Shown piece after piece: positions 1 to 64,000 of a stretch of 64,000 bases of DNA. Source of the stretch: Blastocystis hominis (Eukaryota; Sar; Bigyra; Opalinata; Blastocystidae). The stretch covers positions 1,005,153 to 1,069,152 of the forward strand of contig NW_013171815.1 of the NCBI RefSeq assembly GCF_000151665.1, written 5' to 3'. Each line of letters starts with the position of its first letter. The first letter of the stretch is position 1. Below the pieces are notes generated by a model that was not told the origin of the DNA, made no database searches, and saw nothing but the letters and a program-made list of their open reading frames with translations. A program made the translations under genes and the position numbers.

Positions 1-1256
1 CGTCTAAGATATCAAAATTTTTACAATCTTTGACTGTAGCCCAGAGGACGAACGGTGATTTGTAGTCCAAGCCTAGTCGCAAAAACCAAAAGGCAGAGGA
101 AAGAAAAGAAGGGAATAAGGAGGAGCTGCCGCCAAACGATCCAGTTCCACCTCAGAATCTGCCAGAAGTAAATTCGGAAGAAGGAAGTGATCCGCGCGCC
201 ATTTCGCGTGCTAGAAGATTGACTATTGTGGAAGATAGCAACACCTTATTTGATACAACTGACTTGGTAATGGACATCGAGCCCAAGCAGGACAGTGTGA
301 AGGAAGAAGCTGGATTCGTGGGTGTGTTTGCAGGAAGAACTCAAAAGGGTTATGTGCCCTACAATCCGCACAAGGTTAACCAGGATTGGATGCTAATAAA
401 GGATGACGTAGCTTCAGGCACGCTTATTCTTGGTACATTTGATGGACATGGTGAACATGGTCATTGTGTTTCTGAAGTAAATTCGTGCGATACTTTTAAA
501 TTATAGTTTATCTGCACTTCCTTCTATAATAATCTCATTGCCCATAGCAAATTTTTGTCGGATGTCAAGACCGCCGCCTTGGAGGCTCTCCAGAAGGCCG
601 AAGAAGAATGCGTCAACAGTCCTTTTTTATTTCTCACTCTCACCCGCAGATCGCTTCATCAAAACAGAATTCAGTGGTACGACGGCGGTGATCTGTATCA
701 TCCGCGGCAGCCATCTCTACACGTTCAACGTCGGCGATTCGCGCGCCATTCTCGCCTCGGAGGTGAATGACGAGTGCATCGTGACGGAGCTGACCCACGA
801 CCACAAGCCATCGCTTCCAGAAGAGAAGGCTCGCATTGAAAACGCGGGCGGCCGCGTGTTTTCGATGGAATACGAGGACGGATACGACGGACCGGTGCGC
901 GTGTGGCTGGCCGATCAAGACATCCCCGGATTGGCCATGTCGCGGTCTCTCTGCGATACGGTAGCACACTCTGTCGGCGTAATTTCAACGCCGGAGGTGT
1001 GCGAGCGAACATTGACGGATGATGATCGCGTGATCGTGATGGGTTCGGATGGACTGTGGGAGTTCATTCCGTCGGAGGAGGTGATTCATTTGATCGAGGA
1101 TTGCGAGCAGCCGGAGGTAGGGGAGGGAGAGATGATGGAGCGTAGGAAGCGATGGAGCGGCTGTTTGCGATCTCGTGGAAGCGGTGGTTTGATGCGGAGA
1201 AAGTGGTGGACGACACGACGATTATTGTTGTGTTTTTAGGACATGCCGAAGAATAG
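1..1256 (+). CDS. PP2C-family Ser/Thr protein phosphatase (5' end outside window)
   Basis: Metal-dependent (Mg/Mn) PP2C-type phosphatase. Joining exons <1-35, 66-476, 507-618, 650-1116 and 1146-1256 across introns of 30, 30, 31 and 29 nt gives one frame. It holds the family landmarks in order: FDGHGEHGH (metal-binding DGHG), SGTTAV, VGDSRA, SRSLCD, GSDGLWE and, near the C-terminus, DDTTIIVV. The last exon is essential, since it supplies the final metal-binding Asp; without splicing the frame ends in unrelated sequence. The N-terminus lies left of position 1, so the visible part starts in a charged, low-complexity leader. The tail SRSLCDTVAHSVGV is typical of protist PP2Cs. Substrate unknown. 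Confidence 0.88.
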
Positions 1257-1284
1257 CAAGCTGTGTATCATTTATGTGTAATCT

Positions 1285-1420
1285 CTGGGTTGTTTGTTGG
1301 AAATATGGGAATGAGAGGGAGGGAGGGCGGAATGTGTATAATTCACAACCTCTTTGGGTGTTTGTTGGAAATATGGGAATGAGAGGGAGGGAGGGAGGGA
1401 TGTGTAAATTCACAACCTCT
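1285..1420. repeat. Tandem duplication of a ~67-bp 3'-flank segment
   Basis: Two nearly identical units (about 1285-1353 and 1354-1420) follow the PP2C stop. Each carries TGTTTGTT, then GGAAATATGGGAATGAG, a GGGA run and TTCACAACCTCT. The poly(A) motif of this gene is therefore present twice. Confidence 0.85.
1291..1298 (+). terminator. TGTTTGTT poly(A)-associated motif
   Basis: Lies 35 nt after the PP2C stop; an identical second copy is at 1359-1366. Confidence 0.6.
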
Positions 1421-1463
1421 CTGGGAGCTTTCTACAAACAAACAAACAAACAATACCAAGCCA

Positions 1464-3628
1464 CTAAAGCGGGATTGCATTCAGATCCAGATCCGAATCT
1501 GACGAATCGCTAGCGTTGTTAAAATCCTCTTTCTTCTCGAATTCGTTCCTATCATCCTTTTCCTCCTCTTCCTTCTTATCCAACGCGTTTTGGAACCGTT
1601 TAAAGCTATCCTCCAGCCCGAAGACCTCATCCTCATCCACCCTTCCCTCCATCGCCTCCAACTTCAGCTGCAGACTATCCGCCAAACTTCCCTTCTTCGT
1701 CCCCCTTCCCATCTCCCCATTCGGGTCAAACCCATCCATATGTCCCATAACCCCCATCCCATCATTCGGGTCAATAGGGCCCACAAGCTCCGGTACAGGC
1801 GGCACGATCGATGTGATCCCGGGAATCGCGGGGAATTCGGGCAAATCGACCATCTCCACTTCGTTCCCCACGCCAAAATCCGGGACTTTCACCACCTCGA
1901 TCTCGTCGTTCTCCTCTTCTTCCTCCTTTTTTTCCGTCGGCAATTCCGCACTCACCGGCTGCACCATCACGGTGGGCACTGCCGAGCTTCCGCTGAGCAT
2001 TTCCGGGAGCAGCCAGTCGGGGTGGAGCAGCGCGCGGAGCTGGCGAAGCAGGCCGGTTTTGGCCTTGGCGAGGCTGCGAACGACGCGACGAAGCGGCCCG
2101 CGGTACGGCTGAGTCTACGGGGAATGCCGAGGAGAGGAGCGACGTCGTCGACGTGCTGCTCGACGAAGGAAAGGAAGCCGGTGGAGAAAAGAAGCGCGCG
2201 CTGCTTGGCGTCCTGCTTCAGAACCTTGCGGAGCAGCTGGCTCAGATGATAGTGCAGCAGCGAACACGCGGAGAACCGCGGGAACAGCGAGAGAAGGTCG
2301 TCGAGAAGATGCTGGAGGTGAGGTGAAAGAGGGAAGGGAACGGCCTGCACGGCGGAATCGAATTCTTCGGGGGAGCAGCGAATCAAATAATAGCGGAGAA
2401 ATTGGCCCAATCCCAGAATCGATTTGGGACATTTGGGGTTATCTCCGGAACGCTTCGAGTCAATGAAGGCATGGAGCTCCGGAAGAAACTCCTTCACCGC
2501 GGGGGAAACGCGCTGGATCTCCGAATCGCTAAGCACGTTTTTGAGGGCGTTTCGCTCCGTTTCCCACGCAGACATGAGTACCGCGTGCGTTTTCTTATTG
2601 GACGCTTCGTGCCCGCCCATTCCGGCTTCTGCTAGAGATAACCGCGGGGATGCATGCATGAACCTTCCTTCATGGAGTCCCAGAAAATCCTGGTGAGCAC
2701 GCGGAAGGCGGCGTAAGCGACGTCCTCGCTGGGAGACGAGAGGGCGGTGCGAAGCAGGGAGCGGAGGGAAGACGAAGAAAGAAGAGGCGGGAGCACGAAG
2801 TCACAGGTGTGGATTTTGACCGGTCTAGAAAGGAGAAACGGGGAAAAGGGGAAACTCGAGGGGCAGACCGCGGGTGAGGATGGTGTAGAAGAGGAGCTCG
2901 ATGTTCGGGGCACAGTCGGGAGAGGCGAGGGAGGAGATGAGGAGAGAGAGGAGATGATTGCTGTCATGCCACCAGGGACCTTCTAGAATCGATCCATCGC
3001 TGAGAGTTGAAGTTATAGGAGTGTCTAGAAGAATGCGGAATATGTTGACAATCGAGATTTTATCGAAATTTGATGCAAAGCTTGCGAGCAGGTGATCCGA
3101 ATTGGTGGAAAGGTACTGGTAAAGCTCCTCGGGAACGATCGAAATTAGCTGCTCAAACATATTGAAGAATAAACCCTGACGACTACGCATCACTCCAAAA
3201 ACCAAAGCATACAAAGCAGATATATCCTTGCTGAAGATACAATTAAACACACGATCGAACTGACTGTAATCAGCAAATAAAACCTTCATTGATGACTCAG
3301 GTAAAATCCACATGCAGACACTTGCCAAATAGGGAGCCTTATAGCTCTCAAAATCATCCATTCCCGGAGTGAGATCTAACAAAGTGCTAATTGTTAATGG
3401 ACCGCATAAAATCCACTCCAACGCTGCGTTATAATATTTAGGCAGCTTTAAATACGCTAAGAGCTCAATATTTGTAAGACTTAAGTCCTCCATGATCTCG
3501 TTATCATGAAATAGATCCATCAATGATAGACTTTCATCCACTGGTATAGATATGTCTAGATCTATAGAGTAGACCCAAATGAAAGAGAATGTACCATTAC
3601 TAGATTCATCGTAACTGTAGGGCAGCAT
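1464..3628 (-). CDS. SAPS-domain protein, PP6/SIT4 phosphatase regulatory subunit
   Basis: Helical-repeat SAPS proteins target PP6/SIT4-type phosphatase catalytic subunits. Introns 2825-2855 (31), 2632-2663 (32) and 2115-2143 (29) join four frames into 690 residues. Family-like stretches include NIELLAYL near the N-terminus, NIELLFYTILTRGLPLE in the middle and, created only by splicing out 2115-2143, YRGPLRRVVRSL, which matches the SAPS signature (human GYMGHLTRIAN region). The C-terminal ~170 residues are acidic and low-complexity. An in-frame 33-nt GT-AG segment at 3562-3594 may be another intron, making the product 679 residues. The stop is followed on the minus strand by a run of TGTTTGTTTGTTTGTT (about 1436-1452). 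It is convergent with the PP2C gene. Confidence 0.75.
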
Positions 3629-3734
3629 TTTTAGATCTCCACGGTATATCGATAGCTGGTATTATTTTAACAAAGAACTTTACTAATTGGAATTACTAAA
3701 AAGTGATTTCATAATTATCATATATTTCAGTTCT

Positions 3735-5199
3735 TTATCCTTCATTAACAGCGATCATACATGCGCTCCGAATCATATCCGCTACCTTCCCGACATTCCG
3801 TCCCTCCTTCGCACTTATTGGAATAATCGGCAACTTCGTAACACTTTTCAATAATGCCAACCCCTTCTCGGCTCCTTCCTCGTCTATCTTGTTCGCTACG
3901 ATGATTGTAGGTTTTCGGAGCAGTGACTCATCGTAATGCAAAAGCTCCTTCTGGATCTCCCTATAGACTTGATTCGGCAAATGCACGCTGTCAGACACAT
4001 CGATTACGTAGGTCAGCACCTTCGTTCGCTGAATGTGTCTCAAAAAGGAAAAACCCAATCCCCGGTTGTTGTGAGCTCCTGAAATGATTCCTGGAATGTC
4101 TGCCACTGAAATCATCGAGGAATCCGAATACTGAATGTACCCTGCATGTCAGTTTGTGCAGCAGAACGTACCTACGAGCGGTCGAAGCGTGGTGAATGGA
4201 TAGGCTGCGATTTTCGGAGCTGTTTTCGTGAGTTTACTAATCAAGGTGGATTTTCCTGCGTTTGGATATCCAATGAGACCCACTTCCGCAAGTTTTTGGG
4301 TTTGCAATAGGAGGGAAATCTCCTCTCCGGGCTCTCCTGCATTGTGATTCTCATCATGTTTGTAATAAGTCGCTTGGAGGCGGCGATCGCGGTTACTTCC
4401 CCAGTAGTGGAGATGGGAACGCTTCATTTTCTCATACCATTCGTGGTTGCCCTCTCCTCCCTTGCCCCCTCGGGCGACACAGAAAAGCTGCTTATCCTCT
4501 GCAAAGGACGTGTCAAACAATAGTTCCTTTATCATCTCACTGTTCTCATTGGATTGCGAAGATTGCGCTTTTTCGGACTCTCGAACCTGTAAAAAACGGG
4601 AGCCCATGTGTTGAATCATCTGTTCTTCAAAGGAAGCGCGAGCCTCGTTCTCCTGGAGTGAGTTTCCGGAAAAGTTTTCATTTTCGAATATTTTATACAC
4701 TAACGTCCCTACAGGAACGTCGATAAACATGTCATTCCCTCCTCGGCCGTGCATACACTTTCCTTTCCCATTTTGTCCATCTTCCGCTTTGTACACGCTT
4801 TTGGGGAGGGTCAATGCGTCCATATTTGAGTTCACTCGAATATACACACTACCCCCTTTGCCTCCATTTCCACCCATGGGCATCATTTTTCCTGGTTTTA
4901 TCACTACAAAATGAGTACCAACTCGAAAACACACTCAGAAACGAAGACACGCCCCTTCCTCCCGATCCTCCGATCGCCCGAAGAGTAATCGTGTCGAAAA
5001 ACATCTGCTTCTTTGTAAATACTTTCGTAGAATACTTCCTCACCAAACCAAGCATTTCGACTGAAAAACGAAAGTATTCTTGTATTTCAATAATACTTTT
5101 CATGAGATTATTCTCGTTGTTTTCAAAGGAAAAACTAGATATAGACACATTTGAGGGATGGGATAAGCGTATGCAACAGATTTTAGATGTCATAGTCAT
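3735..5199 (-). CDS. Obg-family GTPase (organellar ObgH/MTG2 type)
   Basis: Ribosome-assembly GTPase. Introns 4904-4934 (31) and 4142-4171 (30) join three frames into 467 residues. The N-terminal Obg fold shows glycine-rich [11 protein letters not shown] and RGGKGGEGN. The G domain has the P-loop GYPNAGKST, the Obg-specific YPFTTLRP switch, DIPGII (G3) and NKID (G4), ending with the G5-like ISAKEG. A candidate internal start at 5055 would give [16 protein letters not shown], an amphipathic basic leader, so mitochondrial import is likely whichever start is used. It is head to head with the gene at 5264, 64 bp apart. MTG2/ObgH acts on the mitochondrial large ribosomal subunit; the assignment to that subtype rests on the leader only. 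Confidence 0.85.
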
Positions 5200-5263
5200 T
5201 TTGCCGTTTTATGTGTAGAAAATTGAGTACGCTGCAAAAAGAAGAGATAGATTGCACTCGCGG

Positions 5264-6219
5264 ATGCGAATTCAATCGTTTTTGCAATGGCTGCCGTTGG
5301 TGTTAATCATTGGAGAATTGTTCGTTGTTTATAAATGGGATATGGAGATTGATATAACAGTTCAATCGTTTTTCGCGGCGAATGCTTGCATTTTCGTATT
5401 TTTTAATGCTTTGTATATATTGTAGTTGTTGATACGGATTCTACTCTATGTTGAAAGGATTCAATTGACAACTATTCAAAAGAAGGGTGCTGAGCTAGTA
5501 GCCGAAAAATCCGAACATATTAACCATCTTTCCGTACTCTGCTGTGGATTGCCATTATCAGTAGAAAGTGAGAGCGCGCATCACGGAGATTACCCAGCTC
5601 CTTGTGAAATACGGCATTGATTCCGCGTATTTCAACACTTCGCAGCTTGAAGACATGAACAACACAATTTCCAAGCTGCTCGAAGTGATTCAAAAGTTGA
5701 TTGAGCTTCCTCTCTGCGCTGATTGTCGCTGCTACACACACGACGAAGTGCGTTTTCTCATTTCTTTTCGAATCGTAGCGTCTTGAGATCTTGAAGCTGC
5801 TTCCCAAGCCGTTGCGGAAACAGTTCGAGAATGTGGAGCCGCGTAAAATGGAGGAAATGTCCAAGCCTCTGGACGAGAAGCGTACTGCTTGGTGGAGAGA
5901 GTGACGTGTAGTGATGTCCCTGCTGGACAAACAGGAAATAAAGCCGAAGATCGTGAACGTGATGCTGCTGGACAATGAGGAACAGAGCAAGGCGAATGAA
6001 GACCTTATTATCGAAGAGATCAATGATAATGAGGAGGAGGAAGAAGAAGAAGAGGAGAAGGAAGAGGTTGAAGGAGATACAGAAGAAAAGATTGAAGAAG
6101 TGAAAGAAGAAAAAGAAGAATCAGAAGAAGAAGAAGAAAAGGAACTCTTGTCAGAAGGATTGCGTAAACGGAAGAAATCTGCACAATTCCCTGTTTTCTC
6201 ACAAACACGAAACAAATGA
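5264..6219 (+). CDS. Two-TM, coiled-coil protein with acidic tail, unknown function
   Basis: Introns 5396-5425 (30), 5534-5564 (31), 5748-5778 (31) and 5882-5911 (30) join into 277 residues. Two hydrophobic stretches come first (FLQWLPLVLIIGELFVVY and, spliced, ACIFLLIRILLYV). They are followed by a helical segment with likely coiled coil, a Cys pair in LCADCRCY, then from about residue 195 a very acidic Glu-rich tail ending in a basic patch RKRKKS. The intron 5882-5911 is needed to reach the acidic tail; reading through stops at 5904. The layout (short membrane hairpin, cytosolic coil) resembles ER or organelle membrane adaptors, but I recognise no family. It shares a divergent promoter with the Obg GTPase gene. 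Confidence 0.6.
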
Positions 6220-6751
6220 TCGCTATCACTATCTAATTCGAAAGTAAGCATTCCCTTCTTTCGTTTTGGCTCTGGAGCTTTGGCGGGGGTCACACGTTTC
6301 TTCCCTGTATCCTTTTTGGATGAAGCAGCTTGCGTTGTCTTTGACGGAACTGCGGTTTGGTTCGCGACAAGCTTCTTGGACAACTCATGAACGAGTGCAT
6401 TTGTCTTGTTGGACATAATACGACTCTTCTTGATTTCCTCTGCTCTACAGATTATCATCACACTACAATTCTCACTTCGTCGTTTGTGATTCCTCTCTTG
6501 ATTCCTCTTTCTTTTCCTCCTCTTTCTATTACGTATCAAGACGCAAATAATAAAATATCTACATCCTTCAGATCCGAAAAGGTTTGCTCGTCGATTTCGT
6601 CATAGCCGCTGTCTCTCTCCTTACGCAGCTGCTTACTAAATACAGAGTTTTCTCCAAGCATATCCTTATATCCTTGGAGAAACTTGGGGATTTCCAGACT
6701 GCACTCGAGTTCCGGTCCTCTCCTTCCTCTCGGCTGTTTATTCGGTGGCAT
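6212..6751 (-). CDS. DUF4604 / KIAA1143-like protein; stop codon possibly made by polyadenylation
   Basis: Introns 6526-6562 (37) and 6445-6475 (31) join a small basic/acidic protein. The N-terminal motif LEIPKFLQGYKDMLG and the C-terminal GMLTFELDSDSD match the two conserved ends of human KIAA1143 (PAFLARFKERVGY and SLLSFDNEDE), with a charged linker between them. After DSDSD the frame does not stop: it runs on antisense through the acidic gene opposite. The motif TGTTTGTG lies a few bases further on (about 6201-6208, minus strand). If the mRNA is cleaved about 5 nt upstream, added A residues would create TAA after DSDSDHL. The given 3' limit (6212) is therefore approximate. Confidence 0.6.
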
Positions 6752-6756
6752 ATCTC

Positions 6757-6764
6757 AACAAACA
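6757..6764 (-). terminator. TGTTTGTT poly(A)-associated motif
   Basis: 18 nt past the AP-2 mu stop and only 6 nt upstream of the DUF4604 start codon, so the two genes share almost no spacer. Confidence 0.6.
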
Positions 6765-6781
6765 ACCCAAAAGCAAACAAC

Positions 6782-8231
6782 TTAGAGACGAATCTGGTAA
6801 TCTCCGGACCGCGTCATATATCGGACCCACTTGACGGTCTGGTAGGAGCTCTTCTCATACACCTTCAAGAATCGGACATGGAGTCCGGAGGCAGTGAAGG
6901 AGGGCACGGCAAAGATGATATTGATGGGGGGCTTGGACCAGACCTTCTCCGTGGTCATCTTCAGCATCTTCACCTCCGCGGCGAACGTGACCTCCTGGCC
7001 TCCGGTGAGCTTTCGCAGCGTCCAGTCGATGGTCTGGTCCTTGGCGTTGTAGGCGGCGGTGCCGAAGGCGGCCTTGGGCATCACATTGGCGGTGTTTGGC
7101 GGGACGGGGAGCTTGATATCCACGTTCTGCGCCGAGACCTGCTTGCTGAAGTTGGCGATCACCTTCACGTTGATCTTCAGCGTGGTCCCGCTGATCTCCT
7201 CGTACACCGGCAGGATGCGGAACGGCAGGTTGATGTTCTCCGTCACGCGGTACTTCATCAGCTCGAACTCTCCGTCGGGCGGAATGAACGTGATCGTGCG
7301 GTCCTGGTCGAACCGGCCCAGCCGCACGCACCGGTGGAACGAGCAGTCGTCGATCTCCACGCCCGCGCCCTTCCCGCGCCGCTGCCCCTTCGCCTTCTTC
7401 TCGTTCGAGATCAGCAGCTTGTCGTTCAGGCCGAAGCGGCACTCGGGCATGCCCGTCAGGTACGCCTTCATCACGATCTTGCCCACCACTTCGCTGTGCA
7501 GCACCGCGCCCGTCTGCGAGATCAGCAGGTTCACGCTCTCCAGCGTGTCGATGAAGATCTCGTTCTTGCGGTACGTGATGCCCTCGCGACGCCTACCCTC
7601 AACGCCATCCCCCTTCTCTACCAATCGATCGCTCCCGTCACCTGCGAGGTAATGCTGCTCGCGTCCTCCTCCACAGCGTCGTTCGCCTTCCCCAGACGAA
7701 TCAGCTGCTTCATCAGGTCGATCGCGCAGTTCTGCGGGTATCCGTAGTCCAGCACTTCTGCATGTTACGCAAAGAGGGAAGATCCACCATCGAAGATTTC
7801 GTACACCACAGAGAACTTCTCACGAAGGTCGTCCTGCATGTTAGATCCGCGCTTCTGCATCGCCTACAGCCTTGTAATCCACGCCGAAGTAGCTCTTGAA
7901 CATCTTCACGAGATGGAAAAGGAAGTGGAAAATCATGCCTGCCAGTCATCCCGATCCACCGCGTCCTTACCGGGAGAAGCGTTCTTCTTCGTTACAGCGA
8001 CAATGTAGTGGTCACTGTTGCGGACATAGATGAAGGTCGTTCCGTCAATGTACGTAATAGGAGGATTGCTTCCAGTATCCTTCTTTGCAATAACGTTTGT
8101 TCGGAAAGCATCGGCGCTCTCTTTTGTCACGTCACTTCTATCCACTCAAAGAAGGATACTGCAAAATACCGATAATAACGAGACACGATGTTCTTTCCCT
8201 TTGCATCAATCAACAACAACGCGCTGATCAT
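6782..8231 (-). CDS. AP2M1: AP-2 clathrin adaptor complex, mu subunit
   Basis: Medium subunit of the plasma-membrane clathrin adaptor; the N-terminal longin-like domain joins the complex and the C-terminal mu-homology domain binds YxxPhi cargo. Five introns (8138-8169, 7939-7970, 7834-7867, 7758-7787, 7593-7621) give 430 residues, close to the ~435 usual for the family. Markers: DAFRTNVI early, DYGYPQN at the end of the longin part, WRREGITYRKNE at the domain junction (restored by the 29-nt intron), GMPECRFGLNDK, FIPPDGEFELMKYR, and the C-terminal KWVRYMTRSGDYQIRL. SGLHVRFLKV and KWVRY favour AP-2 over AP-1. The MHD segment is GC-rich with strong codon bias. Confidence 0.93.
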
Positions 8232-9266
8232 CTTATATCTATGTCTATTTAGGATAAGATTAAATGATCAAAAGATTGCAAACAAATCACACGATCTACC
8301 TTTTTTCAAGCAATAATGCTTGTATCAATGAAACCCAGGGGGTCCAAATGAATAAAGATTGTCGTGGGAAATGAGATGGATGATTTTGCACCCCCACCCA
8401 TTTAGCGAAAATCAGGATTTTCTCAATAAACGTTGTTAAGGAATAGATATGCTATATGAATTATGAATAGAGTTGTATAGTAGCGGAGATTGATAGAATA
8501 TTAATTGATTGTGAGAGAAGGTCATCATTATGGAATTGTATATGTATCGAATGAAAGGGATGAGTGTAATAAAGATATAGGATACAATAGAATCAAAAGT
8601 CGAAATTGAGTCGTTTTTTTTGTCAACCCTATTTTTCTCAATATCGAGGGAATGGAAGCATCTCAAACGCTGGAACTGGAGTGATCGATTCGAATTGAGA
8701 TTATTCCGCTGGGGAACACGCATGATAACGAAACAGCGGCAGTTCAACATTGCCTTTCTCTAACTGAGTAATAAACATGAATATTTATGATATACAGAGC
8801 TGTGAAATTGTAGAGTAGTCTAGAATTTGAGATTTACTCAACTGGTTACAAATGGAGAAAAATGAGTCGAAATGAATGTACTGCACAAAGTAATAAGATG
8901 AATGAATACGAAATTGATCATCTACCTTTTCGGAGGACTAACAAAAGGAAATCGACTTGAGATGAGATTTTGATTCATTTTTTGTAATCCACAAAAAGAG
9001 ATTGTTTTCCTTTACCAAGTTCCTCGTCTGTATATAGTTCAACAATCAAACATCGTAATTCTTCCTTATAGTTGTATTATTGAAATAAACTCTTTGGTTA
9101 TGTTATAAGTGCAGAATTGCCTGCTATTGTTTTTCTATTTTTGTGTCACAATCAATACGAAATAACCTGTCGTGTTAAACAAACCAAAGAGCAAAGTTCT
9201 GTAATATTGACCATTTGTATGTAAGCAACCATCAAATTCATAAATGCTAATAAGCTTGATTATTGT
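8232..9266. other. AT-rich spacer
   Basis: No gene recognised. A 104-codon minus-strand frame at 8436-8750 is rich in hydrophobic codons, but it has no family match, no intron pattern and AT-driven composition. It could be a decayed fragment of the LRR family that flanks it. Confidence 0.5.
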
Positions 9267-11719
9267 TTACAACAGATCGGTCCATTTCGAAGAAACATCT
9301 AGTAATGACAAAACCAAGCTAGAACTACTCGAAATTGATTTCTTTTTAACAAATTGAAATGAATAAGGTAGTTTGACATTTTGAAGATTTGGAATATCTA
9401 AATACTATCAATATTCAATATTCAGAAATACTTGCCAATGTCACCCAACGAGGATACTTGAAACTATATTGTACAGAAGTTATTGATGTTAGATTTGGAA
9501 GATCTACAAAGTAAATCATAACCAATCAGTTTATTATTACTTCGAAGTGTCAATGTATTTAAATAATCATTTCTTCCAAAAAGTGCACCATAACCGAGTT
9601 GAATGGATTGTAATGATGGAAGATCTACATCAATCATTTCATTCTTATTCATTCAATACTTTCCATTATTGTTGTTAAGGATCTATAGAATGCACGATCA
9701 CCTAATGTAATGGATTGTAGATTTGGAAGATCTATGCATCATTCAAACATTCAATATCATATCAATACCTCGAACCACAAATGAACTACAATAGAAATTG
9801 TATGAATCACTCCAAGTTATGCCAATTTGAATGGATTGTAATTGTGGAAGATTCTTCAATTCAAAGTCGCCAGCAAAATCACTGAAACTCCATTCACCAA
9901 TTTGAATCGATTCCAATGATTCACAATTCAATATGTGGAATGATTTCGATTCATCATTTCCCCAACTATACCTTTTCTGAGTAAATGAATTGTTTCCGAT
10001 TTTGATAGTTTTCAATCGATTCAATCCATCAATTTTGAATGTTTTCACTGAGCCAAAACAATCATTGTTAATGTTTATTCTTTTCAGAAACAGGTTATTG
10101 GATAATGCCAATACTGGGATATGATTGTAGTGAAACGATTCAATTTCCAGCGACGTTTGAAAAAAGCCAATATATATTGAAGAATAGCAAAAAATCACAT
10201 TGATAACCATTATTATGATATTAATTATTAACAAAAATGGTAAAGAACGATATATAACATAAAAGGTGAAATGAATCATTGATTTTATAGATATGTCATA
10301 TGCATTAAACATGAGAGTTATACTTCTTACTAATCTAAGACATGTATAGAAATCAATATTTCTTAAATAGAAGCGACAGAAATCCCTTCGGTTTTGGCTT
10401 AACTCATAAATAACCGTCAATAAAATAAGCACACACATTGGAATAAATAAGATCCTCAACACCTTTAATAGTATTATGGCAATGAATATAATACTGAGTA
10501 ATACCCACAACAAGTGGATACTATAATATCCTTCGGTCCATTTACTCTTTCCTGTTGGTTGCCCATTCATATATACAATTCCTAATCCGTGCCGTTTTCC
10601 ATTTTTATATTCTCCCTTAAAACTCCTCGTTATTCCATCTGAATTAAATTCTTCACCGCAGCCATTTCTTGGATAATTATGAATAAAGGAATCTAAATAC
10701 TCTCCCTGGTATACTTTTTGCTTGTTCTTGAATTCAATCATTTTGTCATTACTAAACTGTTTCCAAATATTGACTTCCTTGTTTTCTTTCCAAATACTTA
10801 TTCGGGCTATTTTTCCATAATGATAAATATAACTAATCCCTTCATAATTTCCAAAATCGTCAATTTGACATATCCGAATCAAATTGCCACTTTCATCATA
10901 TTCTTTCCAATATCCTCCTCCCATTTCTGATAATGGCTCTCTATTTAATTTAACACCTTTCGAATAATAACCATCCGATATCAAATTATCGTATTCATCA
11001 TATTCCTTTCCTCTTCCTTCTTGATATCCATTCACAAAATAGCCTTCAAACCAGGTTTTACGATAATCATTATACAATTTGTAGTATCCATTATAGGCTA
11101 TTTCAGATCCATTATGCCATATACAGACTCGATCCAAATTGTGATCTTCATCATAACAATAACAAAGTCCTGCATTATTTCCTAAAACATCTTTTTGACA
11201 AACTCGAATCAATTGACCATTGTCATCGTATTGTTTCCAGTATCCCCTTCCCATTTCTCTTGACGGTTCCATATTTAATCTTACACCTTTCGAGTAATAT
11301 CCACAAAATACTAATTTTCCATTTTCATCATATTCCTTCCCTATTCCTTCTCGATATCCATTCACCATAAACCCTTCAAAAAACAAAAGCCCATCATCAT
11401 CATATAATATGCAGGGTCCGCAAGCAATTCCATCCATAAAATATAGGGCAGCTATACGTACATTACAATCAGAGAAAATAGCAGCTATTCCATTCATTTT
11501 GGAGTTCCTTATAGTCGTTGCAATACTGTAACCCTCATGAGGCTTCGCCACTTTAATCGCAACCAAATCTGCATTGGCTAACTCACACTTAACAGGAAAC
11601 TGCTCAGAGACATTATATTTCCAGCAATACCCTCTTTCCGTAATTTCCTTTTTGTCAACAATTGTCGAACTGAACTCGATACTTGACGCTGCATCATTTT
11701 TCGTAAACAGAGAATCCAT
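9267..11719 (-). CDS. MORN_2-repeat / multi-TM / BspA-like LRR protein
   Basis: Membrane protein of 759 residues in three parts. Residues ~60-400 are MORN_2/YwqK-like repeats (NGYREGIGKEYDENGKL, NGYQEGRGKEYDEYDNL, FKGEYKNGKRHGLGI). Next come two hydrophobic clusters (LLWVLLSIIFIAIILLKVL with LFIPMCVLILLTVIY; PFLLIINIIIMVINVIF). The C-terminal third is leucine-rich repeats (RLKTIKIGNNSF, LPQLQSIQIG). Five phase-1 introns (9732-9768, 9625-9659, 9504-9540, 9398-9431, 9299-9328) separate single LRR units at the C-terminus; all end TAG|AT. It ends with the cap NVSSKWTDLL. No signal peptide is seen, so the LRR tail probably lies across the membrane from the N-terminal MORN part. Function unknown; start chosen as the first ATG. 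Confidence 0.75.
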
Positions 11720-12295
11720 TCTATTTGAAAAAAACAATTTTCAATTGTAATATGGTTTTGTATTTATGGTAAAATGATATTTTGTAATATGTCAAAATGT
11801 AATTCCGAGGTATTACTTGTGTTTACGTTATTCTGAATAAGTTAATTGTAATTTATGCATACTACGGGATAATATAATCGATAATATGCTCCGAGTTCAA
11901 TCGAGATCAACATTTCACGGAACTCGTTGTTTGTTCGAATGTAGCAATCTATCTTGAGCCACCATTTTGAAAATAAACTGTGATAATTCAAGTTGAGATT
12001 TTGCCGATTCTTTATTGAAATGCCTTGTAATTTACATTATTATAATTAGGAACTCAATTGTATTTCAGAAATTGGAACAGCCTACAGCTCACCAACACTA
12101 TCAAAAATACTATGGAGTGCTACTGAATACTTAATATTACAAGAAAAATGTATCAACCCATTCAATATCTGTTCCTAGTATTTGTCAATCACAACTCTCA
12201 CTCTATGCATATCGATTCCGTATGCAGTGATCATTATAAAGCAACCCTATTTAAAATGGCTTTAATATTGAGCTTATTCATAATCTATTTTTGGA
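11720..12295. other. AT-rich intergenic region between divergent genes
   Basis: Holds the promoters of the MORN/LRR gene (minus) and TMEM208 (plus). No coding signal or recognisable element was seen. Confidence 0.5.
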
Positions 12296-12923
12296 ATGGT
12301 ATTCTTCGCGTTCTACAATTCTAATCTTGTAGGCAAACCAGGCTACAAAGAAGAGAGAAAAGGAAAACGCAGGAATCGTTCGCTATGTGCAAATCTTTCT
12401 CATCGCTATTAACGTACAAATTTTTATTTGCTCTCACTTCAGCTGTGGTTCTTCATCTATAACATAGTGTTTTTAAGGGGTAAATATTTGTCCTTTGGAA
12501 CTCTCTTTCTTTATGCTATTCATGTGTCGGTACAGGGAATTTGTTACTACATGATCATGGAAAATTGCAAGACAATGGTTTTCACTGAAGCAATTGAAGG
12601 GTTGTTTTTTCACTCCTATTTCTACTATGCAGATACTTCGGGGATATGTTCATTATATCATGCGTTATCTCCTTCTTCATAGCCTACTCCAGAAAGTGGA
12701 TGTGGGTTTACATATTTGTATATTTACGGACGGTCTTTGAATTAGATTCCCATCTACTTCGGCTACTTAGGAATTCGTTTGCTGCTCAACTGGGTGTTTA
12801 CTCCTGACGAATCTCCGGAAGTTTGTGATTTCAGACGGTCTAAATATGTAGAAACTAGAGGAGATGAAGAGCAACCGTCAGAAGAAGAGAGAGGCTAAGA
12901 TGGCAAAACAGAAGGCAAATTGA
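12296..12923 (+). CDS. TMEM208: TMEM208 / SND2-like ER targeting membrane protein
   Basis: SND2/TMEM208 takes part in the SRP-independent route of protein delivery to the ER. Five introns (12299-12332, 12414-12442, 12601-12632, 12718-12745, 12821-12851) give 157 residues. The features are MANQATKKREKEN at the start, hydrophobic segments (VQIFLIAINLWFFIYNIVF, FIISCVISFFIAY, IPIYFGYLGIRLLL) and a basic tail KSNRQKKREAKMAKQKAN like other family members. The first intron begins directly after the ATG, so exon 1 codes only for Met. The last intron restores the family-typical basic tail instead of an acidic read-through. The stop is followed after 2 nt by TGTTTGTT. Confidence 0.85.
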
Positions 12924-12925
12924 GT

Positions 12926-12933
12926 TGTTTGTT
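12926..12933 (+). terminator. TGTTTGTT poly(A)-associated motif
   Basis: Begins 3 nt after the TMEM208 TGA, so the 3'UTR must be almost absent; the tRNA gene starts 27 nt further on. Confidence 0.65.
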
Positions 12934-12959
12934 AGTGAGAGTTTTGATTGTTGATTAGA

Positions 12960-13042
12960 GCACGTTTGCCCGAGTGGTCTAAGGGGGTGGATTCAAGTCC
13001 CACTGTACGGAGTACTCGTGGGTTCAAATCCCACAGCGTGCA
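12960..13042 (+). tRNA. trnL-CAA: tRNA-Leu (anticodon CAA)
   Basis: An 83-nt cloverleaf with a long variable arm. The acceptor stem GCACGTT pairs with AGCGTGC (one G-U), with discriminator A. The D arm is CCCGAGTGGTCTAAGGGG. The anticodon loop TTCAAGT reads CAA with one A-C mismatch closing the stem. The variable arm is TGTACGGAGTAC, and the T arm GTGGGTTCAAATCCCAC pairs perfectly. Long variable arm plus A73 fit Leu. There is no intron, although tRNA-Leu(CAA) carries one in many eukaryotes. Confidence 0.93.
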
Positions 13043-13047
13043 TTTTT
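13043..13047 (+). terminator. RNA polymerase III T-run
   Basis: TTTTT directly after the tRNA discriminator base, followed by further CTTTTTC tracts. Confidence 0.75.
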
Positions 13048-13153
13048 CTTTTTCTTTCTTACTATTTTGGTTTTGGTTTTCCTCTCAAACAAACACGCCC
13101 ATCAACTTTGATTCCATATTTTTTCCACTAACGAGCGGTTCGCTTGCTACAAC

Positions 13154-13936
13154 TCATCCTTCTTCTACAAAAACTACATTGCAATGAGTGCGAAGAATGT
13201 CCTGAATGACCAACGATAAAGAAACGTGCTTTAGGTATTGCGAAGATGAACTCCTCAAAAACTTGCATATCGAAGATAAGTATTCCATTCGAGCTCCCGA
13301 TTCCCTGGTCATCACCTCGTCCAGGCAGTTTTTCACTTCTTGCAGAGAGAGTGGCTCAGACTCTTCTTGGAGCGAGACTGGACTGGATTCTTCTTGTTTC
13401 GACGGAAGAACACGGCGCAATTCAGTCATGTCGGATAGGACTAAATAAGTCATATTGGCACGGATGCGATCGGAAATAAAGAAGCACTCCGTGCTATTCG
13501 AATCCTGATATACTACGGGAGAATCTCCATATTCGGGAAGTTCGTTTTGGTAGGGAGCCGGAAGTGCTATGTTAAAGTATGCACAGTATTTGGGTAATAG
13601 GCGGGTGTCACAAGAACCTTTGACGTACAACACACCACGTACAATGTTTTTCTGTTGTGTTACATCATTCATGAGGAATACAAGGTAATCTGAATCATAT
13701 AATGTGGAAGGTTCCTCTTCGAAGACAGAGGGTTTGAGCTCGACAACATAGTCGGGCAACTCTTCATGTGGGGCTATATGCACCTTTACTTTGACTTCGA
13801 AAAAACGCTCGCAGAGAATACGGGTCTTTTTTCTTGGAATCGTTATCTGAAGGAGTTTCGGGAGAAGCAGATGCCAAACACTTTGACTCGGTACTACATC
13901 AATAATTCGCAAAAAACTTCAAACTACTTTACACAT
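13154..13936 (-). CDS. Uncharacterised protein
   Basis: Introns 13894-13924 (31) and 13847-13881 (35) give 238 residues starting MCKVYRVKITIPRKK. The middle is likely beta-rich (EVKVKVHIAP, DYVVELKPSV, NIVRGVLYVKGS) and the C-terminal third is helical and Ser/Glu-rich (SLQEESEPLSLQEVKNCL). No signal peptide or TM segment. I do not recognise the family. Splicing of the first two introns is inferred from frame and length only, since no conserved motif confirms it; the long last exon (13154-13846) is firmer. It lies directly downstream of the PAP2 gene on the same strand. Confidence 0.55.
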
Positions 13937-14024
13937 TCACCAAAAGATCTTCTCACAAGTTGATAGAATCCTCCCCGTGGTACTCGCCCTTCACCTTAGC
14001 CAACATAGGTCGAATCATACTTGC

Positions 14025-14032
14025 AACAAACA
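14025..14032 (-). terminator. TGTTTGTT poly(A)-associated motif
   Basis: 12 nt past the stop of the PAP2 gene. Confidence 0.6.
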
Positions 14033-14044
14033 TAAAAATTATGA

Positions 14045-15070
14045 TTACACGATTACAGACTCAGGCTTGGAAACTGGCGTGTAAACATTGATTAAACTCT
14101 CCGCAACATCATCATAAAACATACTACACAAAAACGAAGCGTTCTTTCCCTTTGATCGAGTGTCCATTATTCTCTTTGTTGTCGAAAAGCACGGATAAAA
14201 CACCAGAGAAACCAAAATAGAGGCCAGCGTTCCAAAAACAATGCCACCAATCACATCTTCCGGACGATGTCGATAATCAAACTACACATCACGGAGATTT
14301 TCAGTCCGCACGATGCGACTTCCGAAAATGAAACTGCACCAAACAACAAACGGCAGGAGAATGACCACTTTCAGAATCCGAGTGGAATACTGTTTCCATG
14401 CGAAATGACTGTCCACAAACCGGAAAAATAAAAGAGTGAGCGTCACGAATGCGTTGGCTGCAGTCGCAGAGTGACCCGAAGGAAAGGACCGAAAGGCGTT
14501 GAAAATGTCATGTTGCTACAGAGTAATTGTAGAATAGAGAAACACACTGTCCCATGGCACTTTGTTACATTTCCCAATACACCAAAGGTACCGAAAGTGC
14601 GAACTATCTCTCCGGAAGAGAGCACCGTCTCGACCTTTTCGTACTGGCATAACTCAAAGAAGCAAGGACGAGGTCTGCCGATGAAGTTCTTCAACGTGAC
14701 GATAAAAATCTCGCTGACTGCATAGGAACGGGAGGCAAGATAGAGGATATCATGAACCCACTAAAATCAAGACGAAAGAACTCACGTACGACGGAAGCAT
14801 CTTTCGGACGACACACTATGACAAACAAGCATAAAAGAATGGTGGGAACAACGTAACAATAAATAATCACGTATTTGTATCTATGCCATCAGTTCAATAT
14901 GACTATGCTCCATACGGCACTGTATCGTGAACAGAGTACGATAAAGCCAAATCCCCTTCAAAAAACTCGGTATACTTTGGAGGAATGTTTTCGATCCAAT
15001 AGGTTGATAATATGAGTATTAGGGTCAAAATCCACCCCGCAACCAACTGTCTGGAGATTTGGAGATTCAT
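14045..15070 (-). CDS. PAP2-family lipid phosphate phosphatase
   Basis: Integral membrane phosphatase acting on lipid phosphates such as phosphatidate. Introns 14881-14915 (35), 14761-14789 (29), 14516-14547 (32) and 14282-14311 (30) give 299 residues. All three catalytic motifs are seen: KNFIGRPRP (KxxxxxxRP), SFPSGHS (PSGH, on an exon started by the 32-nt intron) and SRIFDYRHRPEDV (SRxxxxxHxxxD, created by splicing the 30-nt intron). About six hydrophobic segments surround them (e.g. LVAGWILTLILILSTYW, KYVIIYCYVVPTILLCLFVIV, VVILLPFVVWCSFIF). The order and spacing match LPP-type enzymes. Confidence 0.9.
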
Positions 15071-15997
15071 ATAAACAAACAATGGGGAACACGTACGATT
15101 TTGCTAGGAATAACATCGGAATAGTACATTACAATAAAGAAGACTTCCATGTAGAGTATTACAATTGGTGAGAAACATCCATCATGTTGGAAGTTTTCAA
15201 GATTCTCCTTTTTCGATTAGAGCTAGGATTTGTTCAGCACGCAACTATGGTGTTTTCAACTATGATATCTTTTTATGTGTAAGAAGAAAACTGAATAATG
15301 TTTTCTATCTCATTTAGTTTTAAATTGCAGTGTGTTTCGATTATTTGCATTCAAATATTAAAATACTTGTGAATATAGGCTTGATGACAAGAACAATCTT
15401 ATGATCGTCTTTTCAGTGTGATATTTCAATTTCATATATAATAGCGAACGTTCCACCATAATTATAATTCAAATAGCAAGTTTCCCTGATTCGTGGAATT
15501 CATGTTTTTCGAGAATAATTCAAATAGCGCATATATAAGGTAATGATTTCTATGTAAAATTATCGGTCCCATGCTATATTATAGCACAGTAGAAAAGGAA
15601 ATCCAGAAGGAGAAACTCGAATTGTTCCATGATTATGATGCTAATTACTGTGGTGACTTTTGCAAAAATGAGTAACCCTAAAATACCAATATTGAGAGAA
15701 TATTGATTGTTATCACTATATCTGAAGATAAACAGGAAAGAGAATGTCAAATAGGCAGAGTGGAAAAAAACGAGCACATCGTGAAATGTCTTGAGTTGAT
15801 ATACCAGAAAATCAAACAGTCACAAAGACAAAAAAAGAAATAATCTCAAATGAATGAATGAACACGAGAAAATTGAAAAATGAAAAAATGTCCCAATTGA
15901 TTCCTATTGGCTGTAAGAAATTAGTTACCATTATTGATCAGCATTTGCATTTATATTTCCGACGGAAAAATTTTAACTATCGTGAAGGAGCAAATTA
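15071..15997. other. AT-rich spacer with weak ORFs
   Basis: Two possible but unsupported genes. A plus-strand 48-codon hydrophobic frame lies at 15184-15372 with a 39-nt GT-AG intron (15279-15317). A minus-strand 67-codon hydrophobic frame lies at 15574-15777. Neither matches a family I know. Confidence 0.3.
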
Positions 15998-16493
15998 ATG
16001 TCATTGATTAAGTGCGCCTATTGCGGGCGTGCATATCCATTTTATGCATTCTACGATAGTGGAACCTCTCAATACTATCCCGCTTGTTACCAGTGCAGAT
16101 CCTCTGCTTTTGCTAGTAGAATAGCGCGATTTCTCTGAAACATAGAACAAGAATCGGTGACATCGGTATCTATGTCAAGCAGCAGTAATAAAAGGCAAAA
16201 CGTTGGAGACAGTGTACCATCGACACGCAAGAAATTGGCAACTTCTCTTAGTTCAGATTCTGTTGTTACTCCTAAGGGAATTGGCTATCAACCGAATTCA
16301 GAGTATCCATCTGTGGTCCCACGATCTGTATGGATCGTTTCAAATGCCAAATCGTCAAAGAAACAAAAAGTGGAATATTTTGCAGCTACCCTTTTGTATC
16401 ATCGGAGTTATATTCCTATTCAGAGCCATCCAGGATCAGGAAACTCTGCTCGTGTATAACGCTCTCTTTATTAAAACAAACCACCACGACTAA
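15998..16493 (+). CDS. Small zinc-ribbon-like protein with C-terminal TM segment
   Basis: Introns 16116-16145 (30) and probably 16337-16370 (34) give 143 residues. The N-terminus MSLIKCAYCGRAYPFY...CYQC has two CxxC pairs spaced like a small zinc ribbon. A Ser/Thr/Lys-rich linker follows, and the spliced C-terminus contains one hydrophobic segment, LPFCIIGVIFLF. Without the second intron the frame ends as SGNSARV with no membrane segment. A cytosolic zinc module on a single tail anchor is the simplest reading. The family is not recognised. Its stop lies 9 bp from the end of the convergent gene at 16503. Confidence 0.5.
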
Positions 16494-16502
16494 AATGGAG
16501 TT

Positions 16503-16568
16503 CTAATCATCTCTTTCACTTTCCTCGTCTTCCTCCTCCTCGTCCTCCTCCTCCTCGACATCCTCAAT

Positions 16569-16601
<33 letters not shown>

Positions 16602-17461
16602 CAGCGACTTGACGAACTCCAACGCTTTCTGAGCCGCTTTGCGCGTCGAGCGAACGCCCGGCTTCTCATCGATAATGAATTCGCGCGCCTTCTCCTCCTT
16701 CTTCATCAGGGTCTCCTCTCTCGCCAATCGCGTCTCCTCCTCGTTCGGATATTCCCCCGCCCAGCTGCGATTCAGCTCGTGCAGGCGGCGGATCAGCTCC
16801 TTCTCGCGCTCTCTCATGTCCTCGATCTTTCCTAAATTGCGGAAACAACGCGGACTGCCATTTAGGGAACTCCAAAAATACACACCCCAGTTTCAGAGCG
16901 GTCGTGTAGGCGCGCAGCGCTTTCATTCCCGCTGATTCGTTCGCAACAATTTCGCGGCGACTTGGTCTCTTCACAACTTCGACCTTTCTTCGCTTTATGC
17001 GAGAATACTCCTCCTCTTCCTCCTCCTCTTCGCTGTCGTGTGTGTCTGCGCGTCTTCCGGACTTGCGTGGCTTCTACTATTAAGGGAACGGCAAAACACC
17101 ACAGGAGAGTCTTCATCAGAAAACCAGTCCTCTTCCTCCTCTTCCTCCTCTTCGATGTTGTAGTCCTCCTCGTCGTCTTCTTCCTCAGCCTCTTCCTCCT
17201 CCTCCTCTACCTTCTACACATGAACGAAAACAAGAAGAGTGCTACGGGGTTCTTCTTCGAGCGAACATTAGTTCTCTCCTTTTCTCCTTCAGGCTTCACC
17301 AAAGTAGACTTGGCAACAGAAGCAACTTTAGCCTGTGTCTCTTTTGGTTCCTCAGCACTAAATATTATTCGCCACTATAGAGCGATATACGGAGGATTCG
17401 CTGGGTTCGCCTCAGCGACAGGATTCGAAACCGCAGGATTATCGACAGTTGGAACTTCCAT
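16503..17461 (-). CDS. Acidic/basic charged, probably nuclear protein, unknown
   Basis: Introns 17358-17390 (33), 17214-17245 (32), 17074-17102 (29) and 16855-16885 (31) give 277 residues. Acidic blocks flank a conserved-looking core: SRREIVANESAGMKALRAY, then KIEDMREREKELIRRL, LNRSWAGEYPNEEE and DEKPGVRSTRKAAQKALE. The protein ends in a long Glu/Asp run. The alternation of acidic runs with Lys/Arg patches (KRRKVEVVKRPSRR) suggests a chromatin or histone-binding role, but this is inference only. A 64-codon open frame just upstream on the same strand (17498-17692) might be an additional 5' exon. Confidence 0.55.
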
Positions 17462-17763
17462 TCTCACAGGCTATTGACCCTAACTGTAAGCAACCAATTA
17501 TGAAGAGGAAGTACTTCTTTTGATGTATATGAGAGACTTAGATTCAAATAGAGAAATTGATGAGAACCGCGGGAATTGTGATATGAGGTAGGATTGATTG
17601 GTTCTCCTTTTAATATCCCTCTTTTGCTCCATTGGGGAAGCATAGTCAAATTTCTCACTTTTGCTCTTGACAGGGAGTGAGGGGATGAGCATCGAAGATG
17701 CGTGCTATCGCGGAATCTCGCTATATCGCTGGCGTCTAAAAGCAGGTTTGTGGAGAAAACACG

Positions 17764-20297
17764 TCATTTTGTCAAAACTTCAAAAACCATTGACTCCAAC
17801 TTCTGGATTAGTTGATTCCATGTGGAAGAAGGATCGTCCTTGGTTATGCTTTTCAATATTGCGACTATTTCCTGAACTCCAAAAACATCACACTTCATCC
17901 TCTCTTGCGCCAACTTCTACATTACAATAATAACAATATATTCAGCACACATACGCAGATTCCCTCCATCGCTTCCACGTTCAGCTCATACGCATCGACA
18001 TACTTCTTCACCGCGAAGTACCTCTCTTTATCCATCATCGGAGCCATGAGGTTCTCTACGAACCCCACAAACACTCTCTTCTCCTCCTCCCCTTCCGCAA
18101 ACCTTCGGAACAGTCCCTCGAACTTCGCGGGGATTTCGCTCCCTTTCTCCAAATACGATCGAAGCATTTCCTCCTGCAGCCCGCGAGGCAGCATCCGAAA
18201 CACCTCCAGATCCAAGCTGGCCAGCGGAGGCAGATCGATCATGGGAGTTTCAGGGAGCGGGTGCGATCGATGTTCGTTTAGAAGCCGCGTGATCGCGCTT
18301 TCCTCCTTCCTCGCAGTCGCCTTCTTTTTTCGATGCGGCGATCCAGCAGAGCGGTTTTGCGCGTTGAAATAATCGCGGATCGGCGTGGCAGACGCCTCGG
18401 AAGACAAGCTCCGCAAGGTCAACCCAAAGCCCCGAACGTCTTCCGGCGCGACGCGCAGCGATTCCCAGAGCGAGGTCGCGTGCTCCAGCAGTTTCTCCGA
18501 GGGGATGAGCGAGCTGGAATAGGTCGAGCTAGCGAGAATGGAGAAAGGAAAAGGGGAACCTCAGAATATCGACGGGTCCGTGACCCAAATGCTTGACCGT
18601 CGTGGAGCCGGAGATCTTCTTATAGAGCTTCAGAACGAGCTTGCTGCCCTGGACCTTGCGCGCGGCCGCTTTGTCGGCGAGGAGAGAACACAGCGAGCGG
18701 AGATAGCGGAGAACGTCGTTTCGGTTGGAGCAGCGAACGCCGTAGGACAGCTGAATGCTCACACTTTTGAGTTCGGAGACCACGGAGAGCAGGCGAGAAT
18801 CGACTCCATTGGCGAACTGGATGAGAGTGCTCGCTGTTTTGGGACCGACGGTGCGAGTCAGCAGCTCCTTCTGATCAGAAAAGTGATTGGAAAGGAACTC
18901 GATCGCAGACTCGCAACTCTTGACAGGTTCGAATTCCGATATCGGAAAGCTGCGATTTCAAAACATGGCCGACTCCCGGGAGAATCTCCACACCGCTCTC
19001 ATCGAGTCGATTCTTGGATTCGTTCATCGGAATATACACGATCCCGTTGGGTTTGGCTCTAGTTCAAAGCCTCGCATGAACACTACAACTTCGTGGCAAT
19101 TCGACTCATTAAGAGATTGTGGCCAGCGCCAATCGAGCAGGAACAGCCAGTTTGCGTTTCGATTTGCTTTCTACAGTGCCAAACAAACAACAAAAACGAC
19201 TTGATCCACTCCAGCTTGCTCATAAACGATCCCTCGCCCAGAAAAACGGAGAGGTCGCAGTACAGCTCGTCGCAGCTCCCAATTTCGATCAAGGGCGTTA
19301 CTTCCAACACGATCGAAACCACCTTCCGCGAGATCTTTTCTTTCACCCGCAATCTCGATCCCTACTTCGCGAATCCGATCCGATTCATAAGGAAGAATCA
19401 CCAAATCGGGGCAGAGTTCTTTGGCTCGACCCATCCACACTCCTTTAGTAACTCCACGCGAACGAGCCACATAATTGCACGAACTCACTTCGCTATGGGG
19501 ACTGACGATTAGGCACGACATGCAGAGCTACCTATCACTGCTAGCGACCGCACAGGGACGGTCGCGAAGTTCGGGACGCGTTAAGAGAGCGACTTGAACG
19601 AAATAGCAGTCCATGTCGATGTGAGCATAGAGACAATTCGCTCCTGGAGAATCTATTTAGAAGGAATAGGTGATAATTAACGAGGAGGAGGTTGATTTGC
19701 TTCTAAATAGTGGAAGGCAACCAAATCTTGCAAGTCATGTTTGATTTGACCCATCAAGTGGAATCGGCTTTTTGAAAAGACATGTTGGGGTGTGTAGGAT
19801 TCGTTTGGGAGCGATTTTACTTGAAAGGAATCTATGCAATCGATTCCATGTTGAGACGTGCATACTTTGGATTGTATTCTTTGCGCTAAATAAACTAAAT
19901 GATGATTCGTTTAATCTCTTCCCCGAAGAGACACTTTCGGTTATCCATTCCGGTTTTACAATGTATAGGTTTTTCAGCGACTGGCTACGTATCAAAATTT
20001 GGGTGCAAGGTATACAGAGACTTCTTCTTTGCAAGAGATACGTTTTCGGCAATGTAATGGGTGATCTTTGCTCCGTACATAGCAGGTACAAAGCTCCCTC
20101 CATGGTTACATATCATTTGACGCAGCACCAGATATGAGGTTTCTGTACTTCCATCAATATATGCGCAAACGCCTTCAAAGATGGAGGATTTTTTCCTAGG
20201 ATTTACAGTTCTCCAAAATGACACACTCCCCTTCAAAGCTTGTTTGCTCGACGATTCTTTTGTTTTTATGAGCGAAATAGTCCCCTCGTGTCCACAT
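17764..20297 (-). CDS. REV1: DNA repair polymerase REV1
   Basis: Y-family deoxycytidyl transferase and translesion scaffold. Eleven introns (20196-20226, 19985-20015, 19832-19865, 19653-19681, 19502-19531, 19335-19365, 19171-19200, 19059-19089, 18871-18898, 18529-18559, 17917-17954) give 729 residues. In order: YFAHKNKRIVEQ leader, BRCT domain (IFEGVCAYIDG, VKPEWITESV), the REV1-specific SRFHLMGQIKHDL stretch, palm motifs IDMDCYFVQV and GSCDELYCD (catalytic acids), fingers-type GCSCSIGAGHN, thumb ILPGVGHVLKS, little finger KSVSIQLSYGVR with GHGPVD, a UBM-like ubiquitin-binding motif SLDLEVFRMLPRGLQEEML, and a C-terminal helical domain. The 31-nt intron 19335-19365 restores the exact spacing between PYES and SCDE seen in human REV1. 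Confidence 0.93.
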
Positions 20298-20324
20298 TTG
20301 CTATTCACAACAATCCATTATTAC

Positions 20325-20332
20325 AACAAACA
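20325..20332 (-). terminator. TGTTTGTT poly(A)-associated motif
   Basis: Placed 3 nt past the POP4 stop and 27 nt upstream of the REV1 start codon, in the whole 38-bp spacer between the two genes. Confidence 0.65.
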
Positions 20333-20335
20333 AAA

Positions 20336-21500
20336 CTATTTAAAAGGATTTTGATTCAGTCCTCCAGACCGTCTCTTCGGAATTTCATAAGAAGTCTCAT
20401 CACAGAGGGTATTTCCGTTCAAAAACACTCTCTTTCCCTCACTCACTCCCATCACTTCAAAAACCCGCCCATTTTTAACCACTTTCTTCACACAGTTTTG
20501 GCAGGTAATCATATAAAACACATCCTTCCCTTCCAGCAACACAATCCCTTCAATCCCCACATCCTGCGGCATCGATGATCGAACAACTAAATTGATTAAA
20601 TGAGCATCAAAAGAAAACCTCTCAAAATCGAGCCTTCTTTTGGAATTGACAGAAGCACAGAATAGCCGCTGCTACGTGAATAGATCAGAAAAAGTACTCA
20701 TACGATTTGGCTTCCGAAAGAAGCATCTTAGAATAAGAAAGCCACTGCTCGTGCATGAAAAGATAATCGTTATATCTCACATTAGAAGAGTGGAATTCAT
20801 GTACTTTATATCTGGAGGAAAACTAATGGAACGCAGTTTGTTTCTCTCCCTGCAGTTTAAATATTCACAGCGGGTCGTAGAAAACCGAGGTTTCTTCTTA
20901 CGCGCAGAGCTTGCGCGCCTTTCCTTCGTATTTCGCACTGAAAAAGCCATTTTTCCATATTCTGTTAGCGTGGAATTTGTCTTAATCTGAGAGCTATCGT
21001 AAAAACATACGAATTTCTGATTGGCTCCATACAGATTGATAATCGCAGAAACCATATCCGTTCCACTCACATTTGGCTAAATTCTATTAGGAAAGAAAGC
21101 AATACTGCTTGCTTATAGACGTCTCGTTGGAGTGACAAGGGAATCGCTCGTAGCTTACATTCCTCATTAAAGGACACGACCCTTCCACGATAGTTTACGC
21201 TATTTAACAAAGAGGGTTTGGAGATAGGAGAGGGAGACTTGGATTGTTGGATGAGCTCCTTACTTGGTTGTTTGACAGTAATAGACTCCATGCTTTTTTC
21301 ATTTTCTTTCATATGTATTGACTTTGGAAGAAGAGGTCCTTGTGGCATATCTGATTGCTTCTTCTTTTTTTCTATGGTTTGGACTATATAAAATAAATGT
21401 TTCCCATTTGATTCGTACCTGCCTTTCCAAATTGGCGATCGAGCTTAGCTAGAACATCTTTTGTTTTCTTTTTGGTCTTTATTCGTTTGCTCTTGTCCAT
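20336..21500 (-). CDS. POP4: RNase P/MRP subunit POP4 (Rpp29)
   Basis: Sm-like barrel protein of the RNase P and MRP ribonucleoproteins. Six introns (21384-21418, 21077-21105, 20981-21010, 20776-20804, 20672-20703, 20587-20618) give 325 residues, longer than the ~220 of human POP4 because of a charged N-terminal extension. The conserved core is YNDYLFMHEQWLSY (human YSLFLPLHELWKQY), VVRSSMPQDVGIEGIVLLE (human CPSYVGITGILLQE) and a C-terminal barrel strand. Several family-matching blocks are joined only after splicing. The N-terminal ~110 residues (MDKSKRIKTKKKTKD...) have no recognised counterpart; a merged neighbour gene is possible but no stop or poly(A) motif separates them. Confidence 0.8.
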
Positions 21501-22900
21501 TTCCGATATATGAAGAAGGGTAGAAGAAACGAATGAGTGAATGAGAAGGAAAATAAGTGGTTTTATTTGACTATTAAATAATAAAAATAATAGAGGACAG
21601 TAATGAATTCCGAAAAGTGATGCTCGAGAAAACAAATAGTGTGCTGATAAACACTGATCGTGTGATGAATCCACCAAATCTTTTTAAATTACTACTTAGA
21701 GATTTCGATCTGATAGGCAAGAATGTAAGTGTTTCTAATGACTGTCAGTATTTTGAATAGAGTAATGTAAACTGTGTGGTGATTGGCTAGTATTGTTGAC
21801 AATTGACGAAAGAAATATGATGGGGTTTTGCATAGTGTTGATAGCATCAAGAACAACTAGATATCATGTGTTCTTTATATCTTTGAATGCATTATTATGA
21901 ATGTATGATGATAGGAATATAGATAATATTATCTATGTTGAAGTTTACTCATAATGAGAGTATGAATCAAATACTATGTTCGTTAACAATTTGAAACATA
22001 AAATAGTAACTTGGAGTGAATAGTATTATTCAATAGATCCGACCAAGATATGGTAATTCAAATTCATCCATAATAAAATGGATATTCCAGATGACCCAAG
22101 TAATCAAAGTAAGGTATAACAATTCGATAAAAAGAGTAATACTACTACTACTACTACTACTGTTATTACTATTTTCCCTATAGTCTCTAATTGTATGATA
22201 CAGAATAAAAATAGAGTTGTCGACTTGACTATATTACATCATAATTTGCTTTTGTTGAGATGATTTGTTCATCTACTTGATTATCACTACATAAATTGTC
22301 CTAAATTATGAATCACTGGGATATCACCAAGGATATATAACCATTCAGTGTAATACTACCAGATATAGGAATCATTGTATCAAGAAATGAATATGTGAAT
22401 GTGAATATACCATCACACTACTTGTTTTATATCCTGTATCGTCTCCAATAATTCCTATGAGAGTACCAATGATTAGAAACAAATGAATTATTCAATGATG
22501 TGATGTAGTGAATTGATTTTGTGTGATGTATCCAGTAGGTCTAGAACTTGTGATTGTTGTACCTGATAAATTACTAGTAGTAATGATATGTGTAGTTCAG
22601 CTATTACATTAAAAGGATAATAAATACTAATTCTGTTATTATATACTATTACTGGATTATCTATATTGATAGATCAATCAAAATTGATCATACAATACAA
22701 TCATGTAAGGGATTCTAATGGATATTATCATCTTCATAAGAAAAGGATTTTAATGACTATAGTGCCTAAACAATATGTTTTTAATTTGAATGAACATGAC
22801 AATTTGTGAAATCGCACACTTATCATTCTTTTGCGGATAATCATGTTCCAGTCTTATTGAAAACAAACACTAAGTTCTATAGCAGATAACTGTTGCAATT
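21501..22900. other. AT-rich spacer
   Basis: About 1.4 kb with no supported gene. It contains a short (ACT)n run at about 22140-22160 and many stops in every frame. Confidence 0.55.
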
Positions 22901-23929
22901 CTAGAAGCACTTACATTCATGGAAGAGTGTCGCAAACATCAAAAGATAACCACAGACAACCGCGATTATACACAAAACAATAATCGAGTAAAATATGATG
23001 TCCACAGTTTTCCAAACATCTTTCCAATTATTAAAAGATGTAATAAGAAATGTAATTAATAATAATAAACCTATATTAATTCCCATTATCCACATCATTA
23101 TCTTACCCATAGTTTCCTTAAAACAATCATATGTACATTTACAATCCCTTTTATTATCTTCTTTTGACTCTATTGAAAGACTCCCAGTCTTAATTTTCTT
23201 TTTATAGATTGGAACATATTCAAAGTCTGACTCTTTTCTATATTTTCCACTGAATGTTTCTTCTCCGTTTTTAAACACTTTCATTTTATGACCATTGAAT
23301 TCCTTTAGTAACTCTGTTTCTTTACCATGTTCCCATCTGCTTATCTTACTAATTTCGCCATCATAATACAAATAACATATTCCATGGTTCAAGCCATTAT
23401 TATCTATTTGAAATAGTGAAACCATTTTGCCATTTTCATCTTTTTCATCCCAGTAGTTTGAACCATCCGATCTCAGCTTGATATTGGGTGCTCGACGACC
23501 ATTTCTATAAAATCCTTCATAAATTGTACTTCCATCTTTACTATATTCCACTCCTGGACCATTTCGATAACCTTCATGCAAAAATCCAGAGAAATAGATA
23601 TCTCCGGACCTATAATACATTCTACACATACCATTAGCAACACCTTCCCGATAAGTCAAACTTGCTACAAATCGATTATCATAATCATAAAGAAACGCCG
23701 TTCCATCCAATATTCCAATCTTTTGACTTGCTTTTAGGGTATAACCGTGATGAGGGCTACCGATTTGACAAATGGCCATATTCTCATTTATATCTAGATT
23801 AATAATTGGAAATTCGCTTGAAATGCAATTGTTCCATATATCAGTGCTTTCTTCATTGATATCAACAGTAACACTAATTATAGGTGTATTCTCCTCACTA
23901 ATAGGATTTGGTTTTTTATATAATTCCAT
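22901..23929 (-). CDS. MORN_2-repeat / TM protein, short paralogue without LRR tail
   Basis: 342 residues. The N-terminal part aligns by pattern with the paralogues at 9267 and 36187: HHGYTLKASQKIG, then MORN_2-like GFLHEGYRNGPGVEY, EGFYRNGRRAP, GLNHGICYLYYDGEISK. Two hydrophobic segments follow (MMWIMGINIGLLLLITFLI and IIFYSIIVLCIIAVVCGYLL), then a Cys-rich end HECKCF. The LRR module is absent and no LRR exon was found downstream. Start at ATG 23929 fits the paralogues better than upstream non-ATG codons. It may be a truncated copy or a deliberate membrane-anchored MORN variant. Confidence 0.7.
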   Translation of the reverse strand: MELYKKPNPISEENTPIISVTVDINEESTDIWNNCISSEFPIINLDINENMAICQIGSPHHGYTLKASQKIGILDGTAFLYDYDNRFVASLTYREGVANGMCRMYYRSGDIYFSGFLHEGYRNGPGVEYSKDGSTIYEGFYRNGRRAPNIKLRSDGSNYWDEKDENGKMVSLFQIDNNGLNHGICYLYYDGEISKISRWEHGKETELLKEFNGHKMKVFKNGEETFSGKYRKESDFEYVPIYKKKIKTGSLSIESKEDNKRDCKCTYDCFKETMGKIMMWIMGINIGLLLLITFLITSFNNWKDVWKTVDIIFYSIIVLCIIAVVCGYLLMFATLFHECKCF

Positions 23930-24190
23930 TATATATAATAATATCAAGTAAATAGTGCAAATATCCAAAAAGAAAACGAATCCATAGAAAATGACTCTAA
24001 ATTCTTGAGAATAATTGGAATTCACAAAATTGTTCCTATTTCGTAGAATCCTATCTATTTTGCTACACTACAATAACTATTATCAATAATGTTCCATATT
24101 CCATATTCCATATTTATCCTCCACCTCCATTATCAAATAGTGTTTGAAACAAACCGAAGCAAATCAAAACAAATTGAACTTAAATCATTC

Positions 24191-25230
24191 TCATAGTTGC
24201 GTTTCCATCATCACAATATGTCCAGTGTCCTCCCCTTTCATATCGCAGAGCCGTACTCTATCCCTTCTACTCCAAGCTGTGAGGAACAATCTACACTCAA
24301 TCTTCCCCATCGTTCCTACTCCCAAGTCCTTGAATACAATGCATTCCGTATGCGGGTCCGGGTCCAGAATAGTATCCGTCACACGCAGCTCCATTTCGCT
24401 TCTCGACAGATACGGCTTCGGACCCAACTCTAACAGAAACGCGAACCAACGAGCCAGTGTTGTGGGCGTGCGAGGCAGCTTCGTCGAACTCACCATTGTT
24501 TTCTGGAACCACGCCGCCAGATCTGCCCACAAGATCACTTCCCTCCCGCCAACTCCATCGTCTTTCCTACGAAAGCGTCCGGAGTCATGCAGTACTTCCG
24601 AATCGCCGTGGCCACGTCGCCCATCCACACAGGCTGCTTCAGAGCGCTTCTGCCATTGATATCGATCAGTCACGGATCGATGTGCAGCTGACTGCCGATC
24701 CTGCCAATAAGCTCTTCCCCGCGGTTCTACCAGGTCAACAGGCGGTCATCTTCGCTGAACATGTTTGCAGGACGAACGATGCAGGCGCTGGGCATGACTT
24801 CGTGGAGCACTTTGTCGCTTTTAGCCAACATGGAATGGAAAAGCCGAGCCCACCTTCGTACGAGCACACTCCGAACGATGTTTGAGGTTCTGTTGCAGAG
24901 CCGACACATGGAGAAAACGCGTTTTGCCCATCTCGTTGCAGATCTTCGCAAGGCACTCGGGGAAGTCGATGTTGACGTCTTGGAATCTGGGGAGAAAGAG
25001 AAATGCGAGTAGTTCTTTCAAAGATACAGATTCTTGGTCTTGTAGTACTTTCCAATCAGATTGATCATGATATCCGAGTTACCAATACAGTCACAGATTG
25101 ATTTCTCGTTGAGAGGATGGAAAGAAATCGGATTCACTTTACCAACATCTCCAGACTGTTCAGAAGACGAACTTCATCACCTTCGTCATGGTACGGAATC
25201 ATACAGGTCACTCCATGAGAAGCTGTGGCT
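24191..25230 (-). CDS. NDUFA9: NDUFA9-like complex I 39-kDa subunit (atypical SDR), structure partly unresolved
   Basis: Accessory subunit of respiratory complex I. Matches in family order: SDIMINLIGKYYKTKN, FPECLAKICNEMGKTRFLHVS, VLHEVMPSACIVRPANMF, SEDDRLLTW, LKQPVWMGDVATAI, AFVGKTMELAG, and the C-terminal SRSEMELRVTDTI and VFKDLGV. Likely introns include a 32-nt one before the VNPISF stretch, a 41-nt one before the exon starting FQDVNIDF, and 30 nt after LLTW. I could not bridge the frame by GT-AG introns at two places (near 24850 and 24530), and the N-terminal Rossmann exon (beyond ~25230) is not resolved. It may be intact with odd introns, carry sequence errors, or be a decaying gene. 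The 5' coordinate is approximate. Confidence 0.65.
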
Positions 25231-26653
25231 CAAATCCAACCAACAAGCAAAACCCAATTCACAAAAGCAACCCTTCTACCCAAATTATCCGTAGGGCATC
25301 AGAGAAAGACTTTCAAAAAACACTTAGACATGCGGCTGTCCAGTCCCACAATTCCAAATTTGATTGTCGTCACAAAGCAAACCGAGAAATCAAAGCATTC
25401 TGAATTGAACCAACGAGTCAGGAACATTGTCCATCATGTGTTCTGCTTTGCCCTTGTTTTACCCAAACCTGTAAAAAGATATTTTACAAGATTAGAAACC
25501 ATTATGTAATACTAAGGGGTGATAGTGAAAGACAGTTTGAAGGTAGAAATCATGATTCGGATTGCTCCAAATAGAATGAAATATGATCCAGGACCAGTAA
25601 TTAATACTCCATGGTCATTTTCGAGTAATACGGTTGGAAACGATTCTGGTATATATCATCAAATAATACAGGAACAGTAGATAGCACTTGGTAATCGAGA
25701 GACAAACTATTATGCGAATGTGTGAACTTATAGGCTGTAGAAAAGGGACAGATTTTGAATATAACATCACAGATAAGACGTTCACAACAATAAGAATCAC
25801 AGGAAGTCAGAGTGAAACCACGATATACCTAAAATGAAACATACAAAAGAGAGTAACGAATTTGAATGTGTAAGGTGGGGTAGTGTAGTGTAGTGTAGTG
25901 TAGTCTTATATTGAATTTAGAGTCCATGAAAGATAATCACATGAAAAGACTTATGGTCAAGTAACCTATGCGATTATCTTCGTATGCAGTCGTATTTATT
26001 CATATACACGATTCATCTACCCCCAAAATAGCATTTAGAACCGAGACACTAACAAATATCAACTTCAAAAGGTTTTCGCAAAAGGAATCAGCTATGGACT
26101 GAGCTAAAAACGTTAAAAATAGAAGTACCATTATCAGCATTTAATATTGTTCTTCATGAACAGAACGAATGATCTTCACTTGTTTTATACATCTTTTCAG
26201 ACTCATGAGAATTGATTGCTTAAAATCTCTTTTCCTTTTGTGGAATGCTAATAATAATAATTATTATTATTATTACAATAGTGCGAGATAAATATATTCG
26301 ACATTGTGGAGGTATGAATGAAGTCTTTGCTGGATAACGCGATATTACAGTTATATCATAAATGTAGAATATAAAATGACGTATTAGATAATAAAATGTA
26401 CCTTTGATTTCTTAATGTTTCCAAACAGCAGCAATTTGTAAAAATATATTTACCTCTGAATTATTTCAACCCATAAAATGTTAAAAAAAGAAGGAGAAAC
26501 ACAATTGACTTCTAATCCTGAGCTATTTTAATTACAATATATATCCTACTACATTATGTCCCAATTTATAAGAATTTATGAAAAATGAAGATATTAACAT
26601 AACATACGATCTTCTCTGTTTATTCATAAAATTCTTTATTTGTACCTAAAATT
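25231..26653. other. AT-rich spacer
   Basis: No supported gene. Contains a (TAGTG)n microsatellite near 25883-25905 and an ATA/ATT repeat near 26249-26275. Confidence 0.5.
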
Positions 26654-29591
26654 ATGAATTCGAAGAGTAGAGACTATAAATATTGGATTAAAAATAGACG
26701 GACTACAGGAACTCAAGGGAAGCGAATATCTTCTGGATGGCTACATAACACTTGGTGAGCCAAAGGAAATATCGATTGGAGGTTCGATCTATAGCCTCCA
26801 GAATTTTCAAGGCGAACATGAGGATGAGTACACGTTGAAGAAGGATAACACAGTTTGCCTTTTTCAGAATGGAATACTGAAAATGGTTTATGAAACAGAC
26901 AATAGTGGAGCTCAGACAGGTAGTTTTACCCAATTCACAAATGGTCGTGTATCCTTCGTGCAGTCGTTTGATGACATTCTGGATCAACACAGCTTCAATC
27001 GTATTGTTAATCATGTTCAAGGAGAACGGATGGAAATCTATTCTCAGGAGAGTGGAAAGCGACTTTATCATGGTGAGTTCAATGAAGATCGGGAACGAGA
27101 AGGTTGGGGAATTCAGTACGATGATAAGACGGGAGCTATATTGCTTGAGGGAATATGGAAGAAAAATAAACTGGTTGAAATAGTTCGGAAGATCGAAGGA
27201 ACTATTATGACAGAATTTAAACGAAATGGAGGCAATATTATAGCCTCCAATCGAATCCCCATTTATGTGGGCGAATTCATATATGATGAATCGAAGGAGT
27301 CGTTTATACGGAATGGTCGAGGATATTACATTGATGAAGAAACTCGGATAGCTTATCGAGAAGTGGAGTGGAAAGATGGAGTGGAAGTGGGTGGAAGAGA
27401 TCTGTATGATGGATGGTACACTTGCTCTGCTAAGCCTAAACCAAAACCCAAGTACGTTTGGAAACCTCAACCTGTTGCTAAACCTGTAACGATTCCAGCT
27501 GTCGAGCCAGTAACTGAACCTGCTGAAATTTCCACTTCGTTTGTTGAGCCTTCTCCTAAACATCAACATGGTCAGAAAACTGTTCCAAAATCGGAGCCAC
27601 TTTCGAAGCCTATTCCTAGACCTCCTAAACCCCACAGAAGTCTCGTCGAACCTCCTTCTGTACCTGATACAATTGTTGAACCTGCACCAAAATCGAAACC
27701 TTCGATATCGAAGGAAGACGAAGCTGGATATGAGAAATTGAAGAAATTGTGTATGCATATAACAGATCTGGTGGTTCCTTCGAACTATATTGTAAAAATA
27801 AGTGTTTTGAATTTGGGTATATTCGACTGGCTGGAATCAATCGAAATTGGGGATGAAAGTTTCTGTTCAGTGCAAACATTCCAAATCGATGGATTGAATC
27901 GATTGAAAACTATCAAAATCGGAAACAATTCATTTACTCAGTCTAAGAATGGTGCTAGAGAAGATAAATCGAAATCATTCCACATATTGAATTGTGAATC
28001 ATTGGAATCCATTCAAATTGGTGATTATAGTTTCAGTGATTTTGGAGGAGACTTTGAATTGAAGAATCTACCACAATTACAATCCATTCAAATTGGTTCA
28101 ATTGAAAGAGATTATTCATACAATTTCTATTACAGTTCATTTGTGATTCGAGGTATTGATATGATATTGAATATTTGAATGATGCATAGATCTTCCAAAT
28201 CTACAATCCCTTACATTAGGTAATGATGCATTTTATAAGTCCTTGACAACAATAATTGAAAGTATTGAATGAGTTTGAATGAAATGATTGATGTAGATCT
28301 TCCATCATTACAATCCATTCAACTAGGTAATAGTGCACTTCAAGGAAAAACAGATGACGATTCATGTTCCTTGACAATGCGAAGTAATAATGAAATAATC
28401 TGAAATGATTTACTTTGTAGATCTTCCAAATCTAACATCCATCAATTCTATAAATAATAGTTTCGTATGGCCTTGTTCAGTTACATTGGAAAGTATTTCT
28501 TAGTATCGAATACTGAAAGTATTTAGATATTCCAAATCTTCAAACGGCCGCTATTTCAAATTCTTTGCTTAAAGTATTATATCCTATTGTTAATAGTAGG
28601 TTTATTAATTTCAGTATAGCATAGATGTGTCTGAAGTGCTTTTCCCTAAAGTGTATAACTATGATTTTGTTCAATCAATAAATACATCAGTCGCTTCTAT
28701 TACTCTTCCTAATTGGACTTGTAATGATATTGATTATACAACATTTGATTTCTCGCGATTTACACAAGTTGAATCAATCGAAATTGGGGATGATGGTTTC
28801 TGTTCAGTGCAAACATTCCAAATCGATGGATTGAATCGATTGAAAACTATCAAAATCGGAAACAATTCATTTACTCACAAAAAGAATTATTATGGAAATG
28901 ATGAATCGAAATCATTCCACATATTGAATTGTGAATCATTACAATCCATTCAAATTGGTGAATTCAGTTTCAGTGATTTTGGAGGAGACTTTGAATTGAA
29001 GAATCTACCACAATTACAATCCATTCAAATTGGTTCATACAGTTTCAATGGTAGTTCATTTGTGATTCGAGGTATTGATATGATATTGAATATTTGAATG
29101 ATGCATAGATCTTCCAAATCTACAATCCATTACATTAGGTGGTACTGCATTCCATGATTCCTTATCAACAATAATTGAAAGTATTGAATGAATTTGAATG
29201 AAATGATTGATGTAGATCTTCCATCATTACAATCCATTCAACTCGGTTATGCTGCACTTTATGGAAGAAGGGATGAATCTTGTTTTTTGAGAATGCGAAG
29301 TAATAATGAAATGATTGGTTTTGATTTGTTTTGTAGATCTTCCAAAACTAACATCAATTTTAAATGTATCTTCGGGAAGTTTCCAAAATATACATATGTT
29401 GATCCTTCAAAGTAGTTCTAAATCATTATTATTATGGCGTTTAGATATTCCAAATCTTGAAAATGTCAAGCTATCTGGTTCTTTTACGAATGTTAAATCG
29501 AAATCAATTTCAAGTATTGTTTGATTGTGTTATTTCATTTATAGATGTGTCTACCATTCTTATGAATTGTATCCAAACCAAAAGATATTAA
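26654..29591 (+). CDS. MORN_2-repeat / Pro-rich linker / duplicated LRR protein with one LRR per exon
   Basis: 853 residues after removing eleven introns: 26667-26697, 28153-28189, 28262-28296, 28384-28420, 28493-28526, 28596-28624, 29072-29108, 29181-29215, 29300-29336, 29412-29444, 29514-29544. All LRR-region introns are phase 1 and end TAG|AT. Layout: MNSK start exon, MORN_2-like repeats (LYHGEFNEDREREGWGIQY, GYYIDEETRIAYREVEW), a Pro/Lys-rich linker (about 27430-27715) where the paralogues have a membrane segment, then LRR block A and its duplicate block B (each VESIEIGD... RLKTIKIGNNSF ... LPQLQSIQIG followed by four single-LRR exons), ending with the cap NVSTILMN. No signal peptide or TM segment is seen, unlike the paralogues. 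Function unknown. Confidence 0.78.
27838..29336 (+). repeat. Direct duplication of an LRR exon block
   Basis: 27838-28420 and 28778-29336 are near-identical, introns included. The first intron of each block (28153-28189 and 29072-29108) is the same 37 nt. Differences cluster in short patches within the LRR loops (e.g. after NNSFT). Confidence 0.9.
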
Positions 29592-30482
29592 TTCCAACCA
29601 TGGATTTACACGTTCCAATTAATTAAATGATGATTACATATTCAGTGCTATTAATGATGCTTGTTCCAAACCCTTTTTTATCATTCCTTGTTCATTGATT
29701 AAGAATCCAATCATTATGTGAGTCTTATTCAATATCACAACTCAGAATGGTTGAACCAGTATGTTTCTATTATTAGAGTAATCGATAATAAGAATAATAT
29801 GAAAAATAGGAATGATAAACTGAAACATACGATTTAGTATTTAATGTATAAGTGTACTATATATATATGAGAGTACTATATTCTAACCAATTGAATTGAG
29901 ACTAGCATATGAACACTTTGTAATATACTAATCAGTCTCATGTCAAAAGAATTTGATTAGCTTTTAAAAGAATGGCACAAGAAATAAATAAAAATGAAGT
30001 TTATTGAAATAGTCAATCAAAGGAAATCATTATTATTGCTGGTATTACAGGTATTAAAAACAATGCATTTCTTGAATTAAAATTCGAAACAAATTCTTAA
30101 CAGTTACTGGTTTTATTTACAACACAACTGATTGATTGATAAAACACTTAAAGAACTATTAAGAGAGAAAGTGCAGGGAATCTCACTATTGAACAGAGAA
30201 TAAGACCTGTCAGTCATCTAAATGTGAACAATATTACCTTGATCCTACCCAGAGACAGCAATTCTATTTTCTATCTATCAAATCACCAATTCATTATGTC
30301 TTTCACTAGCTACAACCTGAGAATCATTTTTCACACCACATTCACATGCCTCTGAAAATGGAATAGCTTCTCATCAATCACAACTATACTACTACCATTA
30401 TTCATTCAACAAACATTCCAAAAATAAAATACTACTATTTTGTCACACTCTTCAGCATATTCGCAAAAATCGTCTCTACGGC
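29592..30482. other. AT-rich spacer
   Basis: Between the LRR gene and SF1. No coding signal; no structured repeat beyond a short ATATATAT run near 29860. Confidence 0.55.
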
Positions 30483-32221
30483 TCACACCACCACCTTTCT
30501 ACTACGCATATTATGCATTAAAGCCTCTTGCTGTTCAGCTGATATAGGAGGAGGAGCCATGAACGGCATCATGGGCATCATGGGCATCATGGGCATCATG
30601 GGCATCGCAGACATCATGGACGTGTTGCCACCCATTTGCGTCGTTTCTCCTTCCTTTCTCACACCTATCTCACTCTCTCCAGTCCCTCGATTCGCTACAG
30701 AATCGCAAGAACCAGGCGAATCAATTTCCATCGGCGAGACTTCCGAATCGATTGGCTGCGCCAATTCCACACTCATTTCCGCCTTCACCAATCCTCGTTC
30801 TTCATTCCCTCTCTCCAAATCCGTCGGATTCACCGAACTCGCATCGCCGGGCGTTTCTTCGATTCGTTTCGCGGGCGTTTTCCCCTCCAACTCGTCTAAA
30901 AACGCGAGATACGCCGCGTCTCGCTTTCGACTCTCCTCCACCTTCTTCCGATCGTGTCGCAGCGGACAATCCTTCGTCAAATGCGAGGTTTCCCGGCAGA
31001 TCGCGCACACCACGTTCGCTCGAACCTTATTTTCTACGTTCCACGTTTCCACGTTTCCCCACTTTGCCGCTCGGGACAGTCGTATTGGTTGTGTCCCTCC
31101 TCTCCGCAATAGGAGCAGAACACGCTCCGCGCTAGCTGCCCATTGATGATCGCGAGCTCGCGCATCTGCGCCTGTTTGTACGCGTTTTCGCGGTCATCTT
31201 TCACCACGATCAGCTCGCGAATGCGCTGCTCTGCCGCCTTCACGTCCTCTTCGTTCTCTCCTGTGATGATCACGTGCAACGGCTCGTCTCGACCGATCCC
31301 GTCGATCGATTCCTTCCCTTCGCGGCTCGCTCCCTTCCCGCGGATTATGATCTTCGTGTGCGTCTCCGACTCCAGCTGCCGGTGCGAATTCCCGCGGGGA
31401 CCGATGATCAGTCCCACGAAGTTGTAGTCGGGGTATTTGTCCTGCGGAACGTAGATCTTCCGCTGATACTTGCAGTGGTGTTTGGACTACGATCACAGCC
31501 GGAACGGATGGCTACGCGGAGCGTGGGGTTGAGCGCGAGAATCTCGTCGACCAGCTCGCTTCGCTCCTTGTCCAGCTTCTGCCGAAGTCGCATGGCGCGC
31601 GTGTTGGTGCGATTCCCCGTGGAGTCGTACACGGGAGGAGGGGAAGGGGAGCGGTTCGGGTCTTGCGAGATCAGCTCGGCTTCGATGTCTGCCTGGTCGA
31701 TTCGGTCCGAGAGCTTCTTGATGCGCACACGAAGCTGGATTTCCTGGACTTGTTCCAGACTGATGACGCCCGATGCAACGGCTATACTCAGACCTTTGCG
31801 TAATACGGAAATTAATTTTAAAAAAACCTGGAGGAATATAAGGTCGGTGGAAATCCCAATGAGAACGGCTTAGTTTCGAGGAGGCATCCGCCCAACGGCT
31901 AATTTTTGTTATTGAACCTTCGGATTTCGGTTTAGAAGCCAGAAATTTGGAATACTCCATATCTACCTCTTTCCAAGGTTCCCAATCCTCTAATTCTTGC
32001 CAAAATAATGGAAACTCGCCATATCTATAATGAACGATTCAAAAAGTTGACACTTGTTCTGGAGTTCGGGATTATCGTTATACCACTTCTTTACATCCTT
32101 GTGGCGACTTTTTAAATATGTTTCCTTCTCCAGCACGTCTTCCGATTTACTTTCTCGTTTCTCTGTATCGCTTTCTGATTGTTAGTGTTTATTACAGCAC
32201 AATACCCTCTGTTGGATCCAT
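30483..32221 (-). CDS. SF1: Splicing factor 1 / branchpoint-binding protein (KH-QUA2, two zinc knuckles)
   Basis: Recognises the intron branchpoint. Introns 32175-32205, 32025-32053, 31794-31827, 31488-31516 and 31034-31062 give 528 residues. Markers: YIPPGLSIAVASGV and RSPSPPPVYDSTGNRTNTR (family RSPSPEPIYNSEGKRLNTR), the KH core FVGLIIGPRGN, IIIRGKG, then two CCHC knuckles (CSYCGEEGHNQYDC and CAICRETSHLTKDC) and a C-terminal Met/Pro repeat (MMPMMPM...). The two 5' introns extend the protein upstream of the first obvious ATG (31960) to ATG 32221, adding SRHKDVKKWY-type sequence. In a genome full of ~30-nt introns this is a key factor for defining very short branchpoint distances. Confidence 0.92.
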
Positions 32222-32316
32222 TCCAATCAATATCCAATACTTACGATACCTAGATCACGAGAAATTGACTCTTGTTTTGAATCGGTTAGTCACGGTTATT
32301 CGGACGATTTGGCCAA

Positions 32317-33663
32317 ATGAATCGTTACCTCCTAGTGGTCACTCCTGGAATTGAGAAACTATTGCACAAGGAAGTACAGAGCCTTGTGCCAAGGTTGCAA
32401 ACTCTAGGAAGTCGTGATCGCTTTGTGAAGGGTGGCATCGAATTAGATTGTAGTAATTATGTTAAAACGCTAATCTACAGTAACCGAAGCAGAGGCAAGC
32501 AATATTGTACAAAGATCGCGTCTAGTGGGTTGATTTCATAATATTAAATCATATTCAGAATCCGTTCGGCTGAGACTCGACTCTTGTTGGGTTTCTGAGT
32601 GGTATCAACTCGAGAATTTTGTTAATCACCTCTCTCTTCCTAGCGCAATGGATTCGATGACTTCTTTCTCTTTATCTCTCTTTATTGTACCATCTTCACT
32701 CAGGTTTCTCATTGTAGTCAACTCATCACTCCAAACTCTATCATTCCAAAGCAATTGAACAAAGAATTCGAAACACGAAACGGATCAAACATCTCTCCCA
32801 AACTCCCACCATCCCTCTTTCTCTCTATTTTCGCTTTGAGCATAATCATTGCACGGCAAGTCTTGGAATAGGCGGCTTCTACAAACGCGGATATCGTACT
32901 CACGTCTCAAAAGCCCCAATTCGTGAAACACTCGCTGCAGCAATCGACTTCAGTGCATTAGCATCTCACTCATCACCTTCTTCAAACAACAATATCACTA
33001 TTATAGACCCCTTTTGCGGCTCTGGAACGCTCCTCCAAGAAGCCTGGAGTTTTGCTGATGGCGATTGGCCGTATCTGCAACGCAAGCGATTGATGCCTGA
33101 TTATGTGGACATGTTGATTCACTCTTTTGTGCTAACCAACAGCTCCTCGCTACTATCGACGGCTCCATCTGATAACACGATCATTTATCAATGGAGTGAA
33201 TGGAGAAAAGCTCGGTTTGTGGGAAGTGATGTTGATGATGCATGCATTCGCGCTGCGAGAGAAAACTTTGCGAATCTACACTTACCACCAAAAATCGATT
33301 TAACGCAAAGCGATTTTTATGATTTTCGAGAGAAAGTGAAGCAATTTGAAAAGATTGTGTTGGTGTCAAACGTAATGATTCACTCCAACTAAGACCTAGC
33401 CTCCCTATGGATATAGAGCCAAAGCAGAGAATGCCTCGGTATTAAACTTGTATCAAACTCTATTTGATTGGGTTTTGACCCTTCGAGAGGAACACTCTCT
33501 GCAGGCAGCATCGCTTCTTGTCCCAAAGTATATCTTCGACGATCACTTACCGAAATCGATAAAGAACGAACTGCAAAGTGCTTATCCCACACGTAATGGT
33601 GGTCTTCCTGTAACCTTAGTCTCAATTTGTATATGCTTGTTGCAACAAAAAGACCAACTCTGA
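32317..33663 (+). CDS. THUMP-domain RNA methyltransferase (RlmL/UPF0020 type)
   Basis: Predicted SAM-dependent RNA methyltransferase. Introns 32525-32558 (34), 32687-32717 (31) and 33372-33399 (28) give 417 residues. The N-terminal THUMP region starts MNRYLLVVTPGIEKLL; splicing creates STHHSKLYHSKAIEQRI. The linker KRGYRTHVSKAPIRETLAAA and Rossmann motif I DPFCGSGTLLQEAW follow. The catalytic motif VSNPPYG is split by the 28-nt intron between Asn and PPY, a strong sign that the intron is real. VGSDVDDACIRAARENF matches the SAM-binding acidic loop. Bacterial relatives make m2G in 23S rRNA, eukaryotic THUMPD relatives modify tRNA; the target here is not known. Its 3' end overlaps the RNase H2C gene. 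Confidence 0.88.
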
Positions 33664-34086
33664 ATCTACAGGATGAGATTGCAAAAAAGACACAACTTGT
33701 TCCATCATCTTCATATACTCTATACAGGATTTGATTGCATGACTCTCCTTGTCCGTCGGTATTTCATCAGCGAACCACTCCGTTACCTCCTTAAACGACT
33801 TTTCAATTTCCAATCTCTCCTTTCCGTCTGGTGTAATCTTCTTTGACATTACAAAACCTATGTATCACAAACACCAAACTAATAAACCAGAAGTCTTCTC
33901 TGGAAGAGAAATGACCTCGCCCTTCAACAATCTACCTCGAAACGTTGCTTCTTTCCCTTCTCCGTCCCCTTTCACAACGAAATAGGTAGAGATCGGAGCG
34001 CCGCCTGTGTATTGAATTTCGCAGGGCAAATGCTGCACCGTAACGTCGCACAGCACGCGATCTCTTCCAACCTCCCCTTCACTCAT
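33622..34086 (-). CDS. RNASEH2C: RNase H2 subunit C
   Basis: Non-catalytic subunit of the heterotrimeric RNase H2 that removes ribonucleotides from DNA. One 30-nt intron (33858-33887) gives 144 residues. VQHLPCEIQYTGGAPIS and TFRGRLLKGE match the beta-barrel signature of human RNASEH2C (LHLLPCEVAVDGPAPVG, SFRGRCLRGE). Splicing yields EKTSGFVMSKKI, which fits the family (PGLVGYVMVTEE), whereas read-through ends after LLVWCL. The last 42 nt overlap the THUMP methyltransferase stop tail to tail. The true end may be earlier if polyadenylation supplies the stop. Confidence 0.85.
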
Positions 34087-34105
34087 CGCTCAAAAAAAAG
34101 TGTGA

Positions 34106-34113
34106 AACAAACA
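34106..34113 (-). terminator. TGTTTGTT poly(A)-associated motif
   Basis: 9 nt past the CCT1 stop and 19 nt upstream of the RNase H2C start codon. Confidence 0.65.
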
Positions 34114-34122
34114 CATCACCCT

Positions 34123-35977
34123 CTACATAATCCGCGGTGTCGAGTTTCCAGCATCCGGTTCTGGAGGCGGATTAATCTTAATCATATCGTCAATCCGCAA
34201 GATCGTAATGGCCGCCTCCGTCGCGAACTTGAGACATTTGACCTTGTTCATGGTGGGTTCGAGCACGCCTCGCTCGAAATTATTCGCCACCGCTCCCTCC
34301 ACCAAATCCAACCCAGCGAACCGGTTCTCGGGATGTTCCTTCCACCCCGCGTGGCGCGCACACAGCTGCGCGATCAGCTCCGTCGCGTCCTTCGCCGCGT
34401 TCACCGCCAGCGTCTTGGGGATGACCAGCAGCGCCTTGCCGAACGCCTCGACGGCGAGCTGCTCGTGCGTGGAGAGCGACAACGCGAAGTCGCTCAGATG
34501 CGTGTACAGCGCCGTCTCCACGGCTCCGCCGCCCACCACCAGCGACTTGCTCTCCATCACGCGCTGCTCCACGCAGAGCGCGTCGTGGAAGGACCGCTCC
34601 ATCTCGCCGAGCATCATGTCGTTGGCTCCGCGCAGCACCACCGACAGAGACGCGTCGTTCGACGTCGCCAGCCCGCGGAAAAACACGAAGTCGTCTGCAT
34701 GTCACGCCTCCTCCGTCGCTACAGTCGCCCAGACGCTTCTCCTCGACGACCTGGCAATGGCCGACCGCGGACGCGTCGACGCCCTCCTCGCCGTCGATCG
34801 TGCTCATCGACTAGTCGTCATTTCCCCGCGGAACGCCCACCACGACCACCTGGCCGCCCACCGCCTTCGCCACGCGCACCATATCGTCGTTGCTGACGCG
34901 ACGGATTCCGATGCACCCGCGCTCCACGAGGTATTTCAGACAGAGATCGTCGATGGTGTGTCCGCAGACGATCACGTTCGCGCCCGTGCTGAGCAGCACC
35001 TCCACTTTCCGGCGCGTGATCTCCATTTCCTCGCGCTTGATCCGCTCCAGCGCCTCCGAGTCCGACGTCTTCACCTCCACGCCCATCTGCAGCTTGTGGC
35101 GCTGCAGCGGGAAGTCGATCACCAGCACGTGCGCGTTCTCCACACGCAGAGGCATTTGCTGCGACGCGCGGCTCCCGGACAGAACGATCCCGTCCACTAA
35201 CTCGCTCTGCAGCGCGCTCTGGCCGTGGGCCTTCACGATCCCGATGTTCTCGATCGGGTATTTGTGCTTCCCGTCGCTGGAAATGAGGGAAACGGGGAAA
35301 CGTTACTCAGTCTCGGTGCGAACTGCCTTGACGGCGTCAACGGCCATTTGGGAGAACTTCTCGGTCTCCGCTCCGAGGATCTTGGAGCTGAGGGTGGTCT
35401 AGACTAGACTCGAGGGGTTGGAAGCTACCTTCGCTACGTTGAACAGAATCGCATCGGTAATCTGGTCACCCGAAATGAGAAGGTTTTCTCGGATGAAACG
35501 GATACACTCCTTGAGGGCGAGACGGTAGCCACTCATAATCAGCGTTGGATGCACGGCAAGTCGAATCAACTCCAAACCGTTCTAGGAGGAATGCTTCCTG
35601 CTGAAAAACTTACTTTCAGAAGCTCAGCAGCAAAAATAACCACACTCGTAGTTCCATCTCCCACCTCCTTATCTTGAAGGTCGGCAAGTTGAACAAGGAC
35701 CTTGGCAGCCGGGTGTTCCACCTCCAGTTTCTGAAGAATGGTAGCACCGTCATTTGTAATTGTCACGTCACCCACCTTGTCCACCTAGGCATAAATCGCA
35801 AAAGGCTGCTCTCACCAGCATCTTGTCGAGACCAACGGGTCCAAGAGAACTCTTTACAATATTTGCCACCGCCATACAGGCCATTGCTAGAGAATAACAG
35901 TCCACTTCACAAACCATACTATTTTGCGTTCTCACGTCGTTTCCACTTGTTCTTTCACCGTCAAGAGTTAAAGACAT
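34123..35977 (-). CDS. CCT1: Chaperonin CCT/TRiC subunit alpha
   Basis: ATP-driven cytosolic chaperonin subunit that folds actin, tubulin and others. Introns 35785-35815, 35583-35614, 35399-35428, 35277-35306, 34811-34840 and 34695-34722, plus a probable 33-nt one at 35887-35919, give 546 residues (human 556). Signatures: [55 protein letters not shown], and the alpha-specific [20 protein letters not shown] near the C-terminus. The 35887-35919 intron removes an insertion not seen in other CCT1 proteins. High GC and strong codon bias indicate high expression. Confidence 0.95.
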
Positions 35978-36186
35978 GATATTTGATATATTCTATAAAA
36001 GAAAACGAGTTTTCCAAATTTTGGCACGTTTTTTCAGAACATTCTAGTTTCATTTTTCCTTTTGATTTAAGCGCATTGGTGTATGAATGCATGATGCACA
36101 AGACGACAGTAACTATTTCTGGAGATTCCAGCACATACAGTTCCTCTTCAGTGTAGAACAAACACATAGGAAAATTGGATGTCACA

Positions 36187-39100
36187 CTATAAACGACTAA
36201 GATACGACAAAAGTAAGGGTGAAATATCTATTCATCAGCGGTATCCATTGTTCCTACTTTCAGTCTCCACACTTTCTCTGTTTGAGAAAGCACTTGGTAG
36301 AGACACCTTTGTTAAGTTGGGGATATCTATCCATCAATTCCCAGTACTTCACCTACTCATCAACACAATGTGTTGCTGATTCATAAAACTATAGCCCGAA
36401 GATGTCAACGTCTTCAAAGATGGGAGATCTCTCAAGACCAAACTGCTCTCCGACGCATCTCCCATACAGGATTTTAATCCAAGAGAAATGGAATCGAGGG
36501 CCGCCAAATCTATTGGTCAAAAAGAAAATTTCCAATTCTATTACTGTCAATTTCAACCGCGGGCGCATTCATAAAGGAATACATGCCCAAGTCGAGTGTG
36601 ATCAAATTAGGAAGGTCTAGAAATGAGGAGTGGGTTGTGTTGCTACCAAACAGTTTCAGAGGAGCGTTCATAAAGTTATTCGACTGCTGTGTAGTGTCTC
36701 CTATGTAGATTGACTGTAGAGATGGGAGAGAACTGATGTCAAATTGGAGGAAACCTACAAAACTATTCTTTCCTATAGTAATCGATTGGAGTGAAGAACA
36801 GTTAAAAACGGAAAAGGAAAGATCGTTAGGGATAACGCTCTGAGGTTGTGAATCCATCCCAAAAGACATGTCCCCAATGGCCAGTCTTTCCAAAGAAGGA
36901 ATTGCCCCAACCTCAAAATAAGTAACATTCTGGAAATTATTTGCATCAATTCGAATCAGTCTCAATTGAGAGTGATCCGTAACGATGAACTCATTTGATC
37001 CATAACTAGTACAACAATTCGGTTTGGCTATTAAAAATAAGGTTCGAGGACTTAAATTGAGCAGATCATCCACAGTCTTGATCCTCACTGTACGGAAAAA
37101 GAAGACATCAACAAGAAATCCAATACAAGCACATATCGCTAGTATCAAAATCAAGAGGCAAAAAAGGAAACAAATAATGTTGTGGTTATGATAATAGTAT
37201 CGAATCCTCTTTGTTTCCCCTTTTTTCTTTATTAAACAAGACCCATGAAGCATGCCATTCTTGTAGTGACCCTCGGAATATACATATCCATTTACAAAAA
37301 TCCTTCCCTTCCCATGGAACTTATCATTGGCAAAGTCACCCTTGTAAAGTAAATCCTTATTTCCATCAACATAATACTCCGTTCCCTGACCCGATCGTCC
37401 ATATCCTTTGGTAGGGTCGTTTTCAAACCCTCCTTCATAAATAACATTTCCATTATCATCGTACACCGTCATCTTATCTTGTAAAAACGCTCGCCGTGTA
37501 ATAATATCCTTACCATCACGAAATTCACGAATAGATTGAATAACATCTTCTTCTTCTTCTCCGTTTACTTTCTTCCTATAATACAAATAACAAAGGCCAT
37601 GTCGCAAATGATCTCTATTCATTTGCGAATAAGACATTAGGTGATCATCCATATCTCTTTCTTCATAAAACCCAGGCATTAATGTACTCTGTGTGCAACG
37701 AGTAACTTTACATCCATTTTCTATATGACCAAAAGCAATTTCTTTACCTTTTTCAAACTCAATATAATCGCCATTGGTTCCTTCACGATAGTAATATTCA
37801 GTATAGGATCCTTTGTCAGAGCCTCTGTACTCTTTCAAAATAGTGCCTTCAATATCTCCTTCAGTAATTACGCGTCCTGACTCATCAAATAGTTTACCTT
37901 TGCCTGTTCGAGGATATCCTTGCTCCACATTATCTATGTAGCTTCCTTCATATCTCAAATACTTGTCTTCATCATATTCTTTCATTACATCTCCATTAAA
38001 TTCTTTACAAATTCGCTTCTCTACTCCATCTTCCCATATACTAGCTCTCTTTATTATACCTCTTTCAAAAATGTAACATAAATCATTGCGAAGACGAGTG
38101 TGACCAATTGTATTTAGTTGACTCATTGATATTATAGTACCTTCCATATCTGTTTCTTTATAATAACGACCGAAAGCTGCTACAAATCGATTTGCTTTAG
38201 CACCATTTATAACATAACCAAATGCGATTTCTTTACCTTTCTCAAATTCAGAATAATCGCCATTGGTTCCTTCACGATAGTAATATTCAGTATAGAATCC
38301 TTTGGAATATCCTTTGTATTTGTCTAAAATAGTGCCTTCAATATCTCCTTCAGTAATTACGCGTCCTGACTCATCAAATAGTTTACCTTTGCCTGTTCGA
38401 GGATATCCTTGCTCCACATTATCTATGTAACTTCCTTCATATCTCAAATACTTGTCTTCATCATATTCTTTCATTACATCTCCATTAAATTCTTTACAAA
38501 TTCGCTTCTCTACTCCATCTTCCCATATACTAGCTCTCTTTATTATACCTCTTTCAAAAATGTAACATAAATCATTGCGACAGACTGAAGTGTGACCAAT
38601 TGTATTTAGTTGACTCATTGATATTATAGTACCTTCCATATCTGTTTCTTTATAATAACGACCGAAAGCTGCTACAAATCGATTTGCTTTAGCACCATTT
38701 ATAACATAACCAAATGCGATTTCTTTACCTTTCTCAAATTCAGAATAATCGCCATTGGTTCCTTCACGATAGTAATATTCAGTATAGAATCCTTTGGAAT
38801 ATCCTTTGTATTTGTCTAAAATAGTGCCTTCAATATCTCCTTCAGTAATTACGCGTCCTGACTCATCAAATAGTTTACCTTTGCCTGTTCGAGGATATCC
38901 TTGCTCCACATTATCTATGTAACTTCCTTCATATCTCAAATACTTGTCTTCATCATATTCTTTCATTACATCTCCATTAAATTCTTTACAAATTCGCTTC
39001 TCTACTCCATCTTCCCATATACTAGCTCTCTTTATTATACCTTCTTCATAAACATAACATAAATCATTGCGAAGACGAGTGTGACCAATTGTATTTAGTT

Positions 39101-41057
39101 GACTCATCGATATTATAATACCTTCCATATCTGTTTCTTTATAATAACGACCGAAAGCTGCTACAAATCGATTTGCTTTAGCACCATTTATAACATAACC
39201 AAATGCGATTTCTTTACCTTTCTCAAATTCAGAATAATCGCCATTGGTTCCTTCACGATAGTAATACTGGTAATAGAATCCTTTGGAATATCCTTTGTAT
39301 TTGTCTAAAATAGTGCCTTCAATATCTCCTTCAGTAATTACGCGTCCTGACTCATCAAATAGTTTACCTTTGCCTGTTCGAGGATATCCTTGTTTGATAT
39401 CATCTATGTAGCTTCCTTCATATTTCAATCGTTCTTCGGTATCATATTCTTGCATAATAGTACCACTAAATTCTTTACAAATTCGCTTCTCTACTCCATC
39501 TTCCCATATACTAGCTCTCTTTATTATACCTCTTTCAAAAATGTAACATAAATCATTGCGAAGACGAGTGTGACCAATTGTATTTAGTTGACTCATTGAT
39601 ATTATAGTACCTTCCATATCTGTTTCTTTATAATAACGACCAAAAGCTGCTACAAATCGATTTGCTTTAGCACCATTTATAACATAACCAAATGCGATTT
39701 CTTTACCTTTCTCAAATTCAGAATAATCGCCATTGGTTCCTTCACGATAGTAATACTGGTAATAGAATCCTTTGGAATATCCTTTGTATTTGTCTAAAAT
39801 AGTGCCTTCAATATCTCCTTCAGTAATTACGCGCCCGACATCATCAAATAGTTTACCTTTGCCTGTTCGAGGATATCCTTGTTTGATATCATCTATGTAG
39901 CTTCCTTCATATCTCAAATACTTGTCTTCATCATATTCTTTCATTATATCTCCATTAAATTCTTTACAAATTCGCTTCTCTACTCCATCTTCCCATATAC
40001 TAGCTCTCTTTATTATACCTCTTTCAAAAATGTAACATAAATCATTGCGAAGACGAGTGTGACCAATTGTATTTAGTTGACTCATTGATATTATAGTACC
40101 TTCCATATCTGTTTCTTTATAATAACGACCAAAAGCTGCTACAAATCGATTTGCTTTAGCACCATTTATAACATAACCAAATGCGATTTCTTTACCCTTC
40201 TCGAATTCAGAATAATCGCCATTGGTTCCTTCACGATAGTAATACTGGTAATAGAATCCTTTGGAATATCCTTTGTATTTGTCTAAAATAGTGCCTTCAA
40301 TATCTCCTTCAGTAATTACGCGTCCTGACTCATCAAATAGTTTACCTTTGCCTGTTCGAGGATATCCTTGTTTGATATCATCTATGTAACTTCCTTCATA
40401 TCTCAAATACTTATCTTCATCATATTCTTTCATTATATCTCCATTAAACTCCTTCCAAATTCGTTTCTCTTCTCCATTCTCATAAATAGATGCCTGATAA
40501 ACAACATTATCGCGTAAAGCATAGCAGATTCCACCCTTCTTATATACTTCGTTTATTTGGGTAATAAATAGCAATTCTCCTGTATCTACGTCGGTTTCAT
40601 TATAAAATCCCTTCATTTTCCCCTTCAGTGGGCTTAATCGATGATAGCGCTTTCCATCCTTATAAAACCCAAAGAAACCTTCTTCTTTACCAGCAACACG
40701 GAATCCGTTTTCAATAAAACCATCAAAGAAAATATCTCCATTGGTAGTGAACAACTTACATGGACCATTTAGGTTTCCATTATCAAAGTGTAATTCTGCA
40801 AATACAATACCTTGTGGGTCCCTTAATAATCCATCTCCGTCTATTTTTTCTTCAGCTGACAGACCTGCTCTAAGCGTATAGCCAGTGAACGGTGGTTGTA
40901 GTGTAAACAGAGTACCTCCTCCTTCGATACAAGCTTCATGTGATTCTTCTCTGATATACTGTCCAATATCCCTCGTCCAGACCTCTTCATGATCAAGAAT
41001 AGCCTCTCTACGTGAGAAGAGATCTTCCAAACGCTGAATTGTACCTATTGTATTCAT
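36187..41057 (-). CDS. Giant MORN_2-repeat / TM / LRR protein with six 163-residue tandem repeats
   Basis: 1,591 residues after introns 36510-36544 (35), 36327-36356 (30) and 36228-36257 (30), all phase 1 with TAG|AT ends. N-terminal ~230 residues share the family leader (PPFTGYTLRAG) and MORN_2 repeats. Six copies of a 163-residue unit follow (each with KEFNGD, YLRYEGSYID, GYPRTGKGKLF, KGKEIAFGYV, RYYKETDMEG). Then canonical MORN units (YKGDFANDKFHGKGRIF, EGHYKNGMLHGSC), one membrane segment (IICFLFCLLILILAICACIGF) and an LRR tail (SLQSITIGKNSF, LPSLQSIYIG, DLPNLITLDLG) with the last repeats on separate exons and the cap NISPLLLSYL. Start is the ATG at 41057. No signal peptide; the LRR tail should sit opposite the repeats across the membrane. 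Function unknown. Confidence 0.8.
37540..40462 (-). repeat. Six tandem 489-bp coding repeats
   Basis: The same 17-nt anchor (ATTCGCTTCTCTACTCC on the plus strand) recurs at 38011, 38500, 38992, 39481 and 39970, and a diverged copy (ATTCGTTTCTCTTCTCC) at 40459. Spacing is 489 bp except one 492. Units are nearly identical, apart from short cassettes such as DDIKQGY versus DNVEQGY and YYQYYY versus YTEYYY that switch between copies. The outermost copies are most diverged. Confidence 0.95.
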
Positions 41058-41219
41058 TTTGGAAAAAATAAAAATAACAGAGGTAACAAAAGTGTATGGT
41101 AAAAAACACAATAATGATAAAACTGCTTAATACTATCAAAACAAATATGCGATATGTAGTTTCGGATGAATGCAAGGTCATTCGGGATAACAGAGATACG
41201 GCTGTTTCGTAATGGCAAA

Positions 41220-42777
41220 CTACATCATATTCCTCCAAAACCACAACTCCTGGATATCCTTCGGCATAATATTACCCGCCGGAGCATTCAACGCCTCTGC
41301 TACGAAGTAGGGGAACTTTCCCGGATGCGCAGTATTCAAGCAGATCAACTTACACTCCTGCTCTCCGTTCACCACTGCGTCGAACATGGTCTCCAACTCG
41401 CTGGAATCCTCTCCCGTGCGCTGCTTATAGAGCGATTTGAGTCCCACGACGAAGGCATTCGCGGCGTTGGGACAAACCAGATACTGATTGCAGCGATACA
41501 GAAGACTGATCATACGAGACGTCGTTTCGTCCGCAATGGGAAGGATCTCCACGAAGCGGAACGTCTCCTTCACCTTCTCCAGCGGTAGAGCGATGCGCTG
41601 GCCCTTCTCGACCGCCTCCATGTACTGCGAGACATCGCTGCGAAGCGTGTAGAAGAGGATGCTAGGCTTGAACAGGGCTGGAGAACGCACCGCTCCATAT
41701 TGCTATGCACGAACCGAAACTCTTCTTTGCAAGGATCGTTCCGCAGCGACGCCTGGTACTCGCCCTTGTTGAAGAAGTCGAGAACGGTGCTCTTCGGACG
41801 GCAGGACAGCACCACGTGGTCGATCGGAAGACCCATATCGCGAGCCAGACAGAGCGCGTAGGTCGATTTGAGGTTCGCGATGTACGACGAAAACGCGGCC
41901 TGGTGAGGATATTCCACGCTGTGGAAGTAGGCGTAGAAGAGGATGGGCAGCTCGCAGAGCACACGCACGATGTGCCCGCTGTTCGCAGAGATGATGTGGA
42001 TGCGATCGCGATGCACATTGTTTGTTACGAGGTCGCGCGTGATGCGAAGTACCTCCGAGATCCCACTGTTCTACCTTTGACATTGCGCACGAAAAGAAAC
42101 CTCCATGCAGAGGCTGTATCCGTTGGTTGACACGTTACTGATCATTTCGCGCTCCTGGATGTAGTCGATCTTGTTACGAGGGTAGATGCAGAACCCATTC
42201 ACACGATAATCGACGGATCCTACTCCAGCTAGCATGGAAGCACCTGTATCGCTGTCCGTTCCCACGACTACGGCGTAGATGTGGCACTAGGACAAACGAG
42301 TGGAGAAGGCATACGGCATCGTTCGTCTCATCTTTCTTAACGAGATACTTCAGAAAATGACCAATGAACTGCATGGAAAAATCCTTGATATGATAAGTGG
42401 GTCCATAGAAGGATTCTGCCAAGGAAATGGGACCGACTTGCTTGATCTACGCTCAATCCACATATCATCCAATACAGTGACAAGTTCGCGTTGATGAAAC
42501 TTTTCGAATACAGATTTCAAAAGGACTTCCAAGTCGTCGGATGATATATCACTTTCGTCAATAAATATCGAAAGAATCGCCAAATAAAGATCAAAGAAAT
42601 TCAGATGCTATTTTTAACAATGCAACAGATACCTACACTCCACTTCTCCAGCGTATCCGTAGAAATGCGCGGTATCTCTTTCGGGCACAAAAGTCCTCCA
42701 TCCTCTGCGAAGGACTCCAGAAATGCTTCCGTGAACGTATATTCGCGCTTTGTTGTTCTTGTACTAATGTATTTCAT
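41220..42777 (-). CDS. thrC: Threonine synthase
   Basis: PLP enzyme converting O-phosphohomoserine to threonine. Introns 42608-42636, 42441-42475, 42287-42314, 42071-42100 and 41662-41690 give 468 residues, a usual length for the long (yeast/bacterial ThrC) type. Signatures: start MKYISTR, FAEDGGLLCPKEIP, FYGPTYHIKDFSMQF (the PLP-lysine region, family GPTLAFKDFAMQ), ISANSGHIVR, FYAYF, and FNKGEYQ, plus the C-terminal TAHPGKFP. VVGTDSDTGASMLAG replaces the usual (A)TSGDTGSAA: the Ser-Gly of SGDTG reads Ser-Asp, an unusual change at the phosphate loop. The 30-nt intron 42071-42100 is in frame but contains TAG, so it must be removed. Confidence 0.88.
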
Positions 42778-42791
42778 CCCTTTTAGTCTTT

Positions 42792-43159
42792 TTATGAAAG
42801 CGGTTTCAATTTTCTGGAAAAGAACAAGAGTTTTTGGTTGGATACAATACGGAGAACACAATCGATAATGTACGAAGGAGTGTTGACAACACCATTGGGA
42901 ATATAAGAACTGATGTAACAGAATTGTGATTTTAACCCATTCTCTACCAGTGGTACACGATTCAAGTTTAGGTATACACATAATTCCCTTATTCCTATCA
43001 CTAGCTTCCAAACTCCCCTAGTTCGCTCCTACATAAACCACCTCTTTCAATACAAAGTGAATCGCTCATTTCAATTGAATCTGGTAAATATTCCCATCCA
43101 GCTCATCGACATGCATAATGTTTTGGTCCCTTAAAGCTGTATGTCGTCCCTTCACTCAT
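42792..43159 (-). CDS. Small protein, possibly a START-like fragment
   Basis: Introns 43081-43110 (30) and 43013-43041 (29) give 102 residues from ATG 43159, ending ...KPLS. The C-terminal stretch YIPNGVVNTPSYIIDCVL is reminiscent of the (GG)xIPxWLVN segment that closes START lipid-binding domains, but a full domain is not visible. The minus-strand frame stays open further upstream, opposite the first PCCB exon ([15 protein letters not shown]...), so the gene may begin there and overlap it. Only 14 bp separate its stop from the threonine synthase start. Assignment is tentative. Confidence 0.4.
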
Positions 43160-43205
43160 CTTCCCTGTTTCTCCATTATTCTCCCATTCTAGGTTTTCCC
43201 AAAGA

Positions 43206-44838
43206 ATGCTCGCATCTGTTCCTTCTATGATTTCGAAGCGTGCTGTGACTCTTGCTGTACGATTTTGAATCTGTGAGTGTGATGGTGTAGCGCAGTTTCG
43301 CCGGAGCTGTTGATTTAACGAAGCCTTTCACTGAAAGACTTGCTGAAGCTCGCCACAGCGCCCTTATTGGTGGAGGCGAGACAGCGCAGTTAGATTCTCA
43401 GCACAAGCGTGGCAAGCTGACCGCTCGTGAGCGTATCGAGCTGCTGGTGGATAAGGGTTCGTTCCGCGAGTACGACCAGCTGAAGGCGCACCGCTGCGTG
43501 CATTTCGGTATGGAGAAGCAGAACTACCCTGGCGATGGTGTTGTGACGGGTCACGGAACGATCAACGGTCGTCTGGTGTTCCTGTTCGCTCAGGACTTCA
43601 CTGTGCTGGGAGGTTCTCTGTCTGGCACGAACGCTGAGAAGATCTGCAAGGTGATGGACAAGGCCATGGACGTGGGTGCTCCGGTGATCGGTCTGAACGA
43701 CTCCGGCGGTGCTCGTATCCAGGAGGGCTGCGACTCTCTTGCTGGCTACTCGGAGATCTTCAAGCGGAACACTCTGTCGTCGGGCGTGATTCCGCAGATC
43801 TCTCTGATCATGGGTCCGTGCGCTGGAGGCGCTGTGTACTCTCCTGCGATCACGGATTTCATCTTCATGGTGCGCGACACGTCGTACATGTTCATCACGG
43901 GTCCGGACGTGGTGAAGACGGTGACGCAGGAGGAAGTGACGCAGGAGGAGCTGGGCGGCGCTGCGATCCACACGAAGAAGTCTGGCGTGGCGCAGGGCGC
44001 GTTCGACAACGACGTGGAGATGCTTCGCGCGATGCGTACGTTCTACGACTACCTGCCTCTGAACAACCGCGACGGCGTTCCGAGCCGCGTGTGCACGGAC
44101 CCGCGGAGCCGCGCGGAGCCGGCGCTGGCGAACATCGTGCCGCAGGACGCGAACATGCCGTACGACATGAAGAAGCTGGTGAAGCTGGTGGTGGACGAGC
44201 AGGAGTTCTTCGAGACGTCGCCCGACTTCGCGAAGAACATCGTGGTGGGCTTCGCCCGCATGGAGGGCCGCACGGTGGGCGTGGTGGCGAACCAGCCGCT
44301 GGAGCTGGCGGGCTGCCTGGACATCAACGCCTCGGTGAAGGGCGCGCGGTTCGTGCGCTTCTGCGACGCGTTCAACATCCCGCTGGTGACGTTCGTGGAC
44401 GTGCCCGGCTTCCTGCCCGGCGTGAACCAGGAGCACCGAGGAATCATCCGCGAGGGAGCCAAGCTGATCTACGCCTACGCGGAGGCGACCGTGCCCAAGG
44501 TCACCGTCATCACCCGCAAGAGCTACGGAGGCGCGTACTGCGTGATGTCCTCGAAGCATCTGCGCGGAGACAGCAACTACTCGTGGCCCAACGGAGAGAT
44601 CGCCGTCATGGGAGCCGAGGGAGCCGTCAAGATCATCTTCCGAGGAAAGGATCTCCAGAAGAACAAGGCCGAGTACGCCTACAACTTCGCCAACCCGCTC
44701 ATGGCCGCCCAGAGAGGATTCATCGACGACATCATCGAGCCCACCGAGACCCGAAGAAGACTCTGCGAGGACCTCGAGATCCTCCAGACCAAGAAGATGA
44801 CCAATCCTTGGAGAAAGCACGGAAACATCCCGCTGTAA
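43206..44838 (+). CDS. PCCB: Propionyl-CoA carboxylase beta chain, organellar
   Basis: Carboxyltransferase subunit making methylmalonyl-CoA from propionyl-CoA. One 34-nt intron (43257-43290) gives 532 residues (human 539). The spliced N-terminus [22 protein letters not shown] is a basic, Ser-rich presequence for the mitochondrion-related organelle. The core is highly conserved: [99 protein letters not shown], and the C-terminal WRKHGNIPL. Very strong GC-ending codon bias marks a highly expressed gene, and also creates a long antisense open frame. No alpha (biotin) subunit is in this window. Confidence 0.97.
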
Positions 44839-44963
44839 AGAGCGAGAGGTCCGAGCCGAAGAAAAAGGAGAAAAGGAAAATGAATGGTTGGTGTATTGGA
44901 AAAGAAAGAATGAATGAAAGTTCGATGAACTGGATTAGGATGTATAAAGTGTCTTCTTTGTTC

Positions 44964-44971
44964 AACAAACA
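44964..44971 (-). terminator. TGTTTGTT poly(A)-associated motif
   Basis: 14 nt past the stop of the 11-mer-repeat gene, in the convergent gap with PCCB. Confidence 0.6.
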
Positions 44972-44985
44972 TCCCAATTGTACAT

Positions 44986-45652
44986 TTACGGCTCTTCCAG
45001 AGATTGCGAATAACTGCCCTGCGCTTGTGTATCCATAGAAGCCTTGATGTCGCGGCCAAGCTTCTCCATGTTCACCTTCGCCTTCTGGGCTCCCTCCTTC
45101 ATCGCAGCGCCAGTCTTCTTGGCTCCTTCCTTCATCGCAGCGCCAGTCTTCTTGGCTCCCTCAGCGACCTTCTGGCCAAACTCGGATTCCTTCACCTTCT
45201 GGGCTCCCTCCTTCATCGCAGCGCCAGTCTTCTTAGCTCCTTCCTTAACAGCAGCGCTGGTCTTCTTGGCTCCCTCAGCGACCTTCTGAGCAAACTCTGT
45301 CTGCTTGAATTTGTCCATTTCAGCAACAGTTCTCTTGCCAAACTAACCATCAGGTAATGGACATGCTTCCTACCTCAGTCTCCTTGAACTTTTCGTTGGC
45401 CTTCGAGGCTCCGCTCTTTACGGCGCCCCAGCCCTTCTTGAAAAGTCCACCCAGAGCACCAGCACCCTTTTTCAGCGCTTTGATTCCTTCGCTTTCTTCC
45501 TTGGGCTCCTCAGGGACTTCTTCAGCCCTACAAATTATCAAACACGATTTTTCCTACACTACTTCCTGGGCTTCTTCAGACTCTTGGGCCTCGACCTCCT
45601 CCTCGTATTTTTGATCCTCAGTGCCAAAATCAATCAGATCGGTGGAAGACAT
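44986..45652 (-). CDS. Amphipathic 11-mer-repeat protein (LEA/synuclein-like pattern)
   Basis: Introns 45528-45557 (30) and 45343-45373 (31) give 201 residues. The N-terminus is acidic (MSSTDLIDFGTEDQ), a middle part reads KKGAGALGGLFKKGW, and the C-terminal half is built from 11-residue units EGAKKTGAAMK / EGAKKTSAAVK / EGAQKVK alternating with EFGQKVA and EFAQKVA. Such 11-mer helices (as in LEA, synuclein and perilipin proteins) fold on lipid surfaces with Lys at the edges and Ala/Gly/Thr faces. No TM segment or signal peptide. Likely a cytosolic lipid-droplet or membrane-surface, or stress, protein; no orthologue is recognised. It shares a promoter region with RPL13 and uses strongly biased codons. 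Confidence 0.7.
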
Positions 45653-46017
45653 TCACACGAAATAATGGATATGCCAATTCTTGCATTTTGGGAGTTTCAT
45701 TATCAAGTTTCCCCTGTTTTTTGGAAAGGTTTTACGAAATCGATAATTCCAAATTATAGGAATATATATATGACATAATCAGAAAACCCAGAGAGATTAA
45801 TTTGAATTTTGAAAAAACGGCTCCTAGGGTTTTGCTCCTAATTTCCCTATAGGATTTACGCGGGGATACGCATGTTGCCTTTTCTATACGTAAATCAAAT
45901 TATGGACAGTTTAAATCAAAAACGACCCTATTGTTGATCAAGGTTTCGAACCAATTATTGTCCTTGTTGTTCGCATTCTTGGTTAGCATTATTGGACTGT
46001 GTATATCATGTAGTGAA
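45653..46017. promoter_or_regulatory. Bidirectional promoter region (11-mer gene / RPL13)
   Basis: AT-rich 365 bp between divergent, codon-biased genes. It contains GGCTCCTAGGG and CTATAGGATTTACGCGGGG stretches. A GTATATCATGTAG just before the RPL13 ATG may be the 3' end of a 5'UTR intron. No defined element identified. Confidence 0.35.
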
Positions 46018-46668
46018 ATGAAGCACAACAACGTTTTACCTAATGCTCACTTTAAGAAGGACTGGGATCGCCGTGTGAAGACCTGGTTCGATCAGGCTGG
46101 ACAGAAGAGACGCCGCAGACTGCTCCGTAAGGAAAAGGCTGCCGCGATCGCTCCTCGCCCCGCTGCCGGACTGCTCCGTCCCGTTGTCCGCTGCTCTACG
46201 CAGAAGTACAACATGAAAACCAGACTGGGTCGTGGTTTCACTCTGCAAGAGTTGAAGGTGTGTTTCGGTTTGGTTTGGTGTGTAATGGAATAGGAGGCCG
46301 GAATCAACCCCCGTGAGGCTCTGACCATTGGTATTGCTGTGGATCATCGTCGTGTGAACCGCTGCGTGGAGTCTCTGCAGGCGAACGTGGAGCGTCTGAA
46401 CGCGTACAAGAGCAAGCTGATCCTGTTCCCTCGCGGAGTGAAGGGAGAGAAGGGAGTGGCCACTGCTGAGGAGATGGCTGCTGCCACCCAGCTGAACGGC
46501 ACCATCCTGCCGATTGAGAAGGTCGCCCCGAAGGTGGAGTTCATGGAAGTGACTCCCGAGCTGAAGAAGCGCTCTGCGTTCATGGGACTGAGACAGGCTC
46601 TGTGCGATGCCCACAACTTCGGTAAGCGTGCGAAGCGTGCTGCGAAGGCCGCCGAGAAGGAGAACTAA
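46018..46668 (+). CDS. RPL13: 60S ribosomal protein L13 (eL13)
   Basis: Large-subunit ribosomal protein. One 36-nt intron (46258-46293) gives 204 residues (human 211). Diagnostic stretches are [51 protein letters not shown] (made by the splice), [11 protein letters not shown] and LILFPR. The ATG at 46018 matches the family start; an open frame continues upstream but encodes an unrelated hydrophobic stretch. Codon use is extremely biased, as expected. Confidence 0.97.
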
Positions 46669-46875
46669 GGGGAGAAGGAAGGAAGGAAGGAAGAAGTTGT
46701 GAGGAGAGTCAAGGACATTGCGATTGTTTGATCGAACAAACACACGGACAATATTGAAAGGGATAAGATATTGGGTATAGGAGGTGATGTCCTTCTACTC
46801 TTCTCAGCTAGTAAGAAATGAAAAGTGAATAAGATTCGAGAGGATTTGAATCGATGACAACAATAGATCCATTCC

Positions 46876-46911
46876 CTGATTCCCTGATTCCCTGATTCCT
46901 TCCCTGATTTC
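46876..46911. repeat. Short (CCCTGATT)n repeat
   Basis: Four to five copies of CCCTGATT with minor changes in the convergent gap between RPL13 and the sirtuin gene. Confidence 0.8.
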
Positions 46912-46919
46912 CCCTTTCA

Positions 46920-46927
46920 AACAAACA
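46920..46927 (-). terminator. TGTTTGTT poly(A)-associated motif
   Basis: 17 nt past the sirtuin stop. Confidence 0.6.
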
Positions 46928-46944
46928 TCATCACATAAACTACA

Positions 46945-48012
46945 CTACCCCTCTTCCTTGGCCACCTCCCCGCTTTGATTCCTTCTCTCCATCTTCAATT
47001 TCAAGAACTTGCTCTGCTGCCCCATCAACTTCTGCCGTCCCTTCGAGTACAACTCCTCCAGCTCACTCCTCCACCCGATCAGATCGCACAGCTTCTTCAC
47101 TCCTTCATCACAGTCCCCCAGATACACCACATCGCGAAAGCAGCAGTCCATCTGATAGAACCGGAACGGACCGACCGGCTCGCGGTTGATGAGCATTCGA
47201 GGCACGTTCTCTTTCACCTTGTGAACCAGACCTACACGTTCAATCCCGTCGATGCGTTGACCTGCAAAGGGCTGGACGGTAAGAGAAGTGCCGATCACGA
47301 TCAGCAAATCGCAGGTTACCATGTCTGCGGTCGACATCCAGTTGAATTTTTGGGGAAGCGGCTCGTTAAAAAAGACGATATCGGGCTTTACGAGGCCGCC
47401 ACACTTACAGCGGGGAGTTGTATCTATCATTCACCACGAAATCAGACAGCACTTGAAAGGATCTGCTTTTTGAACCACTCAGTCTTTTGCGGCTTTTTAC
47501 ACTCAATACAAGAGCATGTAGCCATCGTGCCGTGCGATTCGACCAAACGACTCTCGGGAATCTCGGCTTGCCTTTCAAGACCATCAATGTTTTGAGTATA
47601 ATTCCTTAGCAGAATTCCCTTCTTGTTTAGTAGTTTTATGAAGTAGTGTGTATAGGTAGGTAAGTATTGTTCTGGAAAAAGGTCCTATAGGGTCAGAATC
47701 TTCCCACGATGATACCATCACAAAAGAATAGAAACATTCCGGATGTTCCCGGAAGAAATCAATATCAAACATTGATTCTGGAGTTGGCAGTTTATATTTC
47801 TCTAAATTATAATACAGTCCCGTTCCTGGAGATCGAAAGTCCGGAATCCCTGCAGAAACAGAAATACCAGCACCAGACATCACAACGATGTTTTTCACTT
47901 CTCCATTTTTTATTATCTTCGCCACACGCTCAACTGTCAAGTCTCCATGTAAAATACTGTCATTATCAATATCATCAATACCCTCAATATATACACTCTC
48001 TAATTGTCCCAT
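46945..48012 (-). CDS. Class I sirtuin (SIRT2-like NAD-dependent deacylase)
   Basis: Introns 47685-47721 (37), 47424-47452 (29) and 47232-47261 (30) give 323 residues. Motifs in order: [20 protein letters not shown] (NAD loop), [10 protein letters not shown], the catalytic His in VESHGT, a Cys4 zinc site CSCIEC ... CKCGG (the second pair made contiguous by the 29-nt intron), [22 protein letters not shown], and [10 protein letters not shown]. The order and HG, QNID and zinc motifs make a functional deacylase likely. Similarity is highest to SIRT1-3 types, which act on histones, tubulin or mitochondrial proteins. There is no nuclear-localisation or presequence signal, so it is probably cytosolic. 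Confidence 0.93.
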
Positions 48013-48342
48013 TACGCTTTCAGTGAACTCTTAGAGGGAAGGTCAAAGAGACAAGAACAAAGAGTGAAGCTTTTCACTTCGTAATGAGTTGGACCAAAAT
48101 TGGCCTTTTTCTTCCAATATCAAATAATTCATTTTGTTAGTACAATCTAATAGTCTCTGGATTCTCTGAATGGATTCTTTGCAACGGAACTTTGTTCGCT
48201 GTTATTTGAATGAGTTTATTGTAGCGTTCCAATGAGGGAAAGGAACAGCAAGGATTGCTCAAATCACGTATTTGCGATTGTGAAAAGTCATGGATCAGAG
48301 GTATATCCAGGTAACCAACGAAACATTCAAGATCGCGGAACT
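48013..48342. other. Intergenic region between divergent genes
   Basis: No supported gene. A 24-codon frame starting ATG 48291 (MDQRYIQV) is open, but its splice to the next exon does not keep frame. Confidence 0.4.
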
Positions 48343-49760
48343 ATGTCCCATCCCTTTGGTGTAGACAGTGATTTTCAGGATGTTCTACGTTATTTGTAGT
48401 GCAAACAAGTCAGTTTGAACGAATGAAGCGTTTTCAACACCATACAGAGCAACAAATGCAGCGGATGTCCCAAGAACCGAAACAAGTTCGCTTCTATTCA
48501 TTTACTCATCTCTTCTGTAGACAGAATATGAGAATTGCGTCATTCAGCCTGTCAACGATTCCGACTCGGTTCACGACAACTCTGCATCCTCATTCCTCTC
48601 TCCTTCTCTCTATTCCGGAACTCCCTCACTCCATCTCGCATCCGATTCTTTCCTCAAGGATACGTTTCCTCGTGTGAACAACTACGGCCGCGTCCGTTCC
48701 CAAGCTTTCTCCGTCGACTCCCACCCCTCCTCCATCCAAGAGCCCGTCTTTTCCAACCGAAAAGCCTTCACCAAGGAGAGACTTTCCCTCCAAAAATCCC
48801 GCCGCCACATCGTCCCGCGCTTTTTTCCCGCCTCACTCGTAGGAGCCGGATTCGGACGACAGCTCCGTCAAAACGCCCCGCGACAAAAAGAAAAAACGCC
48901 GCCGATTCGGGATCTCCATTTTTGGAAAAAAGAAGAATTCCCCGCGGGAAGTACCCTCCGACTCCGACTCCTCCTCCGACCCCAAGCCCTCCAGAACCGC
49001 GGGGGAGGGCGCACGACCGCGGGGAGGGCTGCCCGTTTCGCTGCCGTCGCCGACTTCGAAGAATTCGATGAGTTCGAGCGTGCTCCCCGCGGGGAACGCG
49101 GCGAGCGTTTCGAATTCGATGGGTCCGATGGGCGCGGGGAACGGGGGCGCGTCACGTGGACTGGGGAAACCGTCGAAGGAGTTCCACACGGAGGATTTGG
49201 AGAACCTGCGGCGGAAGGTGATGCAGCAGAAGCAGGAGATCGAGCAGTTAGTGGAAACAGGGAAACTGATGCAGGCGGAGCTGGGCCGTTCGCGCGCGGA
49301 GCATCGAAAGAACCTGAAAGAACTGTCGCGTCTGGCGAGCGGGAATCGCAGCAGCCTGAAATCGATGTGGGCGCGGCGGAGCGGATGGACGGTAGGGAGA
49401 AGGGGCTGCTGGAGAGAAAGCGGCAGCAGGAGAACCAGCTGACGGAGAATCTGCTGAGCCACTATCGGTCGACGGTGGAGGACCAGGTGACGGACGTGCA
49501 GAGACGCGTAGAGGGAGAGAGGAAGGAGTGAGGCGTAGCTGACGGCGTGTAATAATCGGCGACGAAACGTGATGGAGAGCACGAACTCGCCGGTGTACGA
49601 CTTCGTGTCGAGGCTGCTGGCGTACGCGGTGGCGGGATTCACGGTGGTGTGCAGCGTGTTTGTGTGTAGGAGAGGCGGAGAGAAGGGATGGTGTGTAGAT
49701 CTGTACATCTTTTTGCAAAGCTATTTGGGGTTGTCGTACACGCGTTCTATAACAAACTAA
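48343..49760 (+). CDS. Coiled-coil protein with C-terminal membrane anchor
   Basis: Introns 48359-48399 (41), 48486-48520 (35), 48812-48842 (31), 49392-49426 (35) and 49508-49538 (31) give 414 residues. The N-terminal third is Ser/Pro-rich, followed by a basic patch KKKKRRRFGISIFGKKK and an acidic Ser stretch. A coiled coil follows (about KEFHTEDLENLRRKVMQQ to LKELSRL), and the last exon holds one hydrophobic segment, LLAYAVAGFTVVCSVFV, close to the C-terminus. Coil plus tail anchor resembles golgin, TMCC or SNARE-adaptor proteins, but no family motif decides. The first exon (MSHPF) and the exact end are uncertain. Confidence 0.5.
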
Positions 49761-49863
49761 CTCGCTTTTTGCATCATTATGATGATTATTCACAACATTC
49801 TTTCATCATCCATATTGTTATTAATGTTATTATTATTATATTTACACTTTATTCGGTTCGGTT

Positions 49864-52800
49864 TCACTCTGTTTTTTGAGAAAGACTCGTTATTTTCGAT
49901 CGAAGTTCCGGCCAGTCCGGATTATTACTAAACTGCTCTTCGATTTCCTTCCTCATAAACTTCAGCTTCTCAATGCTCAGCAGCGTTTTCAGCACGTTGT
50001 TCTACCCCTCACCCTCCCATTCCTCGCCTACTTTGATCTCTGTCGCCACGTTCTCCGCATTATCGCACTCCACCTGCACCGGATTCTTCACACACGAGAA
50101 CAGCAGCGAAATCATATTCAGCTCCATCACATACTCCACCAGCTCCGTCGTTCTCGCTTTAAACAGCGACAGCAGAATCGCAGAGACGTCCAGCGCGTTC
50201 CCCGACCCTTCTCGCAAACTATTCAACAGAATCCGCAGCAGCGTCGGCTTCTGAATCAGCACCGACAAGCACTCCGGAGTCTCCGCGATTTGCTTCACGA
50301 TCGAGCAGCACGCCGTGCTGATGGGTCCGTTCAGCGCGTGCTTCTGTTCGCAGAGCTCCCACTGCTCCACGATGCGGGCCACATACCCCGAGCTCACGAA
50401 ATACTCCAGAATCGCGGGGCCTTCGAGCCGGCAGACTTGGCACAGCGCGCTCACCGCCAAATCGAGACGCTCCGCGCGTTTGCCTTCCTCCTCGGCGCTC
50501 GTCGGGATGTTTTCCGGCTTCGAGTTGTCGAACAGCGCGGCGACGCCGCAGAACTCTTTCATCAGCGCGTCGACGAACTCCTGCGGCTGGCGCAGCTGAT
50601 ACGCCTCGTAGTTCAGATAGATCTTCACGAACACGCCGCCGATCACCGTCTCGTTCTGCAGCTGCTCGTACACGACCTCCGCGTCCTCGTCCAGAACGAA
50701 CTCCCTTCCTTCGTGGAACGCGGCGACGAAGCCTTCGAACGCTCGACGCACCACGACTGCCGCCGTCGCCTTCATCTGCGCGTTCCAGATCATTTCGGCG
50801 GTGCACGTGGTGGCGTCGAAGGCGTGCAGCGCGTCCGCGTTGTCCTCGGTGAGCAGAAGCACCATGTATTCGGGAAGGAGGCGACGGAACGTCACGCGCG
50901 AAATGGCCTGGACGTCTTCGTTGTGGCTCCATCCCTGCAGCACGGCGACGCTGAGCTGCCGAATCGTGGCGAGCGCGTCTTCTGCGGGGAGGAGAATCAA
51001 ATGGAGGAAGAGAACCCAGAGTCCGGAAGCGAAGAGCGCGTGCTCGAAGCCCTGCGAGAAGAGACAGACGTGGTGGAGGAGAACGAAGAGAGGCGTGCGG
51101 AGCTGATAGTCCTTCTGAATGAGGATGCGCGTGAGAATGTCGGTGGCGTGCTCTTCGACCGCGAGAGAGGCGAGACGCGGCGATTGGAGGAGAAGGGAGA
51201 GGATCTCGACGGCTTTCTGGGTGCAGGGATTGTCGAGAAGCCACTGCGGAGCGTCGTCGACATAGCGAGGCAGCAGGAACGAGAAGAGAAGCAGCAGATC
51301 GTCGGCGGACTGCACGGAGTTCGAGAGCTCCGGCGAATTGCTGAGCAGAATGTGGAGCGAGGTGAGCATCATCAGCACGTAATCCTCGCCCAGATTGGTC
51401 TCGTAGTAGCCGATCCAGACATCGTCGACTTTCGGACCCAGGCGTTGGAGTCGCAGATAGCTCAGCAGCCCTGTGAAATACTTCGGAGCCTTCACGAACT
51501 GCTTGGGCTTCAGCTTGTTGAAGACGCGGACGTAGACGTCCGCGATGAGAAGCTCGTTTCGAATCGCGTCGTAGACGAACTGACTCACGTCCTGCACGAA
51601 ATCGCCCTCTCTTCTCAGCGCCTTTTCGCGTTGATCCTCCAAGAAATCGAGGAGTTGCGACCGCATCGCTTGCGTCCAGATGATAAACGGGGATTCGTAG
51701 AAATCGGAGTTCAGAATCGCGAGGAGGTGGTCAATGTTCTTCTCCAGCAGCAAGCCAATCAAACTCGGCGTCAGCAGCGACGTCAGAATCTGCGTGAGAG
51801 CCGCGGAGTTGTTGCAGACGTTCGCGAGGAACTGCACGACGCGCTTCGCGAGCGAATTGTGACTGTAGGAATAACTGCCCATGTCGCTCTGCGCCAGCGT
51901 GACGAGCGGCGTGTCTTCGCTGTCTTCGATGCACGACACGGACCCTGGGATCGCGTTCAACGCGATGTCCGACGCGATGGACGACGCGCTGACCGACGAG
52001 GGTCGCGATTGGCGAAGCTGCTGGCCGATTCGATTGCACTGCTCGTTGAATTCCTGCTCGCGCGTTTTTTCTTCGTCGGCGTTGTACCGGAAAAGAAGCG
52101 GAATCGCGGTGATGAAGACGGAAACGGAGGTGTGGAGAAGCGAGGCTTTGAAGGAGGCTTCCGAGGAGAGATTGGTGAAGTATTCCAGGATCGAGCAGAG
52201 CACGGCGACGGGCAGCGAGGAGCACAACGAGATCGCGAGATAGTCCGTGATGTTCGTCGCATCGGCCAGCGCTCCGTGCAGCGAGGAATGGTGCGACAAG
52301 TGAACCAGAATCGTCACTTGCTGGTAGAGCAGCTGCTCCGCGTTCTCGTCGCCCGCGGTTATTTTGGCGTCGTTCCAGCGCAGGAGATGATAGAGCACGG
52401 TGAGGCCGCCGCTCTGCACGAAGCTCTCCGCGTTCTCCACGGAGCAGACGCACGTGAGCAGCACGAGGGACACGAGCGAGCTCACCAGTTCGGGCAATGC
52501 CAGCTGCTCCGGATTCTCCACGACGACTTGGATCTGCGCGACCAGCATTTTGAAGGAGGGGAAGAGCAGCTTGTGCAGGCGAGAATGGTAGTGTTGGTAG
52601 AGGAAGCACTGCGTCTGCACGATGAGAAGCAGGCGCTGCGGAATCGGCGACGTGGCGGTGATTACGGCGCCGGTGAGCATGTCCAAAGCCAATTGAAGCG
52701 TGTCGTGATTCACGTCGGTGTTCCAGGAATCCCAGAACGCGCGAATCAGCGTCATTTCGTCCGCCGATTCGTCGACGCCCAGCACCATACGCGCCTGCTC

Positions 52801-55800
52801 CATGGAGAGAGCGCAGCCTCGGCGCTTTCCCTCGCGGATCCACTCGCTTTTCAGAGCCAGCAGCAGCGCTTTGGGGTTTTTGAGGCTGGTGGGATGCTCC
52901 AGATCCATCAATCGACGCAGGTAATACTTCCCGCAATACACGTCGTCGTCCAACTCCGAGTAGTGAATGTGGGGCAGCGGAACGAACGTCCAGCGCGTGC
53001 TCGGATCCTCTGCGAGCTTGGCGATGTAGCCATCGATGTGGGCATGGATCACGGCCTGCAAGTGGCTTCGCATGCTGCTGGTCCAGATAATCAGCGAAGA
53101 CGTCGTGTCGCCGTTGTAGATATCCGCGAAACGGCTCTCAGAAAGCACTTGAAGGCCGTAGACCAGAGCGTCCGGAAGAATGCCAGCGAGGAGCGATCGC
53201 TCGTGCAGCAGAAGCTTGAGCAGCTGGACTTGGATGGCATCGAGGGAAGGGAGAAGAAGGATGGCATCGATAATGGGAAGTTGGTAGAGATCTTGAAGCG
53301 ACGCGGTGGGGATCGAGAGGATGCGAAGCAAAAAGAGAGTGGCAAACGTTACGACCTTGGGGGATGCGTCGAAGAGGAGATCCACGAGAATCTTCAGCGC
53401 GTGGGGGCTGCAGAAATGCTCCAGCACGGGGGAAAGCGGGAGCTGCGGCACGGTCGACGATCCGATCGTCTTTTCGAGACATCCGTAGAAGATGTCCAGA
53501 ATCACCACGGCGCGGTGCGACGCTCCGTTCGCGTGCGTTTGCATGAGGATCTTAAACAGCACGGACACCCACGTGACATCGCGGCAGATCTGCTCGACGT
53601 TCTCGGAATAGGTCAGCAAGCTCTGCAGAAACTCGAGCAGCACGTCGAGCAGACCGTGCGGATCGTCCTGCTCCTCCTCGATGACCTCCACCACGTGGCT
53701 CAGATCGAAGAACACGCGGCAATCGCCCTGGTATTGGTGGTAAATCACGCGGAGGCACTGCAGGAAGATCTTCTGCTTCTCGACCGTCTTCGCCGTCAAA
53801 AACCGCGCGTACACAGACGTCAGAAAGAGCGACGGATTCCCCAGACTCAGCCGCGGGTCGCTCGACACCGTCGCTTGAATGAGCGAGGAGCAGCCGAACG
53901 TTGCGGGGGTCTGCGCGATGTACTGCAGGAAGAGATCGTAGAGAACGAGATCGTAGTCGTAGGACGCGTAGCGAATCCAGGCCTGCTGGATGTTCCAATG
54001 CACGCGCGGATCGGCCTCGTAGATTTGGTCCCAGCGAGCCAGCTCCGCGTCGATCCACTGTTGCAATTCGCGGCGCTGCGTGTCGCCCCAGATCAACTGA
54101 TAGGTCTCGGTGGACGCCTCGTAGAGCTTGAAAAACGCGGGGAAGTTGAGAGAGCCTTGCGGCGAGGCGAGAACGCTCACAGCGCTCCAGACGGCTTTTT
54201 GGAGGGGAGGGAAGGACTCTTTGGAATCTTTGGAGTCTTCAGAGTCTTCAGAGTCTTCAGAGTCTTCGGATTGGAGGAGGACCGCGAAGGAACACTCGAA
54301 GGTGCCTTTGTTGAGCGAGTCGATGAGCGTTTTGGGGAAGCAGCGACGCAGAAAGAGCGCGGCGGACTCGTTCTGATAGCAGAGAAGCACAACGAGGCAG
54401 CGCGCGATGATTCGCTGGAAGGGATTGGCGTCGAAGAGCGCGCAGCGGAGGATCCGCAGAAAGAGCCCCGTGTCAATAGCAAATTGCTGCAGATCGATCG
54501 AGAACTCGCAGGCGGGCAGCGTCACGAAGGTGTGAAGCATGGTGAACAGATAGATCTGCACGGCCGGCGTGAGGGACGAAAGAATGGCGGCGATCCATTG
54601 CGAGGACGGACGAAGCAGCGTGATAAGCGAGTCCAGAATGGGAATCGGAGGCGGCAACGCAGCGACTTCGTGAAGCACGTGATTCAGACATTGCATAGCG
54701 AGGAGTTGCGAGAACGTCGTGGACGCGAAGTCCGGAACGGCTCGCGGAATCGCCTCCTCGACCAGCGATTCTAACAGCGACGAGCCGGGAACCAGAAGGG
54801 AGGAAAGCAGTCCTTTGATTTGGGTGGACAGAACGGCGAGAGCCAAGACGCCCGCTGCGCGCGTGTCTTTGTCTTCGCTCGCCACGACCTTCGCGAAAAA
54901 CGGCTCCAGGACCAGACTCACCGCGGACACTGGGAAATCCCCGACGGTTCGGAGGAATTCCTGGAGGAACTTCGCGAAGAGCGGCATCTCGGCAGGATCG
55001 TTCGCGGCACTGCTGACGATGGCTTGCAGTAACTGCTTCAAAACGTCCGCAGTGATGGAGAAGGCGCTGATATAGCGGGAATTGGAGAGGAAGCACTCGC
55101 AAGCCTCCGCAATGGAGTCGATGCAGAAGGATCCGGAGCGTTCGGAGCGAGTTGAATGCTCCGAAACCTCGGAGTAAGAGAAGGAGCGAAGACGAGGTCG
55201 GAGCGATTCGTCGAGGGAAACGAACGAACCGCGAGGAAGAGGGTCGGTTTCGACGATGCCGATGCAGCGCAGAAGCGAACGGCGACAGCTAGAAGGAAAG
55301 AAGGAGCGAGGAAAGAGAATACAGATAGGTGATGTCTGGAAGGTGATGATAACTGGCTCGGAAGCGAAGCGAAGTTCGCGGTCGAACGGAGAAGGAAAGG
55401 AGGTAAAGAAGAGAAGGGCAGAGCGTGAGGAGCGTGTTTAGGAAATCGTCAAGCTGATGAAATGAGGGATGGGAGAGAAAAGAATACTTGGTTGCAGTGA
55501 TAACAGCAATGACAGACCTTCGATTTGTATTCGTATTTGAAAATGAGGGAGCGATCGCTCCGATTGGCTGTGATCTGAAAAATGTTCTTGAGGGGGATCT
55601 GCCGAAGCACGACGGCTTTCCCGCCGCAGCGAATCACGCCTTGGATGGCGGTTGAATTGACGAATAGGAAATGATTCCCGGCCGACTCGTCTTCGGGTTC
55701 GTTGATGATTTCTTCCTTTTTCTCATTTTCACATTCACAATCACATTCATGATTTGATTGCTCGGATTCGATTGGATTCTCGCTTCCTTTTCTATGATTG

Positions 55801-56774
55801 GAGGCGATTTCATCCTTATCAATCTCGCTTTCATTCTCCGACTCAATTTCAATTTCACTTCCATTTTCAAATTCATAATTCGCATTATTCTCTTTCATTT
55901 CCGTTTCTTTTTCTTTCTTCTCCTGTGTTTCTTGCTGCTCTTGCTGCTCTTGCTGCTCTCCCTCTTCATCGGATTCAATTTTCATCACAGTCTTCGCTCC
56001 TGGCGATTCGTGCAAATCGAACGAATCCAGAAGCGTGTAGCTCAGCACGCGTTCATTCGCTTCAAACGAATAAACCGGGTCCTCCATCACTTCAAAATCG
56101 CTCTCCGGAATCTCCTCCATCTTCTTCGTCTTGTCAATAACCAAAGCGCAGCGTCGCATTTCTTCGTCGAGCGCGGTAAGGAATCCGAAGCGTTCGGAAA
56201 TTCGAAAGGTGTGGCGAATTCCGTTGTAATACAGAACCACGATATCGTCACGACCCACCATGTATCCGTCTGTTATGTGAAACAGAGAAATGCGGCGAGA
56301 GTGACTTTCTACGATTCAACGCAAACAAACGTCATTACCGAAAAAGCGTATCAAGAGATAGCCGTTTTCTACTAATAGTTCACACTTCTTTTCAATATCT
56401 GGATAAAGCAATAAAGATCCCGAAAACACATAAGGAATGGTCTCAGATGGCGGAGATCGTAAGTGAGAACGGATTTCACATAATAATTCACTTATATTTG
56501 CTGTGCGAAAGCGAAGCTTCGATTTCGATTTCGATTTCGACCTAACTATGAATGTGTCCGCTAAAAATGACTTCTTGTCACAAATCTCCAAAATGAATGT
56601 GTTAACTTTTGTAGTATCGGGAAGCGCGTCGGATACTTCTTCCCAAGTCCAGGAATTCGTCAACGTACACAAGTCGGGGTTGTAAGTTGCAACTCCGTCC
56701 GTCGATACAGTGACAATACGAGAATAGTTTCCTTTCCATTTACTCAGCTTTTGACAGAAGTAAGACACACCCAT
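49864..56774 (-). CDS. DNAJC13: RME-8 / DNAJC13 endosomal protein with degenerate J domain
   Basis: Large endosomal scaffold controlling sorting and clathrin uncoating. Introns 56309-56338 (30), 55454-55487 (34), 55289-55322 (34) and 50002-50031 (30) give 2,260 residues (human 2,243). The N-terminal PH-like part GNYSRIVTVSTDGVATYNP matches the human GKYKRVFSVGTHAITTYNP. Repeated IWN elements characteristic of RME-8 are present (LIIWTSSMRSHL, FIIWTQAMRSQL, EMIWNAQMKA), with conserved IHYSELDDDVYCGKYYLR and VFVKIYLNYEAYQL. The J-domain position (about 52640-52820) begins LSMEQARMVLGVDES, but the HPD triplet is replaced by sequence around WDSWNTDVNHD. An EDS repeat lies near the N-terminal third (54221-54268). 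Its high-GC codons generate a 1,632-codon antisense frame. Confidence 0.88.
54221..54268. repeat. 9-bp repeat (AGTCTTCAG)n inside RME-8
   Basis: Codes on the minus strand for repeated Ser-Glu-Asp units (SEDSEDSEDSEDSKDS). Confidence 0.9.
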
Positions 56775-56983
56775 GAAGGGTCTCTATGAGTTATGTTTCA
56801 CTATATTTTCAAACTCCTGAATTCACCATCGTGATGCTAGATTGTGACATGGCATAGGAATCAAATGATATCCAACCCACACTTGTGATCCCAACGATCG
56901 GAATTCCAAAAATCCGAACTATTCCAAAACCAGGCAGAACGATTCTTTAACGAATTGCATAAAGTCAGGACTTTTGTATCACA

Positions 56984-58882
56984 ATGCTTCACAACGCTGT
57001 AAGAGTGGGCTGTCTTACTCGAGCCCGTTTGACTGTAAGTGGTTTCTATTGTGTGAAATGTAGGTTATTCGAGGGATGGCGACCCGGTATTCATATAACA
57101 AAACGATTCCACAGACGATTTACTCTCCAGAAAACGTGGTTTTCACATATTCAAGTGAAAAGAACCCGGAAATACGCAATCCACGACGAACGAAGCTGGG
57201 ATTAGCTTCAGGAAAGGCACTTCCGTCATGCGACTTTGTCTACCGTCATATTCATTACGACGAGGACAAGAACATTCTGGAAGACTACCAAACGCCCTTC
57301 GATAAGCCGTTCTACGATCTGATTCGAGATGATCTGTGGGTGTGTGATCCTTTGTCTCTCACTGTGTTGATTCAATCGTGAACTCACCAATAGGATGAAC
57401 AAATTCCCGATTCGCTAAATCTGTTTCCTGTCCTCTGCATTTAACCCAATTTATATATAGAACGGAAAGCATCCTCTGGACTTCATCGCTCCTGGAGGTA
57501 AGCTGATGCGTTTCAGCGAGTCCCTTTATGTACCCCTCTTCTCCATTCTCATAATCAGCACGGCGTTGTCAACACGACCAAGATCACAGCGAATATCGTC
57601 ACAAACCCCACCGAAGTACACATTGACTTCATCTCTCTCCCAGGCGCGTCGTCTTCTCTCCTCTTCGCTTTCCAGCCTCAAATCAGGAGCTGGACACATT
57701 TGGACGGGCGTGAAGCTCTACGGCTACGAAGTGAACACGGGAAGCCGATTATTCTGGAAACTGATCAAAGGCGGCCAGCTTTCCTACCGTGAAAAGAAAC
57801 AACTGAGCCGCGCCGTTAACGACACGAGCCGTCTTATTCCGTTCACCATCTTCGCCATCATCCCATTCAGCGAGTTAACGCTTCCATTCGTTTTAAAAGT
57901 TGCAACGCATTCTCTTTTCGAAGTAGAAATTCCCGAACTTCTTGCCCTCGACCTTCACCTCGGAGGCCAAAAAAGACGACATTCGTCGAAACATTCTCGA
58001 AGCGCGCCTCGGCCTCGCCCGCGAATACTACGACCAAATGAAAGCCACCGCGAAGAAGCATCGCCGCGACGACCTGGGCAACGGCGACTGCGCGAGCGAG
58101 CTGCTTCAGCGCATCCGCGAAGTTTCGTACGGGCAGATCGACGACGTGGACGACGTGATCTCGGTGTGCAAGCTGTTCCGCGACGACATCGTGATCGACA
58201 ACAGGACAAGGCGCAGATCGTCTCCGTGGCGAAGTATCTGAGCGTGTTCACGCTGGGCGGCGACGAAATGGCGCGCGTGGCGCTGCGGACGCGACTGCGA
58301 TCCATCGTCCAGGAAGACCGACTGCTGTACTTCGAGGTAGCGTTGTGGGGCGTGTGGGACGCAGGGACTGCAGGGACTGACGAAGAGCGAGCTGGAGCAA
58401 TGCTGCGAGCTGCGAGGCTTGACGAGCGATGGACTGCTCAAGGCTGATTACCTCGATCTCATGAACACGTGGCTGCAACTCGCGGTGGTGAAGCGCGTGC
58501 CGACGACGTTGCTGGTGATGGCGAATATGCTGTCGATGCTCGCGAAGGAAGACACGATTGAGTCCATGTTGCCATCGGCCGTGTCGATGTTGTCGGAGGA
58601 TGTGATTAAGGAGGTCAGGATGGAGAAGGGAGGTGAGATGTAGACGATTATATCGCTGGCGCCGGTGAATGACCCGACGGCGATGAAGATGCGGTACGAG
58701 AGAGCGGTGAAGGCGGATGAGGAGATTAAGGAAGAAAACATGGTCAAGGAGGAGTTTACTGTGAATAATAAGGTAGGAACGGGATTGAAATTGGGATGTA
58801 GATAACGATGTTTAATCCGGTGGTGAAAGAGAAGAAGAAGCGGACAGCGAAGAGCAAGTCTGCCAAAATTGAGTTTTATTGA
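56984..58882 (+). CDS. LETM1: LETM1-like inner-membrane cation/proton exchanger protein
   Basis: Organellar inner-membrane protein needed for K+/Ca2+-H+ exchange. Nine introns (57035-57063, 57364-57393, 57430-57460, 57530-57558, 57616-57643, 57899-57926, 58337-58364, 58614-58643, 58773-58801) were assigned. The N-terminus MLHNAVRVGCLTRARLTVIRG is a basic presequence. The LETM core has LTRRER-like LSYREKKQLSRA, the TM/Pro-rich RLIPFTIFAIIPFSELTLPF, then FPNFLPSTF (made by splicing 57899-57926), the ribosome-binding-like helices and a GLTKSELEQCCELRGL repeat. Near 58199-58206 the frame slips by one base within the conserved DDIVIDN...DKAQIV segment, and no plausible intron explains it. The N-terminal ~170 residues are long for the family. 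Confidence 0.85.
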
Positions 58883-58913
58883 ATTGTTTGTGAGAGCAAA
58901 TTCTTTTTCTCAA

Positions 58914-60681
58914 ATGAAGTCCCTTCCGGAACGATCCTCAAGAGGAGTGCGGCAAAAGAAACTAACAGGAGCTGCAATCGAAGCGGACAGAGAGTTCTGG
59001 AATCAGGACTTTTTCAAAGAGGTGAGCGACGATGAGGACTTCTCCGATTCGCATGGTAGCAATGGTTTGTGTGTTATGAATGGAAGGAAGCGAGCCATTA
59101 AGCGATAGTGAAGATTCAGACATTGATTTACCCGAGGATGAGGAGCCTCAGGCACCTGTAGTGGAACCCAAAGAAAAGAAAGTGAGTCCGCGTGATGTTT
59201 TTGAGTGATTTAGGAAAAAGTAAAGCGAAGTGTCTATTTAGATCCCTCTGCCAAAAAGAGTAAGCCGAGAAAGAAGGCAGCCGCCGAAAAGAACGCGGAA
59301 GGCAAGCCAATCGCAAGTCCTCCGAAACCAAGTGATTTCTCTCCTTTTCCCCCATTTTAGAGCCTGTTTTGCCCCAGCTCGAGCTAACCCTCCGTGCTTC
59401 GACGCAGTACAAGAGTCAAGTGTCGGCCATCCAGCGCCAACTCGAGGAAGAGGACAAAAAAGACGTAATTCCCCGTTTCCCCGTTCTTTCATAGACCGTG
59501 CGTCACCGCAAGCGACAGCCGGTGCGCCGTCCTCTCCAGCGGCAGATGCTCCAGCAGAGCATCGCCACGGAAGTCGAGAACACCATGTTTGTTTCAATCC
59601 TTCTTTCTTTCACACCCAGTTCTCTCCACCAAATCCTCAAAGAAGAAGAGAAGAAAAAAGTCGTTACCAAACGCAAAGCGTATTTTTACCACCCTCTTTT
59701 CACCACAGAATCACCGGCAATCGCGTATGCGAGTTGTCCTCCCCTCGCTTTCCCCATCTTCTCCTTTTCTCCTCCCCTTCTCTGGCTCCTGCCTGGCCGG
59801 CAGTGCCGCGTCCTAAGCGAGCGCGCTGCGCCTTCAACGACGGGCCTGCGCGCTACTTCGATCCGCGCTCCAACGCGCCGCTGTGCAGCCTGGCTTGCGC
59901 CAAACGCCTCCGCGAAGAGAGGAGGGCCAAGGAAACCACCGCCCTGCTGGGCACCGCGGGGGACGAAGCCTTCCGATCCAGTGGACTGAGTGGCCTGAAT
60001 GGGGTCAATGGGGTCAATGGGGTCAATGGGGTCAATGGGGTCAGTGGAACCACTCGACCTAATGCACCCAATGCACCCAATGGACCCAATGCATCCAATG
60101 CACCCAATGGATTCGGTGAAACGCCCGGGAGAACGGGAATGGGAGGCATCAAGGGAGAAGCGAAGCAAACGCGGCAGATGGCGAGTGGCGGACGTACGGA
60201 TGGGAAGAAGAGTGGAGAGAAGGGAAAGGAAGCGATTGGCGCAGGGACGCAGAAAAACGGAGACGCATTAAAGGGCATTCCGAAGGGTGGAGTAAAAACG
60301 GAAAACCCGCCGCCGCCGAAGAGAACGATACCGCAACCAACGGCTCCGATCAATCCCACGATCGTAACGACGACCACGACGCAAGGAAAGGTGTTGCAAT
60401 TCCAATTGAACTACGCCAACGTTCTTTATATCAACAGCAAGGCGCTAAATATCCCAGTGAACATAAATCAGATGTACTATCTTCAAACGGAGGTGAATGG
60501 GAAGAAGGTGGTGAATGCGCATCTTATGACGGAAACGAAAAGGGATGCGGATGGAAATGTATATTATTGTATGGTACCGATGATTCCCTTACAGAATCCT
60601 TCAACTTGCATTGTTTGTTTGAATCGCGGTTTTTACGCAAATTTCGCAGGTCGATCTGCCGATTTGATCTGCAGTTTTTGA
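58914..60681 (+). CDS. VPS72: VPS72/YL1 homologue with long C-terminal extension
   Basis: YL1 delivers H2A.Z-H2B as part of the SWR1/SRCAP complex. Introns 59056-59086, 59182-59213, 59332-59360, 59465-59494, 59587-59619 and 59680-59708 give 527 residues. The N-terminal part has RSSRGVRQKKLTGAAIEA, an acidic H2A.Z-binding stretch SDSEDSDIDLPEDEE, LTLRASTQYKSQVSAIQRQL, TVRHRKRQPVRRPLQRQMLQ and SLHQILKEEEKKKV. The YL1_C-like block is RCAFNDGPARYFDPRSNAPL (family CsVTGLPAKYVDPKTGLPY). After it comes an unusual ~250-residue extension: Asn-Gly-Val and Asn-Ala-Pro minisatellites, a basic linker and a beta-rich end (VLQFQLNYANVLYIN). The extension may be an added domain. Confidence 0.82.
59998..60112 (+). 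repeat. Coding minisatellites in the VPS72 extension
   Basis: A run of GGGGTCAAT units (about 5 copies, coding NGVNGV) followed by AATGCACCC-type units (coding NAPNAPNG). Confidence 0.9.
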
Positions 60682-60707
60682 GCCAAAACACACCGTATTG
60701 AGTCAAA

Positions 60708-63674
60708 ATGAGCGATTCTATCTTTACGGTTAATCAGCTCTATACATTAGAATCACCGAAAGTCGAAGCTGTTGCATATTCAAGTACTTTGGCAGAGAGG
60801 AGCACATAATGTGTCAGATGGAAGTGGTCCTAACGAGCTGTGCATTTTTACAGCAGTGAAAGGCGGAAGATTGTACGAGCATATAGTTAAAGCAGAACCG
60901 CGTACTGAGAATCGGACCGTTCGATCTTTGGTTTTCGTTGTGACAAATAGTCCCGAAAGTATTCGCTTGTGAGTTCGATATCCACAGTGGCGAGTAAAAA
61001 GAAAATCACAAAGATTTTGCCAATTCGCTCTCTGTCTCGAGTGCTTGTACTCAGCAGTATTGGATTAGGAGTGGATTCACGTCTAGATGGAGTGCTTTCT
61101 GCGTTTGACTTTTCAAGCTTGTCTCCTATATTTTGCGATATCTCAGTTACAAACATTTTGGATATGGGAATTAACGGAACGCTCCGCGACAACTGTCTCC
61201 AATTCTGGATATTGGTGAAGAAGCGCGTGATCCTCTACACCTTTTCGCAAGGCCAATTCACCAAGCTCCAAGAAATCCCTCTGGCCGACACCCCTCTCCT
61301 CGTGTCCTGGATCGGCCCTCTTCTCCTCCTCCAATCCAAAGATTCCCTTCTCGTCATGGACCTCTCCACTCCCCAATCCTCCACCACCTTCAAAACCTCC
61401 CTCAAGAACTCCTCGCAAGCCACGCTCCGTCTCCTCAGCAACAACCGCATCTTCTTCAGCACCTCGCCCGTCTCCTTCTCCCTCCTCTCCCTTCCCGACG
61501 GCTCCGACGGCCCCGACGGCCCCGACGGCCCGCACAGCGCTCTCCCCCGCGAAACCTCCCTCTCCTACACGAGCCCTGCGCCCAGCAAGGGCGTGTGGTT
61601 CAGCAGCCCGTTCATCTTCGTGCAGTCGGACGCTCTGCACGTTCTGGACCAGTGGTCGCTGCGCCCCGTCGACTCGCTCGCCCTCCCCGCCGCCCAGCTG
61701 CTCTGCGACATGACGCTCCTCGACGCAGAGCTCCGGAACGACGAGCTCGGCGTCGTCATCGCCGTCCTCGCCGACGGAACCGTCTGCGCCATCGATCTCC
61801 GCGACGCCGACGCCGCCATCAGCCGCTTCAGCCAGGCGGGCGACGTGGCCACCGCCTTCGACCTCCTGCACCGCAACGAGGCCGCGGGGAACACCGTCCG
61901 ACCCGCGGAGAGGCGTGAGCTCTAGGCGATGGACAAGCGGCAGATGCACAGACAGGCCTGTCTCACCTTCTTCGCCCATCTCGACTTCGCTCAGGCCTTT
62001 CACCACGCCTGGGAGGCGCGCATCGCTCCCACCCAGCTGCTCCCGCTCTTCCCGGAGCTTCTGCTCCGCCCCCTCCCCGACAGCACCGTGTTAACCGCGG
62101 ATCTGCTCGGACGAAACGTCCACTCCGTGCTCGAGTTCGTCCTGGCCACGCGGAAACAGCATTCCAGCGACCCCTCCGCCATCCGCCCCGACTCCGAACT
62201 CGTCAAAACCGCGGTGAACCAGGCCGAGAGCGAGCTCCTCGAGTTCTTATGGAAGTTCCACGCCGAGAACCAAGGGGAGAACCGCGGGGAAGACAAAGGG
62301 GAGGACCAGGCGGAGAACCAGGCGGAGAACCGCGGGGAAAGCCGCGTGGTGGATGTGGCGCTGTTCCGGCTGCTGCTGAACCGCGGGGATCCGCGTCTGT
62401 CTGGCTTTATCGCGGGGCAAACGAGCTGCGAAGAGGAAGATGTGCGGGAATCGCTGGTTTCCCGCGGGTTGTACAACGCGCTGGCGTCGTTCTACGTGCA
62501 GAAGAAACGCCCGCGCGACGCGCTGCAGCTTTGGCGGGAGCTGGGAGAGGGCGCGCTGCGCGAAGAAGGCGTGGACGGCGTGAGTTTGACATGTCAATTC
62601 CTGCGGAACCGCACGGAGACGGACACGCTGGAGCTGATGCGAGCGTTTCTCCCGTGGGTAATGGACCGCAACCCCGACGAGGGCTACAAAGTGGTGATCT
62701 TTGGAGAGGTGTCGACGGTGCCGATCGCAGGGTTCGTGCTGAGCGAGCTGGAGCGCGTGGGCGCGTCGAACTACCGGTCGTCGTACATCCAGTACTTGGT
62801 GGTGATGAATCACGTGGACGATCCCGCGCTCACCACCGAGTTCATTCTGGAACGGATCCATCTGCTGCTTCGGCAGGTGCAGGAGCACGAGCTCGACATG
62901 GCCGTCGCGCGAGTGGCCGACACGCCGTCGTTGGTGCGGGATCAACGCGGGCAAATTCTGTCCTTCCTCGAGAACAACCAGTCCTACGACGCCTCGCAAG
63001 TTCTCGCCGAAATCGACGCCTCCGCGCTCTTCTTCGAGAAGGTCGTCGTGCTCGGCCGCCTCGGCCGCTATGAAGAGAGTCTACGCATCGTGGTCTATGA
63101 GCTGAAGTCGATCTCGTACGCGTGCAGCTGCTGCGCGAAGTTCCCTGCGAGCTCGTGGTATCTTTTGCTCCGGATTTTGTTCGCCGAGCAGGACGAGGAG
63201 TGCGCCATGGAGCGGGAAGTGACGCGTAGACGCAGGGATTCCTTCCGAGAGGCAGCGTTGCGCGTGTTGGAGGAACACGCCTATGAAATCGACCCGATCG
63301 AGGTGCTCAAGATCATCCCCGAGGACCTCACGCTGCAGCAACTGCTCCAGTATTACCAAAGCGTTGTGCCTCACTCGACGAATGTAATGCGAGAGGCGAG
63401 GATCCAGCGCGGAATGGAACAGTGGAGATAATGAGGGGATTTGAGGAGTAGGGTGCGAACGAACCAGCTGCGTCGGGAATTGAATTCGATTAAGAATTCG
63501 TATGTGATAGTAAACGGAGGCGAGACCTGCGCTGTCTGTGGAGAGGAGTTCAGACAGGATGACTGTATGGTGATAGATGGCGAGGATAAGAAAGTGCACG
63601 AGCGCTGCTGCTGCAAGGAGAAGGAGATTGAAGTGTTGAATGACTTGTTTTTGCGTGTTTATTTACAGAAATAA
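60708..63674 (+). CDS. VPS39: VPS39/VPS3-family (TRAP1) endolysosomal tether subunit
   Basis: HOPS/CORVET tether subunit. Introns 60784-60817 (34), 60931-60959 (29), 61896-61925 (30) and 63422-63451 (30) give 947 residues. The N-terminal CNH domain is seen (LYEHIVKAE, KKKITKILPIRSLSRVLVLS). After the 30-nt intron come the CLH-type repeats starting MHRQACLTFFAHLDFAQAFHHAW and PLFPELLL, matching VPS39 YAFNLFCQKRFDESM. The last exon, joined by splicing 63422-63451, adds CAVCGEEFRQDDC and HERCCCKE, the C-terminal zinc finger seen in VPS39/TGFBRAP1 (CMVCKKKI). Low-complexity loops are present: DGPDGPDG (61499-61540) and a charged ENQGENRGED run (62266-62346). A match to VPS3/TGFBRAP1 instead is possible. 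Confidence 0.82.
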
Positions 63675-63784
63675 GAATGGGGGTGGGGGTGCAGAATTGC
63701 GATGGAAGTTGCAGGTGAGAATAGTCCACCCCCTGGGTCGATATTGTTGATTTTCTCAAAAGTTTGTAAGGACTCGTTTTATCA

Positions 63785-64000
63785 ATGGCTAAGACTGAAA
63801 AAGGTAAGTTGGAGACGTTATGAATGCGAGGAATCGTGTCTAATCGCTCATGTAGCTGCTGCTGCTGCCAAGAAGACCCAGCGTGTTCAGAATAAGAAGG
63901 CTGGTCACATTCACACTACCACTCGTTTCTACCGCCCAAAGACTCTTGAGCTTGCTCGTAAGCCCAAGTATGTCAGACATGCGGTCCAGAAGGAGAACAA
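63785..64000 (+). CDS. RPL23A: 60S ribosomal protein L23a (uL23), 3' end outside window
   Basis: The first exon encodes MAKTEK plus one base; a 52-nt intron (63804-63855), the longest in the window, follows. The second exon reads AAAAAKKTQRVQNKKAG, then TTTRFYRPKTLELARKPKY, matching the start of eukaryotic uL23. The open frame runs off the right edge at position 64000. Ala/Lys-rich codons are strongly biased, as for RPL13. Confidence 0.95.

What the first reader, a model, noticed from the sequence alone, without database searches (positions are those of the whole stretch)
9267..41057. A lineage-specific MORN-TM-LRR gene family (four paralogues in 32 kb)
Genes at 9267-11719(-), 22901-23929(-), 26654-29591(+) and 36187-41057(-) share one plan: a leader containing GYTL/GYSI, MORN_2/YwqK-like repeats, usually a membrane segment, then BspA-like LRRs. 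MORN repeats inside and LRRs outside, without a signal peptide, is an uncommon receptor-like combination. Copy variation (no LRR in one, no TM in another, a giant repeat array in a third) suggests rapid diversification, possibly for binding host or microbial surfaces. That is my inference from architecture alone.
Basis: partly seen in the sequence, partly recalled or inferred. Interest (0 to 1): 0.9.

Follow-up and report, generated by a model that had tools for sequence, protein, structure and literature searches.

The report
Protist gene family sharing exchangeable repeats
The four genes are a small sample of a very large, apparently undescribed gene family in the gut protist Blastocystis, whose members carry different front parts but seem to draw one leucine-rich-repeat module, introns included, from a common pool; this would matter because it resembles how some organisms keep a varied set of binding proteins.

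Summary
The four genes exist at the stated places and belong to one MORN-repeat family. Genes 1, 3 and 4 join MORN-type repeats and leucine-rich repeats (LRRs) in one spliced model; gene 2 has no LRR; gene 3's N-terminal half is only a remote relative. "Four paralogues" is a large understatement: I count at least 336 loci on 30 of 40 contigs, in at least three N-terminal classes. Membrane segments were seen mainly in one class, so "MORN inside, LRR outside" fits that class only.

The main finding is new. Genes 1 and 3 share no DNA except an LRR cassette, which is common property: a 32-base exon piece occurs 329 times and a 37-base intron 188 times, 84 exactly. Cassettes are about as alike between two N-terminal classes as within them, introns included, and near-identical strain versions of a gene differ most in the cassette. 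This points to exchange or gene conversion; the tree tests alone are not decisive. Some copies lie in about 11-kb dispersed repeats, and the published subtype-7 annotation avoided genes in repeats, a plausible reason the family was missed. Its function as a binding repertoire is inference.

The parts
9267..11719 (-). Gene 1: MORN - three membrane helices - LRR; exons 11719-9769, 9731-9660, 9624-9541, 9503-9432, 9397-9267
   Evidence: spliced model; MORN_2 over cut-off; model
10535..11563 (-). Gene 1 MORN-type beta-hairpin domain (residues 53-395)
   Evidence: strands; and 116 matches include MORN1 and junctophilins
10181..10522 (-). Gene 1 membrane region (helices 400-513; hydropathy gives three segments)
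9267..10153 (-). Gene 1 LRR cassette: end of exon 1 plus four short exons; internal exons 72, 84 and 72 nt
9732..9768 (-). 37-nt LRR intron; the pattern has 188 copies genome-wide at up to 3 mismatches
22901..23929 (-). Gene 2: leader + MORN-type domain + two membrane segments, no LRR
22862..22869 (-). TGTTTGTT polyadenylation motif after gene 2
   Evidence: motif role in PMC5608401
26654..29591 (+). Gene 3: MORN-like domain, proline-rich linker, two LRR arrays, no membrane segment; 11 exons
26667..26697 (+). Gene 3 leader intron (31 nt), used as comparison for intron divergence
26745..27407 (+). Gene 3 N-terminal single-layer beta domain (residues 30-250 of the frame)
   Evidence: pLDDT mostly about 90
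27765..28595 (+). Gene 3 LRR array 1
28625..29591 (+). Gene 3 LRR array 2 (second cassette with the same kind of introns)
36235..41057 (-). Gene 4: MORN with giant in-frame tandem array, one membrane segment, diverged LRR; end 36187 also possible
37728..40477 (-). 489-bp (163-codon) tandem array, 5.6 copies, 95% matches
37122..37178 (-). Gene 4 membrane segment (residues 1294-1312)
36157..36164 (-). TGTTTGTT motif after gene 4

Best explanation
The four genes belong to a genome-wide Blastocystis family (at least 336 loci) built from two separable modules. The N-terminal module is a MORN-type single-layer beta-sheet of at least three classes: gene-1 type with membrane helices, gene-3 type without, and a third short type in which I saw none. 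The C-terminal module is a multi-exon LRR cassette: its first exon holds about three repeats, later repeats mostly start after a short intron, and the internal exons of the models are multiples of three. Shown: the cassette, with its introns and synonymous sites, is about equally similar within and between the two N-terminal classes compared, while the N-terminal halves are not; the simplest reading is that cassettes have been exchanged or converted among loci. Shown: variation inside the cassette is greatest in one loop, with a second variable stretch before the first intron. Inferred: the LRR is a binding surface whose scaffold is homogenised and whose loop is diversified, giving a repertoire; the MORN module holds it at a membrane, with the LRR facing out in most of the gene-1 class and cytosolic in the gene-3 class. 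Inferred and weakest: the ligands are bacterial or host surfaces.
For: Between gene-1 type (8) and gene-3 type (20) genes the N-part is 21% identical with pS 0.75, the cassette 79% with pS 0.285; within classes the cassette gives 80%/0.225 and 79%/0.326 (much the same with L024 added). First LRR intron: mean identity 0.904, median 0.946 over 140 between-class pairs, against a leader-intron mean of 0.82 within one class. blastn of gene 1 against gene 3 finds only the LRR part. 329 copies of a 32-nt exon piece and 188 of a 37-nt intron, controls 0. On the cassette tree the class label needs 6-7 changes, not 1, and no bootstrap tree of 200 groups a class. In 56 of 61 pairs with N-parts at least 90% identical the cassette is less alike: gene 1-P0003 97.4/90.0, gene 3-P0105 95.7/84.0, L054-P0131 99.3/74.4. 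Loop pN 0.39-0.40 and pS 0.55-0.59 against 0.03 and 0.12-0.15 in neighbouring scaffold. Gene-3-type N-part pN/pS 0.092/0.40 suggests constraint, not decay.
Against: With all 29 genes the class label is weakly clustered on the cassette tree (6 changes against a shuffled mean of 8.0; 36 of 500 shuffles as low); the sets without L024 showed none (292 and 239 of 500). The test that gene-3-type cassettes form one clade is not rejected at 0.05 (AU p 0.072), and the tree is poorly resolved. In the reverse control, of 19 pairs with cassettes at least 93% alike, 10 have N-parts at least 90% alike and 3 under 60%, so whole recent swaps are not frequent; short tracts fit better. pN/pS stays below 1 in the loop. 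The 61 pairs overlap and were chosen on N-part identity. Gene 4's LRR shares no DNA with the pool and gene 2 has none. Fifteen of 63 gene-1-type relatives show two membrane segments, which would put the LRR inside. Sequon density does not differ between the two sides (7.2 and 6.4 per 1000). No expression, localisation or binding data.
Confidence: 0.58

Rival explanations
1. Passive dispersed repeats. The genes spread because they lie in large repeats that duplicate by an unknown route, and the copies have no shared repertoire function.
For: A 900-bp stretch upstream of the gene-3-type copy L056 occurs in at least 40 copies, itself included, the others at 94-97%; two units on different contigs have matching sharp edges about 11 kb apart; non-coding spacers are about 94-97% alike in six loci; most gene-3-type copies of one subgroup lack ATG at the old start.
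Against: No terminal inverted or direct repeats found in the two units; the parts of the unit compared with the window (0.4 kb at the left, 6.5 kb at the right) match only its LRR pieces; gene-3-type N-parts show purifying selection. Other gene-1-type loci were not examined for such units.
Confidence: 0.25
2. No exchange: the LRR cassette is conserved in DNA by strong selection on protein, codons and splicing, or spread recently into older N-terminal genes once.
For: Short introns have constrained ends, and introns are more alike than synonymous sites in both modules; the most alike cassettes mostly sit with alike N-parts; weak clustering of classes on the cassette tree.
Against: Leader introns of the same genes diverge more; pS varies from about 0.12 to 0.59 along one exon; a supported gene-1/gene-3 sister pair, L015 and L049, 98/93; near-identical strain versions differ in the cassette.
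Confidence: 0.17
3. Intracellular scaffold or tether, as in junctophilins: MORN sheets bind one membrane, the helices sit in another, and LRRs serve protein assembly in trafficking, not outside recognition.
For: Structure matches include junctophilin-1 and -2; the gene-3 class has no membrane segment in 117 of 120; two metagenome relatives fuse the gene-3-type domain, an EH domain (E 3.8e-17 in P0146) and the LRR cassette, and EH domains are endocytic adaptor parts (recalled).
Against: The gene-1 class has an odd number of segments in 48 of 63 with positive charge before the last segment, placing LRRs on the far side; repertoire size and loop variability would be unusual for a tether.
Confidence: 0.25

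Closest known systems
MORN1 and junctophilins (MORN-repeat proteins)
   Same: Single-layer beta-hairpin sheet; junctophilins also carry a membrane segment after the MORN part (recalled)
   Different: No LRR in those (recalled); here LRRs follow the membrane segment, and one class has no membrane segment
BspA-like LRR surface proteins of Trichomonas and Entamoeba (recalled; related listings)
   Same: Large LRR families in gut or mucosal protists, proposed adhesins
   Different: Pfam LRR_5 barely matches here (1 of 50); the LRR is C-terminal behind a MORN module; short introns separate the later repeats
Lamprey variable lymphocyte receptors, and antigen families diversified by gene conversion (recalled)
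   Same: LRR or antigen modules varied by copying from many donors; stable scaffold with variable parts
   Different: No evidence here of somatic or programmed assembly; the cassettes read sit in complete-looking genes
Bacterial YwqK/MORN_2 proteins
   Same: Same repeat type
   Different: Only generic repeat similarity (E 4.2e-4 for P0102)

Membership tests
MORN-repeat proteins | MORN or MORN_2 repeat over Pfam's cut-off | tested here: met
   Gene 1 MORN_2 33.1 bits against 29.6; MORN_2 at E up to 0.01 in 25 of 46 aligned gene-1 relatives; genes 2-4 not over the cut-off
MORN-repeat proteins | Single-layer sheet of beta hairpins | tested here: met
   Gene 1 model residues 53-395; matches include MORN1, SET7/9 and junctophilin, beside Rhs and OspA sheets; gene 3 has a similar sheet but only weak matches
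LRR proteins | Tandem LRR units with regularly spaced strands | tested here: met
BspA-like (LRR_5) | LRR_5 over the curated cut-off | tested here: inconclusive
   No LRR_5 row for the five window proteins; 1 of 50 gene-3 relatives at E 0.0013; not among the families listed for 46 gene-1 relatives
Junctophilins | Membrane segment at the C-terminal end | tested here: not met
   LRRs follow the membrane segments in genes 1 and 4
Programmed antigen or receptor variation | Directed replacement of the expressed cassette within a lineage | not testable with these tools
   Only one genome and unlinked metagenome proteins; exchange is inferred from comparison

The most novel reading that the evidence does not exclude
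Blastocystis keeps a genome-wide, actively diversifying repertoire of LRR binding modules: hundreds of genes with different heads share one pool of LRR exons, copied among loci by gene conversion through nearly identical short introns and frame-neutral exons, with a hypervariable loop as the binding part and dispersed repeats, including inverted LRR fragments, as donors. The repertoire stayed hidden because genome annotation treated it as repeats.
Probability: 0.3. Interest if true: 0.88.

Novelty: new variant of a known kind. Interest (0 to 1): 0.72.

Why it matters
PMC5608401 calls Blastocystis the most prevalent eukaryotic microbe of the human gut (abstract); how it meets bacteria and host surfaces is, as far as I recall, largely open. 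A family of at least 336 loci would be far larger than the largest families named in the subtype-7 genome paper (32 histone-fold and 20 ferredoxin genes; PMC3129679). Subtypes differ strongly in gene content (PMC5608401), and a fast-changing shared LRR pool offers a testable source of strain differences. It is also a clean natural case of exon cassettes shared by genes with different heads.

Tried and rejected
Rejected: the four-gene set as a special local cluster. A 6109-aa frame was not real: the stretch is largely unreadable letters. Sequon density as a topology test gave no difference. Bacterial or viral origin: no relative by tblastn for the gene-3 profile in genome contigs or viral contigs; gene-1 or LRR profiles were not scanned there. 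EH fusion inside this genome: the strong EH matches lie in two separate five-copy genes (plus one broken copy and five weak matches), one of which I read, without MORN or LRR; the fusion was seen only in 2 of 120 listed metagenome proteins, so an assembly chimera is possible. Strain variation of gene 4's array: only one distant relative. Terminal repeats of the dispersed unit: none found. A profile search of solved-structure sequences gave only weak LRR matches. Row L024 had been left out without good reason; adding it leaves the identities unchanged but makes the class label weakly clustered on the tree, which I report. Rows dropped otherwise: L001, L032 and L033 as duplicates; L020 (no intron found; long branch); one cassette with a stop, short ones and identical ones. 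Literature: no paper holds Blastocystis with MORN and leucine-rich repeat or with MORN repeat; Blastocystis with LRR gave 11 papers and with BspA 9 (8 listed), none on Blastocystis genes judging by titles and abstract starts; searches added nothing on this family beyond the two genome papers. Those two, PMC3129679 and PMC5608401, were seen as outline, abstract, named sections and passages, not whole; all others only as search listings.
Full report
WHAT GENOME THIS IS. The window is C1:1005153-1069152 of an 18.7-Mb, 40-contig genome. TGTTTGTT occurs 23 times in 64 kb against 2.5 expected, one per 2,783 bases; PMC5608401 gives one per 2,782-2,792 for Blastocystis subtype 7 and links the motif to polyadenylation (section read). 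Genome size (18.8 Mb) and intron length (about 31-32 nt) also agree with the subtype-7 paper PMC3129679. I take it as Blastocystis, probably subtype 7; no named record was compared.

FAMILY SIZE. Own-genome searches with short queries were capped at 150 scored matches: LRR cassette 150 of 721 candidates, all matching at 82% identity or more; gene-1 leader 150 of 409; gene-3 N-domain 150 of 173; third-class N-domain 150 of 317, all at 82% or more. I merged 658 start positions: all 150 rows, 107 of 150, and chosen rows (18; 30; 30; 23); one search was not merged. This gives 336 loci at 4-kb spacing (363 at 2.5 kb, 324 at 6 kb) on 30 of 40 contigs. It is a lower bound, and a locus may hold two genes. 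In about 292 tiles of 64 kb, 18 hold four or more loci, so the window is ordinary in this respect. In public protein sets gene 1 has 102 matches (74 at E 2.6e-34 or better, then MORN proteins at 1.2e-13 and worse), and gene 3 has 959, of which 120 were listed.

CLASSES. Gene-1 type: of 63 proteins with a membrane segment before the LRR, 31 have three, 17 one and 15 two. In the 48 with an odd number, K+R in the 15 residues before the last segment averages 3.04 and after it 0.73, which places MORN inside and LRR outside. The 15 with two segments would put the LRR back inside, unless my simple hydropathy rule missed a segment. Gene-3 type: 117 of 120 have no segment; the other three have one marginal segment near the C-terminal end. 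Third type (L063, one member read): MORN-type repeats directly followed by the LRR cassette, no membrane segment seen by eye. Other partners of MORN-type N-domains in relatives: 14 or 12 membrane segments without LRR (P0024, P0062), an Hsp70 domain by precomputed Pfam (P0225), and EH domains between the gene-3-type domain and the LRR (P0146, P0158).

A SHARED LRR CASSETTE. Gene 1 and gene 3 align in DNA only over the LRR part, at 85% over 695 and 82% over 780 columns to the two gene-3 arrays; four other pairs tested (1-2, 1-4, 3-4, 2-4) share nothing. The first cassette exon holds about three repeats; later repeats mostly begin after an intron of 29-37 nt, and the internal exons of the gene-1 and gene-3 models are all multiples of three, so units can be added or lost without shifting the frame. 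A 32-nt exon piece occurs 329 times at up to 3 mismatches (the 100 listed are exact), reversed control 0; the first LRR intron (37 nt) occurs 188 times, 84 exact on 23 contigs, control 0. In 28 genes (8 gene-1 type, 20 gene-3 type) N-part identity between classes is 21% with pS 0.75 (within classes 34% and 83%), while the cassette is 79% with pS 0.285, as within classes; with L024 added the figures are 22%, 0.74, 79% and 0.29. LRR intron identity between classes has mean 0.904 (140 pairs), against a mean of 0.82 for the leader intron within the gene-3 class; gene 3's own leader intron is 0.63-0.81 like its paralogues while its LRR intron is 0.78-1.0 like theirs. A higher intron figure used a biased filter and is not relied on.

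TREES. On the cassette tree of 28 genes the class label needs 7 changes, shuffled mean 7.2 (292 of 500 as low); without L020 6 against 6.4 (239 of 500); with all 29 genes 6 against 8.0 (36 of 500). So classes are not clades on this tree, but a weak association is possible. The one-clade test gives p 0.072, which does not reject, and few branches are supported. A gene-1/gene-3 sister pair, L015 and L049, is supported (98/93). The trees alone do not decide the case; the DNA identities carry it.

SHORT-TERM BEHAVIOUR. Among 29 own-genome and 148 metagenome proteins (own-own pairs left out), 61 pairs have N-parts at least 90% identical over at least 150 aa; in 56 the cassette is less alike (medians 0.933 and 0.859). 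Gene 1 and its near version P0003 are 97.4% in the N-part and 90.0% in the cassette; gene 3 and P0105 are 95.7% and 84.0%. The reverse choice (cassettes at least 93% alike, 19 pairs, own-own included) gives N-parts at least 90% alike in 10, 60-90% in 6 and under 60% in 3. So far apart, cassettes are more alike than heads; close together, cassettes differ more. That crossing is what exchange in short tracts predicts; frequent whole swaps are not shown.

WHERE IT VARIES. In 43 own-genome cassettes the stretch after the first repeat has entropies of about 2-3 bits at several places, pN 0.39-0.40 and pS 0.55-0.59, next to scaffold with pN 0.03 and pS 0.12-0.15; a second variable stretch (pN 0.25, pS 0.34) lies before the first intron. 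The first 11 codons were used to find the cassettes and are biased low; the loop and the later scaffold are not. pN/pS is about 0.7 in the loop, so there is no direct proof of positive selection.

DISPERSED REPEATS. Some gene-3-type loci lie in long repeats. Among six loci (L056-L058, L060-L062) the pairs tested are 94-96% identical over 3.4-3.8 kb, including 1.5 kb of upstream DNA; a 900-base upstream piece has at least 40 copies, itself included, the others at 94-97% (40 scored of 65). Two units, on C37 and C3, match from a sharp left edge about 1.7 kb before the gene-3-type domain to a sharp right edge, about 11 kb in all, without terminal repeats; the middle of the C3 unit was seen only as search hits. 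Inside are a short gene-3-type frame, a conserved spacer, a third-class MORN-LRR gene and, further right, an inverted piece of LRR sequence. A frame with an integrase core (rve, E 1.7e-11) lies beyond the right edge on C37, and a similar frame, by reading, lies left of the unit on C3 (no Pfam match). Whether it moves the units is unknown.

WHY IT MAY HAVE BEEN MISSED. [quoted passage not shown] It names families of up to 32 genes. The words leucine and MORN are absent from its main text, and leucine-rich and MORN from that of PMC5608401. That the present loci are in those repeats is inference.

MECHANISM AND CONFIDENCE. Shared cassette pool with exchange or conversion: about 0.75 (lowered from 0.8). 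LRR as binding module of a diversified repertoire: about 0.4. Surface display for most of the gene-1 class: about 0.6. Target bacterial or host surfaces: about 0.25; [quoted passage not shown] The number 0.58 given for the best explanation is for the two-module picture as a whole (lowered from 0.6 for the same reason).

Noticed in passing
L074:4119-5123 (+) and L071:1-753 (+): Integrase-core (rve) frame within about 2 kb of the right edge of one dispersed unit (Pfam E 1.7e-11); a similar frame, by reading, near the other unit (no Pfam match).
   Followed up: partly
own genome C2:871561-874176 and C38:306370-308589: Two genes each with five nearly identical EH domains (96-98% to the query); the C2 gene reads as a Pan1/Eps15-like endocytic adaptor (name recalled) with proline/glutamine-rich linkers.
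   Followed up: partly
L034, L037, L038, L040-L045, L047-L052, L056-L058, L060-L062 leader: These gene-3-type copies have ACG or another codon where gene 3 has its ATG; an in-frame ATG lies just downstream of the old leader intron.
   Followed up: partly
P0225: MORN-type N-domain (27% to gene 4) with an Hsp70 domain by precomputed Pfam in a metagenome protein.
   Followed up: no
P0024, P0062: MORN-type N-domain followed by 14 or 12 predicted membrane segments instead of LRR.
   Followed up: no
L075:2919-6998 (-): 1360-aa frame with putative Ig (He_PIG) repeats beside one dispersed unit; the subtype-7 paper reports 26 proteins with a domain often associated with Ig domains.
   Followed up: no
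L070:4899-5017 (+): 5S rRNA gene just left of the unit on C37.
   Followed up: no
window 12960-13042 (+): tRNA-Leu (CAA).
   Followed up: no
window 43291-44838 (+) and 61926-63431 (+): Carboxyl transferase (E 2.8e-195) and Vps39-like (E 4.2e-10) frames among the neighbouring genes.
   Followed up: no
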